Assembly: GCF_900104725.1 (NCBI RefSeq)
Contig: NZ_LT629758.1
Coordinates: 6,186,001 to 6,250,000, forward strand
Reading direction: 5' to 3'
Source: Actinoplanes derwentensis
Lineage (GTDB): Bacteria > Actinomycetota > Actinomycetes > Mycobacteriales > Micromonosporaceae
Length of the DNA: 64,000 nucleotides
Below the pieces are notes generated by a model that was not told where the DNA came from, ran no database searches, and saw nothing but the letters and a program-made list of their open reading frames with translations. Made by a program: the position numbers and the translations under genes. Of this stretch, positions 1 to 64,000 are shown piece by piece (within the stretch, counting starts at the first letter, position 1; every line of letters starts with the position of its first letter).

Positions 1-623
1 GGGCTGACGAGGTGGCGGCGGTGCTGCTCACCTGGTTCCCCGGGCAGGAGGCCGGTGCCGCGCTCGCCGACGTGCTCCTCGGGGTCGCCGAGCCGGGCGG
101 GCGGCTGCCGACCACCTGGCCGAACGCGGAGAAGGACTGCCCGGTCTTCGACGCGCAGCCGGTGGACGGCACGCTCGGTTACGACGAGGGGATCTTCATC
201 GGTTACCGAGGGTGGTTGCGGTCGGCGGCCGAGCCGCTGTTCGCGTTCGGTTCCGGTCTGGGTTACACCGATTGGTCGTACGACCACCTCGCCTACTCCG
301 GGTCCGAGGTCAAGGTGACGGTCACCAACATCGGCTGGCGCGCGGGCCGGGAGGTCGTGCAGGTGTACCTGTCGCCGGGCGCCGACTCGATCGTCGCCCA
401 GGCCGCGGACTCCGCTTCGCCGGTGGAGCGGCCGGAACGCTGGCTGGCCGGGTTCGGGACGGTGGACGCGGTGCCTGGTGAGTCGGTCACCGTGACGATC
501 CCGATCGCCGAGCGGGCCTTCCAGGTGTTCGACGACGGCTGGCAGAGGGTTCCCGGCACCTACACGGTGATCGCCGCGCACGCCCTCGACGACCCGCGCC
601 GCTCCGTCGAGATCACGATCTGA
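1..623 (+). CDS. Glycoside hydrolase family 3 (beta-glucosidase-like), C-terminal part
   Basis: The reading frame is open from the window edge (first full codon at base 3), so the 5' end lies outside. The visible part starts in the family 3 C-terminal alpha/beta domain, with the typical stretch WFPGQEAGAALADVLLG followed by EPGGRLPTTWP. It continues with the GYDEGIFIGYR and PLFAFGSGLGYT signatures and ends in a fibronectin type III-like beta domain (VKVTVTNIGWRAGREVVQVYL). Family members hydrolyse beta-linked glucosides, xylosides or related sugars; the substrate cannot be told from this part. The catalytic nucleophile domain is not in the window. Confidence 0.93.
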   Translation, partial: ADEVAAVLLTWFPGQEAGAALADVLLGVAEPGGRLPTTWPNAEKDCPVFDAQPVDGTLGYDEGIFIGYRGWLRSAAEPLFAFGSGLGYTDWSYDHLAYSGSEVKVTVTNIGWRAGREVVQVYLSPGADSIVAQAADSASPVERPERWLAGFGTVDAVPGESVTVTIPIAERAFQVFDDGWQRVPGTYTVIAAHALDDPRRSVEITI

Positions 624-630
624 CTGCCCT

Positions 631-636
631 TATATT
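631..636 (+). promoter_or_regulatory. Candidate -10 element (TATATT), leaderless promoter of the methyltransferase gene
   Basis: TATATT ends 7 nt before the ATG at 644, where transcription would start at or next to the start codon. No Shine-Dalgarno sequence is visible. No convincing -35 hexamer is present, so the call rests on the -10 and its spacing. Confidence 0.4.
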
Positions 637-643
637 CGCGTAC

Positions 644-1432
644 ATGACTTCACGTGTGCGTGGACAGGTCTTCGGTGAAGAGGCCGAGGAATACCATCGG
701 GTCCGCCCTGGCTATCCGAGCGAGCTGGTCACCGACCTGCTCGCGCTGGCCGGGCCGGGCCCGGTTCTGGAAGTGGGCGCCGGCACCGGCAAGGCCACCG
801 CCGCGTTCGCCGCCCACGACGTCGACCTGACCTGCCTGGAACCGGACGCCCGGATGGCCGCCGTGCTGCGCCGGACCGTTCCCGGCGTCACGATCGTCGA
901 GACGACCTTCGAGGACTGGGCGCCGGACCGCGGCTACGGACTGCTCATCAGCGCCCAGGCCTGGCACTGGGTGGATCCGGGCCGTCGCACCGGGCTCGCC
1001 TTCGCGACGCTGGCTCCCGGTGGTCTGTTCGCCCCGTTCTGGAACGTCTTCCTGGTCACCGACGACCGCCTGCACGCCGAACTGGCAGCGGCGAACGCCC
1101 GGCACGGCCTGGCGGAGAGTGAACACACCCCGCATTCGCTGCGGCTCAGCGACATCCCCACCGAGCCACGCCCGTATGCCGAGGAGTGGCCGGACATGGC
1201 CGATGTCGTCGAGACCTTCGACGAGCCGCGAACCCTGCGGTACCGGTCGGTGCGTTCCTACAGCTCCGCCGCCTACCGGGATCATCTGCTCACGAACTCG
1301 GCCTACCGGATCCTCGACGACGAACACCGCGAAGCCGCGGTCGCCGACGTGGCCGAGGTGATCGACGCGCACGGCGGCACGCTCGAACTGGTCGTCTACA
1401 CCGACGTGGCGGTCGCCCGCCGCCCTCGATAG
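644..1432 (+). CDS. Class I SAM-dependent methyltransferase
   Basis: 262 residues. The N-terminal EYHRVRPGYP motif and the SAM-binding loop VLEVGAGTGKAT (about residues 42-53) are typical of small Methyltransf_11/25 type enzymes. They are followed by the acidic residue after strand 2 (LEPD) and an AWHWVDP motif common in this subfamily. The substrate is unknown; these enzymes often act on small molecules. The start is the first ATG and appears leaderless. The gene is convergent with rsmE, and the gap holds one copy of the 39-bp palindrome. Confidence 0.85.
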   Translation: MTSRVRGQVFGEEAEEYHRVRPGYPSELVTDLLALAGPGPVLEVGAGTGKATAAFAAHDVDLTCLEPDARMAAVLRRTVPGVTIVETTFEDWAPDRGYGLLISAQAWHWVDPGRRTGLAFATLAPGGLFAPFWNVFLVTDDRLHAELAAANARHGLAESEHTPHSLRLSDIPTEPRPYAEEWPDMADVVETFDEPRTLRYRSVRSYSSAAYRDHLLTNSAYRILDDEHREAAVADVAEVIDAHGGTLELVVYTDVAVARRPR

Positions 1433-1467
1433 ACCACAGCCGGGCGCCGTTTCGCGGTCAGGGTCGC

Positions 1468-1506
1468 GTGGTGAGTTGCGGTGCGAATCGAACCCGAACT
1501 CACCAC
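1468..1506. repeat. 39-bp palindromic repeat, copy A (single)
   Basis: Left arm GTGGTGAGTTGCGGTGCGA, one central base, right arm TCGAACCCGAACTCACCAC. The arms are nearly exact reverse complements. It lies in the gap between the convergent methyltransferase and rsmE genes. Seven related copies lie at about 2.4, 15.4 and 47.3 kb. Confidence 0.85.
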
Positions 1507-1542
1507 ACAGATCGGCCGTGGAACGTCGGGACCCGGGTGTCG

Positions 1543-2277
1543 TTACCAGCGGCCGAGGCGGGCGGAGAGCACCGCGAGGGCGGCGACTCCGGCGGTCGAC
1601 GTGCGCAGCACCGCGTCGCCCAGTTTGACCGGGATCGCGCCGGCCTCGCGGAAGGCGTCCAATTCGGGGTCGCTGATGCCACCCTCCGGGCCCACCACCA
1701 GGGCGATCTCGCCCCTCGGCGGCAAGGTCGCCGCGGTGAGCCGTTCGGTGGCCTCCTCGTGCAGCACGAACGCCGCCGTGACCCCGGCCAGGCGGGCCGC
1801 CACCTGTTTCGTCGAGCTGTCCGGGTCGCCGCCGACCACCGGTAGCCAGGAGCGCCGGGCCTGCTTGGCCGCCTCCCGGGCGGTCGCGGTCCACTTGTCG
1901 CGGGCTTTGAAGCCCCGGTCGCCGCGCCATTGGGTCACCGAGCGGGACGCCGCCCACGGCACGATCTCGTCGACGCCGACCTCGGTCATCGCCTGCACGG
2001 CCAGTTCGCCCCGGTCGCCTTTGGCGATGCCCTGCACCACCACCAGACGGGGGTCCGGTGCCGGATCCCGCGTGATGCTCAGTACTGCCACGTCGATGCT
2101 GCCCCGGCCCACGTTGGCGACTTCGGCCCGCGCGGTACCGCCCCGGCCGTCGGCGAGGATCAGCGCCTCCCCGGCGCGCAGCCGTTGCACGGTGGCGGCG
2201 TGGTGCCCTTCCGGGCCGTCCAGGGTGAACGACAGACCGGTGGGAAGACTCTCGACCAGGAACAGCGGTGCGGACAT
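1543..2277 (-). CDS. rsmE: 16S rRNA (uracil(1498)-N(3))-methyltransferase RsmE
   Basis: 244 residues from the ATG at 2277, which gives the usual N-terminus MSAPLFLVE; an upstream in-frame start at 2307 would add ten residues. A PUA-like N-terminal domain (GHHAATVQRLRAGE, LILADGRGG) is followed by a SPOUT methyltransferase domain with the knot motifs LVVGPEGGISDPE and KLGDAVLRTSTAG. The enzyme methylates N3 of U1498 of 16S rRNA in the assembled small subunit. It is last in the conserved actinobacterial order hrcA-dnaJ-rsmE, separated from dnaJ by about 400 bp that carries two palindromic repeats. Confidence 0.95.
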   Translation of the reverse strand: MSAPLFLVESLPTGLSFTLDGPEGHHAATVQRLRAGEALILADGRGGTARAEVANVGRGSIDVAVLSITRDPAPDPRLVVVQGIAKGDRGELAVQAMTEVGVDEIVPWAASRSVTQWRGDRGFKARDKWTATAREAAKQARRSWLPVVGGDPDSSTKQVAARLAGVTAAFVLHEEATERLTAATLPPRGEIALVVGPEGGISDPELDAFREAGAIPVKLGDAVLRTSTAGVAALAVLSARLGRW

Positions 2278-2344
2278 CCCGGAAACGCTACCGGCACCAT
2301 CCGGCACGGTCAGCCGGGCCCCGCGGTAACGAGTGCCTTTCAGC

Positions 2345-2444
2345 GTGGTGGGTTGCGGTTCGATTCGAACCCCGGCTCACCACGCAGTGGTACGGCAGTC
2401 GACGCGTGGTGACTTGGGGTTCGAATCGAACCGCAACTCACCAC
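2345..2444. repeat. Pair of 39-bp palindromic repeats, copies B and C
   Basis: Copy B is 2345-2383 and copy C is 2406-2444, start-to-start 61 bp with a 22-bp spacer. Copy C has left arm GTGGTGACTTGGGGTTCGA and right arm TCGAACCGCAACTCACCAC. They occupy the roughly 400-bp gap between dnaJ and rsmE. The rest of that gap (2278-2344 and 2445-2682) shows no gene or motif that I can support. Confidence 0.88.
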
Positions 2445-2682
2445 ACAGAACCGGACCGGAGTTGTTGGGGTGGAAAGGCCGCGACCACCTACGGACGTCG
2501 CCCCGGAGGGCTTCGCGTTCTGGGCGCGTCAGCGGCCAGCGAAGGTCGCCGGGGTCCCGGCGGGAGCGACGATCTGTACCCCCGCGAACGCACGACATCA
2601 AGAATTTGATCTGGATCTTCGCAGAGAGCCGTGAGGGACGGCGGCCGGAGCCGTCGTCCCTCGTCACGAAGTCGCGGAGCCG

Positions 2683-3819
2683 TCAGTGGCCGTTGAAGGC
2701 GTCTCGCATGCGGCTGAAGAAGCCGCCCTGTTTGCTCAGTTCGGCGACGTCCTCGCCGCGGGTCTTGGCGAAGTCGCGGAGCATGCGCTCCTGGTCGACG
2801 GTGAGTTTGGTCGGCGTCTTCACGTCCAGGTGCACGAAGAGGTCGCCACGGCCCTGGCCGCGCAGGTGCGGGACGCCCTTGCCTCGGATCCGGAGCGTGC
2901 TGGCCGGTTGGGTGCCCGGTTTGACCTCGATGTTCTCTTCGCCGTCGAGGGTCTTGATCGTCATCCGGGTACCGAGCGCGGCCGCGGTCATCGGCAGCGT
3001 CACCCGGCAGTGCAGGTCGTCACCCTTGCGGGAGTAGACGTCGTGCGGGCGCTCGTGGATCTCCACGTAGAGATCACCGGCCGTGCCGCCGCCGGGGCCG
3101 ACCTCGCCCTGCTGGGCCAGGCGGATCCGCATGCCGTCCTCGACACCCGCCGGGATCTTGACGGTGAGGGAACGGCGGGTCCGGATCCGGCCGTCACCGG
3201 CGCAGGTCGGGCACGGGTTCGGGACGGTCGTGCCGTGACCCTGGCAGTTCTGGCAGGGGCGGGACGAGACGACCTGGCCGAGGAAGGTGCGCTGCACCGA
3301 CTGGACCTCACCGCGACCCGAACAGACCTCACAGGTGGCCAGGTGGGTGCCGGGCGCGGTGCCGGCGCCGGAACACTGGGTGCAGAGCACCGCGGTGTCG
3401 ACGGTGATCGGCGCCTCGACGCCGAACGCGGTCTCCACCAGGTCCAGCTCCAGGCGCAGGATGGCGTCGGCGCCGGGTCGGGTGCGCGGGCGCGGGCCGC
3501 GGGATCCACCACCGGCGGCCGTGCCGAAGAACGCGTCCATGATGTCCTGGAAACCGACGAACGGTCCGGCTCCACCGGCACCGCCGGGCATGCCGCCACC
3601 CGGCGCGAGCGGGTCGCCACCGAGGTCGACCATCTGACGCTTCTGCTCGTCGGACAAGACCTCGTACGCCGCGTTGATCTCTTTGAACTTGTCGTGCGCC
3701 TCCGGATCCGGGTTCACATCCGGGTGAAACTGCCGAGCCAGTTTGCGGTAGGCACGCTTGATCTCGTCGTCGGTTGCCTCCCGGCTCACACCGAGAATTC
3801 CGTAATAGTCCTTGGCCAC
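2683..3819 (-). CDS. dnaJ: Molecular chaperone DnaJ
   Basis: 378 residues from a GTG at 3819 (VAKDYYGILG), preceded by GAGGA. The J domain covers about residues 4-70, with HPD at 32-34, and stimulates DnaK ATPase. A Gly-rich segment (GGGMPGGAGGAG) follows, then four CxxCxGxG zinc motifs (CTQCSGAG, CEVCSGRG, CQNCQGHG, CPTCAGDG) and the C-terminal substrate-binding domain. The open frame extends upstream to 3987, but that stretch runs into hrcA and has no similarity to DnaJ. The start lies 34 bp after the hrcA stop, so the two are probably cotranscribed under HrcA control. It corresponds to the second DnaJ (DnaJ2) of actinobacteria, the one not linked to dnaK. Confidence 0.97.
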   Translation of the reverse strand: MAKDYYGILGVSREATDDEIKRAYRKLARQFHPDVNPDPEAHDKFKEINAAYEVLSDEQKRQMVDLGGDPLAPGGGMPGGAGGAGPFVGFQDIMDAFFGTAAGGGSRGPRPRTRPGADAILRLELDLVETAFGVEAPITVDTAVLCTQCSGAGTAPGTHLATCEVCSGRGEVQSVQRTFLGQVVSSRPCQNCQGHGTTVPNPCPTCAGDGRIRTRRSLTVKIPAGVEDGMRIRLAQQGEVGPGGGTAGDLYVEIHERPHDVYSRKGDDLHCRVTLPMTAAALGTRMTIKTLDGEENIEVKPGTQPASTLRIRGKGVPHLRGQGRGDLFVHLDVKTPTKLTVDQERMLRDFAKTRGEDVAELSKQGGFFSRMRDAFNGH

Positions 3820-3853
3820 GGGGTTTGGAGTCCTCAATGTCTGCGCGAATCCG

Positions 3854-4876
3854 TCAATTCTGTGCCAACAGGTCGCCAACGTAGCGTGCGACCGCACGAA
3901 CGGTGGCGATAGTGCCGGGGTAGTCCATCCGGGTGGGACCCAGCACTCCGAGCCCCCCGACGATAGTCGTACCCGGGCCGTAGCCACTGCTCACCACGGA
4001 CGCCGACCGCAGGTTGTCGATCTGATTCTCGTCACCGATCAGGACCCGCGTGGTGCGGGGCTCCAGATCGCCGATGAGCTTGAGCAGGATGACCTCCTCC
4101 TCGAGGGCTTCGAGGACGGGCCGCAGTGTGCCCTGGAAGTCCAGCACACCGCCCCGTGTCAAGTTCGCCGTGCCCGCGAGGGCGAGGCGCTCCTCACTCC
4201 GCTCGACGAGTGTCTCCAGGAGCACCGAGGCCAGGCAGGTCATCGCGGCGCGGTGCCCGACGTCGCAGTCCTCCACGAGTTTCTGCACCAGGGCCGGGGT
4301 GTCGGCGAGGCGCTGACCGGCCAGTTTCTCGTTCACCCGGCGGCGCAGCTCCCAGACGTCACCGTCCTGCACGGGGCCGGGCAGCTCGACCAGCCGCTGC
4401 TCGACCCGGCCGGTGTCGGTGATCATCACGAGCATCAGGCGGGTCGTGGAGACCGGCACGAGCTCCAGATGGCGAACGGCGGAGCGGGACAGGCTCGGAT
4501 ATTGCACGACGGCTACCTGGCGGGTGAGCTGGGCCAGCAGCCGGACCGTACGATGCACCACGTCGTCGAGGTCGACGGCACCGATCATGAACCGCTCGAT
4601 GGCCCGGCGCTCGGCCGGACTGAGTGGCTTTATCCTGGTCAAGCGGTCGACGAAGAGCCGGTAACCGGCGTCGGTGGGCACCCGGCCGGCGCTGGTGTGC
4701 GGCTGCCGGATGTAGCCCTCCTCCTCCAGCACCGCCATGTCGTTGCGGACGGTGGCCGAGGAGACGCCGAGTTTGTGCCGGTCCACCAGGGCCTTGCTGC
4801 CGACCGGCTCCTGGGTTTCGACGTAGTCCTCGACGATTGCCCGGAGTACCTCGAGCTTGCGGTCATCCAGACTCAT
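3854..4876 (-). CDS. hrcA: Heat-inducible transcriptional repressor HrcA
   Basis: 340 residues from the ATG at 4876, preceded by a GGAGGGG ribosome binding site. The N-terminal winged helix holds the conserved stretch [20 protein letters not shown] and then [18 protein letters not shown]. The C-terminal part is GAF-like. HrcA binds CIRCE operators and represses heat-shock genes, with activity usually tied to GroEL. A CIRCE lies directly upstream at 4893-4919, so the hrcA-dnaJ unit should be autoregulated. The open frame continues to 5266, but the extension is antisense to the DUF4870 gene and is not conserved HrcA sequence. Confidence 0.97.
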
Positions 4877-4892
4877 ATGACCCCTCCCCCTG

Positions 4893-4919
4893 TTGGCACT
4901 CCTGCTAATAGAGTGCCAG
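4893..4919 (-). promoter_or_regulatory. CIRCE operator
   Basis: TTGGCACTC, nine bases, then GAGTGCCAG: an inverted repeat matching the CIRCE consensus (TTAGCACTC-N9-GAGTGCTAA) apart from one changed pair. It lies 16 bp upstream of the hrcA start. A candidate -10 (TAGACT on the minus strand, 4919-4924) touches its upstream edge, so bound HrcA would block transcription start. Confidence 0.95.
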
Positions 4920-5016
4920 TCTACGTCCCCGGCGGCGGCAATGCGATGATCGAAAGTACCGAGCGGGCTCAGATCTTGGGAGCGACATCGGTATCGACCG
5001 GCTGGGACCCGGGTCC

Positions 5017-5022
5017 TAGCGT
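5017..5022 (+). promoter_or_regulatory. Candidate -10 element (TAGCGT), leaderless promoter of the DUF4870 gene
   Basis: TAGCGT ends 7 nt before the ATG at 5030. No Shine-Dalgarno sequence lies in between. Confidence 0.35.
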
Positions 5023-5029
5023 GTATTTC

Positions 5030-5575
5030 ATGACCGAGCCTCCCCGCCCGCCGGATGACGACCCGACCGCGCCGTACCACCCGCAGGGCGGCTATCCACC
5101 GCCTCCGCCGCCGCCCTACACGCCGCCGCCTCCTTATGCGGATCCCTACGGCCAGCCGCAGTACGGGAAACAGCCTTACGACCAGCCGCAGTACGGCCCG
5201 CCCCAGTACGGATCCCCCTACCAGGCCGGCAGCCCGGACGAGCGCACCTGGGTCCTGATCGCCCACTTCGGTGGCGCCGCCGCGGCCTTCTTCGGTGGCG
5301 TGTTCATCGGCTGGCTCCCGCCGCTGGTCGCCTATCTGGCCCGCGGCAACCAGTCCCCGATCGTGCGTGCCGAATCACTCAAGGCGCTGAACTTCCAGCT
5401 CGTCTGGACGATCGTCGGGGTGGTCGGTTACGCGCTGATCGCCTGCGCCGGGCTGGGCCTGCTGTTCACCGCCGCGGCCTGGGTGATCGCGACCCTCTTC
5501 GGCGTGATCGCGGGGATCAAGGCGGTCAACAACGAGCCGTATCAGTATCCGATGACCTACCCGTTCATCAAGTAG
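5030..5575 (+). CDS. DUF4870 domain-containing membrane protein
   Basis: 181 residues. About 75 N-terminal residues are rich in Pro, Tyr and Gln, with repeated PQYG and PPPY units. The DUF4870 core follows: [37 protein letters not shown], then [11 protein letters not shown] and two further membrane segments. The N-terminal tail is probably cytoplasmic and disordered. The function of the family is unknown. A GTG nine bases upstream is also in frame. It is divergent from hrcA and its stop is 3 bp from the hemW stop. Confidence 0.85.
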
Positions 5576-5578
5576 TCG

Positions 5579-6781
5579 TCAGAGCACGTCGCGGATGACC
5601 GCGTCGGCGAGCAGGCGGCCGCGCAGCGTGAGCACGAGGCGGCCGTCGGCGTACGGCCCCGAGTCCAGCAGCCCGTCGGCCAGCGCCTGCGCGGCACCCG
5701 TGGCGTCGACCCGGTCCAGCGGGATGCCCTCGCGCAGCCGCACCCGGAGCATCACGTCCTCCATGTGCCGGTCGTCGCCGGACAACAGTTCCCGTGCGTG
5801 GCCCGGGGACAAACCGGAGGACAGGCGCTTGGCGTACGCCGACGGATGCTTCACGTTCCACCAGCGCACCCCTCCGACGTGGCTGTGCGCGCCCGGCCCG
5901 AGTCCCCACCAGTCGGCGCCGGTCCAGTAGAGCAGGTTGTGCCGGCACCGGCCGGCCTCGCCGCGGGACCAGTTGGACACCTCGTACCACTCGAAACCGG
6001 CCTCGGTGAGCGCCGCCTCGGCGGCCAGGTAGCGGTCGGCGGCGACATCGTCCTCCGGGTAGGGCAGTTCGCCCCGCCGCATCCGGGCGGCCATCCGGGT
6101 GCCGTCCTCGACGATCAGCGCGTAGGCGCTCACGTGGTCCACGCCCGCGTCGATCACCGCGCGCAGCGATCCGGCGAAGTCGTCCGGTGACTCGCCCGGA
6201 GTGCCGTAGATCAGGTCCAGGTTGACGTGCTCGAATCCGGCGTCGCGGGCTTCGGCCGCGGCCTGCGGTGCCCGGCCGGCGGTGTGCTTGCGGTCCAGGA
6301 TCCGCAGCACGTTCGGCGCGGTCGACTGCATGCCGAGCGAGATCCGGGTGAACCCGGCCTGGCGCAGCCGCCGCAGGTAGGCCGGGTCGACCGACTCCGG
6401 GTTGGCCTCGGTGGTCACCTCGGCGCCGGGGGCGAGCCCCCAGGTGCGGTCGATGCCGTCCAGGATCCGGCCCAGGTCGTCGGTGCTGAGCAGGGTGGGA
6501 GTGCCGCCGCCGACGAAGACGGTGTCGACCGGGCCGGGTTCGATCACCCGGGCGGCCAGGGCCAGCTCGGCGAGGACGGTGTCCGCGTACTCCTCGCGGC
6601 TCGCCCCGCCGCCCAGCTCGGTCGCGGTGTAGGTGTTGAAGTCGCAGTAGCCGCAGCGGCTCGCGCAGAACGGGACGTGGACGTAGACGGCGAACCCGTT
6701 CTTGCCCACCGCACGGGTGGCCTCGTCGGGGAGGGACCCGTCGTCGGGTACGGGTTCACCATCAACAGTTGCGCCGGCCAT
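5579..6781 (-). CDS. hemW: Radical SAM heme chaperone HemW
   Basis: 400 residues. The radical SAM motif CASRCGYC has cysteines at 39, 43 and 46, after VYVHVPFC. HemW signatures follow: FVGGGTPTLL, EANPESVD and RISLGMQS, plus a C-terminal HemN-like domain. HemW lacks the extra N-terminal residues of true coproporphyrinogen dehydrogenase HemN and is thought to carry heme to target proteins. In actinobacteria it normally sits between lepA and hrcA, as here, though about 4 kb of other genes separate it from lepA. It diverges from the enoyl-CoA hydratase gene. Confidence 0.95.
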   Translation of the reverse strand: MAGATVDGEPVPDDGSLPDEATRAVGKNGFAVYVHVPFCASRCGYCDFNTYTATELGGGASREEYADTVLAELALAARVIEPGPVDTVFVGGGTPTLLSTDDLGRILDGIDRTWGLAPGAEVTTEANPESVDPAYLRRLRQAGFTRISLGMQSTAPNVLRILDRKHTAGRAPQAAAEARDAGFEHVNLDLIYGTPGESPDDFAGSLRAVIDAGVDHVSAYALIVEDGTRMAARMRRGELPYPEDDVAADRYLAAEAALTEAGFEWYEVSNWSRGEAGRCRHNLLYWTGADWWGLGPGAHSHVGGVRWWNVKHPSAYAKRLSSGLSPGHARELLSGDDRHMEDVMLRVRLREGIPLDRVDATGAAQALADGLLDSGPYADGRLVLTLRGRLLADAVIRDVL

Positions 6782-6801
6782 GGACCCCAGTGTGCACGCA
6801 A

Positions 6802-6807
6802 TAGAGT
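6802..6807 (+). promoter_or_regulatory. Candidate -10 element (TAGAGT), leaderless promoter of the enoyl-CoA hydratase gene
   Basis: TAGAGT ends 6 nt before the ATG at 6814, with no Shine-Dalgarno sequence in the gap. Confidence 0.35.
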
Positions 6808-6813
6808 TCCGGG

Positions 6814-7578
6814 ATGGATCTGGTCGGTACCGTCACCGCCGCCGGCGTGACCACGATGACACTCGACAACCCCGCCAACCGCAACGCGCTCTCCACCGCG
6901 CTGCTCGAACAACTGCTCGGCGCCCTCGCCGCGGCCGCCGCCGATCCGGAGTGCCGGGTGGTGGTCCTCTCGCACACCGGCCCGGTCTTCTGCTCGGGCG
7001 TCGACCTGCAGGAGACGGCCGCCGCCGGGCCCGGTGACCGGCTGCCCGCCGAGATGCTGGCCGACGTGCTCGCGGTGCTCTGGGAGTACCCGAAACCGCT
7101 GGTGGCGCGGATCGGCGGCCCGGCCCGCGCCGGCGGCCTGGGCCTGATCGGGGCGGCCGACATCGCGGTCTGCACCCGGTCGGCCACGTTCGCCTTCACC
7201 GAGGTCCGGCTGGGGGTCATCCCGGCGGTGATCAGCGCCACCGTGTTGCCGCGCCTGGCACCCCGGGCGGCCGCCGACCTCTTCCTCACCGGTGACGTCT
7301 TCGCCGGGCCACGGGCCGAACAGATCGGCCTGGTCACTGCCGCCGTCGAGGAGGACCGGCTGGACGCCGTGGTGGCCGGCTACTGCGCGTCGCTTCTGCG
7401 CGGCGGTCCGCTCGCGCTCGCCGGGACCAAACAACTGCTTCGCCGTACGCCGGAGGCGTCGATCCGTGCCGACCTGGCGGATCTCGCGAACCGTTCGGCC
7501 GCACACTTCACGTCCGCCGAGGGGCGGGAGGGGGTGGCCGCGAGCCGGGAGAAGCGCGACCCCGGCTGGGTCGGATGA
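6814..7578 (+). CDS. Enoyl-CoA hydratase/isomerase family protein
   Basis: 254 residues of the crotonase fold. Visible signatures are LDNPANRNALS near the N-terminus, VVVLSHTGPVFCSGVDLQE (oxyanion-hole region, about residues 49-67) and RIGGPARAGGLGLIGAADIAV. In place of the GGGxEL stretch that holds a catalytic Glu in true hydratases it has GGLGLIG, so hydratase activity should not be assumed. Many actinobacterial relatives act in fatty acid or leucine degradation. It is a single gene divergent from hemW with a likely leaderless start. Confidence 0.88.
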   Translation: MDLVGTVTAAGVTTMTLDNPANRNALSTALLEQLLGALAAAAADPECRVVVLSHTGPVFCSGVDLQETAAAGPGDRLPAEMLADVLAVLWEYPKPLVARIGGPARAGGLGLIGAADIAVCTRSATFAFTEVRLGVIPAVISATVLPRLAPRAAADLFLTGDVFAGPRAEQIGLVTAAVEEDRLDAVVAGYCASLLRGGPLALAGTKQLLRRTPEASIRADLADLANRSAAHFTSAEGREGVAASREKRDPGWVG

Positions 7579-7701
7579 TCTTCAGGCATGATGATCGTCT
7601 TGACTCGATTCGCCCGACGCAGTGACGCCAGGCGGTGAGCGCTCGTTGTCTAGGCTTGGCGTCCGCCGGTTCGCGGGAGGTGCCGGAAAGGGGAGGTGAG
7701 C

Positions 7702-8562
7702 ATGCGCAAACGGACGATCGCGGGTGTGCTCGCCCTGCTCGGCGTCGCCGCCGTGACCGGTGTGGTCGTGGTGATCGACAACCTGGCCGACAACATCCAA
7801 CTGCCCCGGCTCATCCCGGAGTGCACGGTCAGCGCCGACGGCACGGTGACCCTGGACACCGTCCAGATGGCCAACGCGGCGACCATCGCCGCGGTCGGGG
7901 TCCGGCGTGGTCTGCCCGAGCAGGCGATCGTGGTCGCCCTGGCCACCGCGTTCCAGGAGTCCAAGCTGGAGAACCTGGACGACGGTGACCGCGACTCGGT
8001 CGGCCTCTTCCAGCAGCGGCCCAGTCAGGGCTGGGGCACGTTCGAGCAGATCAAGGACCCGCGGTATTCGGCCGGCAGGTTCTACTCGGCCCTGAAGAAG
8101 GTCAAGGGCTGGGAGGAGATGCGGGTCACCGACGCCGCACAGCGGGTGCAGCGGTCGGCGTACCCGAACGCCTACGAGAAGTGGGCCGACGAGTCACGGG
8201 TGCTGGCCGCCGCTCTGACCGGGCGGGCCACCGGCGCGGTCGACTGCACCGTTCCGGACGCTCCGGCGATCCGTGGTGCCGAGGCAGCCGCCGCCCTGCT
8301 GACCAGTCTCAAGCTGGACTGGGGCAAGAAGCTTGGCGGTCAGGCCCGCAGCGCCGAGACCGCCGGGCTGACCGTCGCGGTGGCCAGCTCGGACACCGGC
8401 TGGCGCTTCGCGCACTGGCTGGTCTCGCACGCTTCCGCCACCGGTCTCGAACGGGTACGTTTCGGTGATCTCGAGTGGCACGCCCCGAAGGGGAAGTGGC
8501 TGCCGGTCACCGACGGCAGTGGTGGCAACCAGGCTCAGGTGGTCGCCGAGGTGTTCCATTGA
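7702..8562 (+). CDS. Secreted or membrane-anchored lysozyme-like protein (putative)
   Basis: 286 residues from the ATG at 7702, which has GGGAGG at the right distance; the GTG at 7696 overlaps that site. One N-terminal hydrophobic segment (about residues 6-25) acts as anchor or signal. The body has AFQESKLENLDDGDRDSVGLFQQRP (Glu86, GLFQQRPSQGWG 101-112), resembling the catalytic Glu and GLxQ motif of lytic transglycosylase or goose-lysozyme folds. Relatives are common in actinobacteria and often carry uninformative names. Peptidoglycan cleavage is inferred from the motif only. The C-terminal 100 residues look like a separate small domain of unknown role. Confidence 0.65.
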   Translation: MRKRTIAGVLALLGVAAVTGVVVVIDNLADNIQLPRLIPECTVSADGTVTLDTVQMANAATIAAVGVRRGLPEQAIVVALATAFQESKLENLDDGDRDSVGLFQQRPSQGWGTFEQIKDPRYSAGRFYSALKKVKGWEEMRVTDAAQRVQRSAYPNAYEKWADESRVLAAALTGRATGAVDCTVPDAPAIRGAEAAAALLTSLKLDWGKKLGGQARSAETAGLTVAVASSDTGWRFAHWLVSHASATGLERVRFGDLEWHAPKGKWLPVTDGSGGNQAQVVAEVFH

Positions 8563-8676
8563 GATTTCTCCGGAACTATCGGTGACTATCCGCAATGTCC
8601 ATCTTGCTCACCCACAAGTTGCGCTCTGTATATGTCTACATGGACAGTCCGCAACCCTCCTGGTACTAAGTAGGTC

Positions 8677-10308
8677 GTGCTGACGGCGATCGGATGGGCT
8701 CTACTGGGGGCGGTGAGCGTCGGCGCCATTCTCTACGGTGTGCGCCGCCACCGCCCGGCTCGGCGTGCCCCCTGGCTGCTGCTGGCCGGCTCGCTCGCAG
8801 CGCTGGCCGCCGGCGACGTGCTGTATGAGTCGGACCGTCTGCAGGCCCTCGCCGACACCATCTACCTGGTGATGTTCGCCCTGGTCGCGATGAGCCTGCA
8901 CCAGTTCACCCGGGGTGGCTCGCTGCTTGTCGACCGGGCCCGCCTGATCGACCTGATCGCCTTCGCCTGCGCCGCGATGCTCGTCGTCTGGGTCTTCGTG
9001 ATCGGCTCGGCGAGCAGATTCCAGACCGTCTCCCCCGCCGATGTGATCGGTGACCTGCTGCTGATCGTGGTCGCGATCCGGCTGCTCACCGCCGACCGGC
9101 GCAACATCGCGGCGGGCCTGCTGGTCACCGGCGGCCTGGCGATGCTCACCGGCGACGTCCTCTACCCGCTCACCCGGGAGAACCCGGTCACCGAGCTGGC
9201 GTTCGTGGCGCTCTACCTGATGTGGGGCGCGTCCGCGTTGCACCCGTCGATGGCCCGGCTCACCGAACCGCAGCCGGTCCAGCTGTCGCCGTGGCGGTTC
9301 CGCGACACCACCCTGCTCGCTCTCTCCGCAGCCACCCCGCCGCTGGTGCTGGTGATCGAGGCGCTCTCCGGGACGGTCCACAACGGTGTCGTGATCGCCG
9401 TCACCGGCGCGATCACCCTGCTGCTCACCATCACCCGGCTCGCCGACGCCGTCCAGCAGCACAGCCAGGCCCTCACCCGCGAACGTGCGCTGCGCGCGGC
9501 GAACACCGCCCTGGTCGCGGCCGCCGACCCACCGGCCGTCGAGGCAGCGGTCCGGGCCGCGGTCGCCCATCTACTGCCCGCCGGCGCGGTCGGCCGGGTC
9601 GTTCTCGCCACCGACGACGCCGCGCTCACCGCCGCTCTCGACAGCTCGGGAGTGCCCGCCGGGGCCGGTACCCGAAGCTGGTGGACCGGTGATCACACTC
9701 TCATCTGTCCACTGCGTCTGGAACCACTCGCCGTGGCCCGGCCCAGTGGCGGTGCCCTGGTCGTCGCCGGCCGCCGGGACGCGCTCATCGCCGGACGGGA
9801 CTCGCTCGAAGTGCTGGCCGGGGAGACCGCACTGGCCCTGGACCGGATCACCCTGGTCGAGGCGGTCGGCCGCCGGGACAGCGACCTCTACCTGCGGGCG
9901 GTCACCGGCAACACCGCCGAGATCATGGCAGTGGTCGACTCCGACCACCGGATCCGGTACGCCAGCCCCGGGCTGCGCCGTCTGGCCGGCGTCGAGGAGA
10001 TGCCCCCGCTCACCGCTTTCGACGAGCTGATCCACCCCGACGATCAAGAGGCGGTACGCCGGGCGCTGCGAGCCGAGGGCGACGGCAAGGTGTTCTGTGC
10101 CCTGCCCCGGCCGGACGGCACTCAAGTGCTGGCCGAGGTTCGCTATCGGGATCTGCGCGCCGACCGGCTCGTCCAGGGCCTGGTGGTGACCCTGCGGGTG
10201 GTCGGCAGCCGCAGCGACGTGGTCGAACCGGCACCGCATCACGAGCATCAGGGTGGACTGCCGGCCTGGGAGAACCGCCGCAGTGCCCAGCACAAGTTCC
10301 GGTACTGA
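8677..10308 (+). CDS. Multi-pass membrane sensor with GAF-like and PAS domains, no output domain
   Basis: 543 residues from GTG 8677. The N-terminal 260 residues hold about seven to eight membrane segments, as in the sensor part of actinobacterial diguanylate cyclase proteins. A short helical linker (residues about 260-285) leads to a GAF-like domain (about 285-400). A PAS domain follows (EIMAVVDSDHRIRYASPGLRRL and LIHPDDQEAVRRAL). After the PAS only a short tail remains, ending NRRSAQHKFRY; no GGDEF, EAL, kinase or phosphatase domain follows. It may signal through a partner. The 114-bp upstream gap contains TGTCCAT and ATGGACA as a spaced inverted repeat. A terminator follows the gene. Confidence 0.75.
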   Translation: MLTAIGWALLGAVSVGAILYGVRRHRPARRAPWLLLAGSLAALAAGDVLYESDRLQALADTIYLVMFALVAMSLHQFTRGGSLLVDRARLIDLIAFACAAMLVVWVFVIGSASRFQTVSPADVIGDLLLIVVAIRLLTADRRNIAAGLLVTGGLAMLTGDVLYPLTRENPVTELAFVALYLMWGASALHPSMARLTEPQPVQLSPWRFRDTTLLALSAATPPLVLVIEALSGTVHNGVVIAVTGAITLLLTITRLADAVQQHSQALTRERALRAANTALVAAADPPAVEAAVRAAVAHLLPAGAVGRVVLATDDAALTAALDSSGVPAGAGTRSWWTGDHTLICPLRLEPLAVARPSGGALVVAGRRDALIAGRDSLEVLAGETALALDRITLVEAVGRRDSDLYLRAVTGNTAEIMAVVDSDHRIRYASPGLRRLAGVEEMPPLTAFDELIHPDDQEAVRRALRAEGDGKVFCALPRPDGTQVLAEVRYRDLRADRLVQGLVVTLRVVGSRSDVVEPAPHHEHQGGLPAWENRRSAQHKFRY

Positions 10309-10342
10309 AGTCCAGTGCTCTTCTCAAGAAAGCTTTCAGAAA

Positions 10343-10384
10343 CGCGAAATGCCGGCACCTCGTCGGGCCGGCATTCGCGTTTTT
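10343..10384 (+). terminator. Rho-independent terminator
   Basis: CGCGAAATGCCGGC pairs with GCCGGCATTCGCG (one bulged A) around an 10-nt loop, followed by TTTTT. It lies 35 bp after the sensor gene. Confidence 0.85.
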
Positions 10385-10426
10385 GAGTTGTCGAACCGCG
10401 GATCTTTTCGAGTTGTCGAACCGCGG
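10385..10426. repeat. Two tandem copies of a 25-bp unit
   Basis: GAGTTGTCGAACCGCGG occurs at 10385-10401 and 10410-10426, each preceded by a TTTT-containing stretch. It fills the gap between the sensor gene terminator and the GlsB-like gene, which are convergent. Confidence 0.7.
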
Positions 10427-10427
10427 G

Positions 10428-10709
10428 TCAGCGGGTCAGACGGCGACGGCTGCCGACGCCGGCGACCAGGGCGACACCGATGGCGGCCAGAACGACCTGG
10501 AACGCGAACTCGATCCAGTCGAAACCGGCGGTGTCGGCGACACCGGCGGCGCGGGCGATGACCGTGCCCAGCAGCGCGGCGACGACACCGACGACCATGG
10601 TCAGCCACAGCGGGATGTTCTGCTTGCCGGGTACCACGAGCCGGCCGAGAGCGCCGATGACGAGGCCGACGATCAGGGCCACGATGATTCCGGTGAGCGT
10701 GAACTCCAT
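10428..10709 (-). CDS. GlsB/YeaQ/YmgE family stress response membrane protein
   Basis: 93 residues with three predicted membrane helices. The N-terminal GIIVALIVGLVIGALGRLVVPGKQN is typical of the transglycosylase-associated (Transgly_assoc) family, and WLTMVVGVVAALLGT follows. A strong AGGAGG lies 7 nt before the ATG. Homologs are induced under stress, but the biochemical role is unknown. It is monocistronic, downstream of lepA on the same strand's opposite flank. Confidence 0.9.
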   Translation of the reverse strand: MEFTLTGIIVALIVGLVIGALGRLVVPGKQNIPLWLTMVVGVVAALLGTVIARAAGVADTAGFDWIEFAFQVVLAAIGVALVAGVGSRRRLTR

Positions 10710-10791
10710 GGGGTCCTCCTCGGGGGGTGGAGCTTATTGGTTGCGTCCGTCGAGCACCTCAATTCCCGACCCCCCGACGAATCAAACCGCC

Positions 10792-12672
10792 CTATTTTTT
10801 TGTCGCCCCCTTGGCGTCCGCGGAGTCAGAAGTGGAGAGCGCGGCGATGAAGGCCTCCTGGGGGACCTCCACCCGGCCGACCATCTTCATCCGCTTCTTG
10901 CCTTCCTTCTGCTTCTCCAGCAGCTTCCGCTTGCGGCTGATGTCACCGCCGTAACACTTCGCGAGCACGTCCTTGCGGATGGCACGGATCGTCTCGCGGG
11001 CGATGATCCGGGAGCCGATGGCCGCCTGGATCGGCACCTCGAACTGCTGGCGCGGAATGAGTTTCTGCAGCTTGGCGGCGATGCTGGTGCCGTAGGCGTA
11101 CGCCTTGTCCTTGTGCACGATCGCACTGAACGCGTCCACCGGCTCACCGTGCAGCAGGATGTCCACTTTCACCAGGTCGGCGGCCTGCTCACCGGAGGGC
11201 TCGTAGTCGAGTGACGCGTAGCCCTTGGTCTTGCTCTTCAACTGGTCGAAGAAGTCGAAGATGATCTCGGCGAGCGGGAGCATGTAGCGCAGCTCCACCC
11301 GTTCGGAGGACAGGTACTCCATGCCGAGCAGGTTGCCGCGACGGCTCTGGCACAGCTCCATGACGGCGCCCACGTACTCGTTCGGCACCAGGACCGTCGC
11401 TCGTACGACCGGCTCGTGGATCTCCGCGATCTTGCCCTCGGGGAACTCGCTCGGGTTCGTGACGATCGACTCTTTCGCGTCCTCGGTGAACACCTGGTAG
11501 ACCACGTTCGGCGCGGTGGAGATCAGGTCGAGGTTGAACTCGCGCTCCAGCCGCTCGCCGATGATCTCCAGGTGCAGCAGGCCCAGGTAACCGACCCGGA
11601 ACCCGAAACCGAGCGCCGCCGACGTCTCCGGCTCGTAAGTGAGCGCGGCGTCGTTCAGCTTCAGCTTGTCGAGGGCGTCACGCAGCGCCGGGTAGTCCGA
11701 GCCGTCGATCGGGTACAGACCCGAGTAGACCATCGGCCTCGGCTCCTTGTAACCGCCGAGCGCGTCCTTGGCCGGGCGGAGACTGCCGGTGATGGTGTCG
11801 CCGACCTTCGACTGGCGGACGTCCTTCACACCGGTGATCAGGTAACCGACCTCGCCGACACCGAGGGCGCCGGCTTTCTCCATCTCCGGCGAGACGACAC
11901 CGATCTCCAGCAGCTCGTGCACCGCGCCGGTGGACATCATCTTGATCTTGTCGCGTGCGCTGATCCGGCCGTCGATCACCCGCACGTAGGTGACGACGCC
12001 GCGATAGACGTCGTACACCGAGTCGAAGATCATCGCTCGGGCCGGGGCCTCCGCGTCGCCGACCGGCGCCACGAACTGCCGGACGATCTCGTCCAGCAGG
12101 TGATCGACGCCGACGCCGGTCTTGCCGGACACCCGCAGCACGTCGGACGGCTCACAGCCGATCAGCTTGGCCAGCTCCTCAGCGTACTTCTCCGGCTGCG
12201 CCGCCGGCAGGTCGATCTTGTTGAGCACCGGGATGATGCGGAGGTCGTTCTCCATCGCCAGGTACAGGTTGGCGAGAGTCTGCGCCTCGATCCCCTGCGC
12301 GGCGTCCACCAGCAGGACCGCACCCTCACAGGCCGCCAGACTGCGGGAGACCTCATAGGTGAAGTCGACGTGCCCCGGGGTGTCGATCATGTTGAGGACG
12401 GCGGTCTCACCCTGCTTGCCGCCCTCACGGACCGTCCAGGGCATCCGCACGGCCTGCGACTTGATGGTGATGCCGCGCTCGCGTTCGATGTCCATCCGGT
12501 CGAGGTACTGCGCGCGCATCTGGCGCGGGTCGACCACCCCGGTGATCTGCAACATCCGGTCGGCCAGCGTCGACTTGCCGTGGTCGATGTGGGCGATGAT
12601 GCAGAAGTTGCGGATGCGGCTGGGATCGGTCGATCCGATCACGTTCACGCCGGGGTCGAGCGGTCCAGGCAC
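10792..12672 (-). CDS. lepA: Elongation factor 4 (LepA)
   Basis: 626 residues from GTG 12672. The GTPase domain carries the P-loop AHIDHGKST (residues 27-35), the [10 protein letters not shown] switch I, DTPGH and NKIDLP. Translation-factor domains II and III follow, then the LepA-specific C-terminal domain ([23 protein letters not shown]). LepA binds ribosomes and promotes back-translocation or 30S biogenesis. In actinobacteria it lies between rpsT and hemW, as here. The gene ends in a run of AAA codons before TAG. Confidence 0.98.
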
Positions 12673-12883
12673 GGTTTTCCGTTCTTCTCGGGCTGGGCTA
12701 GCGCGGTCTGATCCCCCAGCGGCCCTCCGCTTCCGGCCTCTTCACTCGGCCGTCGGGCTGCTGGGTGACACCGGCACCGGGCCGGCGTCACCTATCGTCC
12801 CACGTCCGCGAGGGAAGCTCCGATCACACCCGTTCACGCGGCCCCGAACTGTGCCTCCCCCACGGTCCCGGCTCAGACCGCGC

Positions 12884-13417
12884 TCACATCGGGGGCTCCA
12901 GGAACAGGGCGGACAGCTTGGGCAGACGGCGGCGCATCTCGTCCTCGTTGTCGAAATCCCACAGGTCGGCCACCTCGGGCCTGGTCCGTGGTCGCGCGCC
13001 GGACGGCAGCGGCGACCCGGTGGCCTGCTGATAAGCCCGCTCCGCGATCCCGAGCACCTCCTCGGCCTCGAAGACCGCGCCGGTGTCGGCGGCCTCCTTG
13101 ATCACGGCCACGTTGGCGAGCACATCGGGTTTCTGCACGGCGGCGGCCACCGCCTTGCGCCCGTGCGCGATCAGCCAGCCCCGGAACGCGTCGAACCCGG
13201 CCTCGTCGGCACCACTGTTGATCAGATAGGCCGCGGCCCACAGATCCTCCGTGCCGGAGGCGACCATCACCTTCTCCAGGTGCAGGCCCCAGGCGACGAT
13301 CTCCTCGGGGTCGACGGCGGCCAGCTCGGCGACGGCACGCTCGGCCACCTCGGCGGGGGAAGCCGGCCGGTCGGCGGTGGCACGGTCGATGACCGCCCAG
13401 AAATCGTCGGTTCGCAT
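12884..13417 (-). CDS. DUF4240 domain-containing protein
   Basis: 177 residues. The N-terminal MRTDDFWAVIDRA and the central LWAAAYLINSGADEAGFDAFRGWLIAHGRKAV match the DUF4240 family, in which FW, LW.AAY and F..FR.WLI..G are conserved. The rest is helical with an acidic C-terminal region. The function is unknown. It lies divergently next to the phosphotransferase gene, 54 bp apart. Confidence 0.85.
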   Translation of the reverse strand: MRTDDFWAVIDRATADRPASPAEVAERAVAELAAVDPEEIVAWGLHLEKVMVASGTEDLWAAAYLINSGADEAGFDAFRGWLIAHGRKAVAAAVQKPDVLANVAVIKEAADTGAVFEAEEVLGIAERAYQQATGSPLPSGARPRTRPEVADLWDFDNEDEMRRRLPKLSALFLEPPM

Positions 13418-13470
13418 GCTGCGATCCTGCCAGTGCGGTACGACAATTCCACGGACGGCAGGATGGAGAC

Positions 13471-14481
13471 ATGCGGCCGATCACTCTGCCCGACGTTTCG
13501 TACGATGCGACCGCCGTACGACCGTCATGGTCTGACCTGCCGGAAACCGTGCGTGAATCGATCACCGCGCGCCTCGGCTCTCCGGTGTCCGTCGCGCGCA
13601 GCGCCGGTGGCGGTTTCACCCGGGCCTTCGCCGCGCTGCTGGATACCGAGGCCGGGACCAGGGCATTCGTGAAGGCGGCGCCGTTGAACGACCCGACGTC
13701 GCAGTGGTACGCCCGGGAGGCAGCCCTCACCGCCGCCCTCCCTCACGAGGTGACCGCCGCCCGCCCACTCTGGACTCTGACCGAATCTGACTATTTCGTG
13801 CTCGCCCTGGAACCGGTCGACGGCCGGATCCCGGAACTCCCCTGGACCCAGGCCGACCTGGACACCACGCTGCGCGCCTGGTCGGCGGCGGCGACCGCGC
13901 TCGCCTATCCGCCGCCCCGGCTCCTGGAGATCGGCATGCCCACGCTGCCGGACATCCTGCGTGCGGAGATGAGCTGGTGGTCACTGATCGCCCGGAAACG
14001 CGAGCCGATGCCCGGCCCGGCGACCCGGACGATCGCCCCGCAGCGCCTCACCGAACTGGCGCGCTTGGAACGAGCCCTGCCCGCGCTGGCCGCCGGTGAC
14101 GGCATGTGCCACGGCGATCTGCGGGTCGACAACGTACTGATCGACTCCGGCGGCCGGGCCTGGATCTGTGACTGGACCTGGCCGTGCCTGGGCGCGCCCT
14201 GGTTCGACACGGTCACGCTGCTGGTCAGCGCCTATGCCAGTGGTCTGAACACCGATGCGGTGCTGCGGGCCTGGGGCGCTCCCGACGAGGGGGTCGATGG
14301 GGCGCTGGCGGCGCTGGCCGGGTACTGGCTGGGCCGAGCCGGTGGCAGCCCGAGCAGCGCGTCTCCGCACAGCCGTCAGCACCAGCGGTTCAGCGGCGAA
14401 CAGGCACTCGCCTGGCTCGCCGAACGCCGCGGCTGGACCGGCGCTCCCGCTCCGGAGAAGCGGCGCTGGCTACGTCGCTGA
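13471..14481 (+). CDS. Phosphotransferase family protein (aminoglycoside phosphotransferase fold)
   Basis: 336 residues with the APH/choline-kinase-like fold. The N-terminal lobe contains SAGGGFTRAFAALL as a nucleotide-binding loop. The catalytic loop is CHGDLRVDNVLID (about residues 212-224), with the metal-binding motif WICDWTWPCLGAPWFD after it. The family phosphorylates hydroxyls of many small molecules; resistance to an aminoglycoside is possible but not shown by sequence. No transposon or resistance genes lie nearby, so a metabolic kinase is as likely. Confidence 0.85.
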   Translation: MRPITLPDVSYDATAVRPSWSDLPETVRESITARLGSPVSVARSAGGGFTRAFAALLDTEAGTRAFVKAAPLNDPTSQWYAREAALTAALPHEVTAARPLWTLTESDYFVLALEPVDGRIPELPWTQADLDTTLRAWSAAATALAYPPPRLLEIGMPTLPDILRAEMSWWSLIARKREPMPGPATRTIAPQRLTELARLERALPALAAGDGMCHGDLRVDNVLIDSGGRAWICDWTWPCLGAPWFDTVTLLVSAYASGLNTDAVLRAWGAPDEGVDGALAALAGYWLGRAGGSPSSASPHSRQHQRFSGEQALAWLAERRGWTGAPAPEKRRWLRR

Positions 14482-14492
14482 TCCCAGCCGTT

Positions 14493-14521
14493 TTGGCGGC
14501 TCGGAGGCGTGCTGGTAGTCT
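14493..14521 (+). promoter_or_regulatory. Promoter of rpsT
   Basis: -35 TTGGCG (14493-14498), 17-bp spacer, -10 TAGTCT (14516-14521), close to the housekeeping consensus of actinobacteria. It implies a 5' untranslated region of about 128 nt before rpsT. Confidence 0.65.
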
Positions 14522-14545
14522 GATTCCTCGCGTGTGGTGACACGC

Positions 14546-14575
14546 TGTTGTTTCGTGCACTGCTGTTTCGTGCAC
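14546..14575 (+). repeat. 15-bp tandem duplication in the rpsT leader
   Basis: TGTTGTTTCGTGCAC is followed immediately by TGCTGTTTCGTGCAC (14 of 15 identical). Just upstream is a small hairpin, GCGTGTGGTGACACGC. Both lie in the predicted rpsT 5' untranslated region. Confidence 0.75.
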
Positions 14576-14655
14576 CGGCCTCGCCGGGTGAAACAGCCGC
14601 GCTGTGACCACTCGTTTGGACCATTTTTCCGAACTAGTCAGGACAAGGCTGTCGC

Positions 14656-14922
14656 GTGGCGAACATCAAGTCCCAGATCAAGCGCAACCGGCAGAACGAG
14701 AAGGCCCGTCTGCGCAACAAGTCGGTCAAGTCTTCGCTGAAGACCGTGATCCGCAAGCTGCACGAGGCGAGTGACTCGGGCAACGTCGAGTCGGCCACCG
14801 CGCTGCTGCGTGACGCCTCGCGTAAGCTGGACAAGGCTGTCAGCAAGGGCGTCATCCACAAGAACCAGGCGGCCAACCGCAAGTCGGCCATCGCCAAGAA
14901 GATCGCCTCGCTGTCCGCCTGA
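14656..14922 (+). CDS. rpsT: 30S ribosomal protein S20
   Basis: 88 residues from GTG 14656. The basic N-terminus [27 protein letters not shown] and the C-terminal [16 protein letters not shown] are typical S20. It binds 16S rRNA early in 30S assembly. The predicted leader of about 128 nt holds a hairpin and a tandem duplication, which could serve feedback control as known for S20 in other bacteria. A strong terminator lies about 80 bp downstream. Confidence 0.98.
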
Positions 14923-15002
14923 TCCTCGTCGGATCAGATCGGCCGCCGCATCGATGCGGGCGGTGATCTCAGCCCGCCCGTAACGGTGGGCAGCAACATC
15001 GA

Positions 15003-15052
15003 ACCGGGCACCGCCGGACCTTCACGGTCCATTGCGGTGCCCGGTAGCTTTT
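15003..15052 (+). terminator. Rho-independent terminator of rpsT
   Basis: ACCGGGCACCGCCGGACC pairs with GGTCCATTGCGGTGCCCGGT, giving a long stem with a small internal bulge. AGCTTTT follows. Confidence 0.85.
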
Positions 15053-15057
15053 CCCTC

Positions 15058-15185
15058 CCCGTACGAAACCCAGGCACGCCCTGCCCGTACGAAGACCAAA
15101 AACGCCCGCCCGTACGAGCCTCAGCACGCCCTGCCCGTACGAAGCCTCAGCGTGCCCCGCCTGCGCGAAAGCCAAGGGCGCCCGG
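15058..15185. repeat. Five tandem copies of a 25-26 bp unit
   Basis: Units start at 15058, 15084, 15109, 15134 and 15160. The first four begin CCCGTACGA, continue with a variable A-rich part and end ACGCCCTG or similar; the fifth is diverged. Unit lengths of 25 and 26 are not multiples of three, so the array is not coding in one frame. The remaining gap to 15392 shows nothing recognisable. Confidence 0.75.
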
Positions 15186-15392
15186 CTTTCGCGGACCGCC
15201 CCGGGCCTTCAAAGCCCCGCCGGTGACCGCCGACGCGAACCGCCAGCCCACGGCTCGCGGGGACCGCCTCCACCGGATGCAGGTCGAACGTCAAGGCGAA
15301 CCACCCACCCACGCTCGCCGACTCCCGCCACGAGATCACCCGCCCGGTCCAGCAGGTGCCCGTCCCGCGACCAGGACGCGAAGCCCATCTGT

Positions 15393-15552
15393 GTGGTGAC
15401 TTCGGGCGCGATCCGCACCACAGATCACCACACTATTGGCGGCGCCCATCTGTGTGGTTACTTCAGGCGCGATCCGCACCACAAGTCACCACGCCATCGA
15501 CAGCGCCCATCGCGTGGTGACTTCGGGCGCGATCTGAACCGTAGGTGACCAG
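15393..15552. repeat. Array of three 39-bp palindromic repeats, copies D, E and F
   Basis: Copies at 15393-15431, 15454-15492 and 15514-15552, start-to-start 61 and 60 bp. They are less perfect palindromes than the copies elsewhere. Left arms are close to GTGGTGACTTCGGGCGCGA and right arms end near CACCAC. Here the spacers also share a conserved GCGCCCATC or GAAGCCCATC before each copy, so this is a true tandem array of about 61-bp units. It lies between the convergent rpsT and the gene ending at 15665. Confidence 0.8.
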
Positions 15553-15664
15553 GCAGCCAGGACCACGAGACGTCTCTGGTCTCGCCAGGCGGCTGGTGTT
15601 TCGCCAGGCGGCTGGTCTACCTGAACATGCAGCAGCGGGCCTCAGACCGGCAGCAACCTACTGG

Positions 15665-16909
15665 CTATTCATAGCGTCGGGCCGCGGCCTGGCGGGCCAT
15701 CTGCTGGCGCACGTCCAACTGGTCGGCCCGAGGCCGATTTGAGGGCGCGCTGCCGACCGCGGGCCTGGCCTCGCGGTCGCCGGCAGCCGGATAGCCGGAA
15801 GGCCGCACCGGGAACGACCCACCGACGGCCTGCTCACCGGGCAGACCATGGTTCTCGTAGGGATGTCGGTCCGCACCGCTATAGGGATGCCGGTCCGCAC
15901 CGCCGTAAGGATGCCGGTCAGCGCTGCTGTAAGGATGACTGCGGGCTGCGGCATATGGCCGCCCCTCAGCGGCGGAGGCATATGTGATGCCGCCGACCAC
16001 GGGCACCTCGGCCATGCCGTCGTGCCGGTATCCGTCGGTCATGAACTCGGGCGTTGCCACCGGCCCGTATCCCATCGCCGACGGATCGCGGGAGACCACC
16101 GGCGCGAAACCACCCGGCCGCTCGAACTCCTCGGTTCGCCGACCGGACACATCCACCACCTCGGCCCCATCGGCCCGGATGACGAAGGGCACGTCTGACG
16201 CCCCGATCCCATCGCCGTAACCGGTGTCGGGTGCGCCTGACGCCATGCGCCCATCGCTGTGACCAGACAAGGACGCGCCTGACTGATCACGACCGTCGCC
16301 ATAACCGGTGACGAAAGCACCCGACGCCTCACGCTCATCGCCGTGACCGGTGACGAAAGCACCTGACGTCACACGCCCGTCGCCGTGACCAGAGAAGGGT
16401 GCGGATGACATTCCGTGCCCGTCACCATGGCCGGAGAGCGCGGCGGCGGAGCGGGCGGAGGCTGGAGAGCCGAACGTGCCAAGGGCTCCGGCGTGATCAG
16501 TGCGGGCTGTGGCGGTGGGCCCGGAGCCGTCAGCGTCAGCCGGTGGCCGGTAGCTGTCGGCGGGGGACTCGAGGGCCGGGGAATCGGCGTGCGCGGCAGC
16601 GGCACGGGCGGTCATCGCGGCTGGGCGTAGGACGGACGCGCGGACCGACGCGGCCTCGCCGTCCACCGGGGGTGTGGTGGAGGCGCCGGCGACCAGGTCG
16701 TTGAACTTGACCATCAGGGCGACCGTGAACGGCAGCACCAGCACCCCCCACCAGCTGACCAGCTCGGCCAGGGCCAGCAGGAGGCCCAGGACCACGGCTC
16801 CTTCGAGGAAGACGAAGCAGAGCAGGCTGCTGGGTGCCAGGTGCCGCAGGCACAGGATCCGCGCGTAGAGCGGCTGGCCGGCCGGGTCGACGGGACGGGG
16901 ACGGGTCAT
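15665..16909 (-). CDS. Membrane protein with two tandem peptide repeat regions, unknown function
   Basis: 414 residues. Two membrane helices lie near residues 33-70 (FVFLEGAVVLGLLLALAEL and WWGVLVLPFTVALMVKF). A long disordered tail follows. Residues 160-243 are six consecutive 14-residue repeats of the pattern G(H/Y)GDGRxxSGAxxT. Residues about 323-352 are four 8-residue repeats of RHPYSGAD type. The last 20 residues are charged and helical. The ATG overlaps the holA stop by 4 bp, so translation is probably coupled to holA. I recognise no domain; membrane anchoring of a flexible cytoplasmic tail is the simplest reading. Confidence 0.75.
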   Translation of the reverse strand: MTRPRPVDPAGQPLYARILCLRHLAPSSLLCFVFLEGAVVLGLLLALAELVSWWGVLVLPFTVALMVKFNDLVAGASTTPPVDGEAASVRASVLRPAAMTARAAAAHADSPALESPADSYRPPADADGSGPTATARTDHAGALGTFGSPASARSAAALSGHGDGHGMSSAPFSGHGDGRVTSGAFVTGHGDEREASGAFVTGYGDGRDQSGASLSGHSDGRMASGAPDTGYGDGIGASDVPFVIRADGAEVVDVSGRRTEEFERPGGFAPVVSRDPSAMGYGPVATPEFMTDGYRHDGMAEVPVVGGITYASAAEGRPYAAARSHPYSSADRHPYGGADRHPYSGADRHPYENHGLPGEQAVGGSFPVRPSGYPAAGDREARPAVGSAPSNRPRADQLDVRQQMARQAAARRYE

Positions 16910-17889
16910 CGGGTGCCTCCGTCACGGCGGGCCGCGGTGATGGCGAAGACCGTCTGCTCCAGGGCGTAGCCCCGGTCCTCGGCGCCGCCCTTGACCGCGG
17001 CGTTGCAGTCGGCGGCGGCGCGCATGGCGTCGACCAGGCCTTCCGGGGTCCAGCCGCGGCTGCGGGCCTGTGCCTTCTCGATCTTCCACGCGGGCATGCC
17101 GAGGGAACTCGCCAGCTGATAAGGGTTGCCGCGGCCGGCAGAGGCGACCCGCGCGACGGTCCGGATGCCGTCGGCGAGGGCGTCGGCGATCGGCACCGGG
17201 TCGACACCGACGTGTAGGGCCCAGCGCAGGGCCTCCAGCGCGCCGGGCAGGTCGCCGACCATCGCGGCGTCGGCCACCGCGAAGCCGGTCACTTCGGCGC
17301 GGCCTTTGTAGTACCGCGCGACCACGGCTTCGGTGATCTTGCCGTCGGTGTCGGCGAGCAACTGCGAACAGGCGGCCGCGATCTCTCGCAGGTCGTTGCC
17401 GACCGCCTGGAGCAGCGCGGCCGCGGCGGACTCGTCACACCGGGCGCCATGCCGGCGGAACTCGTTGCGGACGAAAGCGGTGCGCTCGGTGTCCTTCTTG
17501 AACTTCATCACGGGCACGACCGTGGCTCCGGCCGCCCGCAGCCCGTCGGCGAACGCCTTGCCCTTGGCCCCGCCCACGTGCGTGACGATCAGGGTGACGT
17601 CGGGGTCGGGGTTCTTCGCATAGGCCAACAGGACGGTGCTGAGGTCTTTACGCACGTCCTGCCCGTTACGGATGGTGAGGACCCGGCGCCCACCGAACAG
17701 TGACGGGCTCAGCATCTCGGCGACCTCGCCGGGGACCAGTGAACCCGCCTCATAGTCCCGGACGTCCGCCCCGGGCTCGGCGGCCCGCGCAGCTTCGACC
17801 GCCTCGGCGACGGCACGAGCGGCGAGCAACTCCTCATCACCTTGGACGAGGAGCAGCGAGGGGGGCGGCGCGGCATTCACGTGCAACAT
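16906..17889 (-). CDS. holA: DNA polymerase III subunit delta
   Basis: 327 residues from ATG 17889; an in-frame GTG at 17925 would add 12 residues, and neither has a clear ribosome binding site. The N-terminal SLLLVQGDEELLAARAV matches the HolA start, where a Walker-like loop has degenerated. DPDVTLIVTHVGGAKGKAFADGLRAAGA and the C-terminal LRWALHVGVDPVPIADALA also fit the family. The delta subunit opens the sliding clamp in the clamp loader complex. Actinobacteria keep the order comEA-comEC-holA, seen here with a 320-bp gap after comEC. Confidence 0.93.
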   Translation of the reverse strand: MLHVNAAPPPSLLLVQGDEELLAARAVAEAVEAARAAEPGADVRDYEAGSLVPGEVAEMLSPSLFGGRRVLTIRNGQDVRKDLSTVLLAYAKNPDPDVTLIVTHVGGAKGKAFADGLRAAGATVVPVMKFKKDTERTAFVRNEFRRHGARCDESAAAALLQAVGNDLREIAAACSQLLADTDGKITEAVVARYYKGRAEVTGFAVADAAMVGDLPGALEALRWALHVGVDPVPIADALADGIRTVARVASAGRGNPYQLASSLGMPAWKIEKAQARSRGWTPEGLVDAMRAAADCNAAVKGGAEDRGYALEQTVFAITAARRDGGTR

Positions 17890-18130
17890 CGTCGCACGGG
17901 GTACCGACAGTTCCACGGGCCTCACTCGTTAGCGCAGGCCGCTGATCACCGAATGCGAAACCAGACATATCGGCGACCTGGCATGCCTGCACGCCCGTAC
18001 AGTCTCCTGCTCAGGCCTAACATGCCGGGTTGACATTTAGCCCAATTCGCTCTCTATTGAGACCCATCAGGCATAAAGTCCGCCCGCCCGAGTCCCCCTT
18101 CCGGGCGTGTCACCTCCGTCACTGCAACGA

Positions 18131-18192
18131 AATCACTGAGCGAATCACCGAGCGAACTCACTGAACGAATCACTAGGCGAACTCACTGAACG
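18131..18192. repeat. Five tandem copies of a 12-13 bp unit
   Basis: Units of the form AATCACTGAGCG, AATCACCGAGCG, AACTCACTGAACG, AATCACTAGGCG and AACTCACTGAACG follow one another. The array is in the gap between comEC and holA (17926-18246). The rest of that gap shows no gene or motif that I can support. Confidence 0.75.
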
Positions 18193-18246
18193 AAATCGCC
18201 GTGGTCGAACAACTACAACCGGTCACCGCGGCAGGGCCGAGCCGGT

Positions 18247-20613
18247 TCACTGTGGTGGATCACCTCGGCCCACCACGGCCAGACCGTTGCCGGCCACCAC
18301 CGCCGCGACGTCACCCGACTCGTCGGTGCGCAGGACTCGCGCGCCGCCCCGAGCAATCCGTGCGAGCAGTACCGGGTTCGGATGCCCGTAATCGTTGTCC
18401 CGCCCGACCGACACCAGCGCCACCGCGGGATCGACCGCGTCCAGCAGCACCAGCGATTGCAGGGCGCTCCCGTGATGGGCGACCTTCAGCACGTCCGATC
18501 GCAGTCCCGCCCCGAACGCGGCCGCCAGATCCTCCTGCTCCTCGGTCTCGGCGTCACCGAGCAGCAGGACCGACCGGCCACCGAGCACCGCCCGTACGAT
18601 CAGCGAATTGTTGTTGGGGTCCGAATTGGTCCCGCGTTTCGGCGTGATCGGCCCGAGGACCTCCAGTCGCAGGTCACCGATCGTCCAGGTCCATCCGGGG
18701 CCGGCCGGCCGCAGCGCGATCCCGGATCCGGCGGCGGCCGCTTCCACGGCGGCCCGGCCGCCGACGGGTTCCGGCCAGTCCGGGCCGATCACCGCGCCCA
18801 CCTCGCGGTCCCGGAACACGCCGGCCACCCCACCGATGTGGTCGGCGTGGTAGTGGCTGACGATCAGGATCGCTACCTGCCGGATGCCGAGACGGCGCAG
18901 GCAGTGGTCGATCGCGTTCGGTTCCGGCCCGGCGTCGACGACGACCGCCCGCCCGGGCCCGGCCGGCAGCACCACGGCGTCGCCCTGCCCGACGGCGCAG
19001 GCCACCACGAGCCAGCCGGGCGGCGGCCAGCCGGGGACGAGCAGTCGCACCGGCAGCGCACCGAGGATCGCGCCGAGGGCCACCACGGTCGCCAGGCGCC
19101 GGACTAGCGCCTGCCGCGCCGCGAACAGGAACGCCACCGTCAGCAGTGCGAGCAGTAACCCACCGAAGGCACCGTCCGGCCACGGCAGCGCCCCGGCCGG
19201 CACCCGGGCCCCGATACGAGCGATCAGGACCAGCCACTCGGTGGGCCAGTGGCCGATCCAGGCGATGAATTCGGCGGCCGCCGGCCACACCGGGGACAGC
19301 ACCGCCGCGGCCACCCCGAACAGCGTGGCCGGGGCGATCGCCGGAACCGCGACCAGGTTGGCCGGCAGCGCGACGAGACTGACGGTGCCGGAGATCGCCG
19401 CGACCACCGGGCTACAGGCGATCTGGGCCGCGGCCGGTACCGCCAGCGCCTCCGCCATCCCGGCCGGGCAGCCCCGGCGCCGGAGCCCGTCCCGCCAGAC
19501 CGGGGCGATCAGCAGCAGACCGGCGGTGGCGAGCACCGACAGCGCGAAACCCGGATCGGACGCCAGCTCCGGATCGGCGATCAGCAGCACCGCGGCGCCC
19601 GCCGCCAGCGCGGGAACCGCCGCCCGGGGCCGCCCGGTGGCCAGCCCCAGCAGCCCGATCGCGCCCATCGCCGCAGCCCGGATCACGCTGGGTGACGGCC
19701 GGGCCAGGATGACGAACCCGGCCAGCGCCACCACGCACAGGATCGCGCAGAGCACCGGCCCGGCACCGGCCCGCCGCACCACGAACAGGACGACACCGAC
19801 GACGATCGCGACATTGGTTCCGGAGACCGCGGTCAGGTGCGTCATCCCGGTCGTACGGAAATCCTCCTCCAATCCCGGGTCGAGCCGGCTGGTGTCACCG
19901 ACCACCAGTCCCGGAAGCAACCCGCCGGAGTCGTCCGGCAGTGGCTCGCAGGCCCGCTGCAGTCCGGCCCGCAGCACACCCGCCGCGCGCTGCGCCCACG
20001 ACGGGCGGCCGGTCAGGACGGGTGCCTTGCGCACCGAGAGGACCGCGGCCCGCAGGTCACCGGGCCTCGGTGGCATGAGCCGCCCGGTCGCGGTGACCCG
20101 TTGGCCCGGAAGTAGTCCGCGCCATCCCGGGTCCGATCCCAGCACCAACCCACGCGCGGACAGCCGGATCGGCGCGGCGTCCTCCGCGACGACGGTCTCT
20201 AGGTCGACGGCGACGAGATAGGTGGGCGGCCCGGCCGTCGCCGCCAAGGCTCGCGGGTCGTCTCGCACCACCATTTCGGCTTGTACGGTGGCCCCGCTCC
20301 GGACCAGCCCGGCCAGCACCGGAGCCTCCCGGACCGACACCCGGGCCGCCGTGGCGAGAGCCCCGCAGCCGGCCCCGAGCACCACCGCCACCGCGATCCA
20401 CCGGCCGGCCCGCACCCACCAGCCGTCCGGCCGGGCCCGGATCATCGGGGCCAGGACCAGTGACGCCGCGATCGTCAGCCCGGCGGCGCCGACCGCCAGT
20501 CCCCCGCCGGCCGGCAGGTGGAGCGCGCCCAGAGCCGCGAGCCAGAGACCCACCGTGAACCCGGCCAGCCGTAGGTCAGGCACCTTTCCCGGCTCAGGAC
20601 TCACCCCGCGCAT
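18247..20613 (-). CDS. comEC: ComEC/Rec2 family competence protein (DNA uptake channel)
   Basis: 788 residues from ATG 20613, whose A is shared with the comEA TGA stop. The N-terminal part has several membrane helices and a DUF4131-like region. The central Competence domain has many helices (FRTTGMTHLTAVSGTNVAI is a family hallmark). The C-terminal third is a metallo-beta-lactamase domain with AVGQGDAVVLPAGPG and SHYHADHIGG (about residues 580-590). ComEC forms the inner-membrane channel for single-stranded DNA. The open frame extends to 21243 on paper, but that part overlaps comEA and is not homologous. Confidence 0.95.
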   Translation of the reverse strand: MRGVSPEPGKVPDLRLAGFTVGLWLAALGALHLPAGGGLAVGAAGLTIAASLVLAPMIRARPDGWWVRAGRWIAVAVVLGAGCGALATAARVSVREAPVLAGLVRSGATVQAEMVVRDDPRALAATAGPPTYLVAVDLETVVAEDAAPIRLSARGLVLGSDPGWRGLLPGQRVTATGRLMPPRPGDLRAAVLSVRKAPVLTGRPSWAQRAAGVLRAGLQRACEPLPDDSGGLLPGLVVGDTSRLDPGLEEDFRTTGMTHLTAVSGTNVAIVVGVVLFVVRRAGAGPVLCAILCVVALAGFVILARPSPSVIRAAAMGAIGLLGLATGRPRAAVPALAAGAAVLLIADPELASDPGFALSVLATAGLLLIAPVWRDGLRRRGCPAGMAEALAVPAAAQIACSPVVAAISGTVSLVALPANLVAVPAIAPATLFGVAAAVLSPVWPAAAEFIAWIGHWPTEWLVLIARIGARVPAGALPWPDGAFGGLLLALLTVAFLFAARQALVRRLATVVALGAILGALPVRLLVPGWPPPGWLVVACAVGQGDAVVLPAGPGRAVVVDAGPEPNAIDHCLRRLGIRQVAILIVSHYHADHIGGVAGVFRDREVGAVIGPDWPEPVGGRAAVEAAAAGSGIALRPAGPGWTWTIGDLRLEVLGPITPKRGTNSDPNNNSLIVRAVLGGRSVLLLGDAETEEQEDLAAAFGAGLRSDVLKVAHHGSALQSLVLLDAVDPAVALVSVGRDNDYGHPNPVLLARIARGGARVLRTDESGDVAAVVAGNGLAVVGRGDPPQ

Positions 20614-21779
20614 CAGATCGTCACCAGGTCTTTGAGCTGCTCGTAGCGGGAATCCCCGATCCCGTCCACCTTCCGCAGATCGCTCACCGCCTTGAATCCG
20701 CCCTGGGATTCCCGGGCGTCGAGGATTCGCTGGGCGAGCACCGGCCCCACGCCGGGCAGGCCGTCCAGATCCGTGAGGGTGGCGGTGTTGAGGTTCACCA
20801 GCGAGCCACCGGTGCCGGGTGCGCCGGTGCCCGCGGCCGGCCCGGTCGTCGTGCCGGGCGGCGGGGTGACCCCCACCATGATCAGTTCGCCGTCGGTGAC
20901 CCGCCGGGCGAGGTTGAGCATGGCCACGTCGACGCCGGGTTCCGCCCCGCCGGCCGCTTCCAGCGCGTCCGCGACCCGCGCTCCGGGGCTGAGACGGACC
21001 AGCCCGGGCCGGCGCACTTTCCCACCGACCGCGACCACCACCTCGACGACCGAGGGGACCGGGGTCTGAACCGCGCCGGACGCACCGATGACGGCCGTGA
21101 CGGTCCCGCCCGGATCGGCCACCACATCGTCGAGCCGGGGCCGTGACCGCCATGCCAGAAAGGCCGCCACCAGCACGACGACCACCGCCACTGCGGCCAG
21201 CGCCCGCACCCCGGGCCGACCGGGATCGAAAGCGTCCAGCCATTGCCGCCGCCCATTCTCGAAGGCTCCGGCCGAACTCAATCCGGGCCCACCGGAGTCG
21301 GCCTCACCGTCCTCCCACTGCCCGGGGAAGCCGGGAAGACCCCCGGAGACCACCGAGGAGGAAGGCGCAGGAGAAACCGGGCCGGGAGTGACAGCGCGGA
21401 CCGCCCCGGTGGCATCCCACGGATAGGCCGGCCCGGACACCGGCATCACCCCGAAAGGCTCACCCGAAGAGCCGCCGGAGCCGCCCCCGAACCGCCCGCC
21501 GCCCCCGGCGGCCAACACCCCCGACGACGGAAATCCACCTGGCGGAGAGCCACCCGGCGGACCCTCCCCGAAAGGGGACAGATCCTCCTCCTCCGCAGCC
21601 CAGGCAGGCACGATGTCCGCCCACTCCAGCGGCCCGGACTCGGGCACCGCCCGTCGGCGCGCGCCGTCGTCGAGCACCGCCCGCAGCCGCGCTCCCACGA
21701 CGTCACCGCTATCCTTCGCCTCTCGCACGGCCCGACCGTAGGAACTTCCCGGTTCCCCCGCTCGCGGCCCTGTGGACAA
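20613..21779 (-). CDS. comEA: ComEA family DNA-binding protein
   Basis: 388 residues from a TTG at 21779. The first 195 residues are a Gly/Pro-rich cytoplasmic tail. One membrane helix follows (about 203-220, ALAAVAVVVVLVAAFLAW), then an SLBB domain (VVVAVGGKVRRPGLVRLSPGARVADALEAAGG). The helix-hairpin-helix region at the C-terminus has VNLNTATLTDLDGLPGVGPVLAQRI. ComEA binds incoming double-stranded DNA outside the membrane and feeds ComEC. The two genes overlap by one base. The tail is longer than in most ComEA proteins. Confidence 0.94.
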   Translation of the reverse strand: MSTGPRAGEPGSSYGRAVREAKDSGDVVGARLRAVLDDGARRRAVPESGPLEWADIVPAWAAEEEDLSPFGEGPPGGSPPGGFPSSGVLAAGGGGRFGGGSGGSSGEPFGVMPVSGPAYPWDATGAVRAVTPGPVSPAPSSSVVSGGLPGFPGQWEDGEADSGGPGLSSAGAFENGRRQWLDAFDPGRPGVRALAAVAVVVVLVAAFLAWRSRPRLDDVVADPGGTVTAVIGASGAVQTPVPSVVEVVVAVGGKVRRPGLVRLSPGARVADALEAAGGAEPGVDVAMLNLARRVTDGELIMVGVTPPPGTTTGPAAGTGAPGTGGSLVNLNTATLTDLDGLPGVGPVLAQRILDARESQGGFKAVSDLRKVDGIGDSRYEQLKDLVTI

Positions 21780-21811
21780 CCCGGCACTGTGGATGAGCGA
21801 GGAACCGACAA

Positions 21812-22576
21812 GTGATCTCCACCGAGGCTCTGGCCACTGCCGTGCTCCGGCTCTGTGCCGCGGGCTGTGTATTCGCCGAGGACGAGGCGGAGGTCCTGCG
21901 GGAGGCCGCCGTCGACGACGGCGCGCTGGATCTGCTGGTGTCCCGGCGGGCCACCGGTGAACCCTTGGAGCAGGTGGTCGGCTGGGCGGACTTCGGCGGG
22001 GTACGCGTACGGCTGAGTCCCGGTGTCTTCGTCCCCCGGGTCCGCAGTGAGCTGCTGGTGAATCTCGCCGCCACCGAGGTGGGCGGGGTGGTCGTCGATC
22101 TGTGCTGCGGTTCGGGGGCGCTGGGCCTGGCTCTCCGCCGGCGCCGGCCGGACATCGTGCTGCACGCGGCCGATCTGGATCCGCGGGCGGTGGCCTGCGC
22201 CCGGGCGAACCTGGACGGGAACGTGTATCAGGGCGACCTGTTCCGGGCCCTACCGAACACGTTGCGGGGGCGGGTGGACGTACTGCTGGCGAACGTCCCT
22301 TACGTCGCGACCCGCCATCTCCCGTTCCTGCCCGCCGAGGCCCGCGACCACGAGCCGCGCTCGGCCCTGGACGGTGGCGACGACGGCCTGGCGATCTTCC
22401 GGCGGGTGGCTGCGGAGGCTTCCCGCTGGTTGTCCCCCGGTGGCCTGCTGATCTCCGAGATCACTGAGGCGCAGACGACGGCGGCGATCGACGCGGTCAC
22501 CGGTCATGGATTGACGGCCACGGTCATGACCGACGATGATCTCGACGCCCGCGCGATCCTGGCGCGATATCTGTAA
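21812..22576 (+). CDS. PrmC-related putative protein N5-glutamine methyltransferase
   Basis: 254 residues from GTG 21812, with GAGGA upstream. It has a PrmC-like organisation: a helical N-terminal part, then FVPRVRSELLVNLA, the SAM loop VVVDLCCGSGALGLAL and the motif LLANVPYVA. True PrmC has NPPY at this place; NVPY suggests a substrate other than release factors, as in the separate PrmC-related family of actinobacteria. EPRSALDGGDDGL near the end matches PrmC closely. It diverges from comEA with 32 bp between. Confidence 0.85.
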   Translation: MISTEALATAVLRLCAAGCVFAEDEAEVLREAAVDDGALDLLVSRRATGEPLEQVVGWADFGGVRVRLSPGVFVPRVRSELLVNLAATEVGGVVVDLCCGSGALGLALRRRRPDIVLHAADLDPRAVACARANLDGNVYQGDLFRALPNTLRGRVDVLLANVPYVATRHLPFLPAEARDHEPRSALDGGDDGLAIFRRVAAEASRWLSPGGLLISEITEAQTTAAIDAVTGHGLTATVMTDDDLDARAILARYL

Positions 22577-22612
22577 ATAAAGTACACAAAACGACCGGAG
22601 AGAAGGACCCCG

Positions 22613-23584
22613 GTGGGCCTGCTGCGTAGAATCGCCCGCGTCCGGCTGGCCGGCCGGATGCTGCGCCGTCTGCGCCGTGCCGGCGTTCCGGACGCCCGCT
22701 ACCTGTCCCGCCCGTTCGAGGTGCGGTTCACCGCGCCGGGCGACACCGAGCCCACCATCCTGCCGCTGGCCCCGTTCCTGGCCCGGCAGCGGTCGCTGGA
22801 CGATCTGATCGCGGAGTTGCTGCGGGTTCCGGTGTCGTGGCGGGAGGCCGCGCCGATGCTGCGGCCGGTGTTGCGCGGTGCGGCGCCGGGAGCGCCGTTG
22901 AGCCGCCCGGCGTTGCCGTTCCTGTCCGAGTTCGTGGTGGTCGATCAACCCGACACGATGACGTACGTCACCCCGGCCCAGTCCGCGACCTGGCACTCGT
23001 CGAAGGACCGGATCTTCGCCACCGCCCGGGCCAACCTGACCGGCGCGGTGCTGCACGGTTCGGCGACGACGGTGCGTTTCGTCGATGACGGCAACGCCTA
23101 CTGGACGTCACATCTGCTATTGCCGGGCTGGCTGGGCCGCTTGTCGGAGCAGGTCGGCGGTGTTCCGGTGGCGTTCGCTCCGGAGCGGGGCACGTTACTG
23201 GTGACGGCCGACGACGGCCCGCATCTGGTGGCGCTGTTCGCCGAGGCGGAGCTGTTGTTCGCGAGGTCGCCGCACCGGCTGAGCCCGATGGCGTACGTGA
23301 GCGATGAGAACGGCTGCACGATCCCGTACCGGAGCGAGAAGCTGTACCGCACGGTCCGGCGAGCGGAGAGTCTGCTGGCCATTCACGAGTACGCCGCCCA
23401 GGGCGTCACGTTGACGCTGGTGGACGGCTGGCGTACCCGGGCGGTGTGGCCGAAGGACGGGCCGGTCCTGTTGCCGGAGGCCGACGAGGTCCTGATCGGT
23501 GACGAGGTCGTGCCTTGGGCGGATCTGCTGCCGCGCCTGACCCGTACCGATCACGAGCCGCCGCGGTGGGCACCACGGGAATGA
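22613..23584 (+). CDS. Conserved hypothetical protein
   Basis: 323 residues from GTG 22613, with AGAAGGA upstream. The only strongly patterned parts are FLSEFVVVDQPDTMTYVTPAQSATW, ARANL and SEKLYRTVRRAE, which look conserved and vaguely recall the DUF1444 family. No signal peptide or membrane helix is evident, and the N-terminus is very Arg-rich. I do not recognise the function. The 36-bp gap before it is unusually AT-rich. The last 34 bases overlap the convergent degV gene. Confidence 0.7.
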   Translation: MGLLRRIARVRLAGRMLRRLRRAGVPDARYLSRPFEVRFTAPGDTEPTILPLAPFLARQRSLDDLIAELLRVPVSWREAAPMLRPVLRGAAPGAPLSRPALPFLSEFVVVDQPDTMTYVTPAQSATWHSSKDRIFATARANLTGAVLHGSATTVRFVDDGNAYWTSHLLLPGWLGRLSEQVGGVPVAFAPERGTLLVTADDGPHLVALFAEAELLFARSPHRLSPMAYVSDENGCTIPYRSEKLYRTVRRAESLLAIHEYAAQGVTLTLVDGWRTRAVWPKDGPVLLPEADEVLIGDEVVPWADLLPRLTRTDHEPPRWAPRE

Positions 23585-24417
23585 ACGACGACCCCGGCCA
23601 GTCCGGGGCCGGTGTGCGCGGCGACCACCGCACCCACCTCGGTGAGGTAGCAGTCGCGCAGCCGGTCGCCGAGCCGGTCGCCGAGCGCACCGACCAGGGC
23701 CGACGCCCGGTCGGGGGTGCCCAGGTGGTGAACGGCCACGTCGGCCTCGCCGTCGCCGGCCGCTTCGACGGCCAGATCGACGAGGCGGGTGAGGGCCCGC
23801 CCGGCGGTGCGGACCCGGTCCCGGACGGTGATCGCGCCGTTCTCCACGTGCAGGATCGGCTTGACCGAGAGGGCGGTGCCGAGCAGCGCCGAGGCGGCCC
23901 CGATCCGGCCGCCGCGGCGCAGGAACTCCAGGGTGTCGACGTAGAACAGGGTGGTCACCCGGCCGGCCACCGCGAACGCCGCCCGGGTGACCGCTTCCAG
24001 GTCGTGGCCGTCACGGGCGGCCGCGGCGGCGGCCAGCGCGGGAAAGCCGAGTCCCATCGCGGCGGTGCCGCTGTCGACGACCCGCACCCGGGGACCGACC
24101 TCGGCGGCGGCGAGTTGGGCGGCCTCGTAGGTGCCGGACAGTTTGGCGGACAGGTGCACCGAGACGACACCGTCGGCCCCGGCGTCGAGCAGGCGACGGT
24201 ACTGCGTGACGAACTGGGCGGGAGCCGGCCGGGACGTACTGACGGCGGCCCGGCGCGCGGTGAGCGCCCGGGCCACCTCGGCCGGGGAGACCTCCAGGCC
24301 CTCGAGGCCGTCCCAGCCGTTGATCACGACGGTGAGCGGCACGATGGTCAGGTCATACATGCCGTTCAGTTCGGCCGGCAGGTACGCGGTGGAGTCGGTC
24401 ACAACCGCGATGGTCAT
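23551..24417 (-). CDS. DegV family fatty acid-binding protein
   Basis: 288 residues. The N-terminal IAVVTDSTAYLP, the STSRPAPAQF segment, the HLSAKLSGTYEAAQLAA stretch and VVDSGTAAMGLGF are DegV signatures, and TLEFLRRGGRIG follows in the C-terminal half. DegV proteins (FakB type) bind acyl chains and can present them to a fatty acid kinase. No FakA partner is visible in the window. The ATG looks leaderless, with TACCTT ending 6 nt before it. The 3' end overlaps the preceding convergent gene by 34 bp. Confidence 0.93.
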   Translation of the reverse strand: MTIAVVTDSTAYLPAELNGMYDLTIVPLTVVINGWDGLEGLEVSPAEVARALTARRAAVSTSRPAPAQFVTQYRRLLDAGADGVVSVHLSAKLSGTYEAAQLAAAEVGPRVRVVDSGTAAMGLGFPALAAAAAARDGHDLEAVTRAAFAVAGRVTTLFYVDTLEFLRRGGRIGAASALLGTALSVKPILHVENGAITVRDRVRTAGRALTRLVDLAVEAAGDGEADVAVHHLGTPDRASALVGALGDRLGDRLRDCYLTEVGAVVAAHTGPGLAGVVVHSRGAHRGGS

Positions 24418-24423
24418 GCAGGC

Positions 24424-24429
24424 AAGGTA
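24424..24429 (-). promoter_or_regulatory. Candidate -10 element (TACCTT), leaderless promoter of the degV gene
   Basis: TACCTT on the minus strand ends 6 nt before the ATG at 24417. Confidence 0.35.
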
Positions 24430-24435
24430 CTCGAT

Positions 24436-24840
24436 TCAGTGCACGGTGACCGAGGAGACCACGAACGGCTGCCCCTGCATGCAGGTGGTCATCAGGCCGG
24501 ACTGGGCCTTGCCGACCACGGTGACCCGGGCACCGTCCTGGATCGACGCGCGCAACTTGTCGTCTCGGATGATCAGCAGGTGGTCGCCGGTGCCGTCCTT
24601 GAGGAGCAGACATTTCGCCTCGACCCCGGCGCTCACGGTGCCGGTGAGAGTCACCGAACCCGGCTCCGGCGAAGCAGAAGCCGAGGCCGAATAGGGAGCG
24701 GTGGACGGCTCAGCGGTGGTACCCGAGGTCGAGAAGGCAGGCTCGGGGGCACCGCCGGCGTCGATGGGGGCGTTGTTCGCGCAACCGGCGATGAGCGCCA
24801 GGAGCAGCGCGGCGGGGACGACGGCCTTACGGATCTGCAT
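24436..24840 (-). CDS. Small lipoprotein, unknown function
   Basis: 134 residues. A signal sequence MQIRKAVVPAALLLALIAGC ends in the lipobox LIAGC, with the modified cysteine at residue 20. A Ser/Thr/Pro/Ala-rich linker (about residues 21-62) tethers a C-terminal beta-rich domain (VTLTGTVSAGVEAKCLLLKDG through VVSSVTVH) that looks like a small OB-fold. Two cysteines in that domain (CLLLKD and TTCMQG) could pair. The function is unknown. Confidence 0.85.
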   Translation of the reverse strand: MQIRKAVVPAALLLALIAGCANNAPIDAGGAPEPAFSTSGTTAEPSTAPYSASASASPEPGSVTLTGTVSAGVEAKCLLLKDGTGDHLLIIRDDKLRASIQDGARVTVVGKAQSGLMTTCMQGQPFVVSSVTVH

Positions 24841-24875
24841 GGTGGTGAGACGTTACCGGAGCCGGCTCGGTTCCA

Positions 24876-25475
24876 TCAGGCGAAGACCCCGGCGTTGTAC
24901 GACGTGAGCTTCCACCCGCGGGACTCGTCATGGTTCAACTCGGCCCAGTGACAGTTCGCCAGCCCGCGCAGGGTGCGCATCTCCTCCCGCCGCCAGCCGA
25001 GCAGGTGACCGATGCCCTGCCGGGCCGCACCGCCGTGGGTGGCGACCACGACGGTGCCGCCGAGACGGGACGCGTCCTGCAGCGCATCGGAGACCCGCTT
25101 GCCGAGATCGTCGAGGGTCTCCACGCCACCGCCGACGACGTCCGCACCGGCGGTCCACCGGGCGTGCTCGTCGGGCCGCGAGGTGGAGATCTCGGCCATC
25201 GTGAGGCCCTGCCACTCGCCGAAGTAACGCTCACGCAGCCGCTGGTCGGGCCGGATGGTCAGCCCGGTGCGGGTGGCGAGCGCGGTGGCGGTGTCGAAGG
25301 CCCGGCTCAGGTCGCTGGCGACGATCGCGGCCGGGGCCAGGCGGACCAGCAGCTCGGCGGCGGCGTCGGCCTGATCCCGGCCCCGATCGTTGAGCGGGAT
25401 GTCGGTCTGGCCCTGCACGCGGGAGCCGGCGTTCCAGTCGGTGTTGCCGTGCCGCCAGACGATGAGGCGGGTCAC
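24876..25475 (-). CDS. Histidine phosphatase family protein, probably glucosyl-3-phosphoglycerate phosphatase-like
   Basis: 199 residues. The catalytic histidine lies in LIVWRHGNTDWNAGSRVQGQTDIPL; the usual RHGE/RHGQ is RHGN here. The second histidine is in VVATHGGAARQG. The ATG overlaps the rsfS stop by 4 bp. In mycobacteria the gene directly after nadD and rsfS encodes the glucosyl-3-phosphoglycerate phosphatase GpgP, and the N-terminal GSRxQGQ.D match supports orthology. The family also includes cofactor-dependent mutases, so the substrate is inferred from synteny. Confidence 0.85.
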   Translation of the reverse strand: MTRLIVWRHGNTDWNAGSRVQGQTDIPLNDRGRDQADAAAELLVRLAPAAIVASDLSRAFDTATALATRTGLTIRPDQRLRERYFGEWQGLTMAEISTSRPDEHARWTAGADVVGGGVETLDDLGKRVSDALQDASRLGGTVVVATHGGAARQGIGHLLGWRREEMRTLRGLANCHWAELNHDESRGWKLTSYNAGVFA

Positions 25476-25867
25476 TGGGCTTCGGCGCCGGCTTCGGCCA
25501 GGTCGCGGTCGACGAACGGGATGATCGGGCAGTCCTTCCAGAGCTTGTCGAGGGCGTAGAACTCGCGCTCCTCGTCGTGCTGGACGTGCACCACGATGTC
25601 GTGGAAGTCGAGCAGCACCCAGCGGCCCTGCTGGTGGCCTTCACGGCGCTCCGGCTTGGCCTTCTCCGGCAGGTTGAGCAGTGCTTCCTCGATGGCGTCG
25701 ACGACTGCCATGACCTGGCGCTCGTTGGAGGCCGAGGCGATGACGAACGCGTCGGTGATGTAGAGCTGATCGCCGACGTCGATGACGGTGATGTCGTGCG
25801 CCTTCTTGTCCGCGGCGGCCTGTGCGGCGGCCATGGCCAGTTCGAGTGCGCGTTCGGTGACGGGCAA
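25472..25867 (-). CDS. rsfS: Ribosome silencing factor RsfS
   Basis: 131 residues from TTG 25867, with a G-rich ribosome binding site. The central part (ITVIDVGDQLYITDAFVIASASNERQV, then EGHQQGRWVLLDFHDIVVHVQHDEEREFY) is the RsfS/Iojap domain. RsfS binds L14 on the 50S subunit and blocks subunit joining under starvation. It lies between nadD and the phosphatase gene, with the usual actinobacterial order. Confidence 0.96.
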   Translation of the reverse strand: MPVTERALELAMAAAQAAADKKAHDITVIDVGDQLYITDAFVIASASNERQVMAVVDAIEEALLNLPEKAKPERREGHQQGRWVLLDFHDIVVHVQHDEEREFYALDKLWKDCPIIPFVDRDLAEAGAEAQ

Positions 25868-25906
25868 AGGGGTCCCCTCGGTCGGGTGGTCAGGACGTCA
25901 AGCGTC

Positions 25907-26512
25907 TCACACCGGTCCGGCAATACCCGAGTCCCGATACAGGCCCCGCTTGTTGATGTACTGCACGACACCGTCCGGTACCAGGTACCAGACTGGCAGG
26001 CCGGTCGCCACCCGTTTACGGCAGTCGCTGGACGAGATGGCCATCGCCGGCACTTCGACGAGGGTGACGCTGTCGGCCGGCAGATGGTCGTTCGACAGTT
26101 CGAAGCCCGGCCGGGTGACCCCGATGAAGTGCGCCAGGCCGAGCATGGTCAGCGCGTCCTTCCAGGACATGATGCGGGCCAGGGCGTCGGCGCCGGTGAT
26201 GAAGTACAGCTCGGCCGACTGCCCGTAGACCGCGCGCATGTCACGGAGCGTGTCGACGGTGTAGGTGGGGCCGTCCCGGTCGATGTCGGCGCGGCTGACG
26301 TGGAAGCGCGGGTTCGAGGCGGTGGCGATCACGGTCATCAGGTAGCGGTCCTCGGCGGGCGAGACCCGGCCCTTCTCGTACGGCTGGCCGGTGGGGACGA
26401 ACATCACCTCGTCCAGGTCGAAACGCGCCTGGACCTCACTCGCGGCGACCAGGTGCCCGTGGTGGATCGGGTCGAAGGTGCCACCCATGATTCCCACACG
26501 CTTGCCCGGCAT
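25907..26512 (-). CDS. nadD: Nicotinate-nucleotide adenylyltransferase
   Basis: 201 residues from ATG 26512. The nucleotidyltransferase motif [12 protein letters not shown] lies close to the N-terminus, and [13 protein letters not shown] near the C-terminus matches the ISSTxIR motif. The enzyme makes NaAD from NaMN and ATP. The ATG has no Shine-Dalgarno sequence but has TATATT 6 nt upstream, so it may be leaderless. An in-frame TTG at 26530 overlaps the kinase stop as TTGA and would add six residues; homologs start at the later site. Confidence 0.95.
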
Positions 26513-26518
26513 GCAGAA

Positions 26519-26524
26519 AATATA
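26519..26524 (-). promoter_or_regulatory. Candidate -10 element (TATATT), leaderless promoter of nadD
   Basis: TATATT on the minus strand ends 6 nt before ATG 26512. It overlaps the 3' end of the upstream kinase gene. Confidence 0.4.
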
Positions 26525-26526
26525 GA

Positions 26527-28029
26527 TCAACCATCTAGGCGGCGTCGTACGGCTGTGAGCAGGTCGTTAGCGGTAAAGGGCTTTTCCAGAAGGGCCACCC
26601 CGGGGTCGAGAGTGCCCTGTGAGGCGAGAACCGGCTGGGCGTAACCGGACATGTAGAGCACCCGCGTGCCCGGCCGGACCACGACCAGCCGCTCGGCCAG
26701 CTCCTTGCCCAGCATCCCGGGCATCATCACGTCACTGACCAGCAGATCGATCTCGCCGTCGTGCTCAGCCGCCAACTCCAGGGCCTGGGCCCCGCCGTCC
26801 GCCGACAGCACCCGGTACCCGGCGCCGCTGAGGATCCGCCCGGCCACGTCGCGCAGCGCGTCCTCGTCCTCGACGACCAGCAGCGTCTCCCCGCGCGCCC
26901 CGGTTCCGGCCGGTTCCTCGGCGTCTTCGGCGGCGTCGAGAGGCGCACCGGCGGGCAGCAGCACGGTGATCGTGGTGCCGACGCCGACCTCACTGGTCAG
27001 CGAGACCTCGCCCCCGGCCTGGGTGACGATGCCGTAGACGGTGGCCAGCCCGAGGCCGGTCGCCTCGCCGTTGCCCTTGGTGGTGTAGAACGGCTCGAAG
27101 GCGCGCTCGGCCACCTCGGCGGCCATGCCCTGGCCGGTGTCGCTGACCCGCAGCACGACATGCTGGCCGAGCAGGGCGGTCTCGATCACCAGGCGACCGC
27201 CGCCGGGCATCGCGTCCCGGGCGTTGTGGGCCAGGTGGATCAGCATCTGTTCGAACTGGCTGGGGTCACAGGTGACGGACGGCAGGTCCGCGCCGGGGCG
27301 GATCACCAGGTCGATCTGCTCACCGGCGCTGCGGCGCAGCATCTCCTGGGAGCCGGCGATCCGCCGGTTCAGGTCGATCGGCTGGGGGCGGACCACCTCG
27401 CGCCGGGCGAAGGAGAGCAGCTGGTGGGTCAGGTCGGTGCCGCGGGTACCGGCCCGGACCACCTGTGCGGCGTCGGAGGCGATCATCGCGACGTCCGGAT
27501 GCGCCGACTCCGCCTCCTCGATCACGAAGTGGGCGTAGTTGAGGATCACCCCGAGCATGTTGTTGAAGTCGTGGGCGATACCCCCGGCGAGCTGGCCCAG
27601 ACTCTCCAGGCGCTGACTGCGGTGGGCGTGCGCCTCGGCCCGCAGCCGGTCCTTCTCCTCCTCGGCCCGCAGACGCTCGGTGATGTCGCGCACCACCGAG
27701 ACCGCGACCCGCCCGCGGGCGGTCTCGACGACAGTGGTGGACGACTCGACCGGCAGTTCGGTGCCGTCGCGGCGGCGGACCGTGGTGACGAGACGGCCGA
27801 GCACGCCGGGTTCGCCGTCCAGGATCTGTCGCTGCCGTTCCGGGTAGTGCATCTCGGAGTCCGGTGTCAGCAGCACCTCGACACGCTGGCCGACCAGTTC
27901 GGCGCGGGGCCAGCCGAACATCTGCTCGGCCCGGTCGTTGGCCAGCACGATGCGCCCGCCGTCCAGGACCAGAATCGCGTCCGGCGCGGCCTGCAGCAGG
28001 CCACTGGACAGCTCCTCGGACCACTCCAC
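26527..28029 (-). CDS. Hybrid sensor histidine kinase (PAS-HisKA-HATPase-receiver)
   Basis: 500 residues, no membrane helix. A PAS domain (about 10-120) is followed by a coiled linker, the dimerisation domain with phospho-acceptor His153 in [12 protein letters not shown], and the ATPase domain with N box [13 protein letters not shown]1 RVSDTGQGM and G2 [13 protein letters not shown]-terminal receiver domain starts near 381 ([10 protein letters not shown]), with phospho-acceptor Asp433 in VSDVMMPGM. The HDFNN type is common in cytosolic hybrid kinases. Its TGA overlaps a possible nadD start, and no cognate response regulator gene is adjacent. The N-terminal PAS has no visible cofactor motif. 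Confidence 0.93.
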
Positions 28030-28034
28030 GGCTT

Positions 28035-28079
28035 CACCCCCGTGGCCTCAGGCTACGAGGCCGTACGGTCACGGGGGTG
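28035..28079 (-). terminator. Inverted repeat between pepN and the kinase gene, possible terminator
   Basis: CACCCCCGTG and CACGGGGGTG are exact reverse complements 25 bases apart, with an inner GCCTC/GAGGC pair. No T-run follows on the minus strand, so termination by stem alone is uncertain. It might instead be an operator for the kinase gene. Confidence 0.5.
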
Positions 28080-28097
28080 CTGGACCGGCGAATCCGA

Positions 28098-30593
28098 TCA
28101 GGCGCGGGCGGCCAGGGCGTGCCGCATGTCGTCGTCGGCGTCCTGCACCACCCGGTGCAGGATCGGGTGCGTGCCGGGCGTCGAGAGCAGGCCGGCGGCG
28201 AGTTGCCGGGTCTGTTCCGAGACGATCACCGCGGGGTACGCCGCGATGGCGATCTTCTCGGCGCTCATCCCGCTCCGGATCCGCAGCATCGCCGGCATGT
28301 CGGTGAAGTAGCGCTCGGCGTACGGCGCCAGCAGGTCCCGCTGCTCGGGCTGCCAGAAACCGGCCGAGGTGAGAGCGGCCAGCCGGTTGGAGAGTGAGCC
28401 GTCGGCGACGATCGCGGTCCAGGCGGCCTCCTTGGCGGCCGGGTCGGGACGGGCGGCCCGGCAGCGGACGGCCCACTGCTCACCGGAGGCGCTGCGGTCC
28501 CGCTCCAGCTCGGCCTCGATCACCTCGGCGCCGATCTCACCGAGCACCGCCAGGCGATAGGTGATCAGCCAGCGCAGATCGGCGTCGACGGTCAGGCCGT
28601 CCGGCACGTTCTCGCCGGTCAGCCAGCCGTGCAGCCGGCCGGTGTCGACGGTCGCGCCGATCAGGGCGCGGGCCGCGGCGAGCTGCCGGGAGTCACCGGC
28701 CGGGACGGCGGCGATCAGCAGGTCGGCGGTCTGGGCGAGCATTTCCAGCGCGGCCTCGCGGATCTCCGGGGTGGCGTACCGGTCGACCAGGCCCCGGGTG
28801 GCGGACAGCACGTCCTCGACGATGGTCACCTCGGACTCCGCCGGCAGCGCGGCCAGCACCTGCATGACCAACTCGGCGACCGGGCGTTCGCCGTCCACCA
28901 CGGCGTCCAGGATCGAGGCCCAGATCACCGCGCGGGCCAGCGAGTCGTCCAGGTCCGGCAGCAGCCCCGGCGCGGCGGCCGCGGACTGCTCGTCGAGGCG
29001 GATCTTCGCGTACGTCAGGTCACCGTCGTTGAGCAGCAGCAGTTCGGCGACGGGCTGCCCGGCGAGATCGGCGAGCACGGTACGCCCGGAGGTGTCCAGC
29101 TCGACCTCGTGCCGGGACCGCAGGACCACTGAGCCGTCGTCCGCCCGGTCGTAGAGGCCGACTCCGATCAGGTGCGGGCGCAGCGTCGGGTACTCCGCGG
29201 GGGCGGTCTGCACGACGGCCACCTCGGCGTACGTCGTCCCGTCCCGGGTCACCTCGGCACGCAGCGTGTTGACCTGGGCGCGGCGCAGCCACAGCTCGGC
29301 CCAGCCGGACAGGTCCCGGCCACTGGACTTGGAGAGGGCGCCGAGCAGGTCGGTGAGCGTGGCGTTCCCGTACGCATGGGCCCGGAAGTGGTCGTTGAGA
29401 CCGGCCAGGAAAGTCTCGTCACCCAGCCAGGCGACCAGTTGTTTGAGGGTCGCGGCGCCCTTGGCGTAGGAGATGCCGTCGAAGTTGAGCAGCGCCTCCT
29501 CGGTGTCGCGCACCTCGGACGGGGCGACCGGGTGGGTGGACGGGCGCTGATCGGCGCGCAGCCCCCATGCCTTGCGCTGCATCGCGAAGGTGGTCCACGC
29601 CTCGGAGAACCGGGTGGCCTCGGCGGTGACGCGGGAGCCCAGGTACTCGGCGAACGACTCGTTCAGCCACAGGTCGTCCCACCAGGCCATCGTGACCAGG
29701 TCACCGAACCACTGGTGGGCCATCTCGTGGGCGATGATGTTGGCCCGCCGCTCCCGATCACTCTCAGTGACCGCCGAGCGGGGGATCAACTCGTCCCGGA
29801 AGACGACCAGGCCCGGGTACTCCATCGCGCCGAAGTTGAACTCGGGCGCGAAGGCCTGCTGGTAGTGCCCGAACGGGTAGCGGATCTCGAACATCTCGTG
29901 GAACCGGTCCAGCGACTGCCGGGTGATCTCGAAGATCTCCGGCGCCTGCGCGTCCAGGTGCTCGGCGAGCGCGGCCCGCGCGTACAACGCCAGCGGAATG
30001 CCGTCGTGTTCGGCGGTGACCGCGTGGTACGGCCCGGCGATCAGCGTGGCCAGGTAGGTGGAGATCCGCTTGGTGGGGGCGAACTCCCAGCGGCCGGCGT
30101 CGGCGGAGACCAGGGCGCCGTTCGTGGCGACCAGCCACTGTTCGGGCGCGGTCACGCTCACCCGGAAGACGGCCTTGAGATCGGGCTGGTCGAAGGCGGG
30201 CAGCACCCGGCCCGCGTTGTTGATGAAGACGTGCTGGTAGAGATAGGTGTTGCCGTCAGCCGGGTCGACGTAGCGGTGCAGACCTTCGCCGTCGTTGCGG
30301 TACCTCATGGTCGCGTCGACGACCAGCTCGTTCTCAGCGGCCAGACCGGTCAGCTCGAGACGGGAGCCGGTCCAGGCGGCCGCTGGGACGGCCGCCCCGT
30401 TGAGCGTCATCGAGGCGACCTCGACCGGCTCGAACTCCAGGAACGTGGCAGCACCGGCGCGGGCACGGAACCGCACCACCGCACGGGATCGGAAGGTGTC
30501 GCCGGAACCGGTCAGGTCCAGGTCGACATGATAATCCTCGACCTCGACGAGGGATGCTCGTTCGACGGCTTCGGCACGGGTCAGGGTGGGCAT
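28098..30593 (-). CDS. pepN: Aminopeptidase N (M1 family)
   Basis: 831 residues from ATG 30593; an ATG at 30605 adds four residues. The zinc site is HEMAHQWFGD followed by WLNESFAEY (HExxH-x18-E), near residue 288. The substrate motif, usually GxMEN, reads GAMEYPG here (about residues 253-259). The C-terminal 330 residues are the helical ERAP1-like domain. The enzyme removes N-terminal amino acids from peptides. It is single, upstream of the kinase gene and divergent from trpS. Confidence 0.95.
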   Translation of the reverse strand: MPTLTRAEAVERASLVEVEDYHVDLDLTGSGDTFRSRAVVRFRARAGAATFLEFEPVEVASMTLNGAAVPAAAWTGSRLELTGLAAENELVVDATMRYRNDGEGLHRYVDPADGNTYLYQHVFINNAGRVLPAFDQPDLKAVFRVSVTAPEQWLVATNGALVSADAGRWEFAPTKRISTYLATLIAGPYHAVTAEHDGIPLALYARAALAEHLDAQAPEIFEITRQSLDRFHEMFEIRYPFGHYQQAFAPEFNFGAMEYPGLVVFRDELIPRSAVTESDRERRANIIAHEMAHQWFGDLVTMAWWDDLWLNESFAEYLGSRVTAEATRFSEAWTTFAMQRKAWGLRADQRPSTHPVAPSEVRDTEEALLNFDGISYAKGAATLKQLVAWLGDETFLAGLNDHFRAHAYGNATLTDLLGALSKSSGRDLSGWAELWLRRAQVNTLRAEVTRDGTTYAEVAVVQTAPAEYPTLRPHLIGVGLYDRADDGSVVLRSRHEVELDTSGRTVLADLAGQPVAELLLLNDGDLTYAKIRLDEQSAAAAPGLLPDLDDSLARAVIWASILDAVVDGERPVAELVMQVLAALPAESEVTIVEDVLSATRGLVDRYATPEIREAALEMLAQTADLLIAAVPAGDSRQLAAARALIGATVDTGRLHGWLTGENVPDGLTVDADLRWLITYRLAVLGEIGAEVIEAELERDRSASGEQWAVRCRAARPDPAAKEAAWTAIVADGSLSNRLAALTSAGFWQPEQRDLLAPYAERYFTDMPAMLRIRSGMSAEKIAIAAYPAVIVSEQTRQLAAGLLSTPGTHPILHRVVQDADDDMRHALAARA

Positions 30594-30653
30594 GCCGACC
30601 ATCATGCCGGTTTGTGACGCCTGCCCGAGTGCCGGGCGCGTTAGGATCTGCTC

Positions 30654-30689
30654 ATGCGCGTGCTCCGTACCGATTGGTGGCTGCCCTGA
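30654..30689 (+). CDS. trpS leader peptide with tandem Trp codons
   Basis: An 11-codon open frame, ATG CGC GTG CTC CGT ACC GAT TGG TGG CTG CCC TGA, gives MRVLRTDWWLP. AGGA lies 7 nt upstream. Two Trp codons in a row in 11 residues, just before a gene for tryptophanyl-tRNA synthetase, are the hallmark of ribosome-mediated attenuation. It is too short for ordinary gene finding. Confidence 0.85.
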   Translation: MRVLRTDWWLP

Positions 30690-30757
30690 CGGGGCGGCTC
30701 ACCCACACGCGCGATCACTTCCGCGGCCGTCCGACTCCGGGCGGCCGCTTCTCGTTG
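30675..30757 (+). promoter_or_regulatory. Transcription attenuator of trpS (antiterminator and terminator hairpins)
   Basis: Region 1 (the Trp codons, TGGTGGCTGCCC) can pair with region 2 (GGGGCGGCTCACCCA, 30691-30705). Region 2 GGGCGGC (30692-30698) can pair with region 3 GCCGTCC (30726-30732). Region 3 can instead pair with region 4: GCGGCCGTCCG (30723-30733), loop ACTC, CGGGCGGCCGC (30738-30748), then TTCTCGTT. A ribosome stalled at the Trp codons would free region 2 to form the antiterminator. With charged tRNA-Trp, the 3:4 terminator forms. Confidence 0.8.
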
Positions 30758-30812
30758 TACGCGTCTCCCGGGGACCGTCGGTCATTCGTACCCCAGCAAT
30801 CGGAGACCCGAA

Positions 30813-31778
30813 ATGACGACCACCCGCCGCCTGACCGGCTTCAAGCCCACCGGCCACCTGCATCTCGGAAACCTGCTGGGCGCGCTGCGCCCGCTGATCG
30901 CCGCGCAGGAGCACTCCTCGTCGATCGCGCTGATCGCCGACCTGCACGCGCTGACCATGGACCACGACCCCGCGCGGGTACGGGCCCTCACCCTCGAACA
31001 GGCCACCGTGATGCTGGCCGCGGGCGTCGACCCGGACCGCACCCCGATCGTCGTGCAGTCGCAGGTCCCCGAGCACACCGAGCTGCATTATCTGCTGGAG
31101 TGTGTGGCCGGGTTCTGTGAGGCGGCCCGCATGATCCAGTTCAAGGAGAAGTCGGCCGGCGGCGGGCACGTACGGCTCAGCCTGCTCACCTATCCGGTGC
31201 TGATGGCCGCCGACATCCTGCTGCACGACGTCGTCCAGGTACCGGTCGGCGAGGACCAGAACCAGCACCTGGAACTCGCCCGCGCCCTCGCGACCAGGTT
31301 CAACACCCGTTACGGGCCGACCTTCACGGTGCCCGAGGGGGTGCGCCCGGAGGCCGCCGCCCGGGTGATGGACCTGGCCGAACCGGCCGGCAAGATGGGC
31401 AAGAGCGGTGGTACCGGGCGGATCGCCCTGCTCGACCCGCCGGAGGTGGTGCGGAAGACGATCGCGCGGGCGGTCACCGACGAGGTGGGCGAGGTCCGGC
31501 GCGACCCGGAGAAACAGCCGGGTGTCACCAACCTGATCGACATCCTGGCCGCCTGTGCCGGGCGGACACCCGCTGATCCACACTCTTACGGCGCGCTCAA
31601 GCGGGAGGTGGCCGACGCGGTGGAGGCGGTCCTCACGCCGATCCGGGCGCGGCACGCCGAACTGGCCGCCGACCCCGGGTACGTCCGCGAGATCCTGGCG
31701 GCGGGTGTCGCGGCGGTCCGTCCACGAGCGACTGCGGTGGTACGCCGGACCCGCACCGCCCTGGGGCTACTGGACTAG
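30813..31778 (+). CDS. trpS: Tryptophanyl-tRNA synthetase
   Basis: 321 residues from ATG 30813, with GGAGA upstream. The HIGH motif reads HLGN (17-20) in GFKPTGHLHLGN, and the KMSKS motif reads KMGKS (194-198). The catalytic core has IADLHALT and GEDQNQHLEL. It charges tRNA-Trp. It lies behind a leader peptide and attenuator, which Streptomyces uses for an auxiliary, indolmycin-resistant TrpRS; that this is the auxiliary enzyme here is an inference. Its last 12 bases overlap the convergent GNAT gene. Confidence 0.95.
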   Translation: MTTTRRLTGFKPTGHLHLGNLLGALRPLIAAQEHSSSIALIADLHALTMDHDPARVRALTLEQATVMLAAGVDPDRTPIVVQSQVPEHTELHYLLECVAGFCEAARMIQFKEKSAGGGHVRLSLLTYPVLMAADILLHDVVQVPVGEDQNQHLELARALATRFNTRYGPTFTVPEGVRPEAAARVMDLAEPAGKMGKSGGTGRIALLDPPEVVRKTIARAVTDEVGEVRRDPEKQPGVTNLIDILAACAGRTPADPHSYGALKREVADAVEAVLTPIRARHAELAADPGYVREILAAGVAAVRPRATAVVRRTRTALGLLD

Positions 31779-32201
31779 CGCGGGGAGTCGCTTCTCGAAC
31801 CGCACCCGGGACGGGCCGTCCACACTGACCTGCCGGTAACCGGCCGACTGGTAGAGGGCGATCGCCGCGATCTGCCGGGACTCCAGCTCCAGCCGGATCC
31901 ATGGGCGGCCCGCGGCGAGCGCCTCCTCCTCGACCGCCACGATCATCTGGCGGGCCAGGCCGCGGCCGCGGAAGGCGGGGCGCACGTAGATCCGGCGCAC
32001 CTCGGCCCCGCCCGGCCCGGACTGCTGCCAGGCGGCGACCGCGATACCCCGGCCGTTCACCACACCCACCAGATACTCGACGTCATCGTGCGGTTCGAAC
32101 AGCCGCCCCACCGATCCACCGGACTCGGCCAGTTCGCGCTGCTGAGCGGTCACCAGGGCGGCCAGTTCCGGGTCCAGGGAGGGACGGATCTCGATAAGCA
32201 C
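31767..32201 (-). CDS. GNAT family N-acetyltransferase
   Basis: 144 residues from GTG 32201. The acetyl-CoA loop is RPAFRGRGLARQMI, after VRRIYVRP, and ALYQSAGYRQV follows as motif B. The substrate is unknown. TAGAGT ends 7 nt before the GTG, suggesting a leaderless start. The 3' end overlaps trpS by 12 bp on the opposite strand. Confidence 0.9.
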   Translation of the reverse strand: MLIEIRPSLDPELAALVTAQQRELAESGGSVGRLFEPHDDVEYLVGVVNGRGIAVAAWQQSGPGGAEVRRIYVRPAFRGRGLARQMIVAVEEEALAAGRPWIRLELESRQIAAIALYQSAGYRQVSVDGPSRVRFEKRLPALVQ

Positions 32202-32208
32202 AGAGGTG

Positions 32209-32214
32209 ACTCTA
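32209..32214 (-). promoter_or_regulatory. Candidate -10 element (TAGAGT), leaderless promoter of the GNAT gene
   Basis: TAGAGT on the minus strand ends 7 nt before GTG 32201. Confidence 0.35.
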
Positions 32215-32258
32215 GGTGACGACCGTTTCCAGCGGGTTGCGGTGATCTGGACTGCGGC

Positions 32259-33755
32259 CTATCCGTCGGTGTCGTCCTCTTCGCTGATCAGAACCGGCAA
32301 CTTCGAGTTGGTGATGGTGCTGACCGTGCCGTCGGACGACATGTGCTGGATCTCGTCGTCGTTGCGGATCCGGCGGCCCTTGCGGGCCGCGAGACGCTGC
32401 GCCGCCGACGGCCGGGTGTCGAGTTCCTCCAGGCGGGAGTCGGTGCCACGCGGGCCGGAGACGTACTCACCGGCGTTGGGGGCCCAGTCGAACTCCCGCT
32501 CACCGATCCGGACCGCGCTGCCCGCAACCGCGCCCTTTTTGCCGAGCGCGGCCTCGATCCCGAGCCGCTCCATCCGGTCACCCAGGTAACCGATGGCTTC
32601 GTCGTTGTCGAAGTTGGTCTGCCGCACCCAGCGCTCGACCTGGGTGCCCTTGATCACGAAGACGCCGTCCTCGTCCTGCTCGATCGTGAAGCCGGTGTCG
32701 TCGACCGCCTTCGGGCGGATCACGACCCGGGTGGCTTCCACGACCGGCCTGGACGCGCGGTAGTCGGCGACCATCTTGGCCAGGGCGAACCCGAACTCGC
32801 GCAGGCCTTCCCGGGTCATCGCGCTGACCTCGAACACCTGGTAGCCGCGGACCTCCAGGTCACCACGGACCATCTCGGCCAGGTCGCGCCCGTCCGGGAT
32901 GTCGATCTTGTTGAGAACCACGATCCGGGGCCGGTCCTCCAGGCCGCCGTACGCCGACAGCTCGGCCTCGATCGCGTCCAGGTCGGCCAGCGGGTCACGC
33001 TCGATCTCCGGCGCCGCCGCGTCGAGCACGTGCACCAGCACCGAGGTCCGCTCGATGTGCCGCAGGAACTGCATGCCCAGGCCCTTGCCGGTGGCCGCGC
33101 CCGGGATCAGGCCGGGCACGTCGGCGATGGTGTAGAACACCTCACCGGCCTGCACCACACCCAGGTTCGGCACCAGCGTGGTGAACGGGTAGTCGGCGAT
33201 CTTCGGCTTGGCCGCGGACATCACCGAGATCAGTGACGACTTGCCGGCCGACGGGAAACCGACCAGGCCCACGTCGGCGACACTCTTCAGCTCCAGGACC
33301 ACGTCCAGCTGGTCACCCGGCTCGCCCAGCTCGGCGAAGCCCGGGACCTTGCGGCGGGCGTTGGCCAGCGAGGCGTTGCCCCGGCCGCCACGGCCACCGC
33401 GGGCCACCGTGAACTCGGTGCCGGCCCCGACCAGGTCGGCCAGCACCTCGCCGTCCTCGGTCTGCACGACCGTGCCGTCCGGCACCTTGAGGATCAGGTC
33501 CCGGCCGGTCGCGCCGTCCCGGTTCGACCCGGCGCCACCACCACCGTTGTTGGCCTTGATGTGCGGGTGGAAGTGGAAGTCCAGCAGGGTGTGCTGCTGG
33601 GCGTCCACCACCAGGGTGATGCTGCCGCCGTGCCCGCCGTTACCGCCGTCCGGGCCGCCGAGCGGCTTGAACTTCTCCCGGTGCACAGAGGAACAGCCGT
33701 GGCCGCCGTCACCCGCTTGGAGGTGCAGCACTACCCGGTCGACGAACGTGGTCAC
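32259..33755 (-). CDS. obgE: GTPase ObgE (Obg)
   Basis: 498 residues. The glycine-rich Obg fold (about 1-158) begins [20 protein letters not shown]. The GTPase domain has [12 protein letters not shown] (P-loop), [14 protein letters not shown] and NKID. A C-terminal OCT domain and an acidic tail ending SEEDDTDG follow. Obg acts in 50S assembly and stress responses. It follows rplU-rpmA as in nearly all bacteria. A terminator-like hairpin lies between rpmA and obgE. Confidence 0.97.
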
Positions 33756-33781
33756 TTGTGGCTCCTACTGCGTGAGACCGA

Positions 33782-33826
33782 GAAAACGACAGCGGGCCGC
33801 GGACCCGAGGGTCCACAGCCCGCTGT
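33782..33826 (-). terminator. Hairpin between rpmA and obgE, partial terminator
   Basis: On the minus strand ACAGCGGGC pairs with GCCCGCTGT around an inner GGACCC/GGGTCC stem, followed by CGTTTTC. It lies 12 bp after the rpmA stop, so it probably lowers obgE expression relative to the ribosomal protein genes. Confidence 0.75.
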
Positions 33827-33837
33827 AGAAAAAGCTA

Positions 33838-34092
33838 CTACGCGACCGGCACGATGCTGACGGTCTTGCGACCGCGCGAGGTGCCGAACAGGACGTTACC
33901 GTGCGCAAGCGCGAACAGAGTGTCGTCGCCGCCACGGCCGACCAGGTCGCCGGGGTGGAACTTCGTGCCCCGCTGGCGGATCAGGATCTCGCCGGCGTTG
34001 ACCAACTGGCCACCGAATCGCTTGACACCGAGTCGCTGCGCGGCGGAATCACGGCCGTTACGCGAGCTGGATGCACCCTTTTTATGAGCCAT
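33838..34092 (-). CDS. rpmA: 50S ribosomal protein L27
   Basis: 84 residues starting [29 protein letters not shown], the typical L27 N-terminus with no cleavable extension. L27 reaches the peptidyl transferase centre. It starts 7 bp after the rplU stop. Confidence 0.98.
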
Positions 34093-34099
34093 GGCGCGC

Positions 34100-34414
34100 C
34101 TACTTCCCGGTCTTGATGCCGGTAACCTTGACGCGAGTCAGCGGCTGACGGTGCCCCTGGCGCTTGTGGTATCCGGTCTTGTTCTTGAACTTGTGGATCC
34201 GGATCTTCGGACCCTTGGTGTGCTCGGCGATCTCGCCGGACACCGTAACGTTGGCAAGCTTGGCCGCTTCGGTCACCAGGTTGTCACCGTCGACGAGGAG
34301 GATCGCGGCGAGGGTCAGAGCGTCGCCGGGCTGCCCCACGAGCTTCTCAACCTCGATCACGTCGCCCTCGGCAACCTTGTACTGCTTGCCGCCGGTCTTG
34401 ACGATCGCGTACAT
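34100..34414 (-). CDS. rplU: 50S ribosomal protein L21
   Basis: 104 residues from ATG 34414, with GGGAG 8 nt upstream. [18 protein letters not shown] and [18 protein letters not shown] are L21 signatures. An in-frame ATG at 34489 would add 25 residues but has no ribosome binding site, and the extension is not homologous. A predicted promoter at 34540-34569 gives a leader of about 118 nt, with a hairpin (GCAGCC/GGCTGC) just before the ribosome binding site. Confidence 0.97.
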
Positions 34415-34539
34415 CGACGCGGACTCCCTGAGACTTACGCAGCCGGTGTGGCTGCTGGCGGATGTTGCTGAGAATCCGGGGCCGCTCATGTGTTGCTGAG
34501 GCGCACACGGAACTCACGCCCAAAAAGGCGCCGTCGGAA

Positions 34540-34569
34540 AGACTACTTCATTGCAGGCCCGGGGCCCAA
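34540..34569 (-). promoter_or_regulatory. Promoter of rplU-rpmA
   Basis: On the minus strand -35 TTGGGC (34569-34564), an 18-bp spacer and -10 TAGTCT (34545-34540). The -10 matches that of rpsT exactly. Confidence 0.5.
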
Positions 34570-34579
34570 ACCAGGGCCG

Positions 34580-35113
34580 TCACTGCCGTCCGCAGGCCTT
34601 GTCCAGGGTGCCCTGCAACCCGGCCAGCTTCTTGTCGTCGATCTTGGCGACGTCGCCCTTGAGGGCCGTCACCTCGGCTCCCATCGCGGCGAGCGCCTTC
34701 TTGACCTGGGGATCGGCGGCCAGCTTCGACATGTCGAGCAGTGCGTAGGAGAAGTTCGCCATATCCCGGCTGACCTTCTCCTGCGCCCGCGACTTCGCCT
34801 CCGCGCCCTCACCGGCCGCCTGGATCAGCAGCTGGTAGTCCTCGGCGAAGGTCTTTCCGAAACTCGCGCTGGTACGTCCGGCCTGGGCACAGATGGCCTC
34901 GGTGTCGGCGGAGAGCGCCGCGTCGGTGGGCTTCTCGGTCTGCTGAGCCGGTGTCGCACCGAGCGAGGCCACCGGGCCGGCAGCGGCAGAGGTCACCCCA
35001 CCGGCGGCGGCCGGGGTCGCCGTCCCCACGGCCGGTTCACCGGAACCGCCGCTGGAACAGCCGGTCAGGAAGACGGTGACGAGCGCCACCGTGGCGAGGG
35101 CGGGCTTGCGCAT
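34580..35113 (-). CDS. Lipoprotein, unknown function
   Basis: 177 residues from ATG 35113, preceded by CGAGGAG. The signal MRKPALATVALVTVFLTGC ends in lipobox LTGC (Cys19). An Ala/Pro/Thr-rich linker leads to a helical domain (about 80-177) with ALSADTEAICAQAGRTSASF and a final DKACGRQ, so one Cys pair could bridge the two ends. It is inserted between rne and rplU. The frame opens further upstream to 35215, but that part lacks a ribosome binding site. Confidence 0.85.
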   Translation of the reverse strand: MRKPALATVALVTVFLTGCSSGGSGEPAVGTATPAAAGGVTSAAAGPVASLGATPAQQTEKPTDAALSADTEAICAQAGRTSASFGKTFAEDYQLLIQAAGEGAEAKSRAQEKVSRDMANFSYALLDMSKLAADPQVKKALAAMGAEVTALKGDVAKIDDKKLAGLQGTLDKACGRQ

Positions 35114-35162
35114 GGTCGGTCTCCTCGGGGGACGGTGATCGATCCCGCCGAGGGTAACGGAA

Positions 35163-35212
35163 AACCCGGCCCGGCAGTTAACTTTCTTTACAAGTAACTG
35201 CCGGGCCGGGTT
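35163..35212 (-). terminator. Rho-independent terminator of rne
   Basis: AACCCGGCCCGGCAGTTA and TAACTGCCGGGCCGGGTT are exact reverse complements, 18 bp each. On the minus strand the stem is followed by TTTTCC. It lies 9 bp after the rne stop. Confidence 0.92.
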
Positions 35213-35220
35213 CATACAGC

Positions 35221-38200
35221 TCAGGGCCGGGTACGCCGCCTCGCGCCGCCCCGCCTCGACCGGCGGCGGGTGCCCGTACCGGCGCCCACCACGTCGTCGT
35301 CCTCGTCCTCTTCGTCGTCGTCGGCCGCGTCCGGGTCGTCGGCGCTGACCAGGCGCATCGGCTCGGCCTCCACCCCGTTCACACCGTTCGCCGGGGCCGG
35401 CGCGTCGTACCGCGACAGGTCGTAGCCGCTCATGTCGTATTCCTCGTCGACCGAGGTGGTCAGCGCCGGCTGCGTGCGCCGGACGATCCCCGAACCCGCG
35501 ACCGGAGCCACCGGGGCCTCAGTCACCGGCGCTTGGGCCACGGGAGCCTGGACGACCGGAGCCTGAACCACCGGAGCCTGAACCACCGGGGCCTGGATCA
35601 CCGGCGGAACCGCGGCGATCTCGGCGACCGGACCGGTCTCCTCCACCACCGTCGACTCGATCACCGTCGGCTCGGCGGCGACCTCGGCCACCTGCTCCGC
35701 CGGGACGTTGTCGGCACCGCCACGACGGCGCCGCGACCGCGACGACGACGGTTGCTGCTGCTGCGCCTGCGCCTGCTGCGGCGGGGTCTCGGTGCGCACC
35801 ACGGCGGCGACCACCTTCACCTGGGTGCCGACGCCGTTACCACCGCCACTGCCGTTGCTGCCGCCGCCGTTCTGCCGTTTCTCCGGCACCGGCTCCGGGT
35901 GGACGATCCAGCCTCGGCCCTTGCAGTGGTCGCAGTTCTCGCTGAACGCCTCCAGCAGGCCCGCGCCGATCCGCTTGCGGGTCATCTGGACCAGGCCGAG
36001 CGAAGTGATCTCGGTTACCTGGTGCTTGGTCCGGTCCCGGCCCAGGCACTCGGTGAGCCGCCGCAGCACCAGCTCGCGGTTACTCTCCAGCACCATGTCG
36101 ATGAAGTCGATCACCACGATGCCACCGAGGTCGCGCAGCCGCAGCTGGCGCACGATCTCCTCGGCCGCCTCCAGGTTGTTGCGGGTGACCGTCTCCTCCA
36201 GGTTGCCGCCCGCACCGGTGTACTTGCCGGTGTTGACGTCGACCACGGTCATCGCCTCGGTGCGGTCGATCACCAGGTGACCGCCGGACGGGAGGAAGAC
36301 CTTGCGGTCGAGGGCCTTGAGGATCTGCTCGTCGATCCGCCACTCGGCGAACGCGTCCGCGACCCCGGTGTGTCGGCGCAGCCGCTCCAGCAGGTCCGGG
36401 GAGACCGACTCCAGGTAGTTCGCGACCTCGGCGTACGCCTGCTCGCCCTGCACCACCAGGTCGCGGAAGTCTTCGTTGAAGAGGTCCCGGACGACCCGGA
36501 TGACCAGGTCGGGCTCCTCGGACAGCGCCCGCGGGCCGTTACCCTCGGCCGCTCGCGCCTGGATGTCCTCCCACTGCGCCTGCAGCCGCTTGACGTCGCG
36601 GGCCAGCTCGTCCTCGGTGGCGCCCTCGGCCGCGGTGCGCACGATCACACCGGCGCCATCCGGCACCATCTTCTTCAGGATGTCGCGGAGCCGCTTGCGC
36701 TCGTTGTCCGGCAGCTTGCGGCTGATCCCGGAGGCGTTGCCGTTCGGCACGTAGACCAGGTGCCGGCCGGAGAGCGCGATGTGGCTGGTCAGCCGGGCGC
36801 CCTTGTGACCGATCGGGTCCTTGGTGACCTGCACCAGCACCGAGTCACCGGAGCGCAGCGCCTGCTCGATCGAGCGGGCCCGGCCCTCGAGTCCGGTGGC
36901 GTCCCAGTTGACCTCACCGGCGTAGAGCACGGCGTTGCGGCCGCGGCCCACGTCAACGAACGCGGCCTCCATGCTCGGCAGCACGTTCTGCACCTTGCCG
37001 AGGTAGACGTTGCCGACCATGGTGCCGGATGTCACCCGGGACACGTAGTGCTCGACCAGGATGCCGTCCTCGAGGACCGCGATCTGGGTTCGGTCGGCCT
37101 TCTGCCGGACGACCATCACCCGGTCGACGGCCTCACGGCGGGCCAGGAACTCCGACTCGCTCAGGATCGGCGGGCGGGTCCGGCGCTGCTCACGGCCGTC
37201 CCGGCGGCGCTGGCGCTTGGCCTCGAGCCGGGTCGAACCGGAGACACCCTGCACCTCGTCGGAGGTACGCCGGGGCTCGCGCACCCGGACCACCGTGTGC
37301 ACGCCGTCCTCGATGCCGCCGGTCTCGCCGTCACCGCTGGAGCCCTTACGCCGACGCCGGCGCCGACGGCGGGTGACACCGTCGCCCTCGCCGTCCTCGG
37401 TCTCCTCGTCGTCGTCGCCCTCCTCGGCGGACGCCTCGGCGCCCTCCTCGGTGTCGCTCTCCTCGGAGTCGTCGTCGGCCTCGTCGGACGGGCCCTTGCC
37501 CCGGCCGCGGCCACGACGGCCCCGGCGACGGCGGCGACGGCCGGCGGCGCTGTCGTCGTCATCGTCGTTCTCGTCGCCTTCGCCGTCCTCGACGTCGTCG
37601 GCGCTCTCGTCTGTCTCCTCCAGAACCGGCTCGGCCTCGGTGACCGTGGCCTCCAACGGCTCCTCGGCCGCACCGCGGCGACGGCGCCGGCTGCGGCGGG
37701 GGCCCTCGGCCGGTTCCTCGGCGACCGGCGCCTCGGCGACGGCGGTGGTGCTGTTGTCCGTCTCGACGACCTCGGCGACCACCGGGGGCTCGGCGACGAC
37801 GGCCACCGGCACCTCGACGGCGGCCGGACGGCGCCGGCGGGACGGCGCCGGGGTGGGCTCGGTCTCGGTGGCCTCGGGGGGCATGAAGAGCACGGCGGGC
37901 GGCAGCGCGGCACGACGGGCCCGGGTGGGCCGGGCCGGCTGCTCCTCCACGAAGTCGCCGTCGAGCGGGATGACACCGGCGATCGGGGCGGCAGCGGCGC
38001 GGGCCGCGGAGGCGGCCTCCACGGCGGCTTCCTCGATGAGGGCGGCCTCGTCCTCCTCGGTGACCGGTTCCGGGGCCACGATGACCTCGGCCGGGACGTC
38101 AGCGGGGGTCGGGTCCTCAGCCGAGACGTCCAGCAGGGTGGGCTGCTCGGCCGCGGGTTCCACCTTCTTACGGCGGGCCCGGGTGGCCTTCTTCACCGGA

Positions 38201-38571
38201 GCCACCGGCGCGTCCGCGACCTCGGCGGCCGGACCAGCCGCTTCAGTCGTCTCGGCCGCATCAGTCACTTCGGCCGTCTCCGGAGCGACGACCGCCTCTT
38301 CCACGGGCTCGACCTTCTTGCGGCGAGCACGGGTGGCCTTCTTGACCGGCGCGACGGGAGTCTCGTCAGTGACGGAAGTCTCGGCATCGACAACCGCACC
38401 GACGGCGTCGGCGGCATCGGCCTCCGGCGGAGGCACTACCGCTTTACGACGCGGTGCCCGGGTCCGGCGGACCGGGGTGGTGCCGGTAGCGGCGTCCGCG
38501 GGCGGAGTCGAAACTCCGTCCCGCTCACCGCCCTGATCTCCCGAATTGGTTGGGGGCTCGTTATCGAGCAT
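35221..38571 (-). CDS. rne: Ribonuclease E/G family protein
   Basis: 1116 residues from ATG 38571, with GGAGAG upstream. The catalytic core (about residues 460-940) has an S1 domain (NVYLGKVQNVLPSMEAAFVDVG), the metal site with DVNTGKYTG and VIDFIDM, and the zinc-link motif CDHCKGRGW. It is flanked by long acidic and basic disordered arms. The N-terminal arm contains APVKKATRARRKKVEP twice exactly. The C-terminal arm contains QAPVV repeats and ends in an RRGGARRRTRP tail. RNase E/G processes rRNA and mRNA; such arms usually scaffold degradosome partners. It precedes rplU, the usual actinobacterial order. Confidence 0.95.
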   Translation of the reverse strand: MLDNEPPTNSGDQGGERDGVSTPPADAATGTTPVRRTRAPRRKAVVPPPEADAADAVGAVVDAETSVTDETPVAPVKKATRARRKKVEPVEEAVVAPETAEVTDAAETTEAAGPAAEVADAPVAPVKKATRARRKKVEPAAEQPTLLDVSAEDPTPADVPAEVIVAPEPVTEEDEAALIEEAAVEAASAARAAAAPIAGVIPLDGDFVEEQPARPTRARRAALPPAVLFMPPEATETEPTPAPSRRRRPAAVEVPVAVVAEPPVVAEVVETDNSTTAVAEAPVAEEPAEGPRRSRRRRRGAAEEPLEATVTEAEPVLEETDESADDVEDGEGDENDDDDDSAAGRRRRRRGRRGRGRGKGPSDEADDDSEESDTEEGAEASAEEGDDDEETEDGEGDGVTRRRRRRRRKGSSGDGETGGIEDGVHTVVRVREPRRTSDEVQGVSGSTRLEAKRQRRRDGREQRRTRPPILSESEFLARREAVDRVMVVRQKADRTQIAVLEDGILVEHYVSRVTSGTMVGNVYLGKVQNVLPSMEAAFVDVGRGRNAVLYAGEVNWDATGLEGRARSIEQALRSGDSVLVQVTKDPIGHKGARLTSHIALSGRHLVYVPNGNASGISRKLPDNERKRLRDILKKMVPDGAGVIVRTAAEGATEDELARDVKRLQAQWEDIQARAAEGNGPRALSEEPDLVIRVVRDLFNEDFRDLVVQGEQAYAEVANYLESVSPDLLERLRRHTGVADAFAEWRIDEQILKALDRKVFLPSGGHLVIDRTEAMTVVDVNTGKYTGAGGNLEETVTRNNLEAAEEIVRQLRLRDLGGIVVIDFIDMVLESNRELVLRRLTECLGRDRTKHQVTEITSLGLVQMTRKRIGAGLLEAFSENCDHCKGRGWIVHPEPVPEKRQNGGGSNGSGGGNGVGTQVKVVAAVVRTETPPQQAQAQQQQPSSSRSRRRRGGADNVPAEQVAEVAAEPTVIESTVVEETGPVAEIAAVPPVIQAPVVQAPVVQAPVVQAPVAQAPVTEAPVAPVAGSGIVRRTQPALTTSVDEEYDMSGYDLSRYDAPAPANGVNGVEAEPMRLVSADDPDAADDDEEDEDDDVVGAGTGTRRRSRRGGARRRTRP

Positions 38572-38802
38572 GGGGCGCTCTCCAGTTCTCGGCGACCCCG
38601 GGCGCGGGTAAGCGCTGCCACGCAGGGTCGCTGCAAAGTTTTTCGGGCCCGGCCGAAACTGGGCCGGGCTTGCGAAGTCTGCCAGTGAAACCTTCTTCAA
38701 CCTGACATTGGCCGAAGACCACCGGTCCGTTGTCCGGCGCCGGGTGTAACCGTCCCTGCCACGCTGAAAAAAGTTCAACGAACACCGACCGGAAATTACC
38801 GG

Positions 38803-39579
38803 TCAGTGCTCTCCGATCCCGACGTCCCCGCGATCCGCGTCCAACGGATCGACGATCTCCCCCTGCGCGGTGAGTGTGCCCTGGGCCAGCCGGGTCACCC
38901 GTGGGGGCACCGGCGGCTCCAGGCCGGCCACCACACGCAGACCGGAGAGGACGTCATCGGGCCGAACGGCGGGCGTTACCTGCCGTACGACAAGGTCGAT
39001 TATCGCACACGGTACCGCAACGGCCCCGGAAGGTAGGTCCGGCTCATCTGTCACCGCGCACCGGGACACCGCCGCCCGGGCGTCGAAACTGCGGCGGCCC
39101 TGCTTGGTCATGCGCTCCACCAGCACTTCCGGCGCCTCGAGGAACGCGGCGACCGCCTTCTCGGCGGCCACCGTCTCGATCCCCGGCAGTTCCAGGCGCC
39201 AGGACGAGGCGTCGATCCGCTCGGCGAGGCTGCCCGCACCGGCGATCACCGCGTCCAGCACGTCCAGCCCCGGGGAGAGCGCGGCGTCCAGCGCGACCCG
39301 CAGCTCCTGCGGGTCGACCGGGGCCTGCAGGCCGATCTCCAGGTACTCCGCCTCGCTGCCGACCCCGGTCGGAGCAGCACTGGCGTAGGAGATCTTCGGG
39401 TGCGGGGTGAAACCCTGCGAGAAGGCGATCGGTACGGCGGCACGGCGCAGCGCCCGTTCGAACGCGCGAGCGAAGTCACGGTGTGAGGTGAAACGCAGTG
39501 GGCCACGTTTCGCGTACCGGATCCGGATCCGCTGGACGACCGGGGCCTGGCCGCCGACGGGCTGGTTCTTCGGGGGAAT
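38803..39579 (-). CDS. TIGR03936 family (DUF2344) radical SAM-associated protein with ATT start
   Basis: 258 residues if started at ATT 39579, which has AGGAG exactly 7 nt upstream. The conserved N-terminus reads RIRIRYAKRGPLRFTSHRDF, then PIAFSQGFTPHPKISYASA, as in this family. No ATG, GTG or TTG occurs in frame between the upstream stop (39615) and GTG 39261, which would remove 106 conserved residues. The frame is unbroken. It lies 10 bp after the radical SAM gene and before rne, the usual arrangement. In some organisms the two domains are fused. The role is unknown, possibly tRNA or protein modification. Confidence 0.9.
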   Translation of the reverse strand: MPPKNQPVGGQAPVVQRIRIRYAKRGPLRFTSHRDFARAFERALRRAAVPIAFSQGFTPHPKISYASAAPTGVGSEAEYLEIGLQAPVDPQELRVALDAALSPGLDVLDAVIAGAGSLAERIDASSWRLELPGIETVAAEKAVAAFLEAPEVLVERMTKQGRRSFDARAAVSRCAVTDEPDLPSGAVAVPCAIIDLVVRQVTPAVRPDDVLSGLRVVAGLEPPVPPRVTRLAQGTLTAQGEIVDPLDADRGDVGIGEH

Positions 39580-39589
39580 CGTCGATCTC

Positions 39590-41533
39590 CTAAGCGGGAA
39601 CCCGCAGATTGGTCACGGGAGTCAGGGGAAGCAGCTTCTTGCCGGTGGGGCCGATCTGGATCTCGGTGTCCATCGACGGGCAGACGCCACAGTCGAAACA
39701 CGGGGTCCAGCGGCAGTCGTCCTGCTCGTACTCGCTCTTGGAGTCCTGCCAGTCCTGCCAGAGCCAGTCCTTGTCGAGGCCGGAGTCCAGGTGGTCCCAG
39801 GGCAGGACCTCCTGCTCCTCGCGCTCGCGGGTGGTGAACCAGTCCAGGTCCACCCCGAACGCGGGCAGCACCTCGGCGCTGGACTCGACCCAGCGGGCGT
39901 AGGAGAAGTGCTCGGACCAGCCGTCGAACCGGGCGCCGTTCTCCCAGGCCCGGCGGATGACGTGGCCGACCCGGCGGTCGCCGCGGGACAGCAGGCCTTC
40001 GATCAGTGAGGGCTCGCCGTCGTGGTAGCGGAAACCGATCGCCCGGCCGAGCGAGCGGTCGCTGTTGATCGCGTTCTTGAGCAGCTTGAGGCGGCCGTCG
40101 ATGACCTCCGGCCGGTCCATCGGCGCCCACTGGAACGGAGTGTGCGGTTTCGGCACGAAACCGCCGATCGACACGGTGCAGCGGATGTCCTTGGTGCCCG
40201 CCGCCTCGCGACCGGCCCGGATCACCTCGTGCGCCATGTCGGCGATCTCCAGGACGTCCTCGTCGGTCTCGCTGGGCAGGCCACACATGAAGTACAACTT
40301 CACCTGCCGCCAACCGTTCGAGTACGCCGTGACGACGGTCCTGATCAGGTCCTCCTTGGTCACCATCTTGTTGATGACCTTGCGGATCCGTTCCGAGCCG
40401 CCCTCGGGGGCGAAGGTGAGACCGGTGCGCCGCCCGTTGCGCGACAGCTCCTGCGCCAGGTCGATGTTGAACGCGTCGACCCGGGTGGACGGCAGCGACA
40501 GCGACACGTTGGTGTCGGCGTACTGCTCGGCCAGGCCGGAGCACATGTCACCGATCTCGGAGTGGTCGGCGCTGGAGAGCGAGAGCAGCCCGACCTCGCT
40601 GTAACCGGAGAACTCCAGGCCCTCTTTGATCATCTGGCCGACCGTGGTGATCGACCGCTCCCGCACCGGGCGGGTGATCATGCCAGCCTGGCAGAACCGG
40701 CAGCCCCGGGTGCAGCCGCGGAAGATCTCCACGGCATAGCGCTCGTGCACCGTCTCCGCCAGCGGGACCAGGGGCTTCTTCGGGTACGGCCACGCGTCCA
40801 GGTCCATCGTGGTGCGCTTGGAGACCCGGAACGGCACGTCCGGCCGGTTCGGCACGACACGCTGGATCCGGCCGTCGGGCAGGTAGTCCACGTCGTAGAA
40901 CCGGGGCACGTAGATGCTCTCGGTCCGGGCCAGGCGCAGCAGGATCTCGTCGCGCCCGCCGGGACGGCCCTCGGCCTTCCACTCCCGGATGATCCCGGTG
41001 ATCTCCAGGACCGCCTCCTCGCCGTCACCGAGCACGGCGGCGTCGATGAAGTCGGCGATCGGCTCCGGGTTGAAGCTGGCGTGCCCGCCGGCCAGCACGA
41101 TCGGGTGTGTCTCGTCCCGGTCGGCGCTGTCCAGCGGGATACCGGCCAGGTCCAGAGCGCTGAGCATGTTCGTGTAACCCAGCTCGGTGGCGAACGAGAT
41201 CCCGAACACGTCGAACGCCTTCACCGGCCGGTGCGCGTCGACGGTGAACTGCGGGACACCGTTCGCCTTCATCAGCGCCTCGAGGTCCGGCCAGACCGAA
41301 TAGGTCCGCTCGGCGAGCACGCCCTCCTGCTCGTTGAGCACCTCGTAGAGGATCTGGACGCCCTGGTTGGGCAGGCCTACCTCATAGGCGTCCGGGTACA
41401 TCAGCGCCCACCGGACGGTGGTGTCGTCCCAGTCCTTGACGACGGCACCCAGCTCACCGCCCACATACTGGATCGGTTTGCTGACCAGAGGGAGGAGCTG
41501 CTCGAGCTGCGGGAAGACGGAACTCACGCTCAT
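39590..41533 (-). CDS. TIGR03960 family B12-binding radical SAM protein
   Basis: 647 residues. The N-terminal half holds a B12-binding-like domain (WALMYPDAYEVGLPNQGVQILYEVLN). The radical SAM motif CTRGCRFCQAG follows EIFRG, with further conserved parts SLPSTRVDAF and LTFAPEGGSERIRKVINK. The C-terminus has a cysteine cluster (PCFDCGVCPSMDTEIQIGPTG). The family is always next to or fused with DUF2344 and is upstream of rne and rplU. The substrate is unknown. Confidence 0.93.
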   Translation of the reverse strand: MSVSSVFPQLEQLLPLVSKPIQYVGGELGAVVKDWDDTTVRWALMYPDAYEVGLPNQGVQILYEVLNEQEGVLAERTYSVWPDLEALMKANGVPQFTVDAHRPVKAFDVFGISFATELGYTNMLSALDLAGIPLDSADRDETHPIVLAGGHASFNPEPIADFIDAAVLGDGEEAVLEITGIIREWKAEGRPGGRDEILLRLARTESIYVPRFYDVDYLPDGRIQRVVPNRPDVPFRVSKRTTMDLDAWPYPKKPLVPLAETVHERYAVEIFRGCTRGCRFCQAGMITRPVRERSITTVGQMIKEGLEFSGYSEVGLLSLSSADHSEIGDMCSGLAEQYADTNVSLSLPSTRVDAFNIDLAQELSRNGRRTGLTFAPEGGSERIRKVINKMVTKEDLIRTVVTAYSNGWRQVKLYFMCGLPSETDEDVLEIADMAHEVIRAGREAAGTKDIRCTVSIGGFVPKPHTPFQWAPMDRPEVIDGRLKLLKNAINSDRSLGRAIGFRYHDGEPSLIEGLLSRGDRRVGHVIRRAWENGARFDGWSEHFSYARWVESSAEVLPAFGVDLDWFTTREREEQEVLPWDHLDSGLDKDWLWQDWQDSKSEYEQDDCRWTPCFDCGVCPSMDTEIQIGPTGKKLLPLTPVTNLRVPA

Positions 41534-41564
41534 GGGAGCCCAGCGTACGCGAGGCCGGTAGAGG

Positions 41565-41915
41565 CTAACGGCCCAGTTCCGCCGCCGCCTTGTCCAGGTC
41601 CGTCGTCAGCAGGTCGGCACGGAACGCGCAGAGCTGCAGGGTCATCCGGGCCGGGCCTCGTTCGCCGACGACCAGGCGGATCGGTTTCCCCCGGTCGTCC
41701 AGGTCACCGACGATGAAGTCCAGCAGCCGCACGCCGGCGCTGTCCAGGAACGAGACCGCGGTCAAGTCGATCACCACCGCGTCGGCGGTGGTCGTGCGCG
41801 CCACGATGGCCCGCCCGATGTCGTTGGCGTTGGCCAGGTCGATCTCACCCTTCAGATGGACGAGTTCGGCCACCCCCCGCCGGGAGAAGCTAACCCACTG
41901 CTCAGTCATGGTCAT
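41565..41915 (-). CDS. STAS domain anti-sigma factor antagonist (RsbV-like)
   Basis: 116 residues. The STAS fold is visible with HLKGEIDLANA, then VVIDLTAVSFLDSAGVRLL; the phosphorylatable serine is Ser59 in the FLDSAG motif. RsbV-type proteins, when unphosphorylated, bind an RsbW-type anti-sigma kinase and release a sigma factor. Its start overlaps the end of the phosphatase gene by 14 bp, so the two are coupled. No sigma factor gene lies nearby. Confidence 0.92.
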   Translation of the reverse strand: MTMTEQWVSFSRRGVAELVHLKGEIDLANANDIGRAIVARTTTADAVVIDLTAVSFLDSAGVRLLDFIVGDLDDRGKPIRLVVGERGPARMTLQLCAFRADLLTTDLDKAAAELGR

Positions 41916-44409
41916 CTCCCCGATGCCGACGCATCGTCACCCTCGTCCCTTCGGCGCCCCGTTCGAAGGCCACCTCGTCCATCGACTCGTAGATCAGTTG
42001 CAGACCCCGGCCGCGGGCGAAGTCGGTGCCCGGCCCGCGCCACCCGCCCCGGTCGGTCACCCGGATCTCCACGGTCTCCGGGCTGATCGTGGCGGCCACG
42101 TCGACCACCCCGAACGGGTCGTCGGAGTAGCCGTGCTCGATCGAGTTGGCCACCGCCTCGGAGCAGGCCAGTAGAACCGCGTTCAGGCAGTCGGTCTCCA
42201 CCCCGTGCCCGGCCAGCCAGCCGCGCATGTCGGCCCGCAGCAGGGCGATCTGCAGCGGGTCGGCGCCGATCGAGCGTTCCAGCCGCTCCTCGCTGCCGAG
42301 CGTCAGGCAGAGCATGCACACGTCGTCACCGTGGTCCTTGCCGACCAGGGTGTCGGCGAGACCCGCGGTCAGGCCCTTGAGCGGTGCGTCGCGCAACCGG
42401 GCGTACTCCCGGGCCAGGATCTCGAAACCACGGTCGATGGTGCGGTCCCGGCGCTCGATCAGGCCGTCGGTGTAGAGCAGCAGGCGGCTGCCGGCGGCCA
42501 GGCGCATCCGGTGTTCGACCCGGCGGCGGTCGCCGGCCCGGGAACCGATCGGCGCTGACCGAGCCTGCAGCAGGTACTGCGGGGAGCCGGCCGGCTCGTG
42601 CAGCAACGGCGGCAGATGACCGGCGCAGGCGTACGCCACCTCACTGCTGAGCAGATCGACCTCGACGTAGACCACGGTGGCCATCCGGGCCGAGTCGACC
42701 CGCTCACAGAACCGGTCCAGCCCCTCCAGGAGCCGGGCCGGCCCGTTCTCGGCCGACGCCAGCGCCCGGATCGCGCTGCGCAGCTGACCCATCGTGGTGG
42801 CCGCCTCGATACCGCGCCCGACCACGTCGCCGACCACCACGGCCAGCTTGTTCGCGGTGATCAGGAAGGCGTCGTACCAGTCGCCGCCGACCTCCATGTC
42901 CAGCGCGGCGGCCTGATAGTGGGTCTCCACCGCGAACCGCGGGTCGGAGCCCGGCACCGAGTCGGCGAGCAGGCTGCGCTGCAGGGTCCGGGCGATGGCC
43001 CGTTCCTGCTCGTAGAGCCGGGCGTTCTCCAGGGCCAGGGCGGCCCGGTCGGCCAGGTCGATCAGGAAGTTCCGTTCGGCCTCGGCGCCGCGGCGGTCCG
43101 GGGCCATCCGCACGGCCAGGGTGCCGAGCACGTTGCCACGGACGGTGAGCGGCAGGACCGTGCAACCGAGTCCGTCACCGTCGGTCGCGAAGACCGGGGC
43201 CGCCGACTTGATCGCCTCGGCCGTCCGGACGTCCAGTCGCGCCTGGTCGGGGGCCGGGCTGCCGTGGTACTCGACCAGTCCGGCCGGGCCCACCTGGAGC
43301 CGCACCAGAGCCCAGTCGGCGATCTCCGCGACCATCCGCTCGACCAGCCGGCGGGCTCGTTGCAGCAGCCGGTGCTCGACCTCCATCGACCGCATGGTCC
43401 GGGCCATGAACGAGGCCCGTTCCTCACGCCGCCGGACGTCGTCGTAGAGCCGGGCCCGGTCCAGCGCCTGCCCGGCCTGCTGCCCGAGCAACCGGATCAC
43501 CCGCAGTTCACCGTCGGTGAGGGTGCGTTCCTCGCGGAAACTGAACGCGAGCACCCCCAGCACCGTCAGACCGCCCTCGCCGTCGGCCGGCCCGGTGGTC
43601 AGCGGCAGCAGCACCACACTCTTGCGCTCCGAGCGCCGCATCGACTCGGCCAGGTCCGGGAAGTGCTCCTCGGCGTCGGCCACGGTGCCGACCACATGCA
43701 GGTCACCGCGCCGGGTCACCTCGGCCACCGCCCGGGTCGACGAGCACGGCATGTCGTCCCAGTTGCCGGTGGTCGGGTCGGTCGAGGCGACCGCGATCAG
43801 CTGGTCCCGCTCGGTGTCGACCAGGTAGATGCTGGTGCTGGCGGCTTGGAAGGCCGGTTCCGGGGCGCGCACCACCGCCTCGGCGACCTCGGCCACGGTC
43901 GGTGCCGCCGCCAGGTCGGCCACGATCTGCTGCAGCACCCGGACCCGCTGTTCGGACGCTTCGGCCGCCCGCCGGGCGTGCAGCAGCTCCTTCTCGTAGC
44001 TGCGCCGCTCGGTCGCGTCGAAGACCATGGTGCGGATGATCCGGGGTGAGCCGGTCGGCCCGCGTTCCAGCACCGAGTTGACCAGGGTGGGCAACCGGCG
44101 CCGGTCCGGGCGGACCACCTCCAGCGCTATCTCGTGGACCTCGCCCTGCATCGCCAGCAACGGCGCGTAGTGCGTCTCGTGGTAGATCTGGTCACCCGGA
44201 GTCAGCAGGTCGCGGAACCGTTTGTGACCGATCAGGTCGGCCCGGGCATAGCCGGTCCAGGCCAGGAACGTCTCGTTGACCCGGACGATGGTGCCGTCCG
44301 GGAGCGTGGTCAGGTACCCGCACGGCGCATGCTCGTACAGGTCCTCGGGATCGTCGTCCCAGGGAAGTCGCAACTCTTGTGTCACGTCCGGCACGCCAGA
44401 TTCACTCAC
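41902..44409 (-). CDS. PAS-GAF-PP2C (SpoIIE) phosphatase with C-terminal RsbW-like ATPase domain
   Basis: 835 residues from GTG 44409, with GGAG upstream. Order of domains: PAS (about 24-135, HAPCGYLTTLPDGTIVRVNETF), coiled linker, two GAF domains (about 160-480, the second after a 60-residue helix), SpoIIE/PP2C phosphatase (about 490-710, with GGDWYDAF and KLAVVVGDVVGRGIEAA) and a HATPase_c domain (about 725-835, N box LACSEAVANSIEHGY, G1 VTDRGGWRGPG). The first half matches the RsbP/RsbU plan. The last domain would let the protein both phosphorylate and dephosphorylate its STAS partner. Confidence 0.93.
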   Translation of the reverse strand: MSESGVPDVTQELRLPWDDDPEDLYEHAPCGYLTTLPDGTIVRVNETFLAWTGYARADLIGHKRFRDLLTPGDQIYHETHYAPLLAMQGEVHEIALEVVRPDRRRLPTLVNSVLERGPTGSPRIIRTMVFDATERRSYEKELLHARRAAEASEQRVRVLQQIVADLAAAPTVAEVAEAVVRAPEPAFQAASTSIYLVDTERDQLIAVASTDPTTGNWDDMPCSSTRAVAEVTRRGDLHVVGTVADAEEHFPDLAESMRRSERKSVVLLPLTTGPADGEGGLTVLGVLAFSFREERTLTDGELRVIRLLGQQAGQALDRARLYDDVRRREERASFMARTMRSMEVEHRLLQRARRLVERMVAEIADWALVRLQVGPAGLVEYHGSPAPDQARLDVRTAEAIKSAAPVFATDGDGLGCTVLPLTVRGNVLGTLAVRMAPDRRGAEAERNFLIDLADRAALALENARLYEQERAIARTLQRSLLADSVPGSDPRFAVETHYQAAALDMEVGGDWYDAFLITANKLAVVVGDVVGRGIEAATTMGQLRSAIRALASAENGPARLLEGLDRFCERVDSARMATVVYVEVDLLSSEVAYACAGHLPPLLHEPAGSPQYLLQARSAPIGSRAGDRRRVEHRMRLAAGSRLLLYTDGLIERRDRTIDRGFEILAREYARLRDAPLKGLTAGLADTLVGKDHGDDVCMLCLTLGSEERLERSIGADPLQIALLRADMRGWLAGHGVETDCLNAVLLACSEAVANSIEHGYSDDPFGVVDVAATISPETVEIRVTDRGGWRGPGTDFARGRGLQLIYESMDEVAFERGAEGTRVTMRRHRGDDHD

Positions 44410-44438
44410 ACCAATGCTCCGCCGATCATGCCCGCCGT

Positions 44439-45236
44439 CTACAACCAGGCCTTGATCGCGTCAACCGTCTCTTCGGGTGCACTCAGGTTAGGGCAGTGCC
44501 CGGTGGCGTTGAGCGCGGTGAAAGTGCTGTCCGGCGTGTGCTTGTGGACGTACTCGCCGACCACGTCGGGCGCGATCACATCGTCCGAACACTGCAGGAT
44601 GAGCGAGCGGACCCGCAGCTTCGGCAGGTCCTCCCGGTTGTCGGAGAGGAACGTGACCTTGGCGAACTTCTTGGCGATCGCCGGGTCGGTGCGGCAGAAG
44701 CTGTTCGTCAGCTCCTCGCCCAGCTCCGGGCGCTCCGGGTTGCCCATGATGACCGGGGCCATCGCGCTCGACCAGCCCAGATAGTTGCTGTCCAGCGACT
44801 CCAGCATCTGCTCGATGTCGGACCGCTCGAACCCGCCGACGTAACCGGCGGACTGGTCGTCGATGTACCGCGGGGACGGGCCGACCATCACGATCCCGCC
44901 GAACCGGTCCGGTTCCCGGTTCGCGGCCAGCACGCCGATCATCGAACTCACCGAGTGGCCCACGAAGATCACGTCGCGCAGGTCGTGCTCGCGGAGGATC
45001 TCCAGGACGTCCTCGGCATATCCCGCCAGAGTCCCGTGCCGGGCGTCCCGGTAAGCCGACAGGTCCGATTTGCCGTTACCGACGTGATCGAAGAGGACGA
45101 TCCGGTGCGTGTCCTGGAAGGCCGGGGTGACAAAACGCCACATGTTCTGATCGCAGCCGTACCCGTGAGCGAACAACATCGGACGACCATCCATGGCACC
45201 CGAGATCGTCACGGCGTTTCTCTGCTTCGTACTCAT
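44439..45236 (-). CDS. RsbQ-like alpha/beta hydrolase
   Basis: 265 residues from ATG 45236. HGYGCDQNMWRFVTPAF, FDHVGNGKSDLSAY, VGHSVSSMIG, MVGPSPRY, GGFERSDIEQMLESLDSNYLGW and LILQCSDDVIAP match B. subtilis RsbQ almost segment by segment. The triad is Ser95, Asp218 or Asp219 and His247. RsbQ activates the phosphatase RsbP under energy stress and shares its fold with plant strigolactone and karrikin receptors. The gene lies 29 bp before the phosphatase. The open frame extends to 45497 without homology. Confidence 0.9.
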   Translation of the reverse strand: MSTKQRNAVTISGAMDGRPMLFAHGYGCDQNMWRFVTPAFQDTHRIVLFDHVGNGKSDLSAYRDARHGTLAGYAEDVLEILREHDLRDVIFVGHSVSSMIGVLAANREPDRFGGIVMVGPSPRYIDDQSAGYVGGFERSDIEQMLESLDSNYLGWSSAMAPVIMGNPERPELGEELTNSFCRTDPAIAKKFAKVTFLSDNREDLPKLRVRSLILQCSDDVIAPDVVGEYVHKHTPDSTFTALNATGHCPNLSAPEETVDAIKAWL

Positions 45237-45526
45237 GTGATCGTGGCGCGCCCGGGCATGCTGCGGCCCGCGGGAGCGCCCCTCCCTTCCTGCACGCGAA
45301 TGATGTGTCGCACACCCGGATAGTGACCCGGGACACGAACCAGCCCTTTCGAGCCGATCGATGCCGAGTCCGGGTAACCATACGACTCCGGAGCGTTTCG
45401 CACGACGCCCACCTTGTCCGCCATTCGTGTCCGCTGTCTCCCACGGGCCACCCCGTCCCACTGGCGCACCCGGCCTAACCTGGGCAAGGAGTCTCATGTC
45501 CGGGCACGCGGGAGGAGATCGAATTC

Positions 45527-47263
45527 ATGGCCGACCAGCAACCGGGTGACACCACACCGGTCGCCGGAATGCCCGACCCCACCCGAAACGCCGGATCCGG
45601 CGAGGGCGAGCCGCCGACCGCGGATCTGCCCGGGCGGTGGAGCGGGGCCGCGGCGGTTCCCGAGCAGGGTGGGCCGCGCCGCTCACGGTGGTCCCGCGTC
45701 AAAGACCGATTGGCTGGTACGGGTGGGCAAGCCGCCGACCTGGACGACCGCACCACGGTCCCCGCCGTCGACCCGTGGGCCGATCAGGACACTCCGGCCT
45801 GGCCGGACGTCTACACCACACCACCCGCCGACCCGACCCTCTTCGACGGCCCCGCCGAGCGGACTCTGTTCGAGACGTCCCCGGCGCCCTCGCCCGCCCT
45901 GGTGAACCGCACCCCGTTCGGAGCGTCCCCGTCGGCCTCTCCCCCGTCAGCCGAGCGCACGCTCTTCGAGACGTCTCCGGCGCCCTCATCGGGTGGTGCG
46001 GCGACCGCCCCGGCCTCGCGGGCGGCCGACTCGGCGCCGCGACCGTCCCTGCTGGATCGGGTCCGGCGCGAGACGGAACGGCTACGGAAGGAGACCTTGG
46101 CCGCCGCGCGCGAGCCGGTCAATCCGGCACCGGTACCGCCGCCACCACCGCCGTATCAGCCCGTCGGCCCGGCTCCCGGTACCTACCCGCCACCGGCCGG
46201 AGGCACCGGCCTGCCGCCGCTGGTCCGGCCGAAATGGCAGGTGTGGGGGCAGCAGGCCGCCGCGAGCAGCAGGGAAGCCGCGGCTGCGGCCCCCGAGCGA
46301 CTCCGTTCCTGGGGACAGCAGGCCACCGAAATGGGCCGGCAAGTCGCGGACAAGGGCCGCCAGCTCGCGGACCCAGGTCGCCAGAGCGCGGACCACAGCC
46401 GGCAAGTCGCAGACCCGAGTCGCCAGAGCGGGCACGTCGCAGATCCGAAGCGGCCGAGCGGGCAGGGCGCGGACCCGAGGCGGCATGCCGCCGACCAGAG
46501 CCGGCAAGTAGCGGACCCGAGGCGGCCGGGCGCCGGCCAAGGGCAGCAGGTCGCCGCCGGTGTGCCCGGGAAGCTGCGGGCGTGGCGGCGTAAGGCTGCT
46601 CCGGAGGCCGCCGCGCCGCCACGGATCCCGGTCCAGTCACGGCCGGGCGCGCGACCCTGGACGCCCACCCCGCCGAAGCCCCGGCGCCGGTTCCGGCGGT
46701 TGCGGCGGCTCGTTCTGGTGGTGACGGTGGTGATCGCGCTGTTCACGGTCGGGCCGTACGTTCAGCCGCACATCCCGGTGCTGAACCAGTATCCGGTGAC
46801 GGCGATCCTGCCGGACGGCTTCGCCGACCTGACGCTGCGGGACACCTCGGCCGGGCGGCAGGCCGCGCAGAAGCTGGCCGAACAGTTGCAGGAGGCGGGA
46901 GCCGGCAGCGACACGTTCGCCGGGATCTACGGCGACGGGAAGGGCAAACGGGTCACCGTCTTCGGTGTGACCGGGTTGCGCCTGACCCCGGGTTCCGACG
47001 TGGAGGCCCAACTCGGCCGGCTGTCCGACTCGCTGAAGCTGAAGAACGTGCAGTCCTACGACACCGGCGTGTTCGGCGTGCACCAGCGATGCGGAACCGG
47101 CCGCCTGGACGGCACATCGGTGGTCGCCTGCAGCTGGGCCGACCATGGCAGCCTGGCCACGGTCCTGCTCACCCGCCGTTCCCTGGAGGAGAGCGCCGAC
47201 CTGGTGTCCCGCCTGCGCAGCACGGTCCTGACCACCTCAGCCTCCCTGACCCCACTCGTCTGA
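45527..47263 (+). CDS. Membrane protein with repeat-rich cytoplasmic region and extracytoplasmic C-x12-C-x-WADHGSL domain
   Basis: 578 residues with a single membrane helix near 393-412 (RRLVLVVTVVIALFTVG). The N-terminal 390 residues are disordered. They include ERTLFETSPAP twice and, at about residues 266-325, some nine 7-10 residue repeats of RQVADPS type. The C-terminal 165 residues lie outside and form a compact domain (VTAILPDGFADLTLRD through RCGTGRLDGTSVVACSWADHGSL). The two cysteines probably pair. The gene at 61173 has the same C-terminal domain. The start is ATG 45527 with GGAGGAG-like purines upstream. Function unknown. Confidence 0.8.
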   Translation: MADQQPGDTTPVAGMPDPTRNAGSGEGEPPTADLPGRWSGAAAVPEQGGPRRSRWSRVKDRLAGTGGQAADLDDRTTVPAVDPWADQDTPAWPDVYTTPPADPTLFDGPAERTLFETSPAPSPALVNRTPFGASPSASPPSAERTLFETSPAPSSGGAATAPASRAADSAPRPSLLDRVRRETERLRKETLAAAREPVNPAPVPPPPPPYQPVGPAPGTYPPPAGGTGLPPLVRPKWQVWGQQAAASSREAAAAAPERLRSWGQQATEMGRQVADKGRQLADPGRQSADHSRQVADPSRQSGHVADPKRPSGQGADPRRHAADQSRQVADPRRPGAGQGQQVAAGVPGKLRAWRRKAAPEAAAPPRIPVQSRPGARPWTPTPPKPRRRFRRLRRLVLVVTVVIALFTVGPYVQPHIPVLNQYPVTAILPDGFADLTLRDTSAGRQAAQKLAEQLQEAGAGSDTFAGIYGDGKGKRVTVFGVTGLRLTPGSDVEAQLGRLSDSLKLKNVQSYDTGVFGVHQRCGTGRLDGTSVVACSWADHGSLATVLLTRRSLEESADLVSRLRSTVLTTSASLTPLV

Positions 47264-47322
47264 AACGACCAGCCCGGCGAGTTCAGGCACACCCCAGCCC
47301 TCGACCGACCGCGTCGCGTTGC

Positions 47323-47422
47323 GTGGTGAGCTGGGGTGCGATCCGAACCGCAACTCACCACACGTCCACTGCCGCACCACTGCGTGCTGAGCTGGGGTTC
47401 GGATCGAACCGCAACTCACCAC
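47323..47422. repeat. Pair of 39-bp palindromic repeats, copies G and H
   Basis: Copies at 47323-47361 and 47384-47422, start-to-start 61 bp with a 22-bp spacer. Copy G has left arm GTGGTGAGCTGGGGTGCGA and right arm CCGAACCGCAACTCACCAC. They lie in the roughly 310-bp gap between the convergent membrane protein gene and plsC. The rest of the gap shows nothing recognisable. Confidence 0.88.
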
Positions 47423-47574
47423 GCGGGTGTGGGTTCGGGGCTTGGTGGAGGCGGGGCACCAGGCCGGGGCACCGCATTCGGCCCGGCGGTCGCGGGGCGG
47501 CCTTGACCGGCCGCTCTCCTCGCGTGGTCGGTGCGGGAGGTGCGGATTCGGCGGGAGTGCCTACTCGTACGAGA

Positions 47575-48252
47575 TCAGCTGGATTTCTCTTCGCGTTTGG
47601 GGGCGTACCGCGGGATGTACTCCTGGCCGGTGAGGCGCTGGATGTCGGTCATCACCTGGTCGGTCAGCTCGCGGAGGGAGTGCCGGTCGTCGGAGCGCCC
47701 GGTCGTCTCGATCGGCTTGCCGAACTTGATGCTGATCACGTCGCGCATCGGGCTCGGGTAGAGCTGGCCGATGGGCTGGACCTTCTCGGTGCCCTGCACG
47801 CCGACCGGGATGATCGGGACACCGGCGGCGACCGCGAGCCGGGCCACGCCGGTGCGGCCGCGGTAGAGCCGGCCGTCGGGTGAGCGGGTGCCCTCGGGGT
47901 AGACGGCGACCAGGTCACCGCCGCGCAGCGCGGGGATCGCGGCGTCGAAGGCGGTGAGGGCGGCGCGGCCACCGGCACGCTCGACCCGGATGGCGCCGAC
48001 CCCGGCCATCACCTGGCGGAAGAGGAATCCCTTGACCCCGGTACCGGTGAAATAGTCGGCTTTGGCCCAGAACGCCAGGTGCCGGTCGACCACTGCGGCG
48101 AGGAAGAGTTCGTCAGCGACCGAGAGGTGGTTGCTGGCGAAGATCGCGCCACCGGTGAGCGGGACGTGCTCGATGCCTTCGACGTGCGGCTGCCAGCCGG
48201 CCATCAGAACCTTGCCGAGCGTGAGCTTGCCGAACGAGTAGAGCAGCGGCAA
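47575..48252 (-). CDS. 1-acyl-sn-glycerol-3-phosphate acyltransferase (PlsC family)
   Basis: 225 residues. The acyltransferase motif NHLSVADE (NHx4D) lies near residue 41, then VERAGG and the second motif YPEGTRSPDGRLYRGRTGVARLA, followed by VPIIPVGVQGTEKVQP. The enzyme makes phosphatidic acid in membrane lipid synthesis. There is a hydrophobic stretch at the N-terminus but no clear membrane helix. The family also includes lysophospholipid acyltransferases with other acceptors. Confidence 0.9.
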   Translation of the reverse strand: MPLLYSFGKLTLGKVLMAGWQPHVEGIEHVPLTGGAIFASNHLSVADELFLAAVVDRHLAFWAKADYFTGTGVKGFLFRQVMAGVGAIRVERAGGRAALTAFDAAIPALRGGDLVAVYPEGTRSPDGRLYRGRTGVARLAVAAGVPIIPVGVQGTEKVQPIGQLYPSPMRDVISIKFGKPIETTGRSDDRHSLRELTDQVMTDIQRLTGQEYIPRYAPKREEKSS

Positions 48253-48394
48253 CTTCGTCCTCCGGGACGCGGTGGGGCGGGGTGGGGTGGTGGTGTTGTG
48301 AGGTTAGCTGACAGTCGCGGCGAGGAGTCTAGTGCCGTCTGACCGGCCCGGACACCCGCCCACCCTTGGCGAACATCCGGGCCGACCCGAAGTG

Positions 48395-51300
48395 TCAGAC
48401 TGCCGAAACGGTCACCGTGACCTGTTCCCCGTCGCCGACCTCACCGGTGAAGCCGCCGGAGAGATCGGCGAACTCCACTGTCGTGGCGAGCGTCTCACCC
48501 GCGACGAACTCCCGGTACGCCTCGACCGCGGCCCGGACCGTCGCCGGCACCGACAGCACCAGCGTGATCCGGTCGCTGACGTCGAGGTCGGCGTCCCGGC
48601 GGGCCTGCTGAACGACGCGGATCACGTCGCGGGCCAGGCCTTCGGTGGCCAGTTCCGGGGTGACCGCCGTGTCGAGGACCACGACACCGCCACCGGCCGG
48701 CAGCGGCGCGGAGTTCTCCACGTCGCTGGCGACCAGCTTCAGCTCGTACTCGCCCTCGGCGAGGGTCACGCCGGCCGCGACCGGAGCGCCGTCGACGAGC
48801 TGCCAGTCACCGGACTTGACCGCCTTGATGACCTGCTGGACCTGCTTGCCGACCCGAGGACCGAGAGCCCGCGGTACGACGGTGAGGACCTGCCGGCAGT
48901 ACGCGGCGACGTCGTCGGTGAAGACCACGTCCTTGACGTTGACCTCGTCCTTGAGCAGGTCACCGAGTCCGGTCAGCTTGTTGCCGTCGGCCGTCGCCAC
49001 GGTGAGCGCGGCCAGCGGCAGCCGGACCCGCAGGCCCTTCGCCTTGCGCAGCGACAGGGCCGCCGAGGCGACGTCGCGGATCGCGTCCATCGACGCGACC
49101 AGTTCGTGGTCGGCCGGGAACGTGTCCGCCGACGGCCAGTCGGTCAGGTGCACCGAACGACCGCCGGTCAGGCCGCGCCAGATCTCCTCAGCCGTCAGCG
49201 GCGCGAGCGGCGCCACCACCCGGGTGAGGGTCTCCAGCACGGTGGCCAGGGTGTCGAAGGCGTCCTCGTCACCGGCCCAGAAACGGTCCCGGGAGCGGCG
49301 CACGTACCAGTTGGTGAGCGCGTCGAGGTAGCTCCTGATGGAAGCCGCCGCACCCGAGATGTCGTATTCATCCATCTGCCGTTGGACGTCTTCGACAAGC
49401 TCGCGCGTCTTCGCCAGGACGTACCGATCGAGAAGGTGTGTCGAATCCGTCCGGAGTTTCGCCTGATAGCCGGAGGCGTTGGCGTAGAGGCTGAAGAAGT
49501 ACCAGACGTTCCAGAGCGGCAGCAGCACCTGGCGCACCGAGTCCCGGATCGCCGGTTCGGTCACCGGCATGTCGCCGCCCCGGAGCACCGGGGAGGACAT
49601 CAGCATCCAGCGCATGGCGTCCGAGCCGTACGTGTCGAACACCCGGTACACGTCCGGATAGTTCCGCAGCGACTTGGACATCTTGCGACCGTCCTCGCCC
49701 AGCAGGATGCCGTGGCTCAGGCAGTTGCGGAACGCGGGCCGGTCGAACAGTGCCGTGGCCAGCACGTGCATGGTGTAGAACCAGCCGCGGGTCTGCCCGA
49801 TGTACTCGACGATGAAGTCGCCCGGGTAGTGGTCCTCGAACCAGTCCTTGTTCTCGAACGGGTAGTGCACCTGGGCGAACGGCATCGAACCGGACTCGAA
49901 CCAGCAGTCCAGCACCTCCGGAACCCGGCGCATGGTGGACTGCCCGGTCGGGTCGTCCGGGTTGGGCCGGGTCAGCTCGTCGACGTGCGGCCGGTGCAGA
50001 TCCGCCACCCGCACCCCGAAGTCGCGCTCCAGCTCGTCGTAGGAGCCGTAGACGTCGACCCGCGGGTACTGCGGGTCGTCCGACTTCCACACCGGGATCG
50101 GCGAGCCCCAGAACCGGTTACGGGAGATCGACCAGTCGCGGGCGTTCGCCAGCCACTTGCCGAACGAGCCGTCCTTGATGTGCGCCGGAGTCCAGTTGAT
50201 CTCCTGGTTCAGCTCGACCATCCGGTCCCGGAACGTGCTCACCGCCACGAACCAGGACGACACCGCCTTGTAGACGAGCGGGGTGTCACAGCGCCAGCAG
50301 TGCGGGTACGAGTGGACGTAGGCGTCGTGGCGCAGCACCACGCCTCGCTCCTTCAGGGCGGCGATCACCGGCTTGTTCGCGTCGAAGACCTGCAGGCCCT
50401 CGAAGTCGGGGACCAGCGAGGTGAACCGGGTGTGCTCGTCGACGGTCACCAGGGTCGGGATGCCGGCGGCGTTGCAGGCGTTCTGGTCGTCCTCACCGAA
50501 GGCCGGGGCCATGTGGACGACACCGGTGCCGTCCTCGGTGGTCACGAAGTCGGCGCCGAGCACCTGGAAGGCGTTCTCCCCGGCCTGCTCGACGAGGAAG
50601 CCGAACAGCGGGGTGTACCTCTTGCCGACCAGATCAGACCCCTGCACGGTACCGACCTGCTCGTAGCCCTCCAACTCCTTCGCGTAGGCACCGACCCGCC
50701 CGGCTCCCACGATGAGCTTTTGACCTGATTCGTCGGACATGACGGCATATTCGATGTCCGGGCCGACGGCGAGGGCCAGGTTCGACGGCAGCGTCCACGG
50801 GGTGGTCGTCCACACCGCGATGTCCTCACCGGTGTCCAGGCGGAACCGGACGGTCAGCGCCGGGTCGGTGCGATCCCGGTAGACGTCGTCCATCCGGGTC
50901 TCGGTGTTCGACAGCGGGGTCTCACAGCGCCAGCAGTACGCCAGGACGCGGAAACCCTCGTACACCAGGCCCTTCTCATGCAGCGTCTTGAACGCCCACA
51001 TGACCGACTCCATGTACGCCGGGTCGAGGGTCTTGTAGTCGTTCTCGAAGTCCACCCACCGGGCCTGACGGGTGACGTACCGCTCCCAGTCCTTGGTGTA
51101 GGCGAGCACCGAAGCCCGGCAGGCCTCGTTGAACTTCTCCACACCCAGGTCGAGGATCTGCGCCTTGCTGGTGATGCCGAGCTGCTTCTCGGTCTCCACC
51201 TCGGCGGGCATGCCGTGGGTGTCCCAGCCGAACCGGCGCTCCACGTGCTTGCCACGCATCGCCTGGTAACGCGGGACCAGGTCCTTCACATAACCGGTGA

Positions 51301-51511
51301 AGAGGTGCCCGTAGTGCGGCAGCCCGTTGGCGAACGGCGGGCCGTCGTAGAAGACGTACTCGTTCGAGCCGTTCTCGCCGGCCGGGCGCTGCTCGACGGA
51401 CGCCTCGAAGGTCTTGTCGGCCGCCCAATGGTCCAGGACGGCACGCTCGACCGCCGGAAGATCCGGACTTGCCGGTACGCCGGTGGCGTCGGTGTGTTTC
51501 GGGTAGGCCAT
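48395..51511 (-). CDS. ileS: Isoleucyl-tRNA synthetase
   Basis: 1038 residues. The HIGH motif reads HYGH in [19 protein letters not shown] and the KMSKS motif is [14 protein letters not shown]. The connective editing domain and C-terminal anticodon-binding part are present. The length and the motifs fit the eukaryotic-like IleRS subtype also found in mycobacteria, which tends to resist mupirocin; that property is inferred. A T-box leader with an Ile specifier precedes it. GAGGGG lies upstream of ATG 51511. Confidence 0.97.
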
Positions 51512-51534
51512 GGTGTTCCCCTCAAGCAGTTCAC

Positions 51535-51720
51535 ATGACGTGACTGCGAGGACGAGCCGGTTTCAGCCCGCGGTACCACCTCGCTTGGCGGTTCGTGGAG
51601 ACCCGCCCGCTCATTCCCGGATGACCTGCGCGGTCCGGTCCGCCCGGTTCTACTAGGGCACCGTGTGCCCGTTCTTCCGGAGGCTCCCCGGTGATGGCCG
51701 GTTCAAAGCCTGCGTGCCGT
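51535..51720 (-). promoter_or_regulatory. T-box riboswitch upstream of ileS (isoleucine, translational type)
   Basis: On the minus strand the T-box sequence AGGTGGTACCGCG is at 51581-51569; its TGGT would pair with the tRNA acceptor end. Upstream, GGCCATCACCGGGGAGCC followed by CTCCGGAAGAACG matches the Stem I region of actinobacterial ileS T-boxes, with ATC as Ile specifier near 51693. No U-run follows the antiterminator region, and the leader ends at the Shine-Dalgarno sequence. This fits sequestration of translation start, as known for mycobacterial ileS. Confidence 0.9.
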
Positions 51721-51813
51721 CAACGATACCGGCCCGGTTTAGATTCCCTCGACCGCATTAACCGGGCGGCCGCTGTGCCGCCCGGTGCGATCGGACCAGA
51801 TCTCAGGAAGCCG

Positions 51814-52230
51814 TCAGGCCTTGGGGAACCAGAGGGCCAGCTCACGCTCGGCGCTCTCCGGCGAGTCGGAGGCGTGCACCAGGTTCTCCCGGTTGGAGAG
51901 AGCCAGGTCACCACGGATCGTGCCGGCCGCCGCCTTCCGGCCGTCGGTCGCGCCGATCATGGCCCGGACCACGTCGATGACCGTGTCACCGGAGAGGACC
52001 ACGGCGGCCAGCGGGCCACTCGTCATGAAATCCTTCAACGGCGGGTAGAAGGCCTTGTCGACGTGCTCGGCGTAGTGCGCGTCGGCCAGCGAGCCGTCCA
52101 TCGTGCGCAACTCCAGCGCCTCGACGGTCAGACCCTTACGCTCGAAACGGGACAGAATCTCGCCGAGCAGTCCGCGGCGGACCGCGTCAGGCTTGATGAG
52201 CACGAGCGAACGTTCGGTGGTGCTGGACAA
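51814..52230 (-). CDS. ndk: Nucleoside diphosphate kinase
   Basis: 138 residues from TTG 52230, with GGAGG 7 nt upstream. [23 protein letters not shown] and the active-site region [18 protein letters not shown], with the catalytic His in NxxHASD, are typical. Ndk passes phosphate from ATP to other nucleoside diphosphates. The frame extends to 52266 but the ribosome binding site decides for TTG. In actinobacteria ndk lies near folC and valS, as here. Confidence 0.96.
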
Positions 52231-52383
52231 CGCAGTTCCTCCGTTGCAAGGGGACAGGGCCGACACGCGGGGAGTTCAGCCTATCGGTACCAGGAACGGC
52301 GCGAGCAGCGATGTCCGCACTGGCGCACTTTCGCGGACGCACCGCCGGGTCATAACCTGACGGGAACTACCGGGAGGTCCACA

Positions 52384-56697
<4,314 letters not shown>

Positions 56698-56706
56698 CCG
56701 GAAGAT

Positions 56707-56734
56707 CCCGGGCGGCCCGACACGGCCGCCCGGG
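56707..56734. terminator. Bidirectional terminator hairpin
   Basis: CCCGGGCGGCC and GGCCGCCCGGG are exact reverse complements with a 6-nt loop. It lies between the convergent VOC gene and DUF4233 gene, 9 and 2 bp from their stops. No T-run is present. Confidence 0.7.
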
Positions 56735-56736
56735 GT

Positions 56737-57087
56737 TCAGCCGAGGATGCTGCGGCGGACGTGCAGGGCGTACACCCACGCCAGCCCGAAGATCACGCCG
56801 ACCGCCGCGAGGGTCCAGTGCAGGAACCCTCCGGCGAGCAGCAGCACCTGAACACCGGAGCCGGCGGCCCAGGCCCAGTTCCGTTTCATCATCCCGGTCA
56901 GGATCGCCGCCACCACGGTCAGCACGACGACCGCGATGATCGGCGGGCCGCTGCGATCACCGGCGAGCATCTTCAGCGGCGCGATCATGAGCAGGAGCAC
57001 GATCACTTCGAACCCGAGTGTGGCCGCGCCCAGACCCCGTACCGCCGCCTCGGGATTTTTAAGACCGGAAGGCTTGGACTCGGTCAT
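56737..57087 (-). CDS. DUF4233 domain-containing membrane protein
   Basis: 116 residues with four predicted membrane helices. NPEAAVRGLGAATLGFEVIVLLLMIAPL is the DUF4233 signature, and GGFLHWTLAAVGVIFGLAWVYALHVR follows. The ATG overlaps the folC stop by 4 bp. The family is nearly always next to folC in actinobacteria; the function is unknown. Confidence 0.92.
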   Translation of the reverse strand: MTESKPSGLKNPEAAVRGLGAATLGFEVIVLLLMIAPLKMLAGDRSGPPIIAVVVLTVVAAILTGMMKRNWAWAAGSGVQVLLLAGGFLHWTLAAVGVIFGLAWVYALHVRRSILG

Positions 57088-58412
57088 CGCTTGAGCAGTT
57101 TCCGTGCGTCGGCGACGGTCACCACCGAGCCGGTGATCAGCACTCCGACGCCACTGAGTTCACCGGACGAGTCGTCTTCGGCGAGGAACACGGCCTCGGC
57201 GATGGCGTCCGGCATCGTGTCGCTGACGGTGACCCGGTCCTCGCCGAAGATCTCGACGGCGAGTTCCCCGAGTTGCTCGGCGGGCATCGACCGGGACGAA
57301 CTGTTCCGGGTGACGACGATCCGGGCGACGGTCGGTTCGAGCAGTTCGAGAAGCCCGGTGACGTCCTTGTCGCCGAGTACCGCCATCACGGCCACCAGGT
57401 GCCGGAAGCCGAATTCCTCTTCCAGCGCGGCCACCGTGGCGGTCATCCCGTGCGGGTTGTGCGCGGTGTCGAGGAGGATGGCCGGGGCGCTGCGGACCCG
57501 TTCCAGCCGGCCCGGCGAGTCGGCGTTGGCGAACCCTTCCCGGATCAGCTCGATCTCGAGTTGCTTGTCCGGCCCGGCACCGAGGAACGCCTCGACGGCG
57601 GCGAGCGCGAGGACGGCGTTCTGTGCCTGGTGAGCGCCGAACAGCGGCAGGAAGACCTCTTCGTAGACACCGCCGAGGCCACGGAGGACCAGCACCTGCC
57701 CGCCGACCGCCTGGGTGCGCTCGACAACCCCGAACTCGCTGCCTTCCCGGGCCAGGGTGGCACCCATGGAGGCGCAGCGTTCCCGGATGGGCCGCAGGGC
57801 GTCCTCGTCCTGGAGCGCGGTGACCACCGTGGCACCCTGGTGAATGATGCCGACCTTGTGCCAGGCGATGTCCTCGATGGTGTCGCCGAGCCACTCGGTG
57901 TGGTCGAGACCGATCGGGGTGAGCACGCAGACGCCGGCTTCGATGACGTTGGTGGCGTCCTCCTCCCCACCGAGCCCGACTTCGACGACCGCGATGTCCA
58001 CGGGCGCGTCGGCGAACGCCGCGTACGCCATGGCCGTGGTCATGTCGAAGTAGGTCAGCGGTTCGGGGTGCCGGTCGTCGACCAGGTCGGCCAGCGGAAC
58101 CACGTCGTTGTACGTGTCGACGAACCGTTCCTCGGACACCGGGTCACCGTCGAGGCTGATGCGTTCCCGGATGCTCTCCAGGTGCGGGCTGGTGTACCGC
58201 CCGGTGTGCAGCCCGTGGGCGTTCAGCAGCGCGTCGATCATCCGGGCCGTGCTGGTCTTGCCGTTCGTCCCGGTCAGGTGGATCGCCGGGTAAGCCCGCT
58301 GCGGGCTGCCCAGCATGTCCATCAGGTCCCGGATCTTCTGCATGTCGAAGATCATGCGGGTGAAGCCGCGCTTCTCCAGCGCGGCTTCCACTTCGGCGTA
58401 TTCGCTGGTCAT
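57084..58412 (-). CDS. folC: Folylpolyglutamate synthase / dihydrofolate synthase
   Basis: 442 residues. The ATP loop GTNGKTSTA lies at 48-56, with [27 protein letters not shown] and LDTAHNPHG further on, all Mur-ligase family signatures. It adds Glu to folates, and also to dihydropteroate if bifunctional. The ATG overlaps the valS stop by 4 bp and the stop overlaps the DUF4233 start, so the three genes are coupled. Confidence 0.96.
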
Positions 58413-61039
58413 GCGGCCGGCAGAGCGTCAAGGGCGGCAGCGATCCGAACCAGGTCGGCCTCAGCCGTGGCCAGCCGGTCCTTGATCTTCGCGACCACCT
58501 GTTCCGGGGCCTTGCCGACGAAGGCCTCGTTGCCGAGCTTGGCCCGGCACTGGGTCGCCTCCTTCTCGGCGCCCGCCTTGTCCTTCTCCAGCCGGGCCCG
58601 TTCGGCCGCCACGTCGATGGTGCCGCGGGTGTCCAGGTCGACGGTGATGCTGCCGGTCACCGCGAGGGTGGCGGTGGCGGCGAAGTCGTCGCCGGGCGCG
58701 TCGAGCCGGGCCAGCGATCGGATCAGCGCCTCGTGCGCGCTGATCCCGACGTTGCCCAGGCCGGTGAGCGCGGCGGTGACCCGCTGGCCCGGTTTGAGTC
58801 CCTGGTCGGCACGGAACCGGCGAACCTCGGTGACCACCTTCTGCAGGGCGGCCAGCTCGTCCTCGGCGGCGTCGTCGATGAGCGCCTGGTCCACCGTGGG
58901 CCAGGCCGACTTCATCACGGTCTCGCCGCCGGTGAGGGCGATCCACAGTTCCTCGGTGACGAACGGGATGACCGGGTGCAGCAGCCGCAGCAGCTGGTCG
59001 AGCACGTGCCCCAGGACGCGCTGGGTGGTCGGGCTTCCGGCGGCGAGGACCGGCTTGCTCAATTCCAGGTACCAGTCACAGACGTCGTCCCACGCGAAGT
59101 GGTAGAGGGCGTCACAGACCTTCGCGTACTCGTACGCCGCGAAGTAACCGTCCACCTCGGCGGTGACGTGCTGCAGGCGGGACAGGATCCACTTGTCGAT
59201 CGCGGACAGCTCCGACTCCGCCGGCAGGTCGCCGACGGTGGTGGCCCCGTTCATCAGCGCGAACCGGGTCGCGTTCCACAGCTTGTTGCAGAAGTTGCGC
59301 GACCCCTGGCACCACTCTTCACTGATCGGCACGTCGGAGCCGGGGTTGGCGCCGCGAGCGAGCGTGAAGCGGGTGGCGTCGGCGCCGTACCGCTCGATCC
59401 AGTCGAGCGGGTCGACCACGTTGCCGAACGACTTCGACATCTTCTTGCCGAACTGGTCCCGCACCATGCCGTGCAGGTTGATCACGTCGAACGGCTGCCT
59501 GCCGTCCATCGCGTACAACCCGAACATCATCATCCGGGCCACCCAGAAGAACAGAATGTCGTAGCCGGTCACCAGCACACTGGTCGGGTAGAACTTCTCC
59601 AGCTCGGCGGTCTTCTCCGGCCAGCCCAGCGTGGAGAACGGCCACAGCCCGGAGGAGAACCAGGTGTCGAGGACGTCCTCGTCCTGGTGCCAGCCCTCAC
59701 CGGTGGGCGCCTGCTCGTCGGGGCCGACACACACGATCTGGCCCTCAGGTCCGTACCAGACCGGGATCCGGTGCCCCCACCACAGCTGCCGCGAGATGCA
59801 CCAGTCGTGCATGTTGTCGACCCACGCGAAGTAGCGCTTGGACAGCTCGGCCGGCTCGATCGCGACCCGGCCGTCCCGGACCGCGTCACCGGCCGCCTTC
59901 GCCAGCGGTTTGGTGTTGACGAACCACTGCAGCGACAGCCGCGGCTCCACCGTCGTCTTGCACCGCGAACAGTGCCCGACCGAATGCAGGTAGGGCCGCT
60001 TCTCCGCGACGATCCGGCCTTCCTCCCGCAGCGCGGCGACGATCGCCGGCCGGGCTTCGTACCGGTCCAGGCCCTGGAACGGGCCGGGCACCGTGATGAC
60101 CGCACGCTCGTCCATGATCGCCGGGCTGGGAAGGTTGTGCCGCTGGCCGATCTCGAAGTCGTTCGGGTCGTGCGCCGGCGTCACCTTCACCGCGCCGGTG
60201 CCGAACGACGGGTCGACGTGCTCGTCCGCCACGATCGGAATGCGCCGGCCGGTCAGCGGCAGCTCCACCTCGGTGCCGACCAGGTGCTTGTACCGCTCGT
60301 CGTCGGGGTGCACGGCCACCGCGGTGTCACCGAGCATCGTCTCGGCACGCGTGGTGGCGACGACGATCGCGTTGTCACCCTCCCCGTACCGGATCGAGAC
60401 CAGCTCGCCCTCGTCATCGGTGTGCTCGACCTCGATGTCACTGAGCGCGGTGAGGCACCGCGGGCACCAGTTGATGATCCGGTTGGCCCGGTAGATCAGC
60501 CCGTCGTCGAACATCTTCTTGAAGATCGTCTGCACCGCGCGGGACAGACCCTCGTCCATCGTGAAACGCTCACGCGTCCAGTCGACGGAGTCGCCGAGCC
60601 GCCGCATCTGCGCCAGGATCGCGCCGCCGGACTCGGCCTTCCACTCCCAGACCCGCTCGACGAACTTCTCCCGGCCCAGGTCGTGCCGGGACAGCTGCTG
60701 GGACGCGAGCTGCCGCTCGACGACGTTCTGCGTGGCGATGCCGGCGTGGTCCATGCCCGGCAGCCACAGCACCTCGTAGCCCTGCAGCCGCTTGAGCCGC
60801 ACCAGGACATCCTGGATGGTGTGGTCGAGGGCGTGCCCCACGTGCAGCGAGCCGGTCACGTTCGGCGGCGGGATCACGATCGTGAACGGCGGCTTGTCAC
60901 TCTTCGGGTCCGCGGTGAAGTAACCCTCCGATACCCACCGCTCGTACCGCCGCTGCTCTACCTCGCCCGGCTGGTACTGAGCGGAGAGTCCACCGGTGGG
61001 CCGGCTGTCGGGAGTACGGGCTCTGGTCTCATCGGTCAC
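58409..61039 (-). CDS. valS: Valyl-tRNA synthetase
   Basis: 876 residues. The HIGH motif reads HVGH in [18 protein letters not shown] and the KMSKS motif is [14 protein letters not shown]. The editing domain and a C-terminal coiled coil arm ([23 protein letters not shown]) are present. The first of the valS-folC-DUF4233 operon. No T-box is visible in the 130-bp upstream gap. Confidence 0.97.
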
Positions 61040-61160
61040 CCGACAAGTCTACGGATCCGTTCCGAGCACCACGAATTCGCACCTCCCCGGGAGGAAGCGA
61101 TCGCACCCGGCCACTGTTCGGGCAGCATCGGGCGACACCGCCGGGATAGCTGGCGCGGGA

Positions 61161-61166
61161 TAGGCT
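61161..61166 (+). promoter_or_regulatory. Candidate -10 element (TAGGCT), leaderless promoter
   Basis: TAGGCT ends 6 nt before ATG 61173, with no Shine-Dalgarno sequence in between. Confidence 0.35.
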
Positions 61167-61172
61167 CGACGG

Positions 61173-61916
61173 ATGTCGGATCGCGGCCAGCAGGCGCCCA
61201 CCCCCACCGGTCCCACTCCCAGCGCGGACACGCCCGACCAGGCGCCGGTGGATCACAGCCCCGCCGCCGGTGACGTCCCGTTCGAGATCACCGCCGACGA
61301 CGGTCACTCAGCGTTCCGGCTCACCGATGCGGAGAGCAACGATCCCACCGAGACGGCCGGCAACCGCAAGGTCCGCACGGTCGTCCTGAGTTCGCTGCTG
61401 GCGGTGGCTCTGGCCGGCGCCGGCACCATCGGCTGGTTCGGCTGGACGGTGAACTCGGAACGCCACACCACCCTCTCCACCCCCACCAAGATCGGCGCGC
61501 TGACCCTGAACGACAGCGAAGAGGCCACCGCCACCGCCGACTACCTGCAGACGGCCCTGTCCGCCGAGATCACCATGGACAAGGCGGTCGGCGCGGTCTA
61601 CACGGCCGGCGACGACAAGTCGGTCCTCTTCTTCGGCGGCACCACTCTGCTGTGGTCCCCGGAAAGCGACTTGGATTCAGCGTTCACCCTGGTAAGCGAC
61701 GACCAGAGCGCGATCACCGGCCTCAAGGAAGTCGACGCCGGCGATTTCGGCGGCACGATGAAATGCGGCATCGCCAAATCCAGCGACGGCGACCTGGCAG
61801 TCTGCGGCTGGGCCGACCACGGAAGCCTGGCCTTGGCGATGTTCACCAACCGCACCGATTCCGAAGCAGCCCCCTTGATGCGCGAACTGCGAAACGCAAT
61901 CCAAACCAGATCCTGA
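61173..61916 (+). CDS. Membrane protein with extracytoplasmic C-x12-C-x-WADHGSL domain
   Basis: 247 residues. A Pro/Thr/Asp-rich cytoplasmic tail (about 1-65) precedes one membrane helix (about 70-91, VVLSSLLAVALAGAGTIGWFGW). The outer 155 residues end CGIAKSSDGDLAVCGWADHGSLALAMF. The spacing of the cysteines and the WADHGSL block is identical to that of the protein at 45527. Both probably bind or sense something at the cell surface; the role is unknown. It diverges from valS. Confidence 0.8.
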   Translation: MSDRGQQAPTPTGPTPSADTPDQAPVDHSPAAGDVPFEITADDGHSAFRLTDAESNDPTETAGNRKVRTVVLSSLLAVALAGAGTIGWFGWTVNSERHTTLSTPTKIGALTLNDSEEATATADYLQTALSAEITMDKAVGAVYTAGDDKSVLFFGGTTLLWSPESDLDSAFTLVSDDQSAITGLKEVDAGDFGGTMKCGIAKSSDGDLAVCGWADHGSLALAMFTNRTDSEAAPLMRELRNAIQTRS

Positions 61917-62245
61917 TTCGGTACGCCTACACCTCCCACAACCGCACCCCCAAGTCCCCGGCTGCGCCGCTACCGACGTCTTCCCCGACGCCCACAACAG
62001 CCCCCGGCCGCCCGAGCGGCATTTCCCCAAGGCCACTCCTGATCCCCTCAGGCCCCGATCCCAACAACCGCTCACCAGCAGCCGATCCTCAGCAGTCGAC
62101 TCCCAGGGCACTGATGACCCACGGCACTGACCTCAAACCGCCGCTCAGACGCATCCAGACCGGCCCAGCTCGCCACTACCGCGATCCCCGGCTCAAGTCC
62201 CGAAACGGGCTCCAGTCCCGAACCGCATTCCGTCCCGGAAATGCA
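61917..62245. other. Intergenic region without recognised gene
   Basis: About 330 bp between the membrane protein stop and the rRNA operon terminator. It is strongly C-rich on the plus strand. The sequence GTCCCGAA-CGG recurs near 62195-62240. Open frames here are short shadows, and no gene is supported. Confidence 0.6.
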
Positions 62246-62280
62246 GAAAAGGCCCACCCGGTCACCCGGGTGGGCCTTTC
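62246..62280 (-). terminator. rRNA operon terminator
   Basis: AAAGGCCCACCCGG and CCGGGTGGGCCTTT are exact reverse complements (62248-62261 and 62266-62279). On the minus strand the stem is followed by TTTTC. It lies just after the 5S rRNA gene. Confidence 0.9.
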
Positions 62281-62291
62281 CATACGTTTGA

Positions 62292-62410
62292 GTCCGGCGG
62301 CGTCCTACTCTCCCACACCCTCACGAGTGCAGTACCATCGGCGCTGGAGGGCTTAGCTACCGGGTTCGGAATGTAACCGGGCGTTTCCCCTCCGCTATGA
62401 CCACCGAAAC
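62292..62410 (-). rRNA. rrf: 5S ribosomal RNA
   Basis: On the minus strand it begins GTTTCGGTGGTCATAGCGGA, contains CCGAACCCGGTAGCTAAGCC and GCGCCGATGGTACTGCA, and ends at GGACGCCGCCGGACT. The size of about 119 nt is right. It is the last gene of the operon and is followed by a terminator. End positions are accurate to a few bases. Confidence 0.96.
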
Positions 62411-62520
62411 AGCCATCAGCGAAACATCAACCAGCAACCCGAGGACCGGACTTCTCCGGATCGGGGTGGTTGTTCGTTTGCTGTGAATCACACAGTGGAC
62501 GCTAAGCACAAAATTTAGGG

Positions 62521-64000
<1,480 letters not shown>

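What the first reader, a model, noticed from the sequence alone, without database searches (positions are those of the whole stretch)
1468..47422. Family of eight 39-bp palindromes with fixed 61-bp phasing
Copies lie at 1468, 2345, 2406, 15393, 15454, 15514, 47323 and 47384. All are exactly 39 bp: two 19-nt arms around one central base, consensus left arm near GTGGTGAGTTGGGGTTCGA. In every cluster the start-to-start distance is 61 bp (60 once), although spacer sequences differ between clusters. No loop separates the arms, so binding of a dimeric protein or DNA extrusion fits better than an RNA hairpin. The constant spacing of about six helical turns would place bound dimers on nearly the same face. 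I know no described family with these features.
Basis: seen in the sequence. Interest (0 to 1): 0.82.

Follow-up and report, generated by a model that had tools for sequence, protein, structure and literature searches.

The report
Dispersed gene-end palindromes, 61-bp phased
This bacterial genome carries a few hundred copies of a two-fold symmetric 43-letter DNA sequence, mostly just after the ends of genes and often repeated at an exact 61-letter step, and its pattern of variation looks more like a binding site for a paired protein, not yet identified, than like a hairpin.

Summary
Observation confirmed. The eight palindromes belong to a genome-wide family: 171 places within 2 mismatches of a consensus with 24 specified positions, 0 control matches in this genome; about 320 copies extrapolated from 12 in an even 400-kb sample. 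Neighbouring copies are exactly 61 bp apart in 34 of 42 pairs. Three 'GTG'-motif relatives keep mostly 61-62 bp; 'TTG'-motif relatives do not.

Copies sit at gene 3' ends: 44 convergent, 33 tandem, 3 divergent of 80 typed clusters. Thirteen positions per arm are 76-100% conserved. At the free positions no steady demand for pairing appears: weak excess in the host, none in G186, clear deficit in G076. G-U is not favoured over A-C, and no T-run follows. This fits reading by a dimeric protein better than an RNA hairpin or cruciform.

Placement resembles REP elements, but the host has no Y1/RAYT transposase and no unpaired tag. The family is patchy (17 of 354 family genomes), changes motif 'dialect' between lineages, and a related form occurs in Micromonospora. 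Binding protein and function remain unproven.

The parts
1466..1508 (.). palindrome copy 1 (39-bp core 1468-1506), singleton between convergent genes (methyltransferase-domain gene 656-1432 + and RNA methyltransferase gene 1543-2277 -)
2343..2385 (.). palindrome copy 2 (core 2345-2383), first of a 2-copy array between the DnaJ-domain gene 2683-3819 (-) and the RNA methyltransferase gene 1543-2277 (-)
2404..2446 (.). palindrome copy 3 (core 2406-2444), 61 bp after copy 2
15391..15433 (.). palindrome copy 4 (core 15393-15431), first of a 3-copy array between the ribosomal protein S20 gene 14656-14922 (+) and gene 15665-16909 (-, no Pfam match)
15452..15494 (.). palindrome copy 5 (core 15454-15492), 61 bp after copy 4
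15512..15554 (.). palindrome copy 6 (core 15514-15552), 60 bp after copy 5, outer arm the weaker one
47321..47363 (.). palindrome copy 7 (core 47323-47361), first of a 2-copy array between convergent genes 45527-47263 (+, no Pfam match) and acyltransferase-domain gene 47575-48252 (-)
47382..47424 (.). palindrome copy 8 (core 47384-47422), 61 bp after copy 7

Best explanation
The elements are long two-fold symmetric DNA-binding sites (half-site roughly GY-GTG-NN-GA-N-TT-NN-GG-NN-CG around a 3-bp centre) for an unidentified dimeric protein. They are dispersed as units of about 43 bp and kept at gene 3' ends. Neighbouring dimers bind 61 bp apart on nearly the same DNA face, probably cooperatively. 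The most likely job is a two-way barrier between transcription units: a roadblock or supercoil insulator that limits read-through, above all between convergent genes. Shown here: the family, the phase, the gene-end placement, conserved bases without a steady demand for pairing, and lineage-specific motif changes. Inferred: the protein, the cooperativity and the barrier function.
For: Family size with no control match in this genome. Exact 61-bp phase here and, among pairs under 200 bp in fetched segments, in G186 (26 of 28), G194 (8 of 8) and G076 (20 at 61, 13 at 62, of 34). Thirteen positions per arm at 76-100%, ten of them at 90% or more. Free columns 14, 17 and 18 of the 43-column frame show no pairing excess in G000. 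Stem pairing over columns 1-18: G076 772 against 822 +/- 7 expected, and 350 against 368 +/- 4.5 with one copy per cluster; G186 626 against 634 +/- 6.5, and 270 against 265 +/- 4. In tandem contexts mismatches are 45 G-U and 62 A-C, no RNA wobble preference. Context 44 convergent, 33 tandem, 3 divergent against 15, 38 and 27 expected by intergenic length; 30 of 33 tandem clusters nearer the stop than the start; median 25 bp from flanking stops. Few low-scoring copies in the segments read: 8 of 129 under 40 bits.
Against: No protein found. In G000 itself pairing is above shuffles in three of four sets: 1975 against 1911 +/- 12 (121 copies), 1184 against 1159.5 +/- 8.9 (71) and 1417 against 1361 +/- 10 (85 first copies), not in the even sample plus window (315 against 312 +/- 5, 20 copies). 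The G076 deficit could stem from copying of one asymmetric ancestor. Not seen in most relatives, so dispensable. In the syntenic region few places match. Inner and outer arms of array ends do not differ overall (inner better in 29 of 60, p 0.48), so cooperativity is not supported by arm quality in general. Low-scoring copies may be under-counted: segments were mostly chosen around strong hits, and copies with indels are missed by the matrix (two weak ones, six in-phase ones). Gene-end placement can arise because insertions elsewhere are weeded out. After S20 a hairpin with a short T-run (about 15003-15053, read by eye) precedes the array, so the array need not be the main stop there.
Confidence: 0.4

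Rival explanations
1. Selfish or MITE-like palindrome: the arms are recognition ends of an unidentified transposase or recombinase (not a RAYT) that copies the 43-bp unit; gene-end location only reflects where insertions are tolerated, and arrays come from tandem duplication.
For: Patchy, lineage-specific expansion (17 of 354 genomes); carriers are scattered over a single-gene tree of 30 genomes (753 columns, weak inner forks, no formal clade test); the commonest end points of alignments between distant copies lie within 5 bp of the 39-mer (left end 3,516 of 7,427 alignments); seven adjacent spacer pairs in arrays of three or more are 12-21 of 22 identical against 8.5 by chance, hence tandem duplication; few positions shared with relatives.
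Against: No Y1 transposase found in G000, G161, G076, G143, G188 or G194; half-sites lying alone and out of array phase are near chance (3 low-scoring in 1.05 Mb, shuffled control 1), so no element with such ends was met in the tenth of the genome read; few low-scoring copies; spacing kept in two-copy arrays whose spacer no longer resembles either flank. Other transposase families were not searched.
Confidence: 0.33
2. RNA hairpins: 3' terminators or mRNA-end stabilisers, possibly Rho-assisted.
For: Gene-end position; all eight window copies fold better than most shuffles (z -2.1 to -6.9); weak pairing excess in G000, mainly columns 10 and 13 with smaller ones at 2 and 8 in the 71-copy set.
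Against: No pairing excess in G186 and a deficit in G076; A-C at least as common as G-U; T content after the element 15.7% against 15.0% background, 1 of 176 flanks with 5 T in 8; the simple terminator scan of window 1-20000 flags none of the six copies there, though that scan found no more than its shuffles.
Confidence: 0.16
3. Topology sites like E. coli BIMEs: docking sites for gyrase or a nucleoid protein at the positive-supercoil side of genes.
For: Convergent-gene enrichment; regular arrays; BIME-2 binding by gyrase (PMC2817692, passage).
Against: A 13-position conserved half-site is long for a relaxed gyrase preference (recalled); gyrase is universal (recalled) but the family is patchy.
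Confidence: 0.08

Closest known systems
REP elements / REPINs with RAYT transposases
   Same: Short palindromes, often more than 100 copies per genome, some species-specific, between convergent and unidirectional genes, downstream of coding regions (PMC3733652, abstract and passages; PMC2817692, listing abstract and passages). The first letters GTGG resemble tags of some Pseudomonas REPs (table passage of PMC2817692).
   Different: Here GTGG is paired with CCAC inside the palindrome, so there is no unpaired tag; only a 1-3-nt centre; free arm positions show no steady pairing; no Y1 transposase found in the host. The main text of PMC3733652 has no word beginning Actino-, Micromonospora or Streptomyces.
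BIMEs (REP clusters of enterobacteria)
   Same: Regularly spaced palindromes in extragenic space.
   Different: BIMEs alternate REP orientation (PMC2817692, abstract in the listing); here a symmetric unit repeats at 61 bp.
Intrinsic (Rho-independent) terminators
   Same: Location just after stop codons; two-fold symmetry.
   Different: No T-run, one shared sequence across the genome, no wobble preference.
MITEs / terminal-inverted-repeat mini-transposons
   Same: Symmetric, non-coding, dispersed.
   Different: No interior; conservation fades outward rather than ending sharply; no target duplication could be defined.
DNA uptake sequences with genus dialects (recalled, no call)
   Same: Lineage-specific 'dialects'; inverted pairs at gene ends.
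   Different: Far longer and fewer; half-sites are almost always paired here.

Membership tests
REP / REPIN-RAYT | RAYT (Y1_Tnp, PF01797) gene in the genome | tested here: not met
   0 matches in G000 and in carriers G161, G076, G143, G188, G194; present in 21 of 67 genus genomes, including carrier G186
REP / REPIN-RAYT | unpaired tag (GTAG, CGTC or variant) at one end | tested here: not met
   ends are symmetric GY...RC and the GTGG letters pair with CCAC
REP / REPIN-RAYT | extragenic, mostly convergent/unidirectional contexts | tested here: met
   44 convergent, 33 tandem, 3 divergent, 6 overlapping a called gene, 2 at segment edges, of 88 clusters
REP / REPIN-RAYT | 20-40 bp, high copy, lineage-specific | tested here: met
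   39-43 bp; 171 places within 2 mismatches; 17 of 354 family genomes
Intrinsic terminator | GC-rich hairpin followed by T-run | tested here: not met
   T 15.7% in 176 flanks, one with 5 T in 8; none flagged at 1466-2446 or 15391-15554
RNA hairpin element | compensatory pairing across copies | tested here: inconclusive
   G000 weak excess in three of four sets; G186 none; G076 deficit; G194 deficit on 7 related copies
Dimeric protein binding site | symmetric conserved positions with independently varying free positions | tested here: met
   columns 14, 17 and 18 in G000 and the stem columns of G186 and G076; not met at columns 10 and 13 in G000
Dimeric protein binding site | a protein that binds it | not testable with these tools
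   no recurring candidate among genes beside divergent or in-gene sites
CRISPR array | near-identical repeats with unrelated spacers at one or few loci beside cas genes | tested here: not met
   repeats diverge, spacers inside longer arrays resemble each other, 88 scattered clusters in 1.05 Mb; cas genes were not searched
Known RNA family | Rfam match at the element | tested here: not met
   window and 14 loci give no match at a palindrome above gathering score

The most novel reading that the evidence does not exclude
A gene-boundary system of the Micromonosporaceae: a long-site dimeric DNA-binding protein, co-evolving with its sites into lineage 'dialects' (GTGGTGA, GTGTCGA, GTGGGGA, GATC-TTGGCGA and others), holds stacked dimers, at 61-bp steps in the GTG dialect, at gene ends and acts as a two-way transcription and supercoil barrier. 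It would be a bacterial counterpart of protein-roadblock termination, and its loss would leave relic-only genomes such as G220.
Probability: 0.21. Interest if true: 0.86.

Novelty: new variant of a known kind. Interest (0 to 1): 0.6.

Why it matters
Dispersed gene-end palindromes are usually explained by RAYT transposition or RNA hairpins. Here a large family in a genome without a detected RAYT shows recognition-site logic more than pairing logic, with an exact phase kept in several species. If a protein holds hundreds of gene ends in these actinomycetes, it would bear on how transcription is bounded in GC-rich genomes, and the dialect switches would give a natural record of protein-DNA co-evolution.

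Tried and rejected
RAYT/REP: Y1_Tnp not found in the host; other transposase families were not searched. Chance: rejected by controls. Plasmid or phage origin: no match for a 126-bp array query in either collection. Terminal repeats of an IS: half-sites alone and out of array phase are near chance. Finding the binding protein from genes at divergent or in-gene sites: no recurring DNA-binding gene. Positional conservation through orthologous genes: underpowered; 3 of 4 relative genes with a 3' site and a fetched ortholog had a 3' site here too, against 5 of 21 without (pooled: G076 8, G186 15, G194 2 orthologs). Empty-site analysis in the sister G204: the gap there is 7 bp with no alignable remnant, and the 17.4-kb contig ends soon after. 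Literature: searches listed no description of this family; the library lacks most subscription papers. Covariation on the first 31 copies looked null; the larger G000 sets show a weak excess, and copies found with the pairing-aware model are biased towards pairing. On checking, the G186 deficit proved to come mostly from the centre column; one search repeats the test on stem columns only, and I lowered the best explanation from 0.42 to 0.40, the novel case from 0.22 to 0.21 and the interest from 0.62 to 0.60, and raised the hairpin from 0.14 to 0.16, for that and for the G000 excess.
Full report
CHECK. The window lies at 6,186,001-6,250,000 of a 10.65-Mb single-contig genome (G000). It shares its family with a genus that I take to be Micromonospora, because a 39-mer listed for handle G144 is identical to one in a named Micromonospora halophytica record. 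The genus of G000 is probably Actinoplanes (inference; no call names it). All eight palindromes are present, with in-cluster distances 61, 61, 60 and 61. A position matrix built from copies and applied to 84 merged segments (1.054 Mb: an even 20 x 20-kb sample, the window, and segments chosen around hits) finds 129 copies in 88 clusters (59 single, 19 double, 8 triple, 2 quadruple) and none above the same threshold in block-shuffled sequence. The even sample alone holds 12 copies in 400 kb, about 320 per genome, with a wide error; two further weak copies there were seen only by the covariance model. Strict whole-genome counts are 171 on either strand (the same palindromic places) with 0 controls in G000.

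PHASE. Of 42 neighbouring pairs under 150 bp, 34 are 61 bp and one 60. In fetched segments of relatives, pairs under 200 bp are: G186 26 of 28 at 61; G194 8 of 8 at 61; G076 20 at 61 and 13 at 62, of 34. Smaller looks: G140 61 and 61; G161 63, and 62 and 61 in another array; G188 59; G143 60. In relatives with the TTG dialect the phase is not 61: G090 87-101, G229 141, G176 72, 83 and 132. So the 61-bp phase belongs to the GTG dialect. Seven adjacent spacer pairs in arrays of three or more copies are alike (12-21 of 22 bases against 8.5 by chance), so arrays grow by tandem duplication. In many two-copy arrays the spacer no longer resembles either flank, yet its length is kept.

UNIT. Symmetry extends to 43 bp (GY...RC), with a weak C-rich preference further out. 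The commonest end points of alignments between distant copies lie within 5 bp of the 39-mer (left end 3,516 and right end 3,177 of 7,427 alignments; other end points are array-sized steps, low-identity extensions or partial matches). Half-sites outside the listed palindromes are rare: 10 in 1.05 Mb, of which 7 are in 61-bp phase with an array (two of these are the arms of one copy with a centre insertion) and 3 low-scoring; the shuffled control gave 1. In all 8 array-end copies with one destroyed arm the outer arm is the one lost (seen after the fact; one of the 8 is the centre insertion), but over all 60 array ends inner arms are not better than outer ones (29 of 60, p 0.48).

GENE CONTEXT. 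With a codon-usage gene caller written here (916 genes, not curated), 88 clusters split into 44 convergent, 33 tandem, 3 divergent, 6 overlapping a called gene and 2 at segment edges. Intergenic length in the same segments predicts 15, 38 and 27 for the 80 typed clusters (chi-square p about 1e-17). In tandem gaps 30 of 33 clusters are nearer the upstream stop than the downstream start (my count of the rows; p 1.4e-6). In the part not chosen by hits (even sample plus window, 11 clusters) the split is 7 convergent, 2 tandem, 1 divergent, 1 in a gene (my count of the same rows). G186: 10 convergent, 4 tandem, 2 divergent, 1 in gene, 1 edge, of 18. G076: 18 convergent, 5 tandem, 1 divergent, 2 in gene, of 26. 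G194: 1 convergent, 1 tandem.

PAIRING OR READING? If the elements acted as hairpins or cruciforms, the free positions of the two arms should match each other. In G000, complementary cells are 1975 against 1911 +/- 12 shuffled in 121 copies (partly chosen by a pairing-aware model); 1184 against 1159.5 +/- 8.9 in 71 copies chosen by a pattern blind to columns 10, 13, 14, 17 and 18; 1417 against 1361 +/- 10 in 85 first copies of clusters; 315 against 312 +/- 5 in 20 copies of the even sample plus window. In the 71-copy set the excess comes mainly from columns 10 and 13, with smaller ones at 2 and 8; columns 14, 17 and 18 show none. On the 18 stem columns of the 39-mer, G076 (58 distinct copies) has 772 against 822 +/- 7, and 350 against 368 +/- 4.5 with one copy per cluster (26); G186 (44) has 626 against 634 +/- 6.5, and 270 against 265 +/- 4 (18); G194 (7, two arrays) 83 against 91 +/- 3. 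The first version of this test counted the centre column, which made G186 look below expectation. Conserved positions are 76-100% in G000 and 80-100% in G186 and G076. Oriented by transcription in tandem contexts, mismatches are 45 G-U and 62 A-C. Taken together, bases are conserved in all three lineages tested, while pairing of free positions is weakly favoured in one, neutral in a second and avoided in a third. That fits a symmetric site read base by base, as by a dimer, better than a hairpin. Limits: shuffles ignore common descent, and the RNA hairpin remains thermodynamically possible.

DISTRIBUTION. The generic GTG consensus (<=2 mismatches) is found in 17 of 354 family genomes: G076 299, G186 286, G000 171, G194 166, G188 33, G143 23, G161 14, G140 5, G220 4, and 1-5 in eight others. 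Carriers are scattered over a single-gene tree of 30 genomes with many weak forks. The sister G204 has 2 places. The TTG consensus is found in 28 of 354 genomes in 5 genera (partly the same places, since <=2 mismatches let GTG copies through; control 0 in the rows shown). Named Micromonospora records carry it: 8 stretches in 6 species or strains, with GATC on the left in 7 of 8 and on the right in 7 of 8. An exact search for the G000 dialect in named genomes found nothing, but records of this genome or one very near may be left out there. The conserved skeleton is TGNNGANTTNNNGNNCG-NNN-complement (my reading). Over the syntenic window, stretches of seven relatives were read (G204 only to window position 2304; G188, G029, G230, G220, G186, G076 further). 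The 1468 place had no site in those that cover it; the 2345 place has an array only in G186; the 15393 place has a decayed array only in G220 (by eye); the 47323 place was covered only in G029 and G220, without a site. Turnover is therefore high.

NOT A REP, NOT A CLASSICAL TERMINATOR. Y1_Tnp was not found in G000 or in five other carriers, and was found in carrier G186. Flank T content equals background. Rfam has no match at the elements.

MECHANISM. Two ideas stay close: a protein-bound gene-end barrier, and a selfish palindrome moved by an unknown recombinase that is itself the dimeric reader; both can be true together. I lean to the barrier because low-scoring copies are few in what was read (8 of 129 below 40 bits, with the sampling caveat given above), the spacing survives spacer divergence, and placement is tightly gene-end. 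Against it stand dispensability across the genus and the missing protein.

LITERATURE. Seen: PMC3733652 (abstract, section list, passages), PMC2817692 (abstract start in a listing, passages), PMC6060812 (passages), search listings for the rest.

Noticed in passing
window 35163-35212: A 50-bp hairpin with arms of about 20 nt; hairpins of the same layout lie at roughly matching places in G188, G029, G230 and G220, with changed but still paired arms in G188. Only matches far below Rfam gathering scores.
   Followed up: partly
window about 2460-2680 and the matching gaps in L098, L099, L105, L106, L107, L111, L116: A similar non-coding block between the DnaJ-domain and RNA-methyltransferase genes (motif near GGCGGGAGCGACG) in several relatives whose gaps otherwise look unalike by eye; no Rfam match in 2380-2700. 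Could be an unlisted RNA.
   Followed up: partly
L099 and L093, gap between the two methyltransferase genes: A different palindrome type, CGGCTGGC...GCCAGCCG with a loop and differing inner arms, at the same gene end in G186 and G230.
   Followed up: no
window 15060-15170: Imperfect tandem repeats around CCCGTACGAA downstream of the S20 gene.
   Followed up: no
G186 contigs C110, C82, C52; G194 contig C40: Some sites lie within 1 kb of a contig end, as if the arrays hamper assembly.
   Followed up: no
L060 700-766: Rfam Transposase-2 RNA (RF03015), 64 bits, about 0.7 kb from a palindrome.
   Followed up: no
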